From Sycon ciliatum (taxonomy: Eukaryota > Porifera > Calcarea > Leucosolenida > Sycettidae): DNA of 64,000 nucleotides. Under the pieces are notes generated by a model, which saw nothing but the letters and a program-made list of their open reading frames with translations, was not told the DNA's origin and did not search any database. The stretch lies in the NCBI RefSeq assembly GCF_964019385.1, contig NC_088649.1:15584647-15648646 (forward strand). The letters run 5' to 3'. How positions within the stretch are numbered: the first letter of the stretch is position 1; every line of letters begins with the position of its first letter. A program made the translations under genes and the position numbers. Shown piece by piece: positions 1-64,000 of the stretch.

Positions 1-2637
1 ATCAACGCTGAGGTCAGCCGCTTTGATCAAGTCATCGATGATTTGGAGTCGCCGGTGAACCACCACCTTGTTCAGCCCACTGACTTTGATTCGCTTCAAG
101 TGGCCGAAAAGCGAGCTCAGCCAGCCATAAACGGTCTTGGAGTCGGTCAAGACCTTCACCTTGCGCACATTCCACTCAACCGCCAAACTCAGGCCCTTGA
201 TGACCGCCTCGAGCTCTGATAGGTTGATGTGGCGAGTGTCGTTCTTCAGTCTCAGCCAGCATTGGTCCTCTACCACTCGGCCGTCGACTTCCAGGGCCAC
301 GCCATAGGCGATACTCGAGGCATCACACCAGATCTTCCAGGAGTGTTCCTCGCCGCTTGGAACGCTCCAAGCACCATGAACTGGGTCTTCCTTCAGCACC
401 CGAGCCATGACGTCACGACACAACACCTGCAACTCTTCTGGAACCGGCTCATCCCATGCATCAGTCAGACAGGCCAAACGACGGAGCCAGCTTGACATCG
501 GCCGCAGCCAGCGACACACAGGATAATGCGCCGTCAGGGCGCCACACCAGCGAAAGATGCTACGCTTCGTCAGCACAGCAGGAATATCAATGGATGTCGG
601 GTCACGACGATCCCATCGCAGCTGGTCTCCCTCAGCATCAATCTTCAGGCCAAGCACGCACGCCTCCTCAAGCTTCACAGGCGGCTTCGTTGGTAGACCA
701 TACCGTTGCAGAGAGGCAGCCAGCTCCTTGGTCTGATGGCGTGGTGTCAGGATGTCATCCACATAGTTGTCAGTTGCCGGAAAGTCCTTCGTAACCCACC
801 GGACAATAGCATCCATGACTTTTGGTGCGATTGAAAGGCCGAACCCCATGCGCTGCATGACAAACTTCTGACCTTTCCAAGCCACCACCTGAAACCGCTG
901 CAAGGCAGGCTGTACACGCACGTTCAGGAAGGCCTTCCGAATATCCAGGATATCCATAGCATCGCCGCACTGGCGCCATTTCCGAAGCTTCTCTTCACAT
1001 GCTGGTGCATCCAGGCCCGGATGAGACACAATGAGACTGTTCAGCGCGCGATAATCCAGACAGGGGCGGACCGGAGTGGACACTTTGTGCTCTTGACACA
1101 CTGCCAGCAGAGGCAAAACACCGCCAATCTCGCCGTGCGAGCCTTCGTCATAAGGAACTAGCCATCCTTGATCAATCCAATTTTGGACCTCGGTGACGAA
1201 CTTCACCTCCTGATCATCCGATAATCCTTGGCGGGAATACTCGCCGATGCCTGTACCGATAGGTGAACTTGGAGCAGCTCCGTCGCACCATTTCCAAGTG
1301 ACTTCCCAGAAGCCTTTCTCGGGGTCGAACATCACTTCACAGTCACTCATCTCCAACGTGACCTTGTCTCCATCCTGTCGGACCTGAACGTGGCGTGGCA
1401 AGTGCTCTTCATTGCTGATCTTACTCTCGACTGCAGCCACGACTGGCCTCGTTCCGAACACAGCACCAGTTAGCTGGCCGTCACTCTCTGAATACTCCAG
1501 AGCAACACCACCGGCCGATGAGATCACGTCAAGACCAATCAGCATGTCAGAGCGAACCACGTCCAGAGAATCAACTACCAGAAACTTGGCCTTGATTTTC
1601 GGCAGGTACACATTGTTGTCATCACGGGAGACAGTCAGCTCCACAGTGCCAGTGATATCGAGTGAGTTGCCGTTAATAGCCGTGATCATGTCCTCACCCG
1701 ACGGCTTGCAGACAGGCACAGACAGTGTACGCACCGCAGCAGAAGACACTAGGGAGCGACTCGAGCAAGAGTCAATGGCTGCCTTCAGCCTGGTCCGCTC
1801 TCCATTGACCGACACGAAGACTTTCGGCAGGCCACCACGACGCCTGGCAACGAGGGCAAGACATGCATCATCTTCGCACTCTGCAGCAGCGACATCTGGT
1901 GATACTGCAAATGCATTGGCACCTGCACCAGGAGTCCTGCCACTCACTTGTCCTTCGGATTTGGCCTCAGGACAGTGCCTCTTGATGTGACCAAATCGCT
2001 TACATCTGAAACACTGCACCTTCTTCTTCTTGGGGCAGTCCCTCCTCAGGTGGCCAGTTTCTCCGCACAGGTAGCATACTCTGCTGTCTCCTGGCTCAGG
2101 TCCTACGGCAGACGCGCTGACACCAGGCTCATCCGCCACTGCAAGGAGAGCACGTGCTTGCTTCGTCAGCTGTGTCATCGTGGGATCCCCACTAGCCGCC
2201 GCGCTGAGGCGCAGCTGATTTGCAAATCGACGAGGCAGACCTGACAAGAACTGCTCGACGAGCACCGGGTCTTTTCCATCTGCTGCTTCCTTGTGGCCAC
2301 TACGCGTCAACAAAAGGCGCAAGTCAGATGCATAAACATCAACAGTTTCATCTTCCCGCTTCCGACGTCGCACAAACTGGGAGTACGCCTCCCTCGACGA
2401 GCAGGCGAACGACTCCTCAAGCCGTGCCTTCACCTTATCCTCGTCCTCCTGATCCGCAGTAGCCATTTGTCTCCACACCGTAAAGGCATCGCCAGATAGA
2501 TACAGAGGCACATGCGCCATTCGCTCCTTGCCTGTGCTCCATTTCTGAATTTTTCCCACGACCTGGAACTTCTGCCAGAACTCTTCCAAGTCCTCCTGGC
2601 CACTAAATGCGCGCAACGCGCCTTCTGCTTTCGCCAT
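1..2637 (-). CDS. gag-pol polyprotein of an LTR retrotransposon, partial (runs off window start)
   Basis: From the ATG at 2637 the minus strand stays open to base 1, at least 879 codons. Seen in order: a gag-like region; two CCHC zinc knuckles (CYLCGETGHLRRDC and CFRCKRFGHIKRHC); an aspartic-protease-like region with core IDSCSSRSLV and later DMLIGLDVI; reverse transcriptase with CLDYRALN, MGFGLSIAP and the catalytic box NYVDDIL near 765; and RNase H with acidic residues in WCDAS, SELEA and TDSKT. An integrase, if present, lies outside the window. The YVDD box differs from the LDD usual in Ty3/gypsy chromoviruses, so I leave the clade open (Ty3/gypsy-like or BEL-like). The protease has D-S-C where D-[ST]-G is expected. 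No stop or frameshift is visible, so the copy looks young. Confidence 0.88.
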   Translation of the reverse strand, partial: MAKAEGALRAFSGQEDLEEFWQKFQVVGKIQKWSTGKERMAHVPLYLSGDAFTVWRQMATADQEDEDKVKARLEESFACSSREAYSQFVRRRKREDETVDVYASDLRLLLTRSGHKEAADGKDPVLVEQFLSGLPRRFANQLRLSAAASGDPTMTQLTKQARALLAVADEPGVSASAVGPEPGDSRVCYLCGETGHLRRDCPKKKKVQCFRCKRFGHIKRHCPEAKSEGQVSGRTPGAGANAFAVSPDVAAAECEDDACLALVARRRGGLPKVFVSVNGERTRLKAAIDSCSSRSLVSSAAVRTLSVPVCKPSGEDMITAINGNSLDITGTVELTVSRDDNNVYLPKIKAKFLVVDSLDVVRSDMLIGLDVISSAGGVALEYSESDGQLTGAVFGTRPVVAAVESKISNEEHLPRHVQVRQDGDKVTLEMSDCEVMFDPEKGFWEVTWKWCDGAAPSSPIGTGIGEYSRQGLSDDQEVKFVTEVQNWIDQGWLVPYDEGSHGEIGGVLPLLAVCQEHKVSTPVRPCLDYRALNSLIVSHPGLDAPACEEKLRKWRQCGDAMDILDIRKAFLNVRVQPALQRFQVVAWKGQKFVMQRMGFGLSIAPKVMDAIVRWVTKDFPATDNYVDDILTPRHQTKELAASLQRYGLPTKPPVKLEEACVLGLKIDAEGDQLRWDRRDPTSIDIPAVLTKRSIFRWCGALTAHYPVCRWLRPMSSWLRRLACLTDAWDEPVPEELQVLCRDVMARVLKEDPVHGAWSVPSGEEHSWKIWCDASSIAYGVALEVDGRVVEDQCWLRLKNDTRHINLSELEAVIKGLSLAVEWNVRKVKVLTDSKTVYGWLSSLFGHLKRIKVSGLNKVVVHRRLQIIDDLIKAADLSVD

Positions 2638-3701
2638 CCTTAGTTACTTGATTTTCGGCAGGTACACATTGTTGTCATCACGGGAGACAGTCAGCTCCAC
2701 AGTGCCAGTGATATCGAGTGAGTTGCCGTTAATAGCCGTGATCATGTCCTCACCCGACGGCTTGCAGACAGGCACAGACAGTGTACGCACCGCAGCAGAA
2801 GACACTAGGGAGCGACTCGAGCAAGAGTCAATGGCTGCCTTCAGCCTGGTCCGCTCTCCATTGACCGACACGAAGACTTTCGGCAGGCCACCACGACGCC
2901 TGGCAACGAGGGCAAGACATGCATCATCTTCGCACTCTGCAGCAGCGACATCTGGTGATACTGCAAATGCATTGGCACCTGCACCAGGAGTCCTGCCACT
3001 CACTTGTCCTTCGGATTTGGCCTCAGGACAGTGCCTCTTGATGTGACCAAATCGCTTACATCTGAAACACTGCACCTTCTTCTTCTTGGGGCAGTCCCTC
3101 CTCAGGTGGCCAGTTTCTCCGCACAGGTAGCATACTCTGCTGTCTCCTGGCTCAGGTCCTACGGCAGACGCGCTGACACCAGGCTCATCCGCCACTGCAA
3201 GGAGAGCACGTGCTTGCTTCGTCAGCTGTGTCATCGTGGGATCCCCACTAGCCGCCGCGCTGAGGCGCAGCTGATTTGCAAATCGACGAGGCAGACCTGA
3301 CAAGAACTGCTCGACGAGCACCGGGTCTTTTCCATCTGCTGCTTCCTTGTGGCCACTACGCGTCAACAAAAGGCGCAAGTCAGATGCATAAACATCAACA
3401 GTTTCATCTTCCCGCTTCCGACGTCGCACAAACTGGGAGTACGCCTCCCTCGACGAGCAGGCGAACGACTCCTCAAGCCGTGCCTTCACCTTATCCTCGT
3501 CCTCCTGATCCGCAGTAGCCATTTGTCTCCACACCGTAAAGGCATCGCCAGATAGATACAGAGGCACATGCGCCATTCGCTCCTTGCCTGTGCTCCATTT
3601 CTGAATTTTTCCCACGACCTGGAACTTCTGCCAGAACTCTTCCAAGTCCTCCTGGCCACTAAATGCGCGCAACGCGCCTTCTGCTTTCGCCATCCTTAGT
3701 T
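1591..3701 (-). repeat. exact tandem duplication, 1,056-bp period, inside gag/protease
   Basis: Bases 1591-2646 and 2647-3701 are the same sequence in the same orientation; their translations are identical wherever I compared them. The repeat runs from just before the gag start codon into the protease region. The period is a multiple of three, but the junction reads AAG TAA CTA AGG ATG on the minus strand, so the upstream copy stops exactly where the second copy's own start begins. It could be a real rearrangement or an assembly duplication. Confidence 0.95.
2644..3693 (-). CDS. duplicated Gag plus protease fragment (upstream copy)
   Basis: A 349-residue ORF from the ATG at 3693 to a TAA at 2644-2646. 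The frame stays open 41 codons further upstream, but that part overlaps the primer-binding-site-like sequence, so the internal Met (MAKAEGAL) is the likely start. It has the helical gag-like region, a lysine-rich linker with two CCHC knuckles, and the first part of the protease including IDSCSSRSLV. It lacks the rest of the protease and all of pol, and ends at the duplication junction. If transcribed from the LTR it would give a Gag-like protein without pol, while the second copy starts the complete gag-pol frame. Confidence 0.85.
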   Translation of the reverse strand: MAKAEGALRAFSGQEDLEEFWQKFQVVGKIQKWSTGKERMAHVPLYLSGDAFTVWRQMATADQEDEDKVKARLEESFACSSREAYSQFVRRRKREDETVDVYASDLRLLLTRSGHKEAADGKDPVLVEQFLSGLPRRFANQLRLSAAASGDPTMTQLTKQARALLAVADEPGVSASAVGPEPGDSRVCYLCGETGHLRRDCPKKKKVQCFRCKRFGHIKRHCPEAKSEGQVSGRTPGAGANAFAVSPDVAAAECEDDACLALVARRRGGLPKVFVSVNGERTRLKAAIDSCSSRSLVSSAAVRTLSVPVCKPSGEDMITAINGNSLDITGTVELTVSRDDNNVYLPKIK

Positions 3702-3712
3702 CCTCCCCGCAG

Positions 3713-3730
3713 TCCCGGGTTTCGGCACCA
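3713..3730 (-). other. primer-binding-site-like sequence
   Basis: The minus strand reads TGGTGCCGAAACCCGGGA, 19 bases before the gag ATG. The leading TGG (complement of a tRNA CCA end) and its place between the LTR end and gag are those of a retrotransposon PBS. I did not assign the primer tRNA. Confidence 0.65.
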
Positions 3731-3735
3731 GAAAC

Positions 3736-3850
3736 TGTAGTGGAATGATGGCAAAGCCCCTGTGACCCAACCCAAGCGGCCACACCACCAAGACGTTTTA
3801 TGCTATTGGGTATCATTCATGGCTAGACCTAACACTGTATGCACGTGACA
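3736..3850 (-). other. possible end of the 5' LTR
   Basis: The minus strand ends CCACTACA five bases before the PBS-like site, a typical LTR 3' end (CA). The outer boundary is not clear and the partner LTR is outside the window, so the extent is tentative. Beyond it, 3850-4140 shows nothing I recognise. Confidence 0.35.
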
Positions 3851-4142
3851 TGTCGCCAAGTTATTGTTCTAACCAGAGGAGTAATTGTCACCTTCAGCAG
3901 CATGGATCTAAGAGTAAGACTAAGACTGTATTCATCATCAGGCCACCCCACACACCACTAGCCGCAACGTCCAGCCGAGCTTGCTCCTCCGTGACAGCTG
4001 TGCGATGGCGGAAGGCCTCTCCGGTGACGGGCTGGAGGTGGGGTTCCACTGTCACGTTGTGAGCGACCTGCCTCAGAGCTCTGGCGGTACTGCGCCAACA
4101 TGTTTGCATATGAAAGAGGACCACGAGGGGAAAAGGTCGTCT

Positions 4143-7100
4143 CGCATTCTGTGTGTGATTATTGTGAGGTTTTGTGTGAAATTTTAATTTTCGGCTATCA
4201 CATTTCGTTAATTTCTTATTTTTTAGACGGGGTCCATGGACTAGAACACAATAACTTTTTTTAGAAAACTGCCATAAAGCAGTTTTTATTGCTATAATTT
4301 CTTTTGTTTTTTTTGGCTAAAGGATATAATTGTGTCACCAATGGAATGCCCAAATAAATGATGGCCTACATGTAGCGCCTCTACACGTTATTATTATTAT
4401 TTTATTTTTACTAGGGTGTTTCCCACAGACCTATGGTCTTCTTACGGGAGCCCCTATGTACGTGTATCATATCAAATTCAATACCGTAGTATACGCATTG
4501 ATGTGCAAGCCTTTTCTTGCAGAAAATGGAACTAGTCTTGCATACATGTATTCATGTTCTTCTGCAGGGGAATCATATGGGTCGTGGCGGTGATACTTTT
4601 TTTATACGCAAGTCATTCTGTGGATGTTGCAGAATTTCATGACTCTGTCATAAAATTGTCTTGCCTTTCAGAAAATTCAGGTGTCCACACCCTAAATCAC
4701 ATTTACTTGAGAATTGTAACCAGGTGCGTACCGCAGATGTTTTTGTTGATTCTGTGTTTATAATTGTAGTCATGGGTTGTCGTGATAAGGTCATCCGGCA
4801 TCATATTGTAGTGAAATCGTAATCCTGTTGATGTCGATAAAACTTTTGGAAGCAGTTCAATGACTTCAAAGTGTTACAAGTCCACGATTGTCTAAAAACA
4901 ACACAGCAAAGTAGGAACAATAAACATGTATTAAAATGTAAACAAATACATTGCTGAGTCCGACACCTCGTTCCAACAACTACACTGATCCTGAGGATAT
5001 AAGGGGCAAGGACATATGGTTGGAGGTACTGAGAGATAAACAAGGCACTCCACAATAATAACATGTTACACGACTTTGGAGGAGTATGAATGATATCCAC
5101 CAGTCAAACCTCTTTAGGACGAACATCAAGGGACCGATGGCATTTGCTCTGTGAGTTTGTCTTAACCCTATTTTATCACGAGTCAATACAATTATTTCTC
5201 CAATAGAGACACGAATAGATTTCTTCTACAGCGAAAGATTCGAAGCCAGACCAAACCATTGACTCGTCTTTTATGAAACAAATGAGTCACTGAACCTTTC
5301 TTTAGCAACATGACGGCAACTGAAACAACAACAGAGAAAATACGATACATGTACAGCACATTCTTGCAGGTACTACAAACAGATTGCAGATCGTAATTCT
5401 TTCTCTACCGGCACGCAACTTTATTTGAGGCAGTGCAATCTCGGCGCTACTCACAAATCAAACAGCCCAGACTCGAGTAAACAAATCCAATCGCCGAGAT
5501 TTTCACGAGACGAGACTGCACCCATTGGCTTGTTTCGTATGAAGCAAACAAGTCACTGAATGCATGAACCTCTCCATAATGGAGATTTTCCCTGATATGC
5601 GAATTTATTTGGCATACTAGTACTCGGCCAATGCGTCCTTGAACCTTTCCCTCCAGATTGGGAACTGCCAACGATGCTATGCCACTGCAAAATGCAGATT
5701 CTACCCTATGATCGGACCACGGAATGCCGGAAGTAATCATGACCAGTGCCTTACTTGTAACGTACCAATGTACAATTATAGCAATAAAAACTGCTTTATG
5801 GCAGTTTTCTAAAAAAGTTATTGTGTTCTAGTCCATGGACCCCGTCTAAAAAGTAAGAAATTAACGAAATGTGATAGCCGAAAATTAAAATTTCACACAA
5901 AACCTCACAATAATCACACACAGAATGAAAAGCTACATGTAAAAGACCTTTTCCCCTCGTGATACTCAGCATTTTTACCTCACAATAATCACTGTGACAC
6001 AACACTTGAAATGCTGCGTTCAACACTTGTAGTACTGCACCAACAATTGGCAACATGCATGTTATGCATGCATAGGAAAGAGGATCACGAGGGGAAAAGG
6101 TCTTTTACATGTAGCTTTTCATTCTGTGTGTGATTATTGTGAGGTTTTGTGTGAAATTTTAATTTTCGGCTATCACATTTCGTTAATTTCTTACTTTTTA
6201 GACGGGGTCCATGGACTAGAACACAATAACTTTTTTAGAAAACTGCCATAAAGCAGTTTTTATTGCTATAATTTCTTTTGTTTTTTTCTGTCACCAATCA
6301 ATGGAATGCCCTATATTACAAATACTATATCAATCAATATGTAAATTTAAACTAAATGATGGCCTTCACATCATATCAAGAGCACATAAAGGGTTTATGT
6401 ACATATCAATACCGTATTATACGCATTGATGTGCAAGCCTTTTCTTGCAGAAAATGGCATAATGCATGTTCTTCTGCGGGGAACCATGTGAGTATGTAGT
6501 GGTGGACCGTGGTGATACTTTTTTATACGGAGGTCATTCTGTGCATGTTGCTGTAGCAGAATTTCATGACTGTCATAAAATTGTCTTGCCTTTCAGATAT
6601 TTCAGATTTCCCCACCCTCGATCAGATTTATTTGAGAAATGTAACCAGGTGCGTGTCGCAGATGTTTTTGTTGATTCTGTGTTTATAATGGTTTATAATC
6701 ATGGGTTTTCGTGATAAGGTCATTCTGCATCATATTGCACTGAAATTGTAATCCTGTTGATGTCGATACAACTTTTGGAAGTAGTTCAATGACTTCAAAC
6801 TGTTAGTCCACGATTTTCTAAAACAACACAGCAAAGGAGGAACAATAAATATGACTGTATTAAAATGTAAACAAATACATTGCTGAGTCCGACACCTCGT
6901 TCCAACAACTAGTCGAACCTCTTTAGGACGAACACCAAGGGACCGATGGTATCTATTCTGTGAGTTTGTCTTAACCTATTTATAACTAATGAATACAATT
7001 ATTTCTCCAATAGACATACGAATAGATTTCTTCTACAGCGAAAGATTCTAAGCCAGACCAACTCATTGACTCGTCTCGTATGAAACAAATGAGTCTGAAC

Positions 7101-7525
7101 CTTTCTTTAGAAACCATGATGACGGCAACTGAAACAGCAACAGAGAAAGTACGATACATGTACAGCACATTCTTGCAGGTACATGTACTACAAACAGATT
7201 GCAGATCGTAATTCTTGCTTTGGCGGCACGAAACTTTATTTGGGGCAGTGCAATCTCGGCGGTACTCACAAATCAAACAGCCCAGACTCAAGTAAACAAA
7301 TCCAATCATACAAGTACAAGATCTTCACGAGACGAGACTGCACCCATTGGCTTGTTTCGTATGAAGCAAACAAATTACTGATCCTCTCCACAATGGAGAT
7401 TTTCCCTGATATGCGAATTTATTTTGCAAACTCGGTCAATGGGTCCTTGAACCTTTCCCTCCAGATTGGGAACTGCCAACGATAGTATGCCACTGACCAG
7501 TGCCTTACTTGTAACGTACCAATGT
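4143..7525. repeat. duplicated repeat block with an inverted copy between
   Basis: A motif of about 170 bp (from cattctgtgtgtgattattg to the poly-T/aaagcagttttta region) occurs forward at about 4145-4310, inverted at 5775-5930 and forward again at 6118-6290. The sequence after the two forward copies is also duplicated: 4490-5760 matches 6420-7510 in patches, for example the segment with gtcgtgataaggtcat at 4780 and its relative at 6705. No transposase or other coding sequence was recognised. It fits a transposon-derived segment duplicated locally. Confidence 0.75.
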
Positions 7526-7718
7526 ACAATGAATATGAGTATTTCGACAACACATCTTAAAAGCCTTACCGTCAAGAAGGTGAACTCGCCGCACGGTTCT
7601 TCGCACACTATAGACAAGGGCAAAGAGATAAAAATGGATCTAAATCCGAATAAAATCAGCACACGTTTCCGTGAATGAAAGGGTGAGCATAAGCAAAATG
7701 AATCGAAGGAAACAAAGA

Positions 7719-8192
7719 GATCCTGTCAGCTTTTCCATTATTAATTTTATTGCATTCCGCCTAAAATCAGCACACTTTTCGTAAATGAAAGAGTCAACAC
7801 AAGCAAATGAATCAAAGGGAACTGGTCAACTCACCTGTCATTGAGTAATATTCCGCGAAAGGAGGTCTCAGCAGCGCCGAAACGAAATAAGCCAGGCCAG
7901 GAGACGAAATATCCGAAACAGCTCATACAAGAAGCAGTTCCAAAGAAGGAAGTTAGTTCCTCGCGCATGCACATCCGAACGTTCGAACACGGACTGCACT
8001 GCAACACAATGTCTGCCGTGCGCGTGCACCGCACGCGGCTACCACCCGTTGGTAGATCTAATACCGAGCACCTTACGTAGAGACTTACGTAGCCTAAGTG
8101 AAATACCGAGCACCTTACGTAGAAACTTACGTAGCATAGCGGTGTCGTTTTTCTTGCCATGTGAACACAATAATAGAAAAGCTGACAGGATC
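7719..8192. mobile_element. MITE-like DNA element, copy 1
   Basis: Starts GATCCTGTCAGCTTTTCC and ends with the reverse complement of GATCCTGTCAGCTTTTC. The interior holds a tandem pair of segments containing gagcaccttacgtag. No transposase. It shares both ends and interior with the element at 8482-8946, about 755 bp away; the sequence between them (8200-8395) repeats 7525-7705, so a larger unit was tandemly duplicated. Confidence 0.75.
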
Positions 8193-8481
8193 GCTTTTCT
8201 AAATGAACATGAGCCTTTCGACAACACATCTAAGCCTCAGCAGCAAGATAAGCCTTACCGTCAAGAAGGTGAACTCGCGTTCTTCGCACACTGTTGGCAA
8301 GGGCAAAGAGATACGAATGGATCTAAATCCGAATAAAATCAGCACACGTTTCCGTAAATGAAAGGGTGAGCATAAGCAAATGAATCGAAGGAAGCTGGTC
8401 AATTCAGAGATCACCTGTCATTGAGTATCCCGTAAAAGGAGGCCTCGACAGCAGAAAAGTAAGTTAATAATATAGAAAAGA

Positions 8482-8946
8482 GATCCTGTCAGCTTTTCTA
8501 TTATTAATTTTATTGTATTCCACCTAAAATCAGCACACTTTTCGTAAATGAAAGAGTCAACACAAGCAAATGAATCAAAGGGAACTGGTCAACTCACCTG
8601 TCATTGAGTAATATTCCGTGAAAAGAGGTCTCAGCAGAGCCGAAGCGAAATAAGCCAGGACACGAAATATCCGAAACAGCTCATGCAAGAAGCAGTTCCA
8701 AAGAAGGAAGTAAGTTCCTCGCGTATGTACATCCGAAAACGGACTGCACTGCATGCAACACAATGTCTGCCGTGCACGTGCACAGCACGCGGCTACCACG
8801 CGTTGGTAGATCTAATACCGAGCACCTTACGTAGAAACTTACGTAGCCTAAGTGAAGTACCGAGCACCTTACGTAGAAACTTACGTAGCATAGCGGTGTC
8901 GTTTTTTCTGCCATGTGAACACAATAATAGAAAAGCTGACAGGATC
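8482..8946. mobile_element. MITE-like DNA element, copy 2
   Basis: Terminal inverted repeats GATCCTGTCAGCTTTTCTAT, extended outward by tagaaaag on the left and cgcttttcta on the right. About 465 bp, no coding sequence. Sister of 7719-8192. The stretch 8947-9230 after it holds nothing recognised. Confidence 0.78.
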
Positions 8947-9229
8947 GCTTTTCTAAATGACTCCCTGGCCAGAACGCCCCACCATCTCGTCCTTTCGGGG
9001 TCGTATTGTGGAGGTGGTCTCCTGTCTGTAGGTTTTACGACACGAACTTTGTATACATATTGCACGTTCTGCAGGCAATCCTATATCCGTAGCTTCGAGC
9101 GGACACGAGCTTCACACAAAAACCTGCTAATAGTGTGACCTTAGTGCTCACATCGTACGAACTTCGTTTCACTCTGCCATACGATTTGCCTTTCCCTGGC
9201 TGTAAAATCTGTCGCGGCCAAATCAAGGT

Positions 9230-11690
9230 GGGTTGCTCTTGCGGTACTTTACGGTATGTGCGCTAGCACCTATCTGTGTTCGGTGAATGATTTTGAATAT
9301 TTGCGCCCGACTTCAGGATAGTGAACATTGTGTGGATGTACCACAAGCGACTGCTAAATCGTCCCTCCATCCCAGGCTCAGTACAGGTATAAAAAAAGTG
9401 CCTACCCGTGTCTGGCAGGTTGCGAATGAAGACTTGTCTAGGTTGGACTGGTCATTACTTCATCGGCATTCTGATGTTGATGATGCCATTGTCCTGTTTG
9501 ATGCTTTACTACAGTCAGCACTCCATCGTCATCTGTTGCCTTACAAAGTTGTTCCGCGGACAGGAGACTACATTAGGCCTCATCCTACTATGCGGGATGC
9601 ATCCCGACCCTGGATCACTCTGGACCTCAAGTGTGCTGTGAAACTGAAGCGAGATTTGTATAGCATTTATAGGAAGTATCCAACCAGTGAAAACTTCATT
9701 GCCTTTAAGCGCAAGCGTAACGAAGTGAAATGTTTGTCACGTACCCTCCATCGTCGGTATGTACAGTCGGTTCATGCCACCCTGTCTTCCCATGATCGCC
9801 CTAGTCTCCATCAATTTCTCCGCCATCTTCGTAAGATCTGTAGTCGGGAGCCGATCCGATCAATGACAGCTTCAGACGGCACGGTAGCAACAGATCACGC
9901 AGACATAGCAGACATATTGAACACGCAGTTTACGTCGTTTGGACTTCCTGACGACCCTACGTGGCCTATACCACCACTCACCCCTTCACCCTCAATACCT
10001 GCCTGCGTCCCTCCTATCATTGTTGACTGGTACAGCCCAAGTGAGGAAATATCTCCGTAATCTGAAAACTGGCAAGTCCCCTGGTCAAGATGGAATTACC
10101 AACGAAGTTTGGAGAGCTCTTGCTCCGTCTGTTGCCTATCCTGTGTCAATTATCTTGAATATATCATTTCGCGAAGGGAAATTCCCAGCCATGTGGAAAC
10201 CTGCGGTAGTCGTGGCCACCTACAAAATTAGAGGACCACGCACCACCCCCCAGCAACTATCGCCCTATCTCATTGCTCTCTACTTTATCAAAAGTGTGCG
10301 AACGTGTTGTATATGACATCATTTATGATCATGTTCGCATTTCCCTGTCGCCAGCACAGTCGGGCTTTTTTCGGGGTGACTCCACCAGGTACCAGGTTAC
10401 CCGCCTCGTGCAAGACATCCACACCGCCCGGAACGCCCATACCCATGTTGGTTTAGTGTTCTTCGATCTTGCAAAGGCCTTCGACACTGTTTGGCACAGG
10501 GGTCTCTTAGCTAAGCTGTGAACAGTATATCGCATTGATGGCAAGGCTATCGGCTGGCTCTCATCGTATCTCTCTGACCGACATCAGCTTGTACGCCTCT
10601 CAACTGTGTTATCAGAGCCTTTACCCGTTACTTCTGGAGTCCCCCAGGGTTCAAACCTTGGGCCACTGCTATTTCTCCTGTATATTAATGACCTCCCCGA
10701 TATTGCCCCTGGTGTCAGCCTTTTCGCTGACGACACAGCTCTGCTTTGCTCCAATGCTTGCCCTATACGACTGCACGAAGCCATGCAAGATAGCATTGGC
10801 AAGGTTATAACCTGGATGCATGATTGGAAGTTGCAGCCAAACGTTGATAAAACGGCAGCTATGTACATTTCCCCTTCTTCCCCTTCCCTGCCACTTTGTT
10901 TTCCTTCTTCAAGTGTTGCTATTTGTATTGTTGAAGAGCATAAGCATCTTGGCGTTGTTATTGACTCTAAATTGTCGTGGTCACCCCATGTGCAGTATGT
11001 CTGCAAGCGCACAAGCTCCATCCTTGGGGCTCTTCAAGCCCACTGTAGACATCTTCCTCTTTCTTGCAAACGCTTGTTTCATCGTTGCTATATATTGCCC
11101 TTACTTGACTACTGTGATACTGCTTGGTCTGGCATAACTACTACTGTATTGAACAAGCTAGAAACCCATAACCGCATGCTCCTTAAAATCTTATTTAGCA
11201 AAGATCGTCGCTTTCCCTCCGCTAGCCTTTACGAAATTGCCAAGATCAGTCCCCTTTCCACTCGACATAAGTACCACCTCTGTGTTCTCATAAATAAAAT
11301 ATTGCTAAATAAAATACCCTTGCATATGCAGGCTTATAATTGGTTCTCCGAAACACGGAATACGCGGAACTCATTCAGTTTCCCACGCGCTGCCTCCACC
11401 CTATTCTCTAGATCCCCGGTCTTTGCTGGCTATGTGTTTTGGGCAACATTACCAACGCAGGCAAAGACCAGCACTTCGATGGATAATTTTGTTGCTAAAA
11501 TCTCTGCTCAATTATAGGTTTCATGTACTTCGAAGTATATCCTGCTGGTTTGTCTCCTCCTTTGCCTTCTTCGCCTTTTATTTGTATTATTTTATCTGTT
11601 TTACTGCTGTGGTTGGCTTTCACCCTTGTCTCAGTTTTACTGGCCGTCATCATGATGTGCTATGAGATAATGATATAAATACAAAATACC
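9230..11690 (+). mobile_element. 5'-truncated LINE (non-LTR retrotransposon)
   Basis: Contains the linker region and reverse transcriptase of a LINE but no endonuclease, so it is truncated at the 5' end. Its 3' sequence (about 11386-11690) is repeated almost unchanged at 13073-13425. The 3' end has no clear poly(A). Confidence 0.8.
9287..11517 (+). pseudogene. LINE reverse transcriptase, broken
   Basis: Reads in three stretches. 9287 to about 10030 is the region between endonuclease and RT. A frameshift near 10030-10045 leads into RT block GKSPGQDGITNEVW. A second shift in the C-run near 10245 leads to NYRPISLLSTLSKVCER. A TGA at 10519-10521 interrupts that frame, which then continues through TSGVPQGSNLGP, the catalytic VSLFADDTALL, and an RT C-terminal region to the stop at 11517. 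The domain order and the FADD box identify a non-LTR RT of the APE-endonuclease kind (Jockey/CR1-like). The lesions make it inactive as read. Confidence 0.85.
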
Positions 11691-12204
11691 TGCGTATGTA
11701 ATCCTTTCATGATTTAAAAATTAGGAGCCGTGCTTCTCATCACCGTGGACAAGTAAATGTCGGCCCATTACATAGCGTTTGGAGACTTGCTCAAGTACGG
11801 TTGCGTGTCAATTATGCGGCACCCGCGGAATAAAATGAATATTCTGGACGACTGAAGCTACAAAGCCATCTTGTGTTAACAGATCAAAAAGGCAGTACTT
11901 CGAAGTACCTGTATTTATCACTCGTATTGCCCTGAAACAGTCGTGCTCATCTCTAGAGACTAGCTTGTATTTATCTCTACGTAATGGCAACTTTCATGAT
12001 GCTGACTGCCTACATTTACTTGAAGTAGGACTATACATACTAAATAATTATGAGGTCTATAAGCTGTCAGTGCGGTGCTGTTGGATACCCGACATGCCAT
12101 GTGACTGACCGCCAGATAAACGACATGCGATTGTACCGGTCACAGTGTAGCTGGGTTTTCACGAAAAAATGAAACTTATACGATTGTGAGAAAAGTTCAG
12201 AAAC

Positions 12205-12264
12205 CACACTTACACATGCACACACGCACACACGCACACACACACACACACACACACATGCGCG

Positions 12265-12307
<43 letters not shown>
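12205..12307. repeat. (CA)n microsatellite
   Basis: Alternating CA with a few GC interruptions. Long open frames on both strands here are artefacts of the repeat. The flanking 11700-12200 stretch shows no gene. Confidence 0.95.
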
Positions 12308-12309
<2 letters not shown>

Positions 12310-12389
12310 GTCCTGTTCTGTTGAGCCACTACCACAACTTGGCACAAGGATCGCATCGGTCCCAAAGGGGCAGTAGAGCGAAAGTGAGA

Positions 12390-13650
12390 CGTGTTGGCTC
12401 CGAGTTCACGTACCTATCTCTACAGTGAACGCAACCTCGATCGAAAGTCATGCCAAATGGATTTATCTACCACGCGTGCGCGTGCGCGTATACAAAACGG
12501 AGGAGGGATTACTTACTCTCCATGTATGATGTATCTGTTGTATTCGTGAACATTATCATTGATGTTTCCCCTCCATGTTTTTGAATATGCGAGCATAACT
12601 TCCAACATCAAGAATATTTACTATTTTTTATTATATCAGAAACCAGGGGGATGCGGGGAACAGGAACAGGTACTGCTCAAAAGAAGACTGGATGCATTGT
12701 TTCGGAAAGAATTTCTACGAGGTTAGGTTGTGATGTCGATAGGGAGTGAGTTGTAGAGGGTAAGGGCACTGTTTGTATTGCTTTGTATTGCTTTTATTTT
12801 ACATCGCAAGTCAAACGGGCAATCATGCCCACTGTTATGATGACGATGGAAAGGGAGAAAAGATTAAGAACAAGGTTAGTTATTTTGGTTTTCAGGGAGT
12901 GAAGAAAACGGTGCGTCTAGGAATCTCTCCTTAGATCATCAACATTGGTCATGAAAGTAGACTTTCAATGGACGTGAGAGTTGAGATGTGCTAGGTCAGG
13001 CCAACTAGAGGGGAATGCTAGGCTGTGAGATTCCGAAGTACATCCATTCTGTGTTTGTTTTATGAATGCACGCGGAACGCGGAACTCATTCAGTTTCCCA
13101 CGCGCTGCCTCCACCCTATTCACTAGATCCCCGGTCTTTGCTGGCTATGTGTTTTGGGCAACATTACCAACGCAGGCAAAGACCAGCACTTCGATGGATA
13201 ATTTTGTTGCTAAAATCTCTGCTCAATTATAGGTTTCATGTACTTCGAAGTATATCCTGCTGGTTTGTCTCCTCCTTTGCCTTCTTCGCCTTTTATTTGT
13301 ATTATTTTATCTGTTTTACTGCTGTGGTTGGCTTTCACCCTTGTCTCAGTTTTACTGGCCGTCATCATGATGTGCCATGAGACTGATAATGATATAAATA
13401 CTTCTTGAAGTACAAAATACCTGAATACCTTGATGTTGGAAGTTATGCTCGCATATTCAATAACATGCAAGGGAAACATCAATGACATTGTTCACGAATA
13501 CAACAGATACATCATACAGGGAGAGTAAGTAATCCCTCCTCCGTTTTGTATACGCGCACGCGCACGCGTGGTAGATAAATCCATTTGGCATGACTTTCGA
13601 TCGAGGTTGCGTTCACTGTAGAGATAGGTGAGCTCGGAGCCAACACCTCT
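12390..13650. repeat. large inverted repeat, arms about 220 bp
   Basis: Left arm about 12390-12612, right arm about 13434-13650 in opposite orientation; shared landmarks include the GTGCGCGTGCGCGTATAC block (12476 and, inverted, near 13550) and the segment around acagatacatcatac. The roughly 820-bp spacer holds a second copy of the 3' end of the LINE at 9230-11690. A foldback-type arrangement or an inverted duplication are both possible. 12620-13060 has no gene. Confidence 0.8.
13073..13425 (+). mobile_element. LINE 3'-end fragment
   Basis: Nearly identical to 11365-11690, the RT C-terminus and 3' tail of the upstream LINE, with a few differences and an extra acttcttga near the end. 5'-truncated copies like this are typical of LINE integration. 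Confidence 0.8.
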
Positions 13651-13815
13651 CACTTTCGCAGGTATTTTGTACATCCATTCTGTGTTTGTTTTATGAATGC
13701 ATTGGAAATCCAAGGACAATCATCCCCAAACGGATAAAATCTAAGATAACCTGGATAGGTGGAGTAAAGAAAACAGTGAGTATGGAGAACTCTCGGGATA
13801 GGGAACATCCTAGCA

Positions 13816-16395
13816 TTAGCCATGAAAGTAAACTTTAAATAAACGCTTGAATCGGCATGTGGTAGGGCATGACTTTAAGGACGAGGGCAAAAGATTCCAC
13901 AACTTAGCAGCAGCAAAAACTGTTCTGTGAGATCCCGAAGTCCTGCGGATGTTGGGAAGGGGCAGATTGCAGGCATCCTGACCTCTGGTGGATCGGGGCA
14001 GTGAACTGTATTCCAGGCGTGATTTGAGCAGCAAAACTGACATTGCCGTGAAGTATGCGGTGTACGAGAAGCCGCAACTTGCAATCCGCCCGCTCGACAG
14101 CCTGTTGATGGGGGAATCTCGGTGCCTGTGTTGTGTGTACGTGTCCGATAGAGTAGGTCCTTGTCTGTCCAAAGGTGTATGGTTAGTGTTGACGTTGTGC
14201 TGCAAGATGTGCTTGTTGCAGGTGTGGTGGCGAGGTTTGGTGGTGGATGTCCCATGCTAGTAGGACTTGTTTAACAAGGACTCGTGAGCTAAGGGTGGGG
14301 AGCTTTGCATGATGGGAGGAGGGAACTGTGGTGAACTGGTGCAAAGAGGGTAATCTGAAGGCAGATGCGTATAGCACGGCGGTGAATTCTCTCCAGTGTG
14401 TTCCGCTGTAGCTGTGTGGTGTTGGAGAGGGAAAGGCTGCCATGTTCGAGAACGGGTCGGATGTAGGTCGTGTATATTAACAATAGGCTGGAAGCGTTCA
14501 TTGTGCCACGTGTCTTGGGGAGTTGTAGTAGTTTTTTGGTTTTGTTGGCTATTTCTATGATGTGTTGGGCCCATCGCATATCGTCTTGGAGTGTAACACC
14601 AAGGTGCCTATGTTGGTGGACCTGCTTCAGCCGAGTCGAGTGGAGCACAAAGGAGGAAGAACGTGGGGCCAAGTATGCTACCTTGTGGTACTCCAGCTGT
14701 GATTGCAAGCGAGTTTGATGCTTGCCCGTGTATAACTACTTTGAGCTGGCGATTCGAGAGGTAGTTCTTGAGCCACTGAAATAATTTCCCTCCAAGGCCA
14801 ATTTCCGCTGCCTTGTGGAACACCCCTGCATGTGACACATGGTGAAATGCACCGGCGATATCCACTGCTATCACCTGAGCATGGCCCCTTGCAGCAACTG
14901 TGCGGACCCATTCATTGTGCAGCGCCGTGAGGACATCAGCAGTGCCCCCGTTCGGACGGAAACCATACTGGGTGTCAGCAAGTACGGAGTGTCTCTCCAA
15001 GTAGTTGGTGATTTGACTCTTGATAATAGCCTCCATTACCTTGGATAGAACGGATAAGAGAGAGACTGGGCGATAGTTGGCTGGTGCTGACCGCGCGGCC
15101 TTCTTGTAAACAGGGAAAACGTGTGGTAGCTTCCAGATTGTTGGTTGGACACCATGGCGATAACAAAGTGAGAACAATTGCGCGACAATGGATGACAGTT
15201 CGATGGAACAATGCTTCAAGACTTGAGCTGGTATCCCGTCTGGGCCCGTTGCTTTGGAGGTATCCAACTTGGCGTGGCGGCGGCGAACCTCTGGAACACA
15301 GGAGCAAATGTTGGATAGAGCCTCGTACGCAGGGTGTTGCATGTCAGGTAGATCTTCGGGACGTAGATCAGTTTGACCGAGGCTGCATTTGTCGGCAGAA
15401 TATCGTGCAAAGCCGTTAGCTTTGTCCTTGCTTGAGTGATACTATGTTCCGTCGCTATCGATCAGCAGGGGTATGTTTGAAGACCGGGAGATTCATGCTG
15501 CTTTCTTAGCATTGGACCACCATTGCTTGCCACTGAGGGACCGGGAGCTTAGTTGCCGCCGAACACGGTCGTCACTGGCAGTGCGGTCTGACTGCAAGGT
15601 GTGAACAGCATTGCCGACAGAGGCAATAAAGGAGGCCTTCAGGACGTTATTGGCAAGGTTCCTCCTCCATGCTTTCCAACATCTCTCCTTGGCCTCGACA
15701 GCGGAGCTGCATTCTGGTGTCCACCAAGACGGGTCGGATGGCCGGGTAACGAGTACCTTGGAGGGAATAACCTGCTCCATTCCGCAAAGAATGGCAGCAG
15801 TCACTCTCTCGCACGATTGATTGGGGTCATCGGATAGCAGTGAAGCGGCCAGTCTAGCCTACGGAAGTGTGCCCTCAGCCGGCTCCAGTCGGCATAGGCA
15901 TAGCGCCAAACCTTGCGGGAGGTGGTAGGTTCCCGCCTCGGGTCTACAGCTTGGAAGTTAGAGCATGGATTGAAGTGGACACTGGGGTGGAAAATTTGAT
16001 ATGATTAGTCCAAGGTGTTTGATCCCCTAGTGACACGTGGCACATGCTGGGCGAGTTGGTGGGTTGCGCATAGCACCTCAAGTGACTCTCCAGCAGGAGT
16101 TGTCTTAGTGCTCTGCAGCCAGCCAGCGTTATGCACATTGAAATCTCCCACCAGAATTAGGTTTGACCCCAGGTGCCGGACATTGTCGAGAACACTGTCC
16201 AGGTACTCAATAAGAAAAGTGTCAGTCTCGGCACATGATCCTGGTAGGTAGATAGCACCAAGGACAGTGCGGCGCCCGTCGTGCGTGGACACTGATGCCC
16301 ACAGCACCTCATGTGAGCCGCAAGCGACATGGGTGAGCTGAGTAACCTAGAGCTCTGATTTAGCCCAAATAGCAACACCACCTCCTGCCTCATTT
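13816..16395 (-). pseudogene. second LINE, endonuclease plus RT, decayed
   Basis: On the minus strand, from high to low: APE-type endonuclease (GGGVAIW near 16380, then a TAG, then GDFNVHNAGW near 16150); a linker region with PSWWTPEC near 15740; RT with SKATGPDGIPAQVL, NYRPVSLLSVLSKV, QYGFRP and TAGVPQGSILGP (15342-14650); then a jump directly to HQHRHLGVTLQDD. The segment that should hold the catalytic xADD box between these two points is missing. The tail carries the usual C-terminal AAKLWNLLPSSLK near 13880. Frameshifts separate the parts. Dead by the RT deletion alone. Confidence 0.85.
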
Positions 16396-16419
16396 CGGTC
16401 TTTGCGGATTACTGTGTAT

Positions 16420-16600
16420 ATATTACGGAGTGATACGCTTGGTCATGTGGATCAGTAGGACCACTCGCTGGCGGGACTGTGTCGTGATGGTAGTGATGTG
16501 GCTGGTGAAGTCGAGGTTAGAGTCCAAGATGATTCCAAGATGTCGGTGAGTCGTTACATCAGACGCGTCATCTCCCAGGACCCTGCATACTCAGGTGCGG
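16420..16600 (-). pseudogene. fragment of another LINE RT
   Basis: The minus strand reads THRHLGIILDSNLDFTSHI, the motif that follows the RT core in Jockey/CR1-like LINEs. It lies upstream of the endonuclease of the neighbouring LINE, the wrong order for one element, so it is a separate fragment or a rearrangement. Confidence 0.65.
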
Positions 16601-16831
16601 AGTCGGATGAGTAGGGTGGGCATGTTCTGCACGACTTCTAGGAGAAAAAAAAAGAAGAAGAAAAAGCAGCAACATCAATTTACTGATTATGATTCTCCAT
16701 GGCAGCATGAATCCCAGCACCATTGCTGTTTTGTGGCACGGGTGGTCGAGGCAAGGCTTCGGCTTTTCTCAAGCGCATTGCATCTTTGCTTCCCAAAACC
16801 GTTCTCCGTGGCGAGGGCTCATCTCCTGTTA

Positions 16832-17431
16832 CAGGTCTGCTCTCGATATAACAACTCTCACTTGTACATAAACCTCCTTAGTACATAAAAAAATCAAATC
16901 CCGCGCCGAAACAGCATCACTCCCATACAAAATTTGTTCTACACAACATAATCCTACATAACATAAACCTCGACATAACACACGCTACTGCGGTCCCCGA
17001 CGTGCACACTCTCGATACAACATAAATTCATGTGCATGGTATGATCAAGCGGTAGCTGTAGCTAGGCAGTTTAGCAAACTTTAGGCCAGTTTAGTCCTAC
17101 ATAACGTAAACCTCGGCATAACGCACCCTACGGCGCAGTCCCCGACGTGTGCACTCTCGATACAACGTAAATTCACGTGCGCAGTACAATCAAGCTGTAG
17201 CCGTAGCTAGCCAGTTTAGTCCTATTGTGCATATATTCTGCAGCATTGATGGTATCTGATGTCGATGGTGGTACAGTGTGTATATGTTTGCACGGTTGAA
17301 CCCGCCTTGTAATACCCTTCATTTTGAGATGCGTCTTGTATTTTACACACGGTTTTCTACATAACATACCTCTCGATATAACATAATGTTTGCGTGGTCC
17401 CAGAGATTACGTTATATGGAGAGTAGACCTG
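16832..17431. mobile_element. Tc1/mariner- or pogo-type non-autonomous element
   Basis: Ends CAGGTCTGCTCTCGATATAA and, inverted, CAGGTCTACTCTCCATATAA; flanked by TA on both sides (16830-16831, 17432-17433). 600 bp, no transposase. The interior repeats the cctc(g)acataac motif. TA target duplication and the CAG start fit the pogo/Tigger group. Confidence 0.8.
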
Positions 17432-17433
17432 TA

Positions 17434-18166
17434 CATGGTATTCTTGTCGCAGTATTAGTTAGTTAGTTTTTTGTTTGTTTGTTATTATGATAACTGTCCA
17501 CCAACGTAACCAGATCTTTATACAGTCAGCGAGTGCGACAAAATGACACAAAACTGACAAGGCCGGGAGTACTGAGACATTCAGCGACCTGACATCTAGG
17601 TCCAACACTTCTCCAAGGCGCAAACCAACAACCTTCCAACTTGGAAAGCTCAGGTTCGGAAAGGTCCCCCTGTGTAGGCTTTCCCCAAACCGGCCCGTTT
17701 TTTCCGCTTGTTCGGCTTTTCGCTCGGGTCCAAAATACATCAGATTCGACTGCAAAATCAGTTGATTGTTTGACAATCGGCTGCAAAACTGGAATATATT
17801 GGAAAATCGGCTAAAAGAACTGTTGGCATGTTGGCCTCAAAATTTGTGAAATAATTATTAGAAGATTTGGTCGATTTTCGACGATTGTCAAAGGAACCCT
17901 CCAAAATCAGCGAAAAGCGTAGCGATTTTCGATCAGTCTCATTTTCGGCGAATTTTTCGCAGCCTGACAAATTAAGGGATTTTACTACAGTCCATTCATC
18001 GGAAACAGTCCCGCTGGCTTTTGAAAGTCCAATTTGGGCCGAATTGAGGATCAAAAACCCACTTTAAATCTCCAAAACCTGGGTTTGGGATCTGCTTCTC
18101 CACACATTTCGCCATGGTATACCTGTCCTAATTTTGTAAAACCTGGCTCAACCAAGACCCTATCAG
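17434..18166. other. no gene recognised
   Basis: Unique-looking sequence with short open frames only; no domain, splice pattern or repeat that I can name. Confidence 0.5.
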
Positions 18167-18409
18167 TATCAGCAAGAGTCCATAACCCCCCAGAGAGTGC
18201 AACTCCAGGTTGGGGTCTGGCGCAACGAAATCCAAACATTGCGTCATCCGGTCCATAGTCAAGCATGGGCGGATGGGGCCATGTGCATATCTGGTACATC
18301 CGCTACTCACTACATGACGTATGAAGTTTGGATTTCGTTGCGGCACTGATTTGTGCTGAGAAGGATCACGAGTTGCACACTCTGAGGGGTTATGGACTCT
18401 TGGTATCAG
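18167..18409. mobile_element. MITE-like element, GAGTCCATAAC family, copy 1
   Basis: Inverted ends: gcaagagtccataaccccc on the left and ggggttatggactcttg on the right, each next to a gtgcaact-type block, with a second inverted pair (acgaaatccaaac / gtttggatttcgt) inside. Related elements are at 23562-23792 and 45633-45882. No coding sequence. Confidence 0.7.
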
Positions 18410-19650
18410 GGACTATGCAGGGCTGGAACAGGCGTTGCACACTCTGGGGGGCTATGTACTTTTGCTGAGCTTTGTTACAAACAGCAATCTGTGTCGTATT
18501 TAGCGCGTGCGACACCTTCGAGTACTAATTTGTTGACCCCGCCAATCAAAGTGAATGGCATGTAGGCTGGTACGCGCCTGATACGCGCTGCAAATTCCAA
18601 CATGCTGGAATTTCTATTTGGGCGCGTTTCCGTATGCATGGCGCACCAAAAGCCAGCAAAAATACGCACAAACGCGTGGTTTCACGCGTACACGCACCAG
18701 TTGTGACCAGAGATTTTAAGTCCGAAGATTGAGAACTTTTCCTCAACTTAGAAACAAGAGTTAGAAATGAAAAAAGAAAAAAAACTGGAGCCAAATGACT
18801 TGAGCCCAAACTGCCAGATTCTCAGTCAAAGAACTTGGGGAACACATTAAATGACTAAGTAACAACTGAGAACATCTGTTTATAGAGAAGTAATGTAGAC
18901 GACTTATGTATATACTATGTGCTAGTACAATACACAACAACAAAGCAAAAACAGTTAAGGTATGCTATGTCGGGATCAATCTATTATTGCCCTCATCATC
19001 TTGCAAATAATAGATGCATAATTACTAATTAAAATACGACATAATTACTCAGCCGTAGCGGGTTATGGGATATCAGTCTGCCTCAGATTTTCACTGATCT
19101 GAAATTGCAGATTTGAAATTTACAATGGGAGGAAATTATCAGGACTGGAAACACACTTGGATAGCCAGGCTCCTCACGTCCTGGAAACGCTCTGTCGAGT
19201 TTCCTGCACCGAATTGTGGATGCCATGGAAGATGGGTGGGTAAGTGGAAGGGCACCAGGTTAGTCCTGTCGGTAGTATTCCCTCCGGTTTATGAGTATCT
19301 AGTTACAATTATAAACCACTCCACTGTTCATCACCGACTTCGGTTGGAGTGGTTGTGGCTGGGTCGCTCGTTGGTTTGGTTATTCCACTGGTCGTGGGTG
19401 TAGCAGCCTGGGTAGTGTTAGCGGATCCTGTACTCGACTCGTTGATCTCTGTTGCGGAGAAACAGAGAGGACACACACAAGCATCTCAGCAAAGCAGACA
19501 ACAGCATACCATCCCCTCTTCGCAAAATCTGATTTCAAAAATTACTATGGAAACCCACCAACATTTTGACTTGAGACCTTCACTTTTTTGTTCCATATTG
19601 CTCTCCTGAACTCATAGTGCTCAGGGTGATATTTGAAAGGGGAACACTTA
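18410..19650. other. no gene recognised; one weak open segment
   Basis: Mostly unremarkable. On the plus strand about 19294-19613 can be read as a hydrophobic stretch (VVVAGSLVGLVIPLVVGVAA) followed by a hydrophilic tail, but I found no convincing partner exon. Confidence 0.4.
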
Positions 19651-20099
19651 GGGCCCGGTCCCACGTGCACTGGGGTTCGCTTCAGCGTGGAAGTTCTGCA
19701 ACAGCGAGCCTGGTGTCGCTCCAGCGAAACCACGTGTGTATGGTCACGCATACAAACAGGGCAAACTCCTACTTCGGCGGAAAATGAGAGTAAAGTGGGC
19801 TGTGGTGCATACGGTACGGAGAATAAACGAGGTCAATGACCATCTTGCACGCATTTTGTTGCATGGGCATCATGCGCATACAAATTTCTTGTAGTAAGTC
19901 CTTATACAGCAGACCGTGGTGCTTTCCGCTGAAGCGAAACCGCAGAAGCGACAGTCTTGGTTCGAAAATTTTGGAGGAAGCGGATTGGAGTTTCCACTGA
20001 GGCGGAAGTTCTGCTTTTCGCCGTTGCCATGGTATTGTTCGCTCCTGCGACGTCGCTTCAGCGGATCCACTACTTCCGAGTGCATGTGTGACCGGGCCC
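19651..20099. mobile_element. MITE-like element with GGGCCCGGTC ends
   Basis: Starts GGGCCCGGTCCCACGTGCAC and ends with the reverse complement of a close variant (GGGCCCGGTCACACATGCAC). Flanked by TTA and TAA. About 449 bp, GC-rich ends, no ORF of note. Confidence 0.72.
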
Positions 20100-20404
20100 T
20101 AACAAGTTACGATACAGATGGCACTGAAAATTAGGAATTTCCTCAACTCTGAGGTCACCGGTGCTCCTGCCTATGCAGTCAGCTCAAAACCCGGAAGGTT
20201 GTCCCGAGCTCGGTCCGCTTGCCATCAAGACTAGATAAACAAGTGTGTGCAACTCGCGGATGGGTAGGCCCACGGCAGATTTTTTTGTTGACGTAATCTT
20301 GTCGACGACGCTCGCGCTGCGAGTCTTTCGGAAAGTTTTCCCTCGTGCTCTTGGCCGGACTTACACTACAAGCCCAGTGCCCAGCACGTGCCCCAGACTA
20401 GGCA

Positions 20405-20762
20405 TAGCCCGATTTTGCTAGCAATTATGCTAGCAAAATATCGAAGAATTCTGAAAGGGAATTTGCTAGCAAAACGGAGCAAAATATCGGTGTGTTCGCT
20501 GGAAATTTGAAGATTTTACACTTACACGGTGCACGTGACTCAATTTCGCACAGTTTTAGCAAAACGTGACTCACTTTTTCTCATTTTTGCCAACACTTGA
20601 CCCACTTTCGGTCACTTTTCCCACATGTGACACAATTTTTTTTGGGGGCAAAAAGGGAGCAAAAATATCGAGTGGCCTGGCAAAATGAAAGCAAAATATT
20701 AACGATGAGAAAGCAAAATGTTGCGGCAAAATATCGAAGCTTCACTGGCAAAATCGGGCTTT
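20405..20762. mobile_element. MITE-like element with AGCCCGATTTTGC ends
   Basis: Left end TAGCCCGATTTTGCTAG, right end inverted AAGCCCGATTTTGCCAG; the interior repeats gcaaaatatcg. No coding sequence. 20770-21720 after it has no gene that I can support. Confidence 0.6.
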
Positions 20763-21720
20763 GCCTACTCTGCCCTGCTCTGCGGCAAAATGCGCGTTTC
20801 TCTGAAAAAAGGTGACGCCCACAAACATTCTGCAGTGGGCGGGGGTATTTGCAGATTGTGCAGGAGAAATCCGGAGTTGCGCACTCTTGTTTATCTACTC
20901 TTGCTAGTAACTAGTAGCTACCACCATTTCTCTGGTTATTAAAGGTATGTCTTCGCCACCGTATCATTATTACTCAAAAAACTCTTTTCAGGAGCTGTAC
21001 TGAGGCTTTTAAAACTCTTGTGAAATTGCAAAATCTGGGTTTGCGTTAGGGCTGAAAACCCCTCAATATTCGAACCTCTGTTCTTCTGCCTTCCCAGCTC
21101 GAACATCCGCGATGTGGGGAAAATTCAAACTGAAAAACGTGATCCAATCCGCACACAACTTCCGGTCCTTCTGCGCTCGCACTGCACATGAACCATCCTG
21201 ACAAACAGTCCTACAGCGCAGTACCACAGGACGTGCTACGAAGTTGTTTTGCGAATTCCGTGTATCCACACGTAACCATATCCAAAGCTCAGTGGTTAGT
21301 ATACCTGGCAACCATACCGTTTTTTGCCGGGCCTGTTTCAATTGCGAGGACAGTAATAGCGCGAAAGAGCGAACCACAGATACGACCATTTTTTTTACAA
21401 ATTGCGTGTGAGGCGAGCACGTCTGTGAACAGCATGCCCAAGAAAGGGGACGTTCCCTGTAGGTCATAGTTGCATGGCTCGTGCAAAGTAGAGGTCAGAA
21501 TAGCTTGAGCCTCAGGAATCTGAGGACTTTGAATGACCATTCTACGTTGAGCACGTGAGCCGATGAAAATTTTGGTTGGAGGATACAGAGTTTTGCTCAC
21601 ACGCAGTAAGGCAGCTCTCAAAAAGGCGTGACGGCTATTTTTGTTGCTTGTACATTGCATGTAGCAGCAATAGTTTGAGAGCCAAGATCTGTAGCACATC
21701 GCATCCATATGCCAACTGGG

Positions 21721-22115
21721 GGCGCATTTGGTTGGTACGAGCTAGAACAGGATTCACCAGAACAGCGCGTTTGGTTGGCACTGCACCTGTTCTGGGTCGG
21801 CCAGAACATGTTCTGCTTGCTCCGGCCTCGAGGCCGGAGCAAACCGAGCAGTTTCACTTTTTCACTGTGAAACCTGGCGGGAACATCGATTTTGGTCCCA
21901 AATGATCACGTGCACACACTTTGGGGTTGGACTCTTCGTACTGTACACAGCCACCATGGTGACACATACACAGTCATTTTGAAGTATGTACTAAGTTTGG
22001 CATATTTTTTCACAAAAATGAGCTCTGTTTCTGGAGTACCGTGTAGTTGGCATGGGGCTGCGCCATGTGCACCAGCTGTTCGATCCTGTTCTAGATCGTA
22101 CCAACCAAACGCACC
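21721..22115. mobile_element. MITE-like element, TTTGGTTGGTACGA family
   Basis: Ends of about 31 bp: GGCGCATTTGGTTGGTACGA and the inverted GGTGCGTTTGGTTGGTACGA. A diverged relative is at 29705-30264. The interior holds palindromic ccggcctcgaggccgg. No transposase. Confidence 0.72.
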
Positions 22116-22300
22116 GTGGACGTACAGAAATTAAAAATGAATTGAAAACACACACTATGAGGGTAACTTAGTAAAGATGATTCGGAGACCTTTGGTTGGA
22201 GGAGTTACTTTTGCCCCGCCCCCATTTCCATCCAATATGTCACCGCCCCCGCTGTGCAGCATCTGATGGTTCTGTGGTATTCAGTGAAAAAAAAACTTGC

Positions 22301-23008
22301 CAGGTGTGGGTTGGTAAAGGCAGGTTGTTGCATTTGTACAGACACCGACTCCACCACACTCTTTGCCGCTGTCAGCATCGACCGAACACTGACTGGTGAC
22401 TCGAGACTGGTCCACGCAGCGTTGCTTGTGGCACACGAGGTCCTTGTTAGCGCCGCTGGCATCACAGCGTGTTCCGTCCTTCACGAGCGATGGGTCATCG
22501 TGGTTTCTTGGCGGGGACGCGTACAAACCATTGCACCTGAGTACACCGCCAACGCCGCGTACGGGAATAGTTTGGGACAGAACGCCACTACTGGGTTGGT
22601 TCTTTCGAGCAACTGGAAGGCAGAACAAACTACCACATAGGGCATCTCCAGCCGCACAGGCTGCATAGGTTCCTGGGGTGGAATTGGACGATTTGAAACC
22701 ACAGTTACCCGTACGTTCTCCAAATACGTTCATGATTGCAAAGCAATCCTCAGGAGCTGACCCTTGATCCATATCGTTCCAGACACTCTGACACTGGCCA
22801 GTTCGTGATTGGCAAACTCCACTCCAGCAGGATGCTTGACTATTGGAGCAAGGCCAGCCGTTGCGTGCGGTCAGGTCCTGTGGACATGTGGCATTCTCGC
22901 CGTCGCAGTACTCCGCCATGTCACAGTCGCTGGTGGCGGCGCGGCAGACCTGATCCCGGCGTGTCACGATGCGCTTGTTCACGCAGCATGGGTCCGTGTC
23001 CGCACACC
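22301..23008 (-). CDS. exon D6: C-terminal half of disintegrin domain plus ADAM cysteine-rich domain
   Basis: 708 bp, 235 full codons, phase 1-1. It opens with the second half of a disintegrin domain (DPCCVNK, DQVCRAATSDCDMAEYCDG, ATCPQDL), then an ADAM-type cysteine-rich domain: CWSGVCQSRTGQCQSVW, APEDCFAIMNVFGERTGNCG, ALCGSLFC, DGTRCDASG and LVCHKQRCVDQ, followed by the start of an EGF-like tail (CGGVGVCTNATTC). The acceptor is TGTAG before GGTGTGCG. The chosen end is a GC donor (CCTG then GCAAGT) that keeps phase 1; if it is not used, the frame stops at 22281. The first half of the disintegrin domain and the metalloprotease are not seen anywhere. Family match is strong; the 3' end is uncertain. 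Confidence 0.85.
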
Positions 23009-23561
23009 CTACATTAAACCAACACACAACAACAACATAGGTCAGTATGCCAGACATTGGCATAACAGTAAGAAATCAGTCTACGAACCTCCCAAAGAAA
23101 AACGTGTGCAGCATGCAAATTATGCCCGCAGCAGACATCAAGAAAAAAAAGATGTGAGGTACTATTTAGGGACTTTCACAGTCTTTGAGGGGCACGGAAT
23201 GACAGATCGAGCAGACTTTTGGCTTGTAAATCCACGGCCAATACTGTTCTTTATGTCGAGATGCTGGACGGGCTTGAGTAGGAGCTGATTATATCAATCC
23301 ATTGGACCAGAAGACATCCCATCCAACATCTACAACGGCCTGGCTACCCATTCTATGGGGTCTGGTGATGGCGAAAACTCACATCAGGCGATGTAGTGTG
23401 CCTGTAGTTCCAACCTGTTCTAGTGACCACTGGGGAAAGCTTAATTTCTTCACTCCACTCGGCCAGTGGAGTAGAAAATTTGCATTTCCCTGACATAAAT
23501 CTACTCGGCTTACATCATCGACAAACCATTCACGGCGGCTGCAAGCAAGGTCAAACCATTA

Positions 23562-23792
23562 TATCAAGAATCCATAATCCTCCAGAGTGCGCAACTTCAC
23601 TGATCAGATCTGGGACGAAATCCGTGTTGAACGTCATAGTGTGACATCATGAGTAGGGAAAGTGTGAACCGTGGTTGACCGCGTCGACGTAATGACGCAA
23701 GTCCGACCCAAACATGACGTAAATCACGGATTACGCCGTCCCACAACCCCATCCTAGTTGCGCACTCTGCGGGATTATGGACTCTTGATGAT
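23562..23792. mobile_element. MITE-like element, GAGTCCATAAC family, copy 2
   Basis: Ends atcaagaatccataatcct and inverted atcaagagtccataatccc, each followed by cagagtgcgcaact. It sits in the intron between exons D5 and D6. Confidence 0.72.
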
Positions 23793-24274
23793 ATTAATGA
23801 GGCAGGGACACTCCACTTCTCAAAATCCGCTGTCATCAAGTCCCGCTTATGTTTCCCGGGTGACACAAAATGGGCATTTTGCAACAAGCCAGGAGACCAG
23901 AAGTTGCTGGGGCCGATGACCGCCATTCATGCATGCAAGTTGGCTCAACTAGTCCAACCGACGACAGGCAAATCAACTACTACAATGTACCATACTTTCC
24001 AGAGGAATCGCCGTACCTGAGTATTATCCGTGCCCAGATTATACCCATCCACCCTTTACATCGTGGTGTATTTAACCACTGGAGTGTGAGCAGCACAGAC
24101 CTTTTATTTTTTGGGGGGTGTAAATTAGGAGTGTTTAAAATGCGGACTGTAATCCGAACACATGGCATTACTTTCACTGGACATAGATTTACAAAGCGAA
24201 AGAAATGTAACTGCAACATGCAGTGCGCACGCCGAAGGAATGCAGCGTATTTGCTTCATTAAGTAGACACTTAC

Positions 24275-24364
24275 GAGTCTGGCACCGGTCACCAATCCAT
24301 CCTTCAGCGCAGGTGCATGTGCCGTCTTCATTACAGCGACCCTGGTTCAGACATGTTCTGCACT
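24275..24364 (-). CDS. exon D5: EGF domain preceding the disintegrin exon
   Basis: 90 bp, phase 1-1, acceptor CTGCAG, donor GTAAGT. Six cysteines in EGF spacing (CRTCLNQGRCNEDGTC, then CAEGWIGDRC). Unlike EGF exons of the repeated blocks it has an extra residue near the start and the WIGDRC ending, so it is not a simple copy of block exon 6. It replaces the mini-module/EGF pair found at this place in blocks A-C. Confidence 0.85.
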
Positions 24365-24687
24365 CTGCAGCAATTATTGTGTGCAGTGCATGACGTACAT
24401 ATTGTTTCAGTGCACAACAAATAGCAGCAGAACAGCACAGCATGGTTAGTACATGATTCATGATCATCATCGGGTGCGACACGTCAAAGCAGTTTTTTTA
24501 AACATCCAGATTACACAACACCCCAGGTGCACTGGGGGGAGATCCACCACATTCAAACGGAATGATTATAGTAGTAGTGGGTGGAGATCTGGATCAGGGT
24601 ATGAAGAAACGATCACAACCTCAGCCTTATATGCAATGAGTGAAAATAACTGTTTGCATTGACAAAAATGAATATCTTGCTACCTAC

Positions 24688-24777
24688 CGAGTTGGCAATG
24701 TTCTCCGTAGAATCTTGTCGGGCAGATGCATTTACCCTCGTTGTCACACTGACCCTGGTTCAAGCACTTGCAGTCGT
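24688..24777 (-). CDS. exon D4: EGF domain
   Basis: 90 bp, phase 1-1, acceptor CTACAG, donor GTAGGT. Reads DCKCLNQGQCDNEGKC and CPTRFYGEHC, a six-cysteine EGF. One codon longer than its counterparts in blocks A-C. No calcium-binding consensus is evident. Confidence 0.88.
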
Positions 24778-25308
24778 CTGTAGAGATACGATATGTTCAT
24801 GCATGCGCAACAAGAGCAGGGAATGGCAAGGAAAAGCATCACGGCATGCTATGCAATGAGAAGCATGACGGGAGCAATTGAACCACAAACAAGTTACCAG
24901 TGGTTGAGCCAGACTGTCCAAGCACCAGATTTCCCAGAGTATAAAAGCCACACATCACTAGTTCAACCCAAAAAAAATAGGGGTGAGGCCTATTCTGCGT
25001 CAAATTAATTAACGGCGATAGATAGGGTAGTAAAAGTGGGGAGGCTTCCTGCAGTTTCCTAAACAGTTGAGAGTAGAGCCCACACGCTCTCTTCCATTAA
25101 CACTGCAATAGTTCAACTCATTTCACAACAATTATTCCAACGTTTCGGCAAATTGCCTTCATCAGGTTCACAATGATGTGCAAGCTTCCAAACTATAGGG
25201 TAGGTAGCTGCATTTCGTGGCAAAAAATCTGGGTGTGGAAATACGGTCGTGATATCAGCACATGGTTATGTACAGTATTTTCCAGAGTAAAATCCACATT
25301 CGAGTATA

Positions 25309-26452
25309 AAGGCCGATTCACAATACAACTTCTAGCAACGCGACATGCGACTTGTGACACCTGCGACGAGCTGCGACAAGCCGTGACAGCGACACACAGT
25401 TCACAATCTTTTTTTCATGTATGCGAAATCCTTATGCACTAGTGTGCAGAGGCCACTCGTCAAGATGGCAGCAAATCCGAGAGTACAAAAATTTCGACTC
25501 TGGCTATGTGCGCGGCGGATGCGAATCTCGCACGTGCATGCAAAATCTAGCCTACTACAGATCTGGGTAGAGCAAGTGTGTTGGAACGACGACCTTTTCC
25601 GAGAGAGAATGTGGCTCTTTTTATCCTAACATTTTACTGGCCACGCTCTCCCTCCCAGCTTATTGATACGAGTATCTGCTACCGAGTAGAAGTCTCCATC
25701 TTCACAGCAGGCCAGGCAAAAGCGAAACATTGAAATACTTTGCTCACTTGGTTTTTTGGTTCTTTGAGGTGTTGATGTGGTTGTTGTGTACAACTCAAAG
25801 TGACAAACTTGAGACCCCCACGCCACAAAGTTTCGTTTGGCTGTTCAATGAAAGGACATATGGAACCAGGGATAAAAACTATCGTGGCTGCCGGCCAAAC
25901 TCCTAGTAATGTAATAAACGGGGGTGTGACATTGGTAATTCCAAGGAGAATGTACGCACGGCCATTCCACAATGAAGACGAAACTACGAGCTCAAAAACA
26001 CTCCGATTTTCAAACAAAAGACTCAGGAGAGAAGACATGGCCGCAGCGTTCCCGTGTAGCCTTCAAAATGCCTAATTTTACTTCGATAGCGGCTGGTTCA
26101 GGGCAAATTCAGGCCCAATTTGACAGCGTCGTACCGCTCAGATTCGCCCAAAACACGAGGAAATGTACGGTAGATCCGAATGCGTACGCATTTTGCGTAC
26201 GGGGACGACTGGCCAGAGTTCATGCACTGCAAACACCCGTGTAGTAGTACTATGCACGTGCACTGCATGAGCACCCAGGGTAGAAACTGTACTCCATTTG
26301 TGCATGTCGAACGTCACATGTCGCAAAAGTTGAACTTTCTTCAACTTCTGCGACAGGTGCCTTGCGACTGTACGCGACAGCTCGGGACAGACAGTTTCTA
26401 GTCGCAACTGTCGCAAGTCGCGTTGCAGAAAGTGGTGTTGTGAATCGGCCTT
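25309..26452. mobile_element. DNA element with AAGGCCGATTCACAATACAA ends, long copy
   Basis: Terminal inverted repeats AAGGCCGATTCACAATACAA / TTGTGAATCGGCCTT; subterminal regions on both sides are rich in tgcgac/gtcgca motifs. 1,144 bp with no recognisable transposase. A shorter copy lies at 59180-59704, also in an intron of this gene. Confidence 0.78.
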
Positions 26453-26602
26453 AATTAAGCTGCACTTGAGTATAAGCCACACGCGGATTTTGTTGGTCCT
26501 TAAATATAGACATCAGTATACCCCGTTCACCAGCGGGTTATTTCCATTGTAGTACATGTATAATCCACACAGACTTAGACAGTTTTTAACCTGCAGTCTT
26601 AC

Positions 26603-26686
26603 CCTTTTCACAGTATTCTCCATAGAAGACAGTGCGGTTGCACTTGCAACTCAGGTCCTGGGCCAGAACGCCATTAGCACAGTGCT
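26603..26686 (-). CDS. exon D3: four-cysteine mini-module
   Basis: 84 bp, phase 1-1, acceptor GCGCAG, donor GTAAGA. Reads HCANGVLAQDLSCKCNRT then GEYCEK: four cysteines spaced C-x10-C-x-C-x9-C, like the second half of an EGF fold. Homologous to 36362-36445 and 59052-59135; missing from block B. Confidence 0.8.
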
Positions 26687-26842
26687 CTGCGCAGAAAAGA
26701 CAACACAAAAGGCTCCATTGCATCACTCGCTCACAGTTCGCTACACTTGAATGTTCGCAGCATTCAAACAGGACTCGACGGCAGAAACTGCGACTGGCTG
26801 GAAAGCAGAGAAACCACATTGTTGGGTTGGTCCCAAGGGAGC

Positions 26843-28165
26843 TTAAAGAGTGGTGGGACGCGCTTGGTCATGTACGACACTACGAGATGTTTCACTGAGA
26901 TCCTGTAGGGATGCCTGTGGGACCTGGACTTTCTTTTGACGGCCAGTTACAACATTCAACACTCTCCACAGTTTGCGCTGGTCACTCGTTCGGCATTGTT
27001 CAGTGAAGAACTGGTTGCGCAGTTTCCTGTCGAGTCGACGGGCCATGGCCCGAGTTTCTCTAGGCTGATCACGCAATTGTACATTCGCTTGATCTCTCAT
27101 GAGGAGCCGGTGTAAATGGTTACGTTTACGAACTGCACCCACAAGCTCATCAGTCAGCCAGGGGCATGGGCGGCGTGCGCGTTTACGCTGGGGTACCAAT
27201 GGTGCATACTGGTCTAGTGTGGACATGATAGAAGAAGTGAAAGAATGAAGCATATCATGGATATTGCTGTGGGCATCGAAGTCTTGCTGCTGTTTCCTCT
27301 GGAGGTCGATACTGAAACTGTCCCAGTTTACTCGATGGAGACGTCTGGTGGTTTTTACTGACGATGACACGTGGTGGTGTGTGTGAATGCTCAACCGGGC
27401 CAGCACAGCAAAGTGATCACTTATATCTAAGTGTATTGCTTCACAGGTACCATCCAATGGGGAGGATGAGAGGAACAAATCAAGCACCGTGGATGATGTT
27501 GCCATGACTCGAGTTAGAGAAGTAACATAATTGCAGAGATTGTAGTGGGAAAGTATGTTGTACAAAGGGGATGCAGATGGAGAAGTTGGATTGCTAAAAT
27601 CAACATTGAAGTCGCCAAGTACCACAGTGGACTGCTGACATCCCTGAACAGCTTGCTCAACGTTCTGATCCAGTGTGGTCCAGTAGGCAGCAGAACTATT
27701 TGGCGGCCGATAACAGCAGCCGAGGAGCGTTCCATGTCGACCAGGGGCTAGAATCTCCAGCCACAGCATCTTTAGCTCGCACTGTAAATCGGCCCGTTGT
27801 CGAAAAGCAAGTGACTCATGACAATACACAGCAACTCCGCCACCTCGCTGATCAGGTCTTTCTCTTCTGTATAGCTCGAAGTGCGGGATGGACAACTCCT
27901 GATCGGACACATCCGGGGTCAACCATGTCTCGGCTATCACGAGAACGTGAATGCCTCGTGTTGAGATGAACGTTTGAACTTCTGCTACCTTCCGCCGAAC
28001 ACTACACACATTCAGAAATCCCACACTGAGTGACTGGGTCGAGGAGGTAGGTGGTGCTGTGAGTGTTATATTATAGTTATATTTCGGCACAGCAGACATT
28101 GGCATAGCAGATGTTGGCATATGATATACTGGCACAAGTACTGTTGTCCCAATCTGCATTGCCAC
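26843..28165 (-). CDS. LINE endonuclease ORF, RT missing
   Basis: 440-codon open frame. It carries an APE-type endonuclease: GFLNVCSVRRK near the start, VIAETWLTPD, GGGVAVYCHES, CYRPPNS, VVLGDFNVDFSN, STVLDLFLSS and LDISDHFAVLARL. The linker region follows (PCPWLTDELVGAVRKRNHLH) and the frame stops before any RT block. About 70 bases upstream sequence repeats ggcatagcagatgttggcat-like units. The element has lost its 3' half yet the remaining 440 codons are unbroken. It lies in the intron between exons D2 and D3, in the same orientation as the host gene. Confidence 0.88.
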   Translation of the reverse strand: MAMQIGTTVLVPVYHMPTSAMPMSAVPKYNYNITLTAPPTSSTQSLSVGFLNVCSVRRKVAEVQTFISTRGIHVLVIAETWLTPDVSDQELSIPHFELYRRERPDQRGGGVAVYCHESLAFRQRADLQCELKMLWLEILAPGRHGTLLGCCYRPPNSSAAYWTTLDQNVEQAVQGCQQSTVVLGDFNVDFSNPTSPSASPLYNILSHYNLCNYVTSLTRVMATSSTVLDLFLSSSPLDGTCEAIHLDISDHFAVLARLSIHTHHHVSSSVKTTRRLHRVNWDSFSIDLQRKQQQDFDAHSNIHDMLHSFTSSIMSTLDQYAPLVPQRKRARRPCPWLTDELVGAVRKRNHLHRLLMRDQANVQLRDQPRETRAMARRLDRKLRNQFFTEQCRTSDQRKLWRVLNVVTGRQKKVQVPQASLQDLSETSRSVVHDQARPTTL

Positions 28166-28264
28166 AATGCATGTTGGTATAAGTCATGATGGCACAGATA
28201 TGTTTGGACGAAACCTGTTCACACTCAAGGCATTTTCATAACGACAGATTGCATGCCTTCTCAC

Positions 28265-28380
28265 CGGCCGGTAGTACCCAAGAAATTGCTCTGCAAAAGT
28301 GATTTTGGTTGGGAATCTTCTTGAAACATTTGTTGGGATGAGGTCTTTCATTTATAAGGCAAATTAAAGGCGCACATGAA
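28265..28380. repeat. dispersed repeat shared with 56697-56815
   Basis: The two segments share tacccaagaaattgctctgc / aacccaagaaatcgcgctgc and the later gttgggatgagg(t)c stretch. Ends are not defined. Confidence 0.6.
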
Positions 28381-28473
28381 GCAATGTTTTATTCCTCTGT
28401 GTCCGCAACCAACATGATATGCTATTTCGTTATGTTGGTTGCAGACACAGATGAATAAAATATTGCTTCCACA
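28378..28473. repeat. near-perfect 96-bp hairpin
   Basis: GAAGCAATGTTTTATTC and its inverse gaataaaatattgcttc, with tgtgtccgcaaccaacat / atgttggttgcagacaca inside and a 16-base loop. Probably a very short inverted-repeat element. Confidence 0.75.
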
Positions 28474-28520
28474 GGGGAAGCCATTGATAAAACCACTCTA
28501 AAAATATAATTATCACTTAC

Positions 28521-28835
28521 TGACACAGAGGGTTTTGGCGTGGCGATTGATTGTGGAATTTTGAAATGGATTACTGCGATTTCTAAACGTTACAGTTATG
28601 TAATGGGAGTTGCCATTCACTCGGATTGGTTTGACGTGGTAAGGTGCGTGCCGAAGAGCCAATCTATCTAGCCAGCGCTCTCTTAATACATGGCCATGTG
28701 CTTGCAGCCAGTCATAGGTTATGAGGTGAAGTCCGTACTCCTGACATGCCTCCTCTGCAAACTGCTCAGTCACGTTGGGTTTCAGTGATGGCGTGGCTGC
28801 GGCATATACCGAGTCGTTGTAATGGAGCCACTTGG
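28521..28835 (-). CDS. exon D2: lectin-like module 2
   Basis: 315 bp, phase 1-1; acceptor CCTGCAG, donor GTAAGT. Starts KWLHYNDSVYAAATP, core FAEEACQEYGLHLITYDWL, ends HAKTLCVS. Two cysteines only. The pattern A-x2-A-C-x3-G-x-x-L-I resembles the alpha-1 region of C-type-lectin folds and the matching part of module 1, but no WIGL or carbohydrate-binding EPN/QPD motif is seen. Potential N-glycosylation at NDS, NVT, NRS and NST. Fold assignment is an inference. Confidence 0.8.
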
Positions 28836-29039
28836 CTGCAGGACAAGGGCACATACAGTAATGGGCAGATAATAGGTACATTAGTAATGAAATATACTCG
28901 AATAACGGGTGCCCTGGACTCTATAGTCGTACTCAATGAAACCTTGTCTGATAGCAGTGTCAGAGCAATGAACTAAAAAAAGAAGGTAATTGATAACCGC
29001 TTTGCAGTGATCGTTTCAGCCCTACCCTGAGTATTTGCC

Positions 29040-29210
<171 letters not shown>

Positions 29211-29704
29211 AGGAGAACGATTCGAAAACCGGGGCGAGAGGTTAAAGTGAAAAAAATGTTCTATGCATACGAATAATAAGGTTGCCGCTACTCAAACATC
29301 TCGATGAGCAGCATGCTGGCTATACCTAAAGCTGCATGTGGCTGGGCAGACCCCAGTGACCAGCAGTACGCCACTGTTGCAAATCACTCAGTGGTTCTAC
29401 CCAGTACAGTTGCTCTCGGTGAGACCCGGCCAAGCGTGCAGATTTAGTGCCTTCAACTTGCGCGGCCATTGACACGTGGAAGTGGGACAAATGCGGCCGC
29501 GTACGCATGTACAATACAATGATGTAATCGGAACTGATCCAGGGCAGCCAGCTTTGCACTTTGGGTCTATTTTCACCGAGCGCAACTGCACTTAAAGCAG
29601 TCCCGGAGAAAGAAGTTTTAACCAAGCTATGAATAAAACGTACGATGCCGACATAATAATGTGATGAACAAATTAACTTTGTGTCTTTATAGTTGTAGTC
29701 TCTT

Positions 29705-30264
29705 GGGGCGCGTTTGATTGGTCGGATCCAGAACAGGGGCGTTTTGAACAGGGGCGTTTGATTGGTCTGCACTGGTCTGCTCTAGGTTTGGAGTGTTCAG
29801 AACATGTTCTGACCACTCCGACCCCAGAGGCTGGAGCAGCCAGAGCTTGTTGCAAAGCCCAATGAGAACCTGACAGGACTACGCAATGAGTTTCGTTTTT
29901 TGTTTTCATTTGAATAGATTTTGGCATGTCAGTGATTACGAAAGGGCGTGGTGATGTACATGGAGGTCTAAGTGTGATTCTGCACATTACACGGCGGTCC
30001 CCACGTCCATGATTGATTTTTTGGCTGTCTTCGAAGCTTCTTCTCCGGTTGTAGTTGCCTTTCAAGTTTTTTTGCCTTCGCATGTTGAGCAATGTAAACA
30101 TCTTTGAACTCTGTGGAAATTTTGAAGTTCGCGGCATGGTGAGCTATCATGAGTTCTACAATATTTCAGGTAAAAATATTCGTTGTTCTGTTTGATTGGT
30201 AACTGGTGTTCTGACTGCTCCAGTGACTCTAATCTGAATCCGGATTCACCAATCAAACATGCCC
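29705..30264. mobile_element. MITE-like element, GTTTGATTGGT family
   Basis: Left end GGGGCGCGTTTGATTGGTCG, right end inverted GGGCATGTTTGATTGGTGAA. A related element with TTTGGTTGGT ends is at 21721-22115. It interrupts intron sequence homologous to 39380-39560. The left end is itself partly duplicated (ggggcgtttgattggtctgc). Confidence 0.65.
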
Positions 30265-30326
30265 TTGTTTATTCCCTTCTTATCCTGTAGTGTTTTGAGA
30301 AGAAGGGAACGAAAACTTTCAATACA

Positions 30327-30464
30327 TAGTTTACATGTCCGGACTGGCTGATGGTATGTTCCGGCGTAGATGCATACGACGACATGTTATTTTTCTAGTT
30401 TACATGTCCGGACTGGCTGATGGTATGTTCCGGCGTAGATGCATACGACGACATGTTATTTTTC
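30327..30464. repeat. perfect 69-bp tandem duplication, two copies
   Basis: tagtttacatgtccggactg through gacatgttatttttc occurs twice back to back with no difference. Confidence 0.97.
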
Positions 30465-30710
30465 TAACGAACAAATGGAATAAAATATGCAAAGAATAAT
30501 TCATGAACGTCCCAGTTGTCACCGTTATGCCGGGTTATGACACAAGCAAGACATGAACTGTTTCTTAGCAGATGGGGTGAATTGGTAACTCGTGTCTGGG
30601 TCCGACTCCAGCTAGATGGGTAGGTTTTCCCATTGGAGTGGGAAACCTAAATGTAGGTTGTAATCACTCTTGGCATCGCCTCTCTGTGTCAGTCCTCTAG
30701 CCCTGTCAAT

Positions 30711-31046
30711 AGACATGGTTAGCATTTTACCGTTCACATTCACTTCGACCGTACGTCGGCCTGTACCATTTTGTGTGTGATTTCAAGACACTGGTTAGCA
30801 TTTCGGTTTCTGACACAACGATCGACTTGTGACGTACCCTTGTTGGAATCCTACCGTTTCGTTCTTCCGCTAAACAGAGCTTTCTATCGTCGAAACGGTA
30901 CCAAACCAATGGTATTTTGGGTGTTGGGTACGAGTACGGTTGGATTTAGAGTGAACGGTTAAATGCTAACCATGTCTACACACACAACAAACGGGTACAG
31001 GCCGACCGTCGCAAATCGCGTGAATGGTAAAATGCTAACCATGCAT
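30711..31046. mobile_element. nested MITE-like element with CATGGTTAGCATTT ends
   Basis: CATGGTTAGCATTTTACCGT occurs at the left end and inverted twice on the right (to 30977 and to about 31044), with an outer pair sharing gtacaggccgaccgt / acgtcggcctgtac. Looks like one element inside another copy of itself. Confidence 0.65.
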
Positions 31047-31126
31047 AGTATTACTTTCTACCCTATGGTTGCTGGCTACTGAGCATCTCTCTCACGGGTT
31101 CATTTGATCACAATCCAACAGCCTAC

Positions 31127-31504
31127 CTTCGCAGATGACATCATGATGGCTTGTTCCATCACTATCATACAATTCTTTAGTCGAACTGTTCTTGCCCTGC
31201 TGGTATATGAGATGTTCGTCATCCTTCATGAATGATGTCCATATTGAAGTAGGGTTGCTGTAACCGCTTGTCACCATCTTGTTGAGCAATGCTCCCATGC
31301 AGTCGCGCACGCCAAGCGTCTGATTGGTGAAGGAATCATGGTCTACCACGTTGTATCCTCTTCTTGTGCACATCTGGCGGGCATGCGTCAAGTTCGTTTT
31401 CTTCTGGCAGCTGTCACCGTCGAGGTGTGGATAACACGGCAAGCCGGCAAGAGCCATCCAGGTGTACATTGCCTTATCTGTACCCAGGCACTTTGTCTTG
31501 AAAG
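31127..31504 (-). CDS. exon D1: C-type-lectin-like module 1
   Basis: 378 bp, 125 full codons, phase 1-1; acceptor GTTCAG, donor GTAGGC. Begins FKTKCLGTDKAMYTWMALAG, six cysteines including LPCYP, DSCQKK, ARQMC, VRDC and VICEG. The helix-like ARQMCTRRGYNVVD and the terminal VICEG resemble a C-type lectin fold, but there is no EPN/QPD/WND calcium site. Upstream the frame stays open to an ATG at 31559 with a hydrophobic run (MCFLLHLTVPCMC), so an alternative start exon with a signal peptide is conceivable. Confidence 0.82.
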
Positions 31505-31835
31505 CTGAACATAACACAGTACACATGCAAGGCACAGTCAGGTGAAGTAGAAAGCACACATAAACAAAATGTACACTTCCTAAGCAGCGGTACCATAGTT
31601 CAATTGAAAATTATATACCTATGCAAATACCACTCGCCCATTTAGCTCCATTTCCTCCAGCAAACTGACTTTCCAGTGCACTTTCTCTCCGGGGTATCGT
31701 TTGACCCACAGTTCAGGACGAAACATTACATTTTGTCCTGTCATTTCACCTTGATAGACTTTCATCATCTTGGCCTTGTTGGAAGGATCAGACCCTAGCA
31801 TATCCATTCTAATAGCTCTCAGCTAAAAACTGCGT

Positions 31836-32385
31836 TAGATTTTAGCTACCTGGTAAAGTAGAGTCACTCTACCGATAGAGGAAGAAGGTAGAGGTAAGTG
31901 GACAAACGCTATTCTACCGGATTTATTAGTTTACACGATATGTACGTGAAATGTTTCTATTCTGTATGGAGTTGTGTACAAATCCTTGATCTTGCCGGAA
32001 ATCCCGTAGCTCTACCAACTTCTACCGGTTTCCACCAACCTTTTCCTGGTAGAGCCGGTAGAGGAAAGTAGAATCCACACTTTTGACTTGAAGTTTTGAG
32101 TAGAAGAAACGAACGCCTCTACCGAAAGAAATAGTTTCTACCCAAACTTGTAGATCAAGAAAAGAACGCCCCGTTTAATATGTGTACAGGTATTCCCACA
32201 TTTCACAGAAATATGCACAGCAAACGTAGCTCTACCAACTTCTACCGGCTTCAACCAACTTTTTCCTTGTAGAGCCGGCAGAGGAAAGTAGAACCCACCC
32301 TTTTGAGTAGAAGAAACGAACGCCTCTACCGAAAGAAATAGTTTCTACCCAAACCTGTAGATAAAAAAAACAACGTCTCTTTAAT
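31836..32385. repeat. ctaccgg-rich repeat with partial tandem copy
   Basis: Homologous to 38485-39220 without its nested insertion. A second partial copy (about 32225-32385) repeats the gtagctctaccaacttctac to cctgtagat part, with the linking tacaggtattcccacatttc segment also duplicated (32187 and 32388), giving a local period near 205-212 bp. Confidence 0.75.
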
Positions 32386-32459
32386 GTGTACAGGTATTCC
32401 CACATTTCACAGAAATATGCCAGCAAACTGGAATTCACTTCATACAGCATAATACTCAC

Positions 32460-32546
32460 TATACTGACACTTGTCTCCATGGAAACCGTTCCGGCAATTG
32501 CAACTGCCATCGTCAGTGCACTGACCGTCATTCAAGCAATTACATG
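32460..32546 (-). CDS. exon C6: EGF domain
   Basis: 87 bp, phase 1-1, donor GTGAGT. CNCLNDGQCTDDGSC and CRNGFHGDKC, six cysteines. Closest to 50664-50750 and 41316-41402, the last exons of blocks A and B. Confidence 0.88.
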
Positions 32547-32895
32547 CTGCAGCAGTGATTGGGAATATTCACGCATTTTCCAAAAAAGCAGAAAGAGAGG
32601 AACAGAAAAGCGGGTTCTTGACATGTCCTTGAACATGATAACATGGAGACGTAAAATGAACTCTTGACAACAAAATAGCTCAACTCATGAGAGTGACCAA
32701 CTCCCCATAAATATGCATTATTTATTCCACATGAATAGAATAAAGAGGTAGAATTGGTTGGAGGAACTGGCATGAGGACACGGAAGTTTTTTTCTTCTTC
32801 TCGACTCCGAATACAACATTCCAGCATGCATGAACCCATGGGTCATACATTATTTGACACGCAGGCATATTACAGTAGCTTTCTTTAGCCCTTAC

Positions 32896-32976
32896 CTTCT
32901 GTGCAGTTGGGTCCATCTAGTCCCGGTTGACATTCACACACTTTGCTCTTTTTCACCCAGGGTTCCTCGCACACAA
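32896..32976 (-). CDS. exon C5: second four-cysteine mini-module
   Basis: 81 bp, phase 1-1, donor GTAAGG. VVCEEPWVKKSKVCEC then LDGPNCTE; four cysteines spaced C-x10-C-x-C-x8-C. Homologous to 41789-41869 and 56443-56523. The intron just downstream also aligns with theirs (gggtcatacattatttgaca). Confidence 0.82.
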
Positions 32977-33593
32977 CTGCATCCATCACATAGCACACAC
33001 CGAAGAGGAAGAACACGAGAGAGTGAATCAGCCGGAAACGGAGTCAGGCAGACTAAAGACAATTATAAAGTAAAAGAGGCTGGACCAGGGAAACTTGGAT
33101 AAATCTGGGTTTCGATCATAATGGCCTTCTTCCAAAAGATAGATATGCTGCTGGAAGGTAAGCACTCTTAAAGCAGGAATGACAAGCAGCAGTTTACAAA
33201 TCAGTGCTATCAGTAGATAGCGTCAATTATCATCACTGCTCTGCGGCACACTCAGACAATTGAAACTTTGCTAACAAACAAAATGACGACAGAAGCACAA
33301 CGTGACATGACCAACTTAAGACAGAGGGTGGTAATAGGTTTTTCATTTGACAAGACCAGACCAAACCAGAGCACTTGCAGACGACAGCACGAACAGTTCA
33401 CAGTTCAGGAGTAGCACAAATTGCTATTTTGGAGTGTGGCCGGAGAACTGTTCGTGCTTTTTTTGTTGTGTCATTTAGGAGTGAAACGAATTCTGAATAT
33501 TCTGGAATTGTTCCTTTGGATAACAATTCGAAGCATTCGATTCAGATCTGAATACATAGTGTTTTGGTTTTGGACATTTTGCATGTGCAAGTA

Positions 33594-34094
33594 AGGCTGC
33601 GTTTACACGACAAAGCTGGGGGTGAAAACGCAACAAAATCCTTTCGGATGCGTGGTTCATTTACACGGTTCGAAGAGCAAAACGTAAAAGTTGTAGACCA
33701 AAATGGAAGAAAACCAAAACGCTGGCCAAGGTGGAAGAATTTGAAAACGGAAATGTTCTGAAGGAGAAATTTGAGTGCGTAAACAGTCGAAACGGTATGC
33801 TGGCCTCGTTTTCCGTCACGTTTGTTTCGTTTTCGGCCGTTTACACGGATCCGGCAATCCCAAAAAATGTTTTTACAATTTTCGTCATGTGACGAGTGTT
33901 GTTGGTGCTTCCACGACAACACTTGGCACATGACGAACGTTTGCGGATCCTTTGCTCCCGTGTAGACGCGCGAAAACGATACAAACGGAGACCACCTCGG
34001 ATCAGCTTTGATCATGTAAACGCACGAAAACTAAAGAAGAAATGCGGGACCGAAAATGGAAAACTGGCCGTGCATTTTCATGTAAACGCAGCCT
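33594..34094. mobile_element. MITE-like element with AGGCTGCGTTTACA ends
   Basis: AGGCTGCGTTTACACGA at the left and its inverse (tcatgtaaacgcagcct) at the right; 501 bp, interior rich in aaaacg. No ORF. The flanks 32977-33590 and 34095-34999 show no gene. Confidence 0.75.
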
Positions 34095-34999
34095 AATATT
34101 CCAGTCATTGACTTGGTCCGTGTGAGGTTATAGCTTACAACATTAGAGAGGTTCCGCGCAACATAATTAGTCGATGAATGGAGAGTCCCACTGCATGCGG
34201 ACCTGTGTTCCGCCTGATGGAGTTTTCGAATCACGTACCTGCCCTTGGCAGCTTGGAACGCGGCAGTGTATGACCGGGTCGACCTGGCTAGAGAGTCCTA
34301 AATATGTACCACTAACGTAAAGTTGCTCAACTTTACGTATTGCCGAACTTCTCTATTAGGGTGCTGTAATTTCACAAATTTTCTGTGTACTTTTATTTTC
34401 GGAACTTTCGGTGCGTCTGTTTCATACGTAAAATTTCAAGACACCAAACAAACACTAACACACATAATCCAATAGGGAACTGCTTCTCTGTACCGAAAAT
34501 TTCTGTCCACCTAACCTAGCCTGTTGCCCTCATGCCGAAAATATTGAGAACCGAAAATTTCTGAAATTTTGAGTAACCTCGAGTACATGGCAGTAGAATG
34601 CGGTGGTTGGCATGCTGGGAAAGGGGACTATGGCTCACAAGGCTGAACCAGACAGAACTGTCTACATATTCTTCAGTGATGTGAGAACAAACAAACTATA
34701 GAATATCCGGTATCCAATTTGAAGAAAGGGTTGGTGCTACTTCGGCGATACTTATTCAATTCGTTTACAGAATATTCGGTACGATTTAGAATATTCGTTT
34801 CACCCCAACACTCCTATTTCAAGCGAGCACTCCAAAAGACCAGTATGCATGTCCTAGTTCTCTGTCACCCCTGTTAAAACTACCGCGAAGCCTACTCGTA
34901 CACGTAAGGTAAAGGGGAGCCCACTTTTACATGGATGTACGCTCTAAAAATCCCACGCCAGCCATATGAAATGAGTAAAACGAATTCACTTCTACTTAC

Positions 35000-35086
35000 C
35001 GAGTTGGCAATGGTGGCCGGTGAATCCCCTAGGGCAGCTGCATTCACCTTTGTCATCACACTCACCTTGGTTCAAGCACTTGCATG
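35000..35086 (-). CDS. exon C4: EGF domain
   Basis: 87 bp, phase 1-1, acceptor GTTGCAG, donor GTAAGT. CKCLNQGECDDKGEC and CPRGFTGHHC. Matches 57143-57229, 45895-45981 and 24688-24777. Confidence 0.88.
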
Positions 35087-36217
35087 CTGCAACAGGCAGG
35101 GAAAAAAGCACATGCATGGAGTGAGTGATGCAGAAATAATGCACAGGAGGTCACGGTGTAGTAAGTGGCCCCCGGAGGCAATCACGCACAAACTCAAGTC
35201 AAAGCACTCACTTTCTAGTTTTACAAATAATGCTCACAGAAGAAATATTATATACACACTTGGAAAGCAAAGAGAGTAAAGAAGCAACAATAAAGAAGAA
35301 AGGAAGGGAACAAAAGTTCGACAACCTCCAACCATGTTCTAGGTCCTTAACCAACAAGCTATCTACGAAAACCGGTTGCCGACAAAATTCTAGAACCTTC
35401 TGGAACATTAGTATAAGTAGCCAATCACATTTCACAGCTCAAGAACACAAACAAGACACAGGGGATGTAGGGACGGCTTCTTGTTAGTGTTCATCCCTTT
35501 CTCTGGAAGGTGTGTGTTCTGATAAAAACAACAAAAACCTAATGCAGGGCGGTAGCGACCACTTTTGGACTGGTCTCAGTTGGACATTTTACCTTTTAAA
35601 ACTTGCAGTTATGATGATATGACCTAAACTTGGAGAAAGTACTTTTTTCTCGTCCGTCTTGATGATACTGCAAAACCATTAGATGATGGAGACGGCCTTG
35701 TGACGTCTTCAGGTGGCGAAATGCACGGAATAACCTCTCTAATGTGGAGTTTGTGGCCGGAAGAATAGACAGTCGTGTGGCAAAGCACTGAACCTGCACC
35801 CTTATCATAATCCAGGAAAGCCAAGATTGTGAACCGTTAGGGCTTAGAAGCGCACATTACAGGCTTCGTTTCCTCGCACAATTGTTTTGGAAACTAAAAA
35901 CATTGCTGGCTATGGGAATATAAGAAATCTCAGGAACAGATGCCTTCAAGGTTTTCGCAGCCATCTCCGACTCTCGATCAACATGAAGCAAAAAAAAACT
36001 CTGTGCCGCCAGTCTGTCCCTGAAAGCCCTACATATAAGGCACAGTACATGCAGGTCTCCCTAGTCGGTGCTGTGTACATAATGCACATGGTACTGCGCC
36101 CAATCGATCGCTGAACTCCCATCAGCTCTCTAGAAAGAGAAAAGGAAACATCGGCCCGAAAAGTGGTCCGGTGAAAGCAGGACCAACCGGACAGGTGGCT
36201 TTGCCCCCTGTAATCGC

Positions 36218-36335
36218 TTACACACACATACACGCACCTACACACACATACACACACAAGCACGCACATACACGCACATTCAGATATTCATATGCGCACA
36301 TACAGACACATACACACATATACACACACATGCAC
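36218..36335. repeat. imperfect (CA)n/(TACA)n microsatellite
   Basis: CA-rich repeat with TA and GC interruptions ending 27 bases before exon C3. The 35087-36217 stretch upstream of it has no recognised gene. Confidence 0.9.
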
Positions 36336-36361
36336 ACGAACCTAATGGCTTGCTGTCTTAC

Positions 36362-36445
36362 CCTTTTCACATTCTTCACCGTAGGACATAGTGCGGTTAC
36401 ATGCACAACTCATGTTCGGTGCAAGAACACCGCTCCCACAGGACT
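36362..36445 (-). CDS. exon C3: four-cysteine mini-module
   Basis: 84 bp, phase 1-1, acceptor GCACAG, donor GTAAGA. SCGSGVLAPNMSCACNRT then GEECEK. Homologue of D3 and A3. Confidence 0.8.
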
Positions 36446-36888
36446 CTGTGCAGAAAAAGATAATAAAAGTCAATATTGGATTACTCTTATGCAGTCTATA
36501 ACAGGGCTGCCACACTTGGAGGGAGAAAAATCTGACGGGGGTCTGGGGGGTCCCCCGGGTGAAAATATTTAGGAAAATGGCTTGCTGTTGGGGTCCCAGA
36601 ACACATTTTTAACGGTCAACACATTAGCATTTTACAGCTACATGTACATGTACATGTACAATGACTGGACAAACGCGACCTGGAAGAGCCAAATGGCCAA
36701 CTGGACTAAAAAGTGCTCAAAATAAAATCGGTCGGTTTGTCCGACAGGGGATCAAAAATCGGACGATTTCCAAAAAATCGGAGCAAGTGGCAGCCCTGCT
36801 ATAACACTAGAATGGGGATAGTAGCTTATCTAAAAAAAAAACCTGGATTGAAGGAACAAGACGAGTTGTTCTTGGGCTTTTACACCCA

Positions 36889-37296
36889 CGGTATCATAGA
36901 CCGGGATGCATGACAGCAAGGCACGGTACTATAGAACGGGGTGCATGACAGCAAGGTACGGTACCATAGAACGGGATGCATGGCAGCAAGGCACAGTACC
37001 ATAGACCGGGATGCATGACAGCAAGGCACAGTACCATAGAACGGAAGCATGACAGCAAGGCACAGCACCATAGACCGGGATGCATGACAGCAAGGCACGA
37101 TACCATAGAACGGGATGCATGACAGCAAGGCACGGTACCATAGACCGGGATGCATGACAGCAAGGCACGGTACCATAGACCGGGATGCATGACAGCAAAG
37201 CACAGTACCATAGAACGGAAGCATGACAGCAAGGCACAGTACCATAGAACGGAAGCATGACAGCAAGGCACGGTACCATAGAACGGGATGCATGAC
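36889..37296. repeat. 35-bp minisatellite, about 11.5 copies
   Basis: Unit atagaccgggatgcatgacagcaaggcacggtacc, mostly 35 bp with three 34-bp copies; units start at 36896, 36931, 36966, 37001, 37036, 37070, 37105, 37140, 37175, 37210, 37244 and a partial at 37278. All three minus-strand frames are open through it, which I take as a property of the unit and not as coding. It lies in the C2-C3 intron. Confidence 0.95.
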
Positions 37297-38038
37297 ACCA
37301 TAACACTTCCAACACGGTTTCTGAGCTCTTGCTGTACGATAGATACATCCGTATTACTGTGCAGTGCATACTGCAGATGCTCAAATGTTCGGAACTCGGC
37401 TTTCCCTGAATGGAATTGAGCAATCGAAAAGTCTATTTGCATAGGAAAGTTCTCAGCTCCGTCGGCAAATAGTAGGGTTACAGCCCTCGCCGGGGATTTC
37501 ACGTCAAGTAGTAAACTTTCGCCTCCTCACGTGGTGACAGTCATGGGAATTCCCCCTGTTTCTTGACAACAACAAAAAGTTGTCTGTAAATTCTCTCAAC
37601 CCTGATGGCATGTCGAACTTCAGCTTGTCATGCATTTTGATTCCTCGCAATTGGAATCCAGGGAGTAAATTCTCCCCCGTCTCTGCCACAAACTGATATT
37701 GCGCCAAACAAAACCTTAGAATCAAAACATGCTGTAATGACTTCGGAGTATCCCTGGGAAGACACCGAAGAAACACAGCCTTAATCTCAGTTCTGGGAGT
37801 GTTCTCAATGTTGTGATTCACCGTGGGTGCAAGAAATGCTGGGAGACGACATGTTTGCACATTGCAAGTGGGCACATTGTTGGCATAAGCCCTGTTCATA
37901 CAGTGCACGTAGCGACGGGACACATTTACACAAACGCACAACTATATTCATCACGTTAGCGGCACAAACAGGGACCAAACACAGCTTGTGCATGGACAGC
38001 CATTGCAGAAGACAGTCACTTATTATTCTCTCACTTAC

Positions 38039-38362
38039 TGACACAGAGAATCTTTGCATCCTCATGGCTTGTTTCGTTCTTAAACGTCACATGTTGTCTG
38101 CTAAATTTTACTGTTCTGTAAAGGGACTGACCATTGACCAGGATTGGCGCGACGTGGTAACCTAATCCGTCGGACTTATCTAAAGCCAATCTCTCTAGCC
38201 AGCGTTCTCTTAACACATGGCCATGTTCTTGTAACCAGTCTTTGGTTATGAGGCGAAGTCCGTACTGCTGACATGCGTCCTCTGCGCACTGCTCAGTCAC
38301 GCTGGGTCCGAGTGCTGGAGTTGCTGCGGCATATACAGAATCGTTGGCATGGAGCCATTGAG
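38039..38362 (-). CDS. exon C2: lectin-like module 2
   Basis: 324 bp, phase 1-1, acceptor TTGCAG, donor GTAAGT. Core EQCAEDACQQYGLRLITKDW, ending DAKILCVS. Here the usual F-A-E-D is C-A-E-D, giving a third cysteine. Three codons longer than the D2 and B2 versions. The intron downstream (37820-38030) is homologous to 60450-60680 beyond exon A2. Confidence 0.8.
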
Positions 38363-38484
38363 CTGCAACACAAGGGCATATACAGTTGTGGGTAGAAACA
38401 AAAATAGGCGGAAGAGAACTAAGACAAGCGGCATCATTATTGCTTTAACGCTGCGTTTCGTGCAAATAGCAAGGCCAAAGCTGT

Positions 38485-39220
38485 GTTCGTTTTTAGCTAC
38501 CTAGTAGAGTAGAGTCACTTTACCGATAGGCCACACGTTTTTATTTCTAGTTTTCTCGTCACCTGAAAATCAAAAAATGTTTGCGAGAGGTGGAAAAATA
38601 CAAAATGACCGAAGAATAAAAAAAGTTTATTAGACCTTTGTTCACACTAAAATCCACCAATACACCATGCAAAATAGCATCCATAGTTAGCAACTAGTAT
38701 GTGGTAGGCGCTTCTATCACAATCTGTGCATGTGCAGCTAGATTGCGCACAACAAATGCCGACCTCGCATCATGTGTCGCACAGGCCACGCCACATCATG
38801 TACATGTGAATGTGTGTGCTGGTCCCCATATGCACAGTCAGTGCAGCACAGTTTTTTTCTTTTTTTCTTCAAGACTCCTAAATCGTATGCGCGTGGGTGA
38901 CGAGAAGCATAGAAATAAAAATGAGTGGCCATAGAGGTAGATGATAGAGGCAAGTGTACGAACGCTGTTCTACCGGATTTAGAAGTTTACACGATGTGTA
39001 CGTGAAATATTTCCTTTTTGTATGGAGTTGTGTACAAATCCTTGATCTTGCTGGAAATCCCGTAGCTCTACCAACTTCTACCGGATTCAACCAACTTCAT
39101 CCCGGTAGAGCCGGTAGAAAAAAGTAGAATCTACCCTTTTGAGTAGAATTTCTTTTCAAAAAACGAAAAACTCTACCGAAAGAAGTAGTTTCTACCCAAA
39201 CCTGTAGATCAAAAACGAAC
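38485..39220. mobile_element. MITE-like element with GTTCGTTTTT ends, interrupted
   Basis: Left end GTTCGTTTTTAGCTACC, right end inverted (gatcaaaaacgaac). The interior is the ctaccgg-rich repeat also present at 31836-32166. It is split by a 402-bp insertion (38529-38930). Confidence 0.7.
38529..38930. mobile_element. 402-bp element with GGCCAC ends and ATA duplication
   Basis: Ends GGCCACACGTTTTTATTTCT and inverted GGCCACTCATTTTTATTTCT; flanked by ATA at 38526-38528 and 38931-38933. The related repeat at 31858 reads ccgatagaggaag across this point, i.e. an empty site. A 3-bp duplication suggests a PIF/Harbinger-like mobiliser (inference). Confidence 0.78.
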
Positions 39221-39701
39221 GCCCCCTAAAGCAATCCTCAGACAACTGAAATTCTTGCTATTGTGAATTTAATATCGTGCTTGATGACACCCGATCTCTT
39301 GGATACGGAAGTGCCCAGAGCTAGTGAGTAGTTCAATGTTCATAGGCCTGGGGCTCGCCAGACTTCATAGAGCAGCACCGTGTCACATTTGCAAACCATT
39401 CAGCGGTTCTACCAAGGGAGTAGTATAACACCGGGTTATGACACAAGCATACGCATGAAATGCTTCTTCGCAGGTGAAATCAATTGGTTACGCATGTGTG
39501 GGTCTGACCCTGGCTATAACGGTAGGTGTGCCATTGATGTGAGAAACCCAGGTGGCTGCACTCTTGTTGTCTCTTTGTTTCATACTTTCCTGTCCCGTCA
39601 TTATCATTGGACATAATATCCTGTCCATGCACTGTGTGCTACTCAGCATTCTCACCATTTGCCCGTCCAATGATATCGCTTTAAAACAAGCAATTGTTTA
39701 C

Positions 39702-40073
39702 CTTCGCAGATGACATTGTGACGGCCGAACCCATGAACACTAAATATTGCACCACTCGATTTGTTCTTGTCCTGCTTGTAAATAATACGCCGACGATTGT
39801 ACTCGGATGATGTCCATATCGTGATCGGGCTGCTGTTACTGTTCACCATCATCTCGTGGAGCAATGACTCTACGCAGCCACGCACACCAAGCTTTGAGCC
39901 GAGCAAGGTGAAGGTTTTAAAGTCGACCAGCTGATATCCCCTATCACTGCATGCGTCTCTGGCTTTCGTCCAACTGGTTATCTTCGGGCAGCTGCCTGAA
40001 TAACATGGCAAGCCGGCGAGAGCCGTCCAGGTGTACATCACCTTGTCCGTACCCAGGCACTTTGTCCTGAAAT
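39702..40073 (-). CDS. exon C1: C-type-lectin-like module 1
   Basis: 372 bp, 123 full codons, phase 1-1, acceptor GTTCAG, donor GTAAAC. FRTKCLGTDKVMYTWTALAG, LPCYSGSC, ARDACSDRGYQLVD, VRGC, IWTSSEY and VICEG. Slightly shorter than D1 and A1 because of a deletion after LPCYS. Possible N-glycosylation at NSS. Confidence 0.82.
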
Positions 40074-40369
40074 CTGAACACAGAACAGCACACAGACATG
40101 TACAACATACTCAGGTACAGGAGAAAAATATTACGGTGGCCAAAAACCCTTTCTGTCCGTCTTGTGTTCAAATTTTCAAGGTTGAAGCACTATAAGGACA
40201 AGCTGTTAATCCCATAATTTTGCTAGTGCGTAACGAATCCTTCTCTATATTTGGGGCCTGTGAAAGTCACACCCACACAATCTCATTTATGCGCTTTTAC
40301 CAACAGGATGAAGGCTTGTACTAATTATGATATACCGTAGTGCCTTGTATTAAAGCCTATCTCATATAG

Positions 40370-40460
40370 AAGCAAACGGCGAGGAGACAATAATTTGATA
40401 ACCGCAATCAAAAAAATTAGCTGAACCGACATTTGTGTATTTCAGAATACACTTTTGGTA
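40370..40460. repeat. fragment related to the left end of the 41998-45027 element
   Basis: Shares acggcgaggagacaa then aatttgataaccgcaatca with 41985-42018, including bases just outside that element's inverted repeat. The surrounding 40074-40970 intron has no other recognised feature. Confidence 0.6.
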
Positions 40461-40971
40461 CACAAGCCTGGTTTTAGTGTTGACGCACATATAAATACCT
40501 GGTTTGAATAGAAGCTTGATGTGAATACTGAATAGAAGCCTAGCCCTGAAATCGGCTTCCACAGGAATACGCTCGGCGGTAATACACGACACTACGGTGA
40601 GTACATTTCAATTCTCTTTCTGGAATTCCGGACCACTATGATCAAATGCTGTGGAGACAAATGCACTGGAATCAGTTAATCCCATTTTTCTGTAAACAGT
40701 AGGTAAGTAGGTAAATGAGTCCAATAACGTCACATCATTTTAGCATAACTCTATGATACTAACTGTGTGAAATATGAAGTGCCTACAATGGAGTCTGCAT
40801 GCCCTTAGGAAGGAACCTTTTGCTACAAGCATCTACAGAGAGGTGCCAAAGCCATTGTTCTTAAAAAAAAAAAGAAAACGGCTTTGACTGTGAGTTTTCT
40901 GAAAAGCAATACTTGTAGTCCAGCACTACTGCTCTGCTCGGGTAGAGTAATTGTGCATGTGCCGGTGTGTA

Positions 40972-40973
<2 letters not shown>

Positions 40974-41022
<49 letters not shown>

Positions 41023-41068
41023 GTGTGTGTGTGTGCGTGCGTGTGTGTGTGTATGTGTGTGTGTGTTT
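40974..41068. repeat. (TG)n microsatellite
   Basis: TG repeat with GC and TA interruptions. Confidence 0.96.
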
Positions 41069-41315
41069 TTTAAGTGAATGTGTGCAGGTGTGGTGTTACA
41101 TACTCACTTCACATTGCAGATACCCTCATTGATTTGTTTCCGTCTTCTCTTTGGGCTTTGTTCATGATTGCATTTTCCTCTTTCTCTTTTTCTTATCATT
41201 ATCACTATCTTCATCATTTTGCAACTGTGGCAACACGCCCAGTGAGAAGGCAGATTTTGCCTGTGCTTCTGGTGAAGAAAAATATAGCTAATCAAAACCA
41301 AACAGAGACACTTAC

Positions 41316-41402
41316 TGTCCTGACATTGGTCTCCGTGGAATCCGGTCGGACAGACGCAGGTGCCGTCTTCAGTACACTGACCATTATTCAGGCAATTGCA
41401 TG
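41316..41402 (-). CDS. exon B6: EGF domain
   Basis: 87 bp, phase 1-1. CNCLNNGQCTEDGTC and CPTGFHGDQC; donor GTAAGT. Last exon of block B. Confidence 0.88.
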
Positions 41403-41788
41403 CTGCAGCAGTGATTGGATGCACATATTTTCCAAAAACAAACGAATAGTGGCAGAACAACATAGCATATGGGATTCTCGAGACATTGTTACATGTATCT
41501 TGATCATCATGACACTGTACCCACCAGTACATAGCTACATGAACAGCCAGATTACAACACTCCCACGTATATCCAACCGATGCCCACATGACTGTATCAT
41601 GTATTGCACGTGGATAGAACAAAATTCCAGCCACTTTTACGGTCACAGTACGTTGGGCAATCCGGCATACAAACTCGGAAGTGTATCTTTGGCTTCAAAT
41701 ACAATATAACGGCATGTATGTTCCCATGGGTCATACATTCTTTGACACGCTGGCACATAATATTACAGCAGCTTTCTTCAGCCCTTAC

Positions 41789-41869
41789 CTACTGTGCACT
41801 TAGGTGCATCTAGTCTGGGTTTACATTCGCATACTTTGTTCTTTTTCACCCAGGGATGTGTGCACACAA
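41789..41869 (-). CDS. exon B5: second four-cysteine mini-module
   Basis: 81 bp, phase 1-1. VVCTHPWVKKNKVCEC then LDAPKCTV; donor GTAAGG. Confidence 0.82.
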
Positions 41870-42545
41870 CTGCATCGCATATCACAAGAAAGAGGGAGAA
41901 CAGCCAGAGATTAGCCAGACACAAGAATGACAGACAAGTAGACAGAGGGAAAAATAATTTATTATTATTTATTTTGAACAAACGGCGAGGAGACAACAAT
42001 TTGATAACCGCAATCAGTAATACAAGGCTGGATCAACATTTGTGTACACTTTATTCATGTAATGTAAAACTGTGGAGACAATGTGCAATAAAACGATGAA
42101 AATGTGAAGAAATTGTGTAGAGAAAAAAAAAGGAAAGGGATTCAAACAAGTGTTCATACAACACTCATCAGGAATCTTCGTTGTACTAAAGGACACTGAA
42201 AACAAAATTGAACTATTATAGAAAATCTAAGTTAGAGAAATAACACTAAGAACAACAGCAGTGAAATTTACAAGAGTGAATTTTAACAATGAAAGCGAGA
42301 GCAATAACGAATGTGTGTACCAACAACTTGCAACTGAAATACGAAAAAAAGAAGAGAAAGAAAGAATGAAGGACAAAGTGACAACAAATAACAGCAGTAC
42401 ATTACACCTAGAACATTAACGGCCAAGCTTGGCCGCACCAAACATGACACTTTACTTGAACAATTTCAACCCAATTATACTATCTTTCTGTACACACAAA
42501 TTAGGCTTATACAGACGCTGACAGATGGCTTCTAAAAACTTTTAA

Positions 42546-43265
42546 GGTGGCTCGCGCCTATTTCTAAACTCGTCTTCTGCGCAGGTTCTCGCGCATCCTA
42601 CGTTCGAGAAAAGTGCATGCGGAGTTGGCGTAGCGAGTTTGTAGCGCACTCCAGTTTCGAAGGGTCCAGCTCGAGGATATGGCCTGAGTACGAAACTCTC
42701 GTACTCGAGTCTAGGGTGTGAGCTTTTTTCTTCTTTTTTTCACTCCTTCACTTGGCTACTTTTTTTTAGGTGCATTTTTTACGTGTGGAAATTGTCACCT
42801 GTCAGAGAAGTGTTGGGATGTCCCTTCCAGCAGGCACTGCCCATGCCCATGGTCGGCTTCAGAAAAAGAGTAGAATAAAAGCGTTGGAGCCTATGTGGAT
42901 GTCTTGGAAGGAATGGGGGACGGCACAGACGGGTACGTGAATGTGTAAAACCTTAGTATTTTGTATTTTCGTTGAATTGGTTCAAGTGACTTGGCGAGTC
43001 CCTTCCACAGTAGAACGCCATACTTCACAAAATTTGTCTGACTATTTTGTCAAGAATGGCCGTTCTATAATGATCAATCGACTCTGAAGCCAGTGGATTG
43101 TGGAGGTTGCCCTTGCATATAAATTGAAATGGTCACGAATGTACGAACGTATTTTTGATTCGAACATGTACTGGACAACGTGGTTGCATTGTGTCAGTAG
43201 AGGGTACTACTGTAGTATCTCACCATTTCTTTATGGTAATCGCGATGGGCTTTCCAAAGGTCCAA

Positions 43266-43351
<86 letters not shown>

Positions 43352-43952
43352 GTGTGTGTCCGGAGCGCCACCGGGTGGCGTGCTCTTTCTCTCTCTCTCT
43401 CTACTGCCCCTCCAGGGCCCACGTGACCCTAGTGGTAGTGGCTCGACAGGACAGGTGTGTGTGTGTGTGTGTGTTTGCATGTATGCGTGTGTGTGTGTAT
43501 GTGTGTGTACACTTGTGTCAATGTGTATTGCAGGGTTGGGTGGGCTAGTAGAGAAGAGTAGATGTATATGGACATGTACATGGGATATGTAGGTGTGCAT
43601 GTACATGTAGCAAAGCAAATTTATCAAAAAGGCATTCTGCGCCTATATGGCGAAATTGAGCATTGAAGCATATATTTTTTATTTTCTCATTGGCATGTAC
43701 ACAGTAAGTCCATTCAATAACCAAAAATTGAGGAAGATTGTAAATCAGGTTCTTGATGAAATACCCGTCCGCTATACATCACAAATCCCGTACAAATTTG
43801 ACAATTTAGTGAAATTGTCATCGCCTATATCTCAAAAGTTAGCATTGAGACCCCGTTTTTTTAACTCGCCATTTGCATACACTACCTAAGAGCAACCGCC
43901 CGCCAAATTTTCAGAGCAATCGTTAATTTTTTTGAAATAGGCGTGAGCCACC
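42546..43952. mobile_element. nested element with GGTGGCTC ends at a TTAA site
   Basis: GGTGGCTCGCGCCTATTTC at the left and inverted GGTGGCTCACGCCTATTTC at the right, TTAA on both sides (42542-42545 and 43953-43956). 1,407 bp including two (TG)n tracts (43268-43360, about 43455-43510); no transposase. TTAA duplication is the hallmark of piggyBac-type transposition. Confidence 0.78.
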
Positions 43953-43956
43953 TTAA

Positions 43957-44750
43957 CTGTAGTCTATAACCATGACGACCACGGAACAATACAGTGAAAG
44001 AAGAGTCGGAATACGAATTGCAACAATCAAGACTAGCCAACAGATGATTGTACATTGAAGACTTGCTACCACGAACAACACTAACATTCTCACCGGCACT
44101 CTCACGATCACTACAATCGTCGCTCTCCGACTCTCTGCTCCCTTCACCGTCCGTCCCATCATCCGCTTTCTCTGCGCTCTCTCTGTTATCCCGCCTGACT
44201 TGGTCCATTAAACGTGACTCGGCCGTCACCCTGCTGTCACGTCCCTCCTTACGCCCTTGTCCGTTGAGTGCGTAGCTTCTGTTGTAGTTGGCTGTTGATC
44301 GTCTTGGTCTTTCAATAGTGGGCTTGGATGGTGGATTAGTTGTGGTTGCTGTAGATTGCATTGTTGGTGATGGTGTGGGAGCTGCTGATACACAAGGTGG
44401 GTCTTTTTGGGTTGGCAATTGTAGTGGTAACGCCACTGCCGGTGTTGCTCGCGGTCTGTCACTGGCAAGCTCCACCGCAGCAAGAGCCGACGGCGGAGGA
44501 TCAGGAGGAGGCAGTGGGACCGGGACCGCAAGCGGCACCACCCCAGCCAAAGCAGCCGGGTGCACCAGTGAAGGAACCACCGACGGCAGTAGCAAAGGCG
44601 GCGACACAAGCCGGCCCAATGAGCCTCCACGACCACCCTCCTCCACCACAGCCACCAGCGACGGCGGAGCAAGCACAGTCTGTGAGCCAGGATCCGCAAG
44701 TTGTGTAGGTAACGGTTGTTTTCTAGGTCGCCCTCGCTTCGGTCTTTGTT
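43957..44750 (-). CDS. AT-hook, proline-rich ORF in the 3-kb element
   Basis: Open frame on the minus strand of roughly 260 codons. Near its start is an AT-hook (PKRGRPRKQP), then a long alanine/proline/valine-rich stretch, then RPRRSTANYNRSY and an acidic serine-rich tail. An in-frame TGA precedes the AT-hook region, so the true start or splice is unknown, and the frame runs into the nested element. RGRPRK followed by RRS is also common near the C-terminus of LTR-element integrases, so it may be a remnant of one. Function unknown. Confidence 0.35.
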
Positions 44751-45632
44751 GTGTTTGTAAAATTCACTGCTGTTGTTCTTAGTGTTATTTCTCTAACTTA
44801 CATTTTCTATAATAGTTCAATGTAGTTTTCAGTGTCCTTTAGTCCAACGAAGATTCCTGATGAGTGTTGTACGAAAACTTGTTTGAGTCCCTTTCGTTTT
44901 TTTCTCTACACAATTTCTTCACATTTTCATCGTTTTATTGCACATTGTCTCCACAGTTTTACATTACATGAACAAAGTGTACACAAATGTCCATCCAGCT
45001 TGTATTACTGATTGCAGTTATCAAATTCTTTTAATTTTTACTAGTATAAGAGGAAAAACATGCACAGTTTGCGTGCCACTCGGCTGCAGGCCGAGTTTTC
45101 CACATCTATAGGAATACCCCACCCCTCGAGGGTCAAGGCTCCCATGCATCTCCAAGAGGCAAGAGACTGGACAATTGACCAGGGAAATGTAACACATTGC
45201 GGACGGATGAGCATTTCGACCACACAAAAATAGCAGGTTTGCTGATGCACATGTGTTCTGTGTTCTTATTCCTAGCAAGAGCTTGGTGAACCGGTATACT
45301 TCTTCTGTCGACTTTCACTCAAAATAGAAACTAGAACAAGGACTGCATAATCAGGGCCAACCGGAACAACTCCAAAGCCTACACACAGTCAGGGGAGGCC
45401 ATGTTCCCACGAAAGGTATACTTTGAGAATTGCATGCAATGTAAAGGAAACACTTGAAGTAAACAAATTCAAACAAGCATTTCGGAGACAGCAACTTTAA
45501 TATGGCAACCAAGAGTACTAACCATGCATTATTACAATAGTGACAAACATGCGAGAGAACTTGATGTGAATGTGAAGCGTACATGTAAAAAGAAGAAGAA
45601 GAAGTGTTCAGATCGGTAAGGAAATTCACTTC

Positions 45633-45882
45633 TACCAAGAGTCCACAACCCCAAGGGTGTGCAACTGGTTGTCTGGCTGCTGCAGGCCCACTGCGCGGCA
45701 AAATTCCAACATAACGTCATGCCACTGAGGCACAGAGGACAAAACTCTGCATTCCGTGGTGCTTGGATTTTCTGTTTGGCACCAGGGAGTAGTACAAGCG
45801 CAACGAACTTGTACGTAATGTTGGAATTCCGCCGCGCGGACCCCATGTACAGAGTTGCAAACTCTTGGGGCTATGGACGCCT
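45633..45882. mobile_element. MITE-like element, GAGTCCATAAC family, copy 3
   Basis: Left accaagagtccacaacccc with gtgcaact, right inverted agttgcaaactcttggggct. It ends 13 bases from the donor side of exon B4. The 45028-45632 stretch before it has no gene. Confidence 0.6.
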
Positions 45883-45894
45883 GCTTCTACTTAC

Positions 45895-45981
45895 CCTTCT
45901 GGCAATTGTCTCCGGTGAATCCCTTCGGGCAGATGCATTTGCCTTTGTCGTCACACTGACCCTGGTTCAAACACTTGCACA
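45895..45981 (-). CDS. exon B4: EGF domain
   Basis: 87 bp, phase 1-1, acceptor CTGCAG, donor GTAAGT. CKCLNQGQCDDKGKC and CPKGFTGDNC. In block B this EGF directly follows module 2, because exon type 3 is missing. Confidence 0.88.
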
Positions 45982-46324
45982 CTGCAGCAGCCACCGCATA
46001 CACGCAACATGGCGTGAAACAGAGAAAATACACGGTTTGGTTACGCAATGAGCAGTGGAGATAGAGAAATTAGACTACACAAAGTTACCAGGCAACTTTC
46101 GCTTGCAAGCAAACTGGGGCGTGAACACTGTTGAAGCACTGAAGCCAGCACTCGAAATAGTACTAGGACAAAAACACATGTAACCGTTAGTAGATCTACT
46201 CGTAACAGCCATTCATAAACAAATATGATGCATTTAAATAACCGACGAGGAGACAACAGTCGTAAAATAGCAATGAAAAATATCAATTGTGCACTCATAA
46301 CCATGTATAGGAAAGCAACATTAA

Positions 46325-47185
46325 AGGGGAAGTTAAGGCAAAAATCAAAATTTCACCAGTTGTAGTCTTCGGAGTGCTGAGTCGAATGGTCGTGGTCCGA
46401 GGAAGCTGAGACACTCCCTTCCTACTTGAATTCCAATCGAACTCGCGCACTTCCACCGAAACTGGGTGACTGCGCCCTACTAGATGGGGATTTGTATGCA
46501 AAATGTCACTAAAAGCGCCATTTCGTTCTTATAAAAGCACGGATGACCGCGATTGGCCCATATGTTGTAGTCTTTTGGACGCTGAGTCGACTGGTTTTGG
46601 TCCGAAAAGGATGCGATGCAGCGTTCCTCCTTTACTCACAATCGAACATGGTTGAAGAAGCGGTAACGTGGTCCTGGGTGCCCAAATCACCTGGTCACCA
46701 CGCCAGCAGGTGACAACTTTCACACCAAGGTTCAACTCGAGTTCAACTCGAGTGACTGGACTGCACCCAAAAAAGGTCAAACAGGCTAGTAAGTTGTACC
46801 CTGCAGGCACGGTGACCAGGTGACTGGTGTACGCAGGAGCACGTGACCGCTTCTTCATCCATGTTCGATTGGGAATAAAGGAGGAACGCCGCATCGCAGC
46901 CTTTTCGGACCAAAACCAGTCGACTCAGCGTCCAAAAGACTACAACATATGGGCCAATCGCGGTCATCCGTGCTTTTATAAGAACGAAATGGCGCTTTTA
47001 GTGACATTTTGCATACAAATCCCCATCTAGTATGGCGCAGTCACCCAGTTTCAGTGGAAGTACGCGAGTTCGATTGGGATTCAAGTAGGAAGGGAGCGTC
47101 TCAGCTTCCTCGGACCACGACCATTCGACTCAGCACCCCGAAGACTACAACTGGTGAAATTTTAATTTTTGCCTTAACTTCCCCT
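46325..47185. mobile_element. 861-bp palindromic element at a TTAA site
   Basis: Two arms of about 375-380 bp in inverted orientation (46325 to about 46700 and about 46806 to 47185) around a 100-bp centre; ends AGGGGAAGTTAAGGCA. TTAA flanks both ends (46321-46324, 47186-47189). Sequence outside is also inverted: 46279-46324 matches 47329-47384 in reverse. No ORF of note. Confidence 0.85.
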
Positions 47186-47331
47186 TTAAACACAATGCAC
47201 CTGCAAACATAACGCTTGCCCGTCCTCGTCGGTTATTTAACTACTTTAAACGGAGATACACTCACGATCAGACTGAATGTCTAAATAACGTGCTTCGCAA
47301 GCGTTATGTTTGTAGGTGCATTGCGTTTAAT
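47186..47331. repeat. short hairpin element next to the palindrome
   Basis: aatgcacctgcaaacataac at the left and gttatgtttgtaggtgcatt at the right, flanked by ttaaa-type sequence. It also contains the segment cctcgtcggttattt, the inverse of 46229-46243. Confidence 0.65.
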
Positions 47332-47745
47332 GTTGCTTTTCTATACATGGTTATGAGTGCACAATTGATATTTTTCATTGATAAAATATGATACAATTCG
47401 CCTGTGGAGATTGCCCATTTCAAAATTTAAATAATAATAATACTAATAGGTCAGACTCGGATGGAAAGGCAACGATTAAAAAATTAAAAGAGAGGACCCA
47501 AGGTGTACAAGTTATGCGTTTTGTGCCAAACACTAACGACAATATTACATAAACCAGAGTGTGCAACTCGGGGTGGTTCCTGTGGGAGCGTAATTCGTGC
47601 AGTACGTCATTTCTGACCTCATGGTAAGCCACAGGTACGGTGAAAAGTTCCTTAAACAGTCACAGTGGTGCAGGTTGCCGAGTTTGTTAGGCATATGCTA
47701 TAATTTTATCGTTTTGCTTTTAAAAGTTCAAGACATCTCACTTAC

Positions 47746-48060
47746 TGACACAGAGGATTTGGGCTCGGTGATTGCTTGTGGTGTTCACAAACCTCTGTTT
47801 TCCCTCGCTAAACGTTACGGTTCTGTAAAGGGAGTTGCCGTTCACCACGATTGGTTTGACGTGATAAGGTGCTTGCCGAATAGCCAATCTATCTAGGAAG
47901 CTCTCTCTTAATACATAGCCATGTGCTTGCAGCCAGGCCCCGGTTATGAGGTGAAGTCCGTACTGCTCACATGCCTCCTCTGCGAATTGCTCAGTGACGT
48001 TGGGCCTCAGCGCTGGCGTTGCTGTGGTGTATACTGAGGAGTTGGCGTGAAGCCACTTGG
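47746..48060 (-). CDS. exon B2: lectin-like module 2
   Basis: 315 bp, phase 1-1. KWLHANSSVYTTATP, core FAEEACEQYGLHLITGAWL, ending RAQILCVS. Two cysteines. NSS, NVT and NTT are possible glycosylation sites. The next exon seen is B4; no exon of type 3 was found between. Confidence 0.8.
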
Positions 48061-48099
48061 CTGCAAAACAAGGGCACATACAGTAGGCAATAGGGCATA

Positions 48100-48586
48100 C
48101 AGTCGTCCCTCTCTATTCCGGCACTTGTTTATCCAGCACCCTTGCAAACCAGCACACTTTCTGGCAAAACGATTTTTTTCAGTTCTTTTTCTACCCTTTA
48201 ATCCGGCACTTGAATTCCGCCTCCAGCAGCGATTTTCTGCAACAAACCACTCAAACTGTACATAATTTGATTTTCTAATCCAGCAGTTGTACATCGCATA
48301 CTGTCAGGGACCATTGTAACATACACAACACATGTAACATACATTTGGGAATAAATATCCTATGCTAGTGCATAAGATATTCCCAAGTGTATGTTATAGA
48401 CATGCATTCCATGATTCCACAAAGTACTTGGTTTGACACAGAAAATCCCTATGTTTTGACATGCGACACAAACATGTATCATAACATGTGGGCCGGGTTG
48501 GAGGGCAGAATTTGATAATCCAGCACCCTTGTTTATCCAGCAGAAAATTCCATTGCAAAAGGTGCCAGATTAGAGAGGGACGACTG
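48100..48586. mobile_element. pogo/Tigger-like MITE, TA-flanked
   Basis: CAGTCGTCCCTCTCTA at the left and its inverse tagagagggacgactg at the right, TA on each side. 487 bp. Internal copies of tccagcacccttg near both ends. No transposase. Confidence 0.82.
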
Positions 48587-48930
48587 TATGCATAATAAAC
48601 GCAATGACAACAGCGAGCATTCCCAGATGGCCTAGAGTACTCAACACCACCAGGATGGAGCGATCCAACAAAGGACTGCCTTAGCTCCACTTTGTGCATG
48701 AAACGAAGCGTTACAACAATTATTTAACCGATTCTCTCTGGTCTCTTCTGCCTTTTTGACAAAAGTTATGAAATAAATCTAAATAACGGGTGCCCACAAT
48801 CTAGTCATGCTCAATAAAACCCGGTCTAACGGAAAGGTCAATGCTACCATTTCACCCCTATTCTGAGACAGGTTCAGGTGTCGGCCAATATTTGCAGGCA
48901 TGGGGCTGGGTGGACAATGCAACAGCCTAC

Positions 48931-49569
48931 CTTCGCAGATGACATCATGATGGCTTGCTCCATTACTATCAAGTAACTCTTCTCTTAACTCGTTCTTGCC
49001 CTGCTGGTACATGATATTTTGGTCATCCTCCTCGAGCGATGCCGATATTGAGATAGAGTTGCTGTCACCGCTCGCCATCATCTTGACATCAAGATGGCTT
49101 GCTCCACTACTATCATGTAACTCTTCTCTCAACTTGTTCTTAACTTGTTCTTGCCCTGACGATAGGGAGATAGGGTTGCTGTCACCGCTCGCCATCATCT
49201 CGAAATCAAGATGGCTTGCTCCACTACTATCATGTAACTCTTCTCTTAAGTTGTTCTTGCCCTCCTTGTAAATGACATGCTTGCCATCCCTCAAGAAAGA
49301 TGTCCATATTGTGATAGGGTTGTTGAAATTGCTTGCCATCATCTTGTTGAGCAATTCTTCCATGCAGTCTCTCACGCCAAGCATCTGACTGGTGAAGGCA
49401 TTATAGTCTACCACGTCGTATCCTCTTCTCTTGCACATCTGGCGGGCATGCGTCAAGTTCGTTTTCTTCTGACAGCTGTCACCGTCGAGGTGTGGATGAC
49501 ACGGCAAGCCGGCGAGAGCAATCCAGGTGTACATTGCCTTATCTGTACCCAGGCACTTTGTCTTGAAAG
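48931..49569 (-). CDS. exon B1: C-type-lectin-like module 1 with internal triplication
   Basis: 639 bp, 212 full codons against 123-130 in A1, C1 and D1; phase 1-1 and no stop. The first two thirds are ordinary (CLGTDKAMYTWIALAG, ARQMCKRRGYDVVD, VRDCMEEL). Then the last part occurs three times: MMASNFNNP..LHDSSGASHLD, MMASGDSNP..LHDSSGASHLD and MMASGDSNS..LDSNGASHHD, followed by the normal VICEG. Only the first keeps the full IWTS stretch. The acceptor is TTAAG where its sisters have TTCAG, and an in-frame TAA lies just upstream, so this exon cannot extend 5'. Confidence 0.82.
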
Positions 49570-49732
49570 CTTAACATAACACAGTACACATGCAAGACAC
49601 GGTCAGATGAAGTAGAACACAACTGGACCACAGCCTACCAAGACGTACACTTGCTCAGTAGGGATACCGCAGTCCATTTCAGAATTTGTTTACTAAAATG
49701 ATCCCAAATATCATCGGACCATCACAGCTATA

Positions 49733-49912
49733 CTGTAGAACCTGGTGTAAGCGACCTTTGGGTTTAGCGACCACCTGCTCTTAACACGGACCATTTTTCC
49801 ATGCACTGACAGTTCTACACAGACACTGTGGGACCTGGTTCTAAAGACCACCTGGCTTTAACGACCGCTTTTGCTTGCACCGCGGAGTGGTCGCTTAAAC
49901 CAGGTTTTACTG
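49733..49912. mobile_element. 180-bp pogo/Tigger-like MITE
   Basis: Left CTGTAGAACCTGGTGTAAGC, right inverted CAGTAAAACCTGGTTTAAGC, TA on both sides. 49913-50663 has no other recognised feature. Confidence 0.75.
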
Positions 49913-50663
49913 TAGTTCTGGTGATGGCAGTCAATTTTTTCTGCAGACTTTTCCGCTCTCAACTTTCCTCAAACTTCCGAACAAAACACCTACGTCAGGC
50001 GCTATTTGCTTTGTTCCTTGCCCTAAACTGTTACAGTACATATCGGTTATAGTGTGGTCGTGTACAAGAATATGCTGCCTACAAGAATTAACTATCATAT
50101 CTTCATAATCGACCTCGCATTGCATCGTAATGCTGCAAGTGCACCTGCCGTGGCTATGTATCTTGTTGCAGAGCCACATGGACAGGCCTATGGGACTATG
50201 AACAGCCGCACGTACAAACGCACTACGAATGCATGTCCAATGATCTTCCCCGCCTGCAGGTCCATGGAGCTAGCTGTCCTGTTGTGTGGTGCCAGTGGGC
50301 CTTTTGAACTCGGACACTGGCGTGTACGTAGTGAGGACGGAGAATGCCACAAATGTAGAGACCCACCAAGCGCAGCTCACAGCCAAATCATAATGAACAG
50401 CAGCCGAGCTTTCAGCTACTGTAAATCGCCCAATATTCGCGTCACTAAATTTTCTCGATTTCTTAGAACCAACAAGTTTGCGATGGCAAAAGGTCGCGAA
50501 GCACAGGGGACACCTATATACACCCACTGTTGAAGCTTGATTTCACGATGGTTAATATTTTGGCGAAAATAGCGAACATTAATCCGTCGCGAACATTAGG
50601 CATTTTACAGTATTCCAGAAACATGAACAAAACAGGGGTTTACTTCATACGGCATATACTTAC

Positions 50664-50750
50664 TGTGCTGACACTGATCTCCATGGAAACGTTTCCGGCA
50701 GATGCAGGTGCCATCTTTGGTGCACTGGCCGTCATTCAAGCATTTGCATG
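50664..50750 (-). CDS. exon A6: EGF domain
   Basis: 87 bp, phase 1-1. CKCLNDGQCTKDGTC and CRKRFHGDQC; donor GTAAGT. Separated from A5 by the chromovirus insertion. Confidence 0.88.
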
Positions 50751-50938
50751 CTGCAGCAGTGATTGGGAATGTGCATGCATTTTTCAAAGCACACGAAAAG
50801 GAACAGAATAACGGACTGTCAAGAAATTGTTCACATGTCCTTGCCCATCATCATGGACGCCTCAAACCAGCTCTTTTAACCACTTACAAGGGTGTCCAAC
50901 TCCCCATATCAATATTTTTGCCGAAGGGGTAGGGGCGC

Positions 50939-51097
50939 TGTAACAGTATAGACTTGATTGATTGGAGAACTCCCCGAATGATGTTCAAACCAGAGGTTAT
51001 AAAGCAAAAGAAAGGCGAGAACCGCAGGAGTGAGAATAGTAGGAACACAAGGTGTTACCATAAGACAAGCAAGAAGTGTCAAGGTAAAACTATTACA
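50939..51097 (-). repeat. 3' LTR of the chromovirus
   Basis: 159 bp, TGTAACAG...TATTACA. It differs from the other LTR at, for example, gagaactcc (versus gagaattcc) and aggttataaagc (versus aggtttaaaagc). Confidence 0.96.
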
Positions 51098-51330
51098 CTC
51101 TCCCGGCCCCATAGGAAGCCAAGGTTCTATTAGATAACACAATCCAGTTAGGAGATGCAATTGTGGAAAGGGGAATATTAAATAATCACTCATGCACATG
51201 CATAACCACATTGAAGTGTAATCCAACTCAACTTCATCACTCTCACAAGGAGATGACGCAAAACCATATCAGTCTATAACATATTATTAACTATCTCAGT
51301 AAGAGATGCATATGGCTCAGCCCAGTTAGA

Positions 51331-52530
51331 TCAAGGCTGCTGTCGTTGTGAGGCTAGATAGTTCTGCAGCGGTTTAATATTCCGACCAGACTCATCACAT
51401 AGGTTGCCAGCGGGCTCCCACGTAGCTTTGCTGCTGGGGTAACCCTTCCAATGCACCAGGAAGTGTTGCTCACCACTGCGGTGTCGGTGATTCAAAACGG
51501 CTTCGACAACATAGCGTGTGTGTCCATCTAGATCTGTGAAGGGCGAAGGCGGGGGTTGGTGTCTTCCAGGAATCGTGTTCTCTTCGTAGCGTTTAAGAGC
51601 AGTGACATTAAACACGGGATGGCAGCGAAGTTCACGGGGTAGTTCCAAGCGAAAAGCATTCGCTCCAATCTTAGCCTGGATATGATACGGACCAAACGAC
51701 TTGGATTGCAACTTCCGAGAGGGCTGGCCACGAGCTTCCGGGGTCAGTAGAAAGTCTCTGTAGACAAGAAGGCTATCACCAACCTTCAAATCACTGGGCG
51801 TTCTCGTCTGGTCTGCGTATAGAGCTTGCCTTGCCTGGGCGTCGAGCATTGCATCTCGAGCTATCCTTAGTGCGGCTTCCTGCTCGTGAAGCCAATCGAC
51901 CGAATCACTCCTTTCCCCTCCCGTAAGAATGAATTCGGGCGGGGACTTAGGGTCAAACCCATAGTTTAGATAGAACGGTGTATTAGCTACAGATGACTGT
52001 TGTGAACTATTTATTGCAAACTCGCAGAGTGGTAGAAGCGAATCCCAATTGTCCTGTCTCAAGTTCACAAATGCTCTTAGAACATCTCCCGCTTGCCGGG
52101 TAACTCTCTCTGTCAAACCATCCGTTTGAGGGTGGTTAGCAGGGCTGAATGCCAATTTAGTTCCTAGCTGAGAGAATACTTCTTTGAAAAAAGCTGCAGT
52201 GAATCGTGGATCGCGATCGGAAACAATGGTCGAGCTCAGCCCGTGCAGACGAAACACGTTTTGAATGTACAGTTGAGCACTGCCCTTAGCATCAATCTTC
52301 GAGTTTGTTGGAACAAGATGTACGCATTTCGTAAGTCGGTCTACAAAGGTGTAAATTGCGTCGAAGCCACGAGAAGTAAGGGGCAATCCAACAATAAAAT
52401 CCATTGAGATATCCTGCCAAGGACTATTAGGTATTGGAAGTGACTGGAGAAGCCCTGTTCGTGGCTGACCTCCCTTCGTTCGCTGGCAGAGATCACAGGT
52501 TTTGACAAATCTCTTGATATCGAGACCCAT
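51331..52530 (-). pseudogene. chromovirus integrase and chromodomain
   Basis: 399-residue open frame after a TGA. It starts within the zinc-binding region (CDLCQRTKGG), then the catalytic core: the first Asp in SMDFIVGLPL, the second in IVSDRDPRF, the Glu in TDGLTERVTR. The C-terminal part has the GPYHIQAKIGANAFRLELP module and a chromodomain (VEAVLNHRHRSGEQHFLVHW, KGYPSSKATWEP). Chromodomains tether such elements to methylated histone H3 chromatin. All domains look complete; the upstream stop at 52528-52530 separates it from RT. Confidence 0.93.
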
Positions 52531-54243
52531 TCAGGGCCAGTAGAAAAAACTTGCTAGGCGGAAGTACGTTCGATCACGACCCGGGTGGCCAGCCGTTGCA
52601 CACTCATGGTGTTCTTGAATGAGCTTTAACCGGACACCGCACTGTGGCATGCACAACCGGTTATTGGGGGATGCCTTGAGGTACAAGCGATCAGTGGATT
52701 TGTCCCAATAATAGCGATCATGCAAATTATCTGGGAGAGAATGCTTCAATCTTTCTATGATGGGAGTTAGCTCTTTGTCTCTCTGGTAGGCATCTGATAT
52801 TGTATTGGACACGTCATCATTCATTGCTAAAGCATACTCAATAGCATTCAAACGTGGTACTGCATTCTCCACGAGGTTACTCTCATGGAGATCTGGGCGA
52901 CGCGAAAGGGGATCTGCAGGGTTCTCTCTGCCGGGTCTGTGACGGACTGTGTAGTCATAGTCAGCTAGGAATTCAACCCATCGCGCCTCTCTCTTTGTAA
53001 TGCTTGGTTTTGTTTTCAAATAAACTACCGCCATGTTGTCTGTAATGATCTCAAAGTGTTGAAAGAGGTATATGCGCAAGGTCTTTAGCGCAAACACTAC
53101 GGCCAATGTTTCTCTTTCTGTAGCTGTATAATTCTGTTCAGCAGCAGACAATTTTCGGCTAGCATAAGCCACTGGATGCCAGGCATCTTCCTCTAGTTCT
53201 TGGAGAAGAACACATCCCAAGGCGAAATCGCTTGCATCTGTTACCACTCTGAATGGTCGGTTCACATCAGCCAGCCGCAATAGGGGCGCATTCAACAAGG
53301 CATGCTTTAGCGATTCAAAGGCATGTTGCCGAGAGCTGTTCCACTCGAATCGTGCATGTTTTCCCATTATCTCCTCTAAGTTCTTAGAGAGCGATGAGTA
53401 TTGATCTATGAATCGTCTAAAATAATTCGTAAATCCAAGAAATTGCCTCTCCTCTGTGACGGAAGTCGGAGCGGGCCAGACCTTTACTGCGGCAATCTTG
53501 TCTGGGTCAGGGGCGACGTGCAGTCCATCGATGCAATGTCCCAGGAACCGCACACTCTCCACGCCAAATTCACATTTTGACCGTTTGCAAAATAACTGGT
53601 TGTCCCGGAGCACGCTCAATACCGACCGGACATGCTGCATATGCTCCGACCACGTTTTGCTGAAGATGAGTATGTCATCTAGGAACACGACTACGAACTC
53701 CCTCAGATATGGTTGAAGAATCGTATTCATCATGGATTGAAATGTTGCCGGTGCATTGGTGAGACCAAATCCCATGACCCTAAATTGGTAATGCCCAAAG
53801 GGAGTGTTAATCGCGGTTTTGGGCGCGTCCTCAGCTTGAATGCGAATCTGATTATACCCTGATCGGAGGTCTAGTTTCGTGAAGTACCTAGCGCCCTGTA
53901 CGGTATCGAATAAATCATCCACATTGGGCAAGCACGCCTTGTTCTTAACAGTTATCTTGTTTAGCTCCCTCCAATCGCAGACCATGCATAACTAACCATC
54001 AGCTTTCTTGACAAAAAACACCGGTGCACCAAAGGGGGACTTACTTGGTTCTACGAAACCCTTTTTCAAGAGTTCTGTGAGCTGTTTCTTCAATTCCTCC
54101 ATTTCTGGCCTGGGCAGGCGATAGGCAGGTCGCGATGGGGGTGATGAGCCTTCCTCCAGGCGGATTTCGTGGTCTACAAACCTCTCTGGTGGGAGTCTAG
54201 CTGGCAGATCATCCGGGAAAAGATCTTCATAGTCACGGAACAT
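52531..54243 (-). pseudogene. chromovirus reverse transcriptase and RNase H
   Basis: Same frame throughout, broken by a TAG at 53989-53991 between FFVKKADG and VCDWRELNK. RT has DLRSGYNQIRI, VMGFGLTNAP and the catalytic FLDDILIFSK; RNase H has VTDASDFALG, ATERETLAV and ITDNMAVV. The start of the integrase zinc-binding region (HHECATAGHPGRDRTYFRL) follows before the TGA at 52528. Confidence 0.93.
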
Positions 54244-54308
54244 GGCCTTGAGATCTGGGTGCTCGTTCTGAGTGGATTTGTCGGGAGGTTCCTTGGCAAT
54301 GCCGTCTT

Positions 54309-54973
54309 CTACGCTGAATCATGCCAGAACACCTTCGTCTCCACTCCTAAGAGCATGCCTAGCCTGACGACCAGATATGAACATCGCCTCCACAGGAGCG
54401 GTCGGTTTGCTGACGCACAAGGCAAACCATTCGAGTTCAACCTGACTTCATTCGTCCGGAAGTTTATGTCTGGATTGTTACGCGTTAACCAAGGTTTCCG
54501 CAATATAGCGTCATAGCGATGAAGGGGGAACACCGTGAAGGTTTGGTTATCGCTGAAGTCGCCTACGATAACCTTCAATTCATGGGTCGTCTCCATGGGA
54601 AACGAGCTTGATGCTCCATCAGCCAGCGTGACATTCAGGTTTTCCGAGCCAATTTCGGTTGGCAGGTTAACTCTCCTGGCAAACTGTTTGGCAATGAAAT
54701 CATGGGTCGAGCCCGAATCTATTAACATAAGCGCGCGACGACCGTTGATTTTGCCTTCTACACGCAGGAGCTCATGTTCCGTTTCCACATTGATGCTGGT
54801 AACCTGGGCCTCAATAGTTGGTGTAACATCTCGCTTGAAATTGGCTTCGGAGCATTCAGCATCATCGTCAACATCCTCCACAGCGAGGCTACTGAATCGG
54901 TTACGGGTAGAGACGGAGCACACACTACACGCAGGTGATGCCTTTTCTTGATGCGTCAGTAATCGCATCGGCC
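54309..54973 (-). pseudogene. chromovirus aspartic protease region
   Basis: Active site LMLIDSGSTHDFI near 54725, flap-like region and RYDAILRKPWL near 54510. After NPDINFR the reading shifts by one frame into the RT frame, and a TGA near 54312 lies in that frame too. The protease is in a different frame from the zinc knuckle of gag. Confidence 0.85.
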
Positions 54974-55870
54974 TTACTGACGTCCACCGTTTGGGTGATC
55001 TGGATGCTGCGGGCAATTCTGGGCCATATGGCCTGGTCGACGACATGCGAAGCAGCCCCCCCCCCCCCTGGGCTCGTAATGTCTCACGTTCCTCGGGGCT
55101 TAGTTTTGTTAGCTTTCTGCTACCTGATGGTGGTGCGAATCCCGGCCCGGTCGCCAGTGGTGGTCTGCGCTGAAATCGGCTGTCTGAGGCGACTGCTAGC
55201 GCTGCCTGAACGGCGGCTGACAGTGTAGTGGGGTGTTCCTTCACTACCAAGGTCCGCATGTTGCCGTGCAGGCTGTTGACAAATAGCAAGGCTCTGGAGA
55301 GTTCGTCAAGTTCCGGCACCTGTAAACTTAGCCGAGAAAACTCCGTTACGTACGATTCAATTGACCCACGCTGTTGGATAGAGAACATATCCAACCGCAC
55401 TCTTTCCCCGTCATAGTGCGGGCCATAAACTCGCGCTAGGGCGCTTTTCAAAGAATGCCAATCCGAAAACTGCTCACCTGCTTCGATGGAAGAAATTAGC
55501 CAAAGACGCGCATTCCCAGCGAGGTAGCTAGCCGCAAAATTAACTTGGCTCTCCGGGTCACCTGAGGTGAGCACTTCAAGGCTAACTCGACCGTAAATAC
55601 CCACTCTTTGAACTCGGAAGGGTTGCCATGGAAAACATTTGGTTCTCTGGTAACGCGTTTGACGCTCGGGCTTGTCTGGGAGAGAGAACGCGATCGACAC
55701 GGGGCTAGATCCGGAGGACTTGAGCTTGATGTAGCAGGTAATTGATGTCGTCCAACTGTAGCAGCCACGTTGTCCCGAGCGCGGCGGATCTCACGGAAAG
55801 CGGCGTATAGCAGAGCAGTAGCGGCCAGGAGCACAAGGCACGTCAAAGGGCAAACGATGATCTCAACCAT
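54974..55870 (-). pseudogene. chromovirus Gag with N-terminal hydrophobic segment
   Basis: The ATG at 55870 begins MVEIIVCPLTCLVLLAATAL, a hydrophobic run of about 20 residues before REIRRARDN. The N-terminal frame (to about 55580) and the zinc knuckle CFACRRPGHMAQNC (near 55030) are in one frame and end at a TAA at 54974-54976. The middle part (LTSGDPESQVNFAASYLAGN to EERETLRAQ) is in another frame, so two compensating shifts are needed, one near 55580 and one at the run of 12 C at 55056-55067. A membrane-like segment at the start of Gag is unusual. Confidence 0.8.
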
Positions 55871-55884
55871 CCTCAAGCTACCAG
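55868..55884 (-). other. primer-binding site, initiator tRNA-Met-like
   Basis: Right after the 5' LTR the minus strand reads TGGTAGCTTGAGGATGGTT. The animal initiator tRNA-Met 3' end would pair with TGGTAGCAGAGGATGGTT, so the site matches except for AG versus TTG. The gag start codon lies inside this site. Comparison is with my knowledge of the tRNA, not a search. Confidence 0.6.
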
Positions 55885-56043
55885 TGTAACAGTATAGACT
55901 TGATTGATTGGAGAATTCCCCGAATGATGTTCAAACCAGAGGTTTAAAAGCAAAAGAAAGGCGAGAACCGCAGGAGTGAGAATAGTAGGAACACAAGGTG
56001 TTACCATAAGACAAGCAAGAAGTGTCAAGGTAAAACTATTACA
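55885..56043 (-). repeat. 5' LTR of the chromovirus
   Basis: 159 bp, TGTAACAG...TATTACA, followed on the plus strand by GGCGC. Short for an LTR but with matching inverted ends TGTAA/TTACA. Confidence 0.96.
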
Positions 56044-56442
56044 GGCGCAGCATTGACTTCCGTGCACGCTGCTTTGCACACTTCACGCTTTACACTTCAA
56101 GTGCAGAGATGTATTAATTTTTAGCTTCTTCTTTTCTTTTCTTTTTAGATCAGTTTACAAGGCAACACAATATTGTAGCTTCTTCGCCCCTGTATTCTAG
56201 TTGCAGTGTTCAGATTAGCCAGAATTCTTGTAGCCGACATATGCTCTCCAAATCAGTTTAAAATTATCACATCCCGGCTACAAACTGAGCATATGTTGCA
56301 GAACAGGTCGGAGAAGCCCGCATGAGGACTCGGGAGTTGTTTTCTTGTCTTCAAAATACAACATTCAAGCATGCGTGAGAGCATAGGTCATACATTCTCT
56401 GACATGCCTACATACATTACAGCAGCTTTCTTCAGCCCTTAC

Positions 56443-56523
56443 CTTCTTTGCAGTTAGGTCCATCTAGTCTGGCCGTACATTCGCATACTTTGTTCTTTTT
56501 CACCCAGGGATGTGTACACACAA
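56443..56523 (-). CDS. exon A5: second four-cysteine mini-module
   Basis: 81 bp, phase 1-1. VVCTHPWVKKNKVCEC then LDGPNCKE; donor GTAAGG. Confidence 0.82.
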
Positions 56524-56696
56524 CTGCATCACACATCGCAAGGAAGGGGAAGAAGAGGAAGAGAGTAAATCAGCCAGAAACGAAGTCAGACAGACTTAAA
56601 GGTTGCATTTGGTTGGGCAATTCCAGGATGATATTGACCACCCGTGATTCTGGAATGTTAATGATAGCTTGCATGCCGTCCTACCGGTAAGACCAC

Positions 56697-56815
56697 GGGT
56701 CCTACCGGTAGAACCCAAGAAATCGCGCTGCAAAAGTGCTGTTGCTTGAGAATCTTGTTGAAACAATTGTTGAGATGAGGTCCTTGTAGTACAAAGTAAT
56801 GGCGCAAAAGGCAAG
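56697..56815. repeat. dispersed repeat shared with 28265-28380
   Basis: See 28265-28380; here preceded by a tandem pair of taccggta units. The rest of 56524-57142 shows no gene. Confidence 0.6.
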
Positions 56816-57142
56816 ACTACATCCAGGGCATTGCATATGTGCAATTTTATCAATTCTCAAAATGGGCGCCATGTTCCTGTCGGAGCGCTTGCAACTGCGT
56901 CCAAAGTGAATTTCGACCGTGGCATATCGATTGCCATGGCAGTGGAATGCAAAATTCCATGCTCCGTTTCCATGGCTACCATGGACTGTTGCCATAGAAT
57001 TTATTATTATGCCTTGTACGATCACGTCCAAAAAGCGTGGACTCCTTCATTAGCGAGTCAAAGTACTTGTCAGTGCATGATTATAAATTCCCAAGGGAAC
57101 TGAAAAAGAATACTTGAAGAAAACTAAATATTTTCTACTTAC

Positions 57143-57229
57143 CGAGTTGGCACTTGTCTCCGGTGAATCCTTTCGGGCAGCTGCATTCACCTTTGTTGTC
57201 ACACTGACCGTGATTCAAGCACTTGCATG
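57143..57229 (-). CDS. exon A4: EGF domain
   Basis: 87 bp, phase 1-1, acceptor GTTGCAG, donor GTAAGT. CKCLNHGQCDNKGEC and CPKGFTGDKC. Confidence 0.88.
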
Positions 57230-57403
57230 CTGCAACGCCCATCAATAAACGCATGCACGGAGTGGCATAGAAAAATGCACGGGGTGTTACTCTATGCTTA
57301 GTGGAAATCGAGACATTTATCATTTGGTCGGAACTAGGTCTCCGCTGACCTGGTGAGAAGGCAGAAATGCCTGTTCACTTGGTGAAGTAAAATAAAAATA
57401 AAC

Positions 57404-57491
<88 letters not shown>

Positions 57492-58343
57492 CCCAGTACA
57501 GCCTTCGACACGCACGCACTTGGCACCTCCCACCCTCCAGAACCGATCGCTGTAAAGACTCCCCACTGTACAAGTCCCTAGAATACTACAATGCCCTCCC
57601 TGCTAGCATTCGTGACATCTCCTCCCGACCTGCTTTCAAACAAGAAATCTGCTCACTGCTGATTAACTCAATCTGCTCCTGCAGCGCTCACCCTCTCCCA
57701 TACTTGTAAAGTTCAAAGTGATGTAAATCACTTTCCAACTGTTTAACCCACAATCTCACCTTCTCATCAATTTATCTCTTATTGGCGATGGTGCCATCGT
57801 GAGAATAAAGAATTCGAATTCGAACAACAACAACAACAACAACAAGTCTCCCCCTCTACACTCCTCTGGATCATTCAACACTGCTCCATCGGCTCAAATG
57901 GCCGACAATGTTCTCTCGCCGCAAAGTGAAGCTCACCCTTCTTGCTCACTCCATAAAATACCAATATGCCCCACAACACATACGCTTGCTCAACACTCCC
58001 GCTCAAGTTACGGCCCAGTACAGCCTTCGACACGCACGCACTTGGCACCTCCCACCCTCAAGAACCGATCGCTGTATAGACTCCCCACTGTACAAGTCCC
58101 TAGAATACTACAATGCCCTCCCTGCTAGCATTCGTGACGTCTCCTCCCGACCTGCTTTCAAACAAGAAATCTTGTCACTGCTGATTAACTCAATCTGCTT
58201 CTGCAGCGCTCACCCTCTCCCATACTTGTAAAGTTCAAAGTGATGTAAATCACTTTCCAACTTTCTAACCCACAATCTCACCTTCTCATAAATTTATCTC
58301 TTATTGGCGATGGTGCCATCGTGAGAATAAAGAATTCAAATTC

Positions 58344-58385
<42 letters not shown>

Positions 58386-58430
58386 AACTATCTCTTATTG
58401 GCCACTGGCTATCGTGAGAATAAAGATTTG

Positions 58431-58525
<95 letters not shown>
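57404..58525 (+). mobile_element. serial LINE 3' ends separated by (CAA)n tails
   Basis: Order: (CAA)n 57404-57492; LINE 3' end 57492-57822; (CAA)n 57823-57844; longer LINE 3' end 57845-58344; (CAA)n 58345-58385; a 46-bp LINE tail 58386-58431; (CAA)n 58434-58525. The two longer pieces share an RT C-terminal reading (YKSLEYYNALPASIRD) and the tail ggtgccatcgtgagaataaa. All are 5'-truncated and in the same orientation. Suggests a LINE that ends in (CAA)n and inserts at (CAA)n. Confidence 0.85.
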
Positions 58526-59051
58526 CCATTTGACTGAGGTGGGCATGATCGATAGGGCGAATCCCGAGCAAGTGCGTGATCAATTGGCCTAATCTGGCCG
58601 AATCCGGAGTAGGTGTACTTGGAGTGGAATACGATAACACCGGCCTCCACACCGGGAGTCGCTGGAGTGGAAATGGACGTTGGCGTTTTTTGGAAGCCTT
58701 CGCAGAATCTTTGTACGACATGCGTGCATTTTGCGTACTACACCCTTGCTTTGTTAGTTTGGGTCAGCGTTGCTCGAATTGCACTGCCTGCTCGCACTCA
58801 ATCCAGTTTCGCCAATCGATGACACCCTTGAGCACGAGCTAATTAGCCATTTAGCCGTGGCAATGTCAGCCATCTCCAGCAAATGCTTCATCCGAGGTAC
58901 AGGGCTTTCCATGACTTTCACAATAACTAAGTGGTCTAGGTGAATTGGGCCGGTCTCTCCGCTTGCATAGATCATGATACCGGATGATCTCCAGCAGTCT
59001 TGCTGCGTGTTCTCAGATAAAACAAAAAAAACGAATGGCTCGGTGTCTTAC

Positions 59052-59135
59052 CCTTTTCACAATATTGACCATAGGTTGAGGTGCGGTTACATACACAACT
59101 CAGGTCTGGTCCAAGAACACCGGTCTCACACGTCT
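59052..59135 (-). CDS. exon A3: four-cysteine mini-module
   Basis: 84 bp, phase 1-1, acceptor GCACAG, donor GTAAGA. TCETGVLGPDLSCVCNRT then GQYCEK. The stretch 58526-59051 downstream has no recognised gene. Confidence 0.8.
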
Positions 59136-59179
59136 CTGTGCAGAACAGGACAACAAAAAGTCAATTGCATTACACTCTA

Positions 59180-59704
59180 AAGGTCGATCCACAGTACAAC
59201 CTTCTGCGACGTGACACACGATTTGCGACAGTTGCGACAAGAATCTGCCTGTCGCGAGCTGTCGCAAGCTGTTGCAAGGCACCTGTCGCAGAAGTTGAAG
59301 AATGTTGTACGACATACACAAAATGGAGTACTGTTTCGACCCTGGGTGCACGTGCAGTGCACGTGCAAAGTAATACTAGCGCATAAAGATGTCGCAAACA
59401 TGAAAACGATAGATGATATGCCATATAACGTGCAACTAGACTTGGGAGGGCATTGCAGAGTAGTTGCATACAAAGTTCAAAGTTGTACAGTTACCTGTGA
59501 CTTGTCCTCTTGCAGAGCTCAGGGCCTACCGTGTACACATTGTAGTATAATTTGTATGCAACTTGTGTGCAATGCCCCCTCAAGTCTAGTAGCACGTTAT
59601 TTGGCATATCATCTATTGTGAACTGTGTGTCGCTGTCGCAGCTCGTCGCAGGTGTTGTAAAGTTGCATGTCGCATCGCAAGAATTTGTATTGTGAATCGG
59701 CCTT
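59180..59704. mobile_element. DNA element with AAGGCCGATTCACAATACAA ends, short copy
   Basis: Left AAGGTCGATCCACAGTACAA (diverged), right inverted AAGGCCGATTCACAATACAA; subterminal gtcgcag/ctgcgac motifs. Relative of 25309-26452. 59705-60691 has only a possible pogo-like fragment and intron sequence homologous to 37820-38030. Confidence 0.72.
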
Positions 59705-60691
59705 TACAGTCCCTAACACTTGACATTTTTGATAACCCAAAATGATGGTCCAAGAAACCTTATCAGGCAGCAAAAAATTATAGGAACTGATGCGTGAGAG
59801 CAGGGATTTTTTTCAGTATCTACCCTCATAGGATCTGCCAAAGAGCTAAAGCATAGTGCATTTGACAGTTGCCGTTAAAATACAGCAGGGTGCCAATTGT
59901 CAGCCACCCTTCGGGGCATCGGCCATTTCCACGGTGATCAGATGAGAAGAATGGTCGGTTATGGGACCACTCATACATCTATCACATGCATATTCCAGCA
60001 TATTTTCAACATTTTAGTACGACAGGAACTAGGTGCACTCCAGCTTCTCATCGTTGTACATTTTGACTGAATAACCTGCTGTAAAACATCTTGGGCATCG
60101 CTTGAGTGCTGCTCCGAGTGGCAAAAATCAGCAAAACTTAAAAAAAAGCTGCCAATTTTGTATGTTGTCCAGCCCGACCAGGAGATCCGGATAACCGATT
60201 GTCCGGAGAGTTAACGTCCGCACAATCGGTGTTTGACTGTAAAATAATATCCCATCATACCCCTCATGCGAACACCAAGATATGGCCTGCACTCCCAGCA
60301 GTGCGGACAATCGCCACGCTACACTGCATAGACTTTCTTCCAACAAATAAAGTTGCTTGTGCCAAACAAGCAAGTCGCAATCGAAACTTCGAAATTACGG
60401 GAAAAAACACAACCTGATCCTCAGTTAAGGAAGGGCTCTCTATATTGGGATCCATTGTGCGTACAAGAAATGCTTGGATACGACATGTTTGCACATTGCA
60501 AGGTCACATCGTACATAGTGGCTCATTATTAGCACAAGCCCTGTTCACACAGTTAACGGTGGCACAGGAGACATGTTACACAAATGCACAAATGCACAAC
60601 AGTATACTCATCGTGCTGATGTCACACACAAGGGCAGAGCACTACTTGCGCATGGTCAGCCGTTTAAGTTAAGAAGCCTTGTCTCACTTAC

Positions 60692-61018
60692 TGACACAGA
60701 GAATCTGGGCTTGAGTTTTGCTTGTGGCGTTCTGAAACGTCTGCTTTCGCGCGCTAAACATTACGGTTCTGTAAAGGGAATGGCCATTGACTCGGATTGA
60801 CGCGACGTGGTAAGGTGCTTGCTGGTGTTTATGCAATAAGGCCAACTTCTCTAGCCAGCGCTCTGTTAACACATGGCCATGTTCTTCTAGCCACTCCTTG
60901 GTAATGAGATGATGTCCGTACTCCTGACATGCGTCCTCTGCGAACTGCTCAGTCACGCTGGGTCTGTGTGCTGGAGTTGCTGCGGCGTGTACAGAACCGT
61001 TGGCCTGGAGCCATTTGG
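60692..61018 (-). CDS. exon A2: lectin-like module 2
   Basis: 327 bp, phase 1-1. KWLQANGSVHAAATP, core FAEDACQEYGHHLITKEWL, ending QAQILCVS; acceptor TTTGCAG, donor GTAAGT. Two cysteines, several N-x-S/T sites. Confidence 0.8.
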
Positions 61019-61168
61019 CTGCAAAGCAAGGGAAGATACAGTTGTGGGTAGAAACACATCATGAAACAAATCTACGAATAAGGGGAGCTTGAAATCAAAC
61101 GCCCCGCTCCATGACACCCGATCTCATGGATAAGGAAGTGCCCAGAGCTAGTGAGTAGTTCAATGTTC

Positions 61169-61846
61169 TAGTGTTGAAACGAGCGTATCTATAACAAACG
61201 AGCGATCAGTTTCACTAACGAGCAACCTATCGAGCGAGCTAACGAGTTTCATTGATGTGGCAAATATGATTTTTTGAATAATTTTTTTTCTATTAAAGAC
61301 TTTTTTCAGATGGTTCAAATTATCACCGCCGGCATTTGGGGTTGCTGCTGCTTCACTTCGGACTGTTGTTTGGTGTCGAGATGTCTTTTCAGCGCCGTCT
61401 TTGAGCAGCCTTTGAAAGAAAAGACCGTTTTGCAAAGATGGGAAGTAGCCCTGGTCTTCGCTGCATCGCGGGAGAAAACTTCCAAACGACTGAGCGTAAC
61501 TTTCACTCGAATGGAGGTGACCGAAGCATATCCTGCGACAGGTCAGCAGATGCGGAACACGACATCAGTAGAGTCCACCAAAGCTGCAACGACAACTGAA
61601 GCAACTCAAAGTGTCGTGCAGGCATACAGTCACTGCAAATGCGAGTGATTTTCACTTTGCGCGGGACTGGACTCTCGATCGACCAAGGAGTCGTAAAATA
61701 TTTTACGACTCCCCGGTCGACATGTACTGCCATGTGTACGGAGTACGGTGTACGGTGTTCTTTAGTGCAAAGGAGCTGGCCGCACAAACGAGCCGAGTTT
61801 CTGGCGAGCGAGCTAACGAGTATCCGGTGAGATAGTTTCAACACTA
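61169..61846. mobile_element. hAT-like insertion with 8-bp target duplication
   Basis: 678 bp; ends TAGTGTTGAAAC and inverted TAGTGTTGAAAC; CAATGTTC on both sides (61161-61168 and 61847-61854). The homologous intron of block C reads straight through at about 39331 (gttcaatgttcataggcc). Subterminal gagcgagctaacgag repeats. An ORF inside shows no transposase motif, so it is likely non-autonomous. Confidence 0.88.
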
Positions 61847-62345
61847 CAATGTTCACAGGCCTGGGGCTCGCCAGACTTCGTAGAGCAGCACCGTGTCACA
61901 TTTGCAAATCATTCAGCGGTTCTACCAAGGGAGTAGTATAACACCGGGTTATGGCGCAAGCATACACATGAAATGTTTCTTCGCAGATGAAACTAATTGG
62001 TTACTCATGTGTGGATATGACCCTGGCTAGAGCGGTAGGTTTCTCATTGAAGAGGGAAACCTCGGTTGCATTCACTACTCCCGCCGTCTCTGTTTCATTC
62101 CTCCTGTCCCACTACTATCACTGGACACACCCTTTAACCCACTAACCGCTATATATATATACATCATTGAAAATGATGCCCAGGCGCTGAGGACGTATAT
62201 ATATGAGTGGTTGCTCCCAAGGTTCCTAACTATATATAGAGAATTAGAAAAGTTGCCTGACGATTGAAAAAAACTCAAGAAACTCGGAGTACCAGATATG
62301 GATTGATCGAAGAAGGATAGACTGACCATCACTGTGGATAAGAGT

Positions 62346-62418
62346 CATACTGTAGCTCAGTTGGTTAGAGCATTGCTCGCGAATAGCAAGGTCCCTGGTT
62401 CGAGTCCCGGTGGCGTGA
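62346..62418 (+). tRNA. tRNA-like sequence (pseudo-tRNA or SINE head)
   Basis: Folds as a type I tRNA: D-stem GCTC/GAGC with loop AGTTGGTTA, anticodon stem TTGCT/AGCAA, T-arm with TTCGAGT. A box TAGCTCAGTTGG and B box GGTTCGAGTCC are perfect, and a T6 run (62426-62431) follows as a Pol III terminator. Against a working tRNA: the acceptor stem (CATACTG/TGGCGTG) has a mismatch and several G-T pairs, position 33 is G instead of T, and the anticodon would read CGA without the long arm of tRNA-Ser. Confidence 0.6.
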
Positions 62419-62830
62419 CTGATGATTTTTTCTTTCTTTCATATCTGGCTTGCAAGTGTTGAGTTTCGGAGAGAAAAGAGCAGTACGTGGCATATGGCCT
62501 CTGGTTTCCTAATACGCTTATAATGTCAACACTCTTGGTGAAACACCCGGGAGCTGAATATACTGCTAAGCATTGTGATAACACCATTGTTTAGAACACA
62601 GACAAACCTTTATTGCGCATATAAGCCCATGGGCTTCTACCCAGACATGTTCACACAGCAAAAACTTCTTTTTTGCAGCAAATTTTCACTTATAAGCCCA
62701 TGGGCATATATGTGGGGAAGTATGGTATATACCGGTATAGATTATACATATTTTTCATTGACAAATAGGAAGTGCAGAGCCTGGGTGCCATGGCCTATAG
62801 CCTTAAATGGGTTAAAACGCAACAGCCTAC

Positions 62831-63223
62831 CTTCACAGATGACATCATGATTGCCTCTTCCATCCCCGTCAAATAGTGCGTCGCTCGAGTTGTCCTTGCC
62901 TTGCTTGTAAATAAGATGTTGACCAAAGTACATTTCCGATGTCCATATCTTGAGAGGGGTGCTGTAACTGCTGTTACGTCTAGCCATCATCTCGCTCAGC
63001 AATGATTTTATGCAGTCGCTAACACCCAGCTTCAAGCCAAGCTTAGTGAAGGAATTATAGTCTACGACGTTGTATCCTCTTCTCACGCACATCTCGCGGG
63101 CGTGCACGAAGTTCGTTTTCTTCTGGCAGCTGCCATAGTCGAGTTGTGGATAACATGGCAAGCTGGCAAGAGCCATCCAGGTGTACATTGCCTTATCTGT
63201 ACCCAGGCACTTTGTCTTGAAAG
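62831..63223 (-). CDS. exon A1: C-type-lectin-like module 1 (most 5' exon seen)
   Basis: 393 bp, 130 full codons, phase 1-1, acceptor GTTCAG, donor GTAGGC. FKTKCLGTDKAMYTWMALAS, LPCYP, GSCQKK, AREMCVRRGYNVVD, VSDC, KIWTSEMY and VICEG; six cysteines. Two NSS glycosylation sites. Upstream the frame is open to a hydrophobic start (MCCICVLLRLTVSC), so a signal-peptide first exon is an alternative to splicing here. Confidence 0.82.
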
Positions 63224-64000
63224 CTGAACATAACACAGTACACATGCAAGACACAGTCAGGCGAAGTAGAACGCAAATGCAGCACACTCTAACACGACGT
63301 ACACCGACTTTCTCAGATGGATACCGGAATCCAGTTCAAATAATAGAGAGGTTAAGATGCATGTTATTTCCGATAAAATATTGGTTGGGGATTGTCTGAA
63401 GCATATTCAAGCGAGGTAAAGTCGGGATCGATGACTGATCAAAGCCCTCGGGCTAGTCCCTTGGGCTTCGATCAGCCATCAAGCCCTCCGTATCTCGCTT
63501 GATTATCTACTTGAGTAACGTTACTCTGATTAGGCGTATATGCAAGCAGGCTATTGAATAATTTCGTGGTGACCGTCTTTGCACCGGGTTTGGAGAGCTG
63601 AGCCATGGTTAATTCATAGATAGTGAGGGAAGGAGGGGCGGGGGGGGGGGGGGGGGGTATACCAATAATCAAACTTCCGAGGCACTTCTTTTGGCACTTG
63701 AGACAATTTCTGTAACAATCAAGTGCTTTAGAGGTGATTTACACGACGGCAGGATTCATCCCGTGCCTGATGCTACCATGGAGATTTAGTCACATGTGCT
63801 CATATTTTGGCGCGAACGTATCCCGCCGGCTATCCCGGTACGGTCCCGGCGCCATGAGGGGGCTGGGGGGAGGGGGGCGGTGGTTGGAAATGCATGTCGT
63901 GACATTCCGTGGTCTGTTTTGCAAGGTCTCGGGATCACGTGCTTCTCTTCCCGGCGGGATGCACTGCCGTCATGTAAACCGCCTCTTAGGAAGTCAGAGA
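63224..64000. other. upstream flank or intron; no exon recognised
   Basis: Contains a long G-run (about 63637-63657) and a MITE-like element. No module of the gene is seen, so the 5' exons lie beyond the window, unless A1 is itself the start. Confidence 0.5.
63730..63988. mobile_element. MITE-like element with AGAGG(T/C)G ends
   Basis: tagaggtgatttacacgacg at the left and inverted taagaggcggtttacatgac at the right, each followed by a ggcag...catcccg block. No ORF. Confidence 0.65.

Follow-up and report, generated by a model that had tools for sequence, protein, structure and literature searches.

Several described protein families share single features with the locus analysed here. Selectins carry one C-type-lectin-like domain (CTLD), one EGF module and several sushi modules in fixed order and have a transmembrane end, and members of the mannose receptor family (LY75/DEC-205, MRC1) are transmembrane proteins with tandem CTLDs and with CysR and FN2 domains, having neither EGF blocks nor an ADAM tail. 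DMBT1, or salivary agglutinin, is described in the cited passages as a polymorphic protein of 7 to 21 SRCR domains, the number of which alters bacterial binding (PMC9038570). Disintegrin and ADAM cysteine-rich parts are found in ADAM/ADAMTS proteins and in P-III snake venom metalloproteinases (PMC4885070, in the part cited).

The stretch of DNA analysed (the window, 64,000 nucleotides) covers the greater part of a gene that belongs to a multigene family of Sycon ciliatum. An exon array runs on the minus strand from 63223 to 22301 and consists of 23 exons, arranged as four blocks (A to D) and a tail exon. The exon order common to all four blocks is LA, LB, M1, E1, M2, E2; blocks A and C have all six, while M1 is missing from block B and M2 from block D. 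The original prediction of five or six exons per block was thus correct, and the limits it gave for the array are accurate to the base: the first LA exon begins at 63223 and the tail exon ends at 22301. The exons, together with a C-terminal exon, are as follows (positions are those of the window).

62831..63223, minus strand: block A LA (C-type-lectin-like domain 1), 393 nt, phase 1-1
60692..61018, minus strand: block A LB (C-type-lectin-like domain 2), 327 nt
59052..59135, minus strand: block A M1 (four-cysteine EGF-like module)
57143..57229, minus strand: block A E1 (six-cysteine EGF)
56443..56523, minus strand: block A M2 (four-cysteine EGF-like module)
50664..50750, minus strand: block A E2 (EGF), with a Ty3-type retroelement in the preceding intron
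48931..49569, minus strand: block B LA, 639 nt, longer because of an in-frame tandem repeat of 117 bp (49043-49258)
47746..48060, minus strand: block B LB
45895..45981, minus strand: block B E1; M1 is absent here, as in the inverted paralogue
41789..41869, minus strand: block B M2
41316..41402, minus strand: block B E2
39702..40073, minus strand: block C LA
38039..38362, minus strand: block C LB
36362..36445, minus strand: block C M1
35000..35086, minus strand: block C E1
32896..32976, minus strand: block C M2
32460..32546, minus strand: block C E2, the exon inside which the closest NCBI model, P0002, departs from the array
31127..31504, minus strand: block D LA, copy used for fold comparison
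28521..28835, minus strand: block D LB, copy used for fold comparison
26603..26686, minus strand: block D M1
24688..24777, minus strand: block D E1; M2 absent, acceptor lying three bases earlier than is usual in the family
24275..24364, minus strand: block D E2-type EGF, adjoining the tail
22301..23008, minus strand: tail, half-disintegrin and ADAM_CR, with a GC donor where the inverted paralogue has GT
19335..19448, minus strand: C-terminal Ser/Thr-rich exon, its end set at the donor that NCBI model P0001 implies (...TEVV)

In curating the 23 exons, weaker overlapping tblastn matches were dropped, as were CT matches under 90% identity; one LA whose match was split in two by an internal repeat was counted as a single exon, its reading frame being open throughout, and the start of E1 in block D was moved three bases earlier, to an AG. 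All 23 are phase 1-1, all acceptors are AG (23/23), and the donors are GT in 22 cases and GC in one. The curated set has no in-frame stop in 1633 codons, and the two shifted frames have stops in 23/23 exons each (76 and 101 stops). With this phasing, loss, gain or swapping of any block or exon would cause no frame shift.

Such an array could be partly dead, its blocks being separate or decaying gene pieces and the long predicted proteins artefacts of annotation. P0002 ends short of block D and the tail, and its C-terminus could not be placed on the sequence; P0001 begins with an integrase fragment, and in the inverted array downstream one LA exon is split by an insertion and one E2 has a frame break. 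The uninterrupted frame and the conserved acceptors of the 23 exons nevertheless speak against decay, as does the excess of dS over dN (dN/dS < 1) in every pooled module family, calculated with 2 of the 23 listed exon pairs (copies in a duplicated block) excluded and with LA and E1 of block A unpaired. We consider a partly dead array very improbable. The array was also rejected as a mobile element: its exons are intron-flanked modules of host type, and the retroelement open reading frames scanned within it are intronic.

The introns had been described as homologous between blocks, which holds only in patches. The LA-LB introns of blocks A and C match at 62127-61847 with 39613-39334 (85.2% identity) and at 61171-61111 with 39345-39284 (95.2%), and their LB-M1 introns at 60502-60401 with 37868-37767 (80.4%). 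Other matches, however, join introns that do not correspond (39225-38931 with 32172-31875), and dispersed repeats probably account for them.

The array continues upstream past 63223 with a fifth block, a sushi and cbEGF exon, and a cbEGF; downstream lies the inverted paralogue, with at least 10 LB copies. NCBI models share the exon junctions of the array. The expectation that one transcript joins blocks A to D is weakened by the closest model, P0002, which joins the fifth block to blocks A to C but includes neither block D nor the tail; in P0001 (apparently on C12) all four blocks and the tail are joined. The proposed receptor nature of the product gained no support from the C-termini: by eye, that of P0001 shows no transmembrane segment, and a Ser/Thr-rich tail closes models P0001, P0003 and P0006. 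A downstream transmembrane exon was sought by reading the open reading frames at 22300-18000, none of which could be linked reliably to the gene; nor did a simple scan downstream find a terminal exon or polyA signal. The C-terminal exon at 19335..19448, which lies outside the limits originally given, is otherwise open to a stop at 19312.

Of the two lectin-like modules, LB looks like a C-type-lectin-like domain, the block D copy having the CTLD fold, and LA may, less surely, be one too. The LA profile had LY75 as its sole match among PDB sequences, and the Foldseek rows for the block D copy of LA were unspecific; the LB profile matched antibody chains, with E values of 0.3 or worse, and neither module had a Pfam match over cut-off. 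Common origin of LA and LB as copies of each other was not supported (profile comparison probability 2.1% over 38 columns). Calcium-dependent C-type lectins are marked by EPN/QPD and WND motifs. The sugar/calcium motifs EP[ND], QP[DN], WND and WIGL were found in none of the 21 LA/LB copies, and by their motifs LA and LB would not be calcium-dependent C-type lectins. Proteins of C-type-lectin-like type figure prominently in the spicules of sea urchins and the eggshell of birds, and Sycon itself makes calcite spicules. A role in the spicules or the skeletal matrix, with the repeated lectin-like heads binding mineral or matrix, would suit a calcareous sponge, heads devoid of sugar-site motifs, and a Ser/Thr-rich, probably secreted C-terminus, but block swapping is unexpected in a mineral scaffold, and this explanation seems improbable.

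The E1 and E2 modules have six cysteines in EGF spacing; Pfam matches exceeded the cut-off for E2 of block D (PF00008) and E1 of block A (PF07974), while that of E2 of block B was weaker and below cut-off. M1 and M2 have only four cysteines, and taken alone gave nothing over the Pfam cut-off. From their cysteine spacing they look like EGFs minus one disulfide, as such modules align inside EGF strings, and for this reason they were rejected as new folds.

The product would be a large multimodular extracellular protein made of repeated units, each with a pair of C-type-lectin-like heads borne on a stalk in which three or four modules are of EGF type, followed by EGFs, a half-disintegrin/ADAM cysteine-rich cap and a Ser/Thr-rich tail, and lacking a protease. 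It has tandem lectin-like domains in common with the mannose receptor family, LY75 being the match to the LA profile, and shares with the selectins the combination, within a single extracellular protein, of sushi and EGF modules with C-type-lectin-like ones, but differs from both in domain order, and from the selectins in its paired CTLD-like modules, four EGF types and repeated blocks. It resembles DMBT1 in having tandem repeated modules, Ser/Thr-rich parts and a variable module number in what may likewise be a recognition protein; DMBT1, however, has SRCR, CUB and ZP modules, with no lectin-like/EGF blocks and no ADAM part named in the cited passages (PMC9038570), and varies among individuals, whereas the variation known in Sycon is between paralogues. 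Limited searches found no relatives of the blocks outside Sycon, and a limited search of the open-access literature found no published description of such genes. Within these limits the array is a repeat of known module types in an undescribed architecture, as originally supposed.

Paralogues differ in their number of blocks. In the inverted one, a block has recently been duplicated in tandem (DNA identity 96-99.6%), and at another locus (C8, 28.38 Mb) two arrays are joined at a sharp junction, giving a chimera in the assembly. Because of these two cases, block exchange between paralogues is well supported by sequence comparison, and the prediction that block number changes by recombination holds at this level. 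Recombination between arrays would alter both valency and the set of heads, every block contributing two binding heads to a multivalent recognition or adhesion molecule. We give about even chances to a protein with exchangeable blocks that acts in recognition or adhesion, with the ADAM cap for docking. An ordinary extracellular-matrix or adhesion family, with blocks as spacers or valency units, duplication by neutral drift, and no recognition of self or microbes, is rather unlikely. Matrix and adhesion proteins typically contain CTLD-like, EGF and sushi modules, the EGF string is similar to WIF-1 and Notch, and the dN/dS values also fit; against this, the lectin-like heads diverge faster than the EGF stalk, and multigene expansion and inter-locus recombination exceed the needs of a fixed matrix protein. 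Recognition could extend to a germline diversity system, in which tens of loci share phase 1-1 blocks and the ADAM cap, crossing-over yields chimeric genes, and individuals differ and discriminate self from non-self or microbes, but we think this quite unlikely. The genes represent a class of calcareous-sponge extracellular protein whose gene structure lends itself to exchange: all exons read are phase 1-1, the blocks are in tandem, and paralogues differ by block gain and array fusion. Should individuals differ in their block number, these genes would parallel, in a sponge, the variable recognition proteins of the DMBT1 type, and would be candidates for the means by which sponges recognise microbes or one another.

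The tail exon has an ADAM_CR match (PF08516, E 3.7e-20, 72.9 bits, above cut-off), but its disintegrin part is confined to the C-terminal half (positions 31-75 of 75 in PF00200; 32.4 bits, cut-off 35.1), and no complete disintegrin domain was found in it. Reprolysin has 16 matches in the genome, none of them within 1.07 Mb of this exon, and no open frame with HExxHxxGxxH occurs in the 184-kb stretch scanned, which argues against a protease merely cut off by the window edge and agrees with the predicted ADAM tail without protease. This lack of a metalloprotease, the half disintegrin, and the lectin-like repeated blocks in the same predicted chain set the Sycon protein apart from the ADAM/ADAMTS and snake venom proteins. 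The ADAM-derived cap may be a protein-protein docking module rather than part of an enzyme. There are 42 ADAM_CR matches in the Sycon genome, 27 of them without a reprolysin within 50 kb, and the tail is therefore a protease-free cassette; hmmscan listed ADAM_CR for the window's tail and P0006, not for P0001 and P0003. The same half-disintegrin and ADAM_CR cassette is carried by Sycon P0008 (NCBI 'CUB and sushi domain-containing protein 3-like'), which is 65% identical to the window's tail over the tail, with 61/69 in the first part. Unlike the window gene, P0008 (501 aa) has no lectin-like blocks and carries the cassette between sushi pairs. The exon thus serves in two protein contexts or more, and it is present as a protease-free cassette at many loci.

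The window lies at C8:15584647-15648646 of the 538-Mb assembly of Sycon ciliatum, a calcareous sponge, and self-comparison showed diverged repeat families from 22 to 63 kb that code on the minus strand. Between 63223 and 22301 they comprised 23 exons (LA x4, LB x4, M1 x3, E1 x4, M2 x3, E2 x4, tail x1), with splice sites set by homology and two cases curated. M1 was missing from block B, and M2 from block D. Acceptors were AG in 23/23 exons, and donors were GT in 22 and GC in one, a site at which gene 2, the inverted downstream paralogue, has GT. Every exon had a length divisible by three and was in phase 1-1; the array frame contained no stop in 1633 codons, and each shifted frame had stops in 23/23 exons. 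Such an open frame, together with the splice-site agreement, is far beyond chance, and the four-block exon array with an ADAM-type tail is as originally predicted. The introns had also been called homologous between blocks; similarity was present, but patchy. The LA exon of block B carried an internal in-frame 117-bp repeat, present in higher number in gene 2, and a Ser/Thr-rich exon at 19448 was phase-compatible with the array, with an identical exon in gene 2 and similar ends in NCBI models.

The structure search supported a C-type-lectin-like (CTLD) fold for LB, its AlphaFold2 model having low confidence (55): C-type lectin, CTLD or Link domains made up 44 of the 50 Foldseek rows and 49 of the 50 entries of a second look. 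For LA (confidence 53) the Foldseek rows were unspecific, but a second look gave 20 rows, all CTLD or intimin, and the family profile matched only LY75 among PDB sequences. Both modules are taken as CTLD-like, LB with more certainty; calcium/sugar motifs were found in 0/21 LA and LB copies. The EGF string of the Sycon protein P0005, mini-modules included, aligned to WIF-1, so M1 and M2 look like EGFs minus one disulfide. The tail matched ADAM_CR (E 3.7e-20) and the second half of a disintegrin.

The flanks were covered for 100 kb on each side, the upstream one with a 5-kb N run. Upstream on the same strand were a further LA-LB-M1-E1 block, a sushi+cbEGF exon, cbEGF exons and more M2/E2 exons, again in phase 1-1. 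Whether one transcript joins blocks A-D had been raised with the original prediction. Of the NCBI models, P0001 joins them and the tail (91.8% identity over 1790 columns), starting N-terminally with an integrase fragment, whereas P0002 omits block D and the tail. P0002 links the fifth block, the sushi/cbEGF exons and blocks A-C through the same junctions as the homology-placed exons, at 99.75% over 1624 residues without gaps; it has no leader at its start, stops short of block D, and has a C-terminus that could not be placed. Given the few differences, P0002 may represent a correction of the gene model or a copy that is almost identical.

Gene 2 has its own tail and runs to the edge of the downstream stretch, within which 10 LB exons and, with split hits merged by eye, 8 LA exons were counted. 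Its unit LB-M1-E1-M2-E2-LA was present in two copies, 96.2-99.6% identical in six aligned stretches including introns (5807 columns), and in each of the six exon pairs synonymous differences numbered 0 to 2 and nonsynonymous ones 0 to 4. Other segments recurred at distances of as much as 37 kb, with 93-98% identity. In the LB tree (7 of 17 inner branches starred, 7 open), copies clustered by block position across gene 1 (the array of the window), gene 2, P0001 and P0003, and the new gene 2 duplicates paired within gene 2; two LB copies of P0004 are identical. At a further locus, L036 (C8:28.38 Mb), gene-2-type DNA passed into gene-1-type DNA at a single point with a 12-base overlap, and the last block had no LA, LB or M1. 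The duplicated unit and this junction support the proposed change of block number by exchange as a process between paralogues, the comparisons being of paralogues in one assembly. At -93715 to -88549 in window numbering (L028 into L027, both in gene 2), an LA exon was interrupted by ~4.8 kb of other DNA, a sign of block death as well. The relatives P0005 and P0007, both with a hydrophobic leader, start with LA-LB and carry several additional diverged LA-like/LB-like pairs, an architecture which suggests that the LA-LB pair predates the block arrays.

Pooled dN/dS for gene 1 against gene 2 was 0.48 over 1306 codons (two further pairs excluded; LA and E1 of block A unpaired). By module it was LA 0.79, LB 0.59, M1 0.25, M2 0.28, E1 0.30, E2 0.17 and tail 0.47, the last from the 5' part only (N run). 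Nonsynonymous to synonymous changes were 121:49 in the heads versus 33:31 in the EGF modules (Fisher p 0.0056, rounded counts, exploratory); relaxed constraint would account for the faster change of the heads as well as selection for change.

The description of the tail as lacking a protease was borne out: the nearest reprolysin match was 1.07 Mb away, and 27 of 42 ADAM_CR matches had none within 50 kb. Genome-wide profile search gave at least 42 ADAM_CR and 16 reprolysin matches, and no match for either in 14 control genomes. Fifteen of the 16 reprolysin matches lay within open frames 846 to 2777 codons long; such very long frames (e.g. C4:20480969-20482198) are unlike the intron-flanked tail exons. 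Five other loci scored exactly as the window's tail, and the three inspected all had E1 and E2 before it, two of them also M1. In P0008 the cassette is flanked by sushi modules. Of 668 candidates in a protein search with the tail, 6 were retained: three Sycon proteins, P0009 (disintegrin and ADAM_CR, 33% identity), and P0010 and P0011, with disintegrin repeats without ADAM_CR.

The product is most likely multivalent and probably secreted, and would bind proteins or surfaces through its paired lectin-like heads. Block recombination would alter valency and the set of heads with the frame kept. The ADAM-derived cap contains no enzyme. For ADAM-type proteins, an excerpt of PMC4885070 discusses the equivalent region as a binding exosite and gives clear evidence for ADAMs as lacking. 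The nearest working analogy is DMBT1, where, according to an excerpt of PMC9038570, tandem SRCR domains vary from 7 to 21 and alter bacterial binding. In 5.8 billion proteins the block modules found Sycon proteins only (5/4313 and 4/4724 candidates, E <= 0.001), by a search that reaches only relatives of similar length sharing exact words, in a database from which other calcareous sponges may be absent. Listings from one open-access literature library gave no description, in agreement with the claim that no such family had been described. The modules and the principle are already known, whereas within the material searched neither their combination nor the cassette without a protease has been described.

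Transposable and satellite DNA was also present:

Transposable and repeated DNA in or near the window (window numbering)
51334-55790, minus strand: Ty3-type retroelement with chromodomain integrase (gag, protease, RT/RNaseH and integrase ORFs), block A intron between M2 and E2
26846-28183, minus strand: non-LTR element endonuclease ORF, block D intron between LB and M1
36887-37297: 35-bp minisatellite, ~12 copies, block C intron between LB and M1
1591-3701: 1055-bp stretch in exact tandem repeat, in a region having an ORF with a CCHC zinc knuckle
65608-65222 (locus L009), past the end of the window: integrase fragment lying upstream of an M2 exon

The exact tandem repeat arose by duplication very recently or is an effect of the assembly. 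The first part of P0001 is 90% identical to the L009 fragment, which may thus be a piece of a retroelement that became an exon, or an error of the model.
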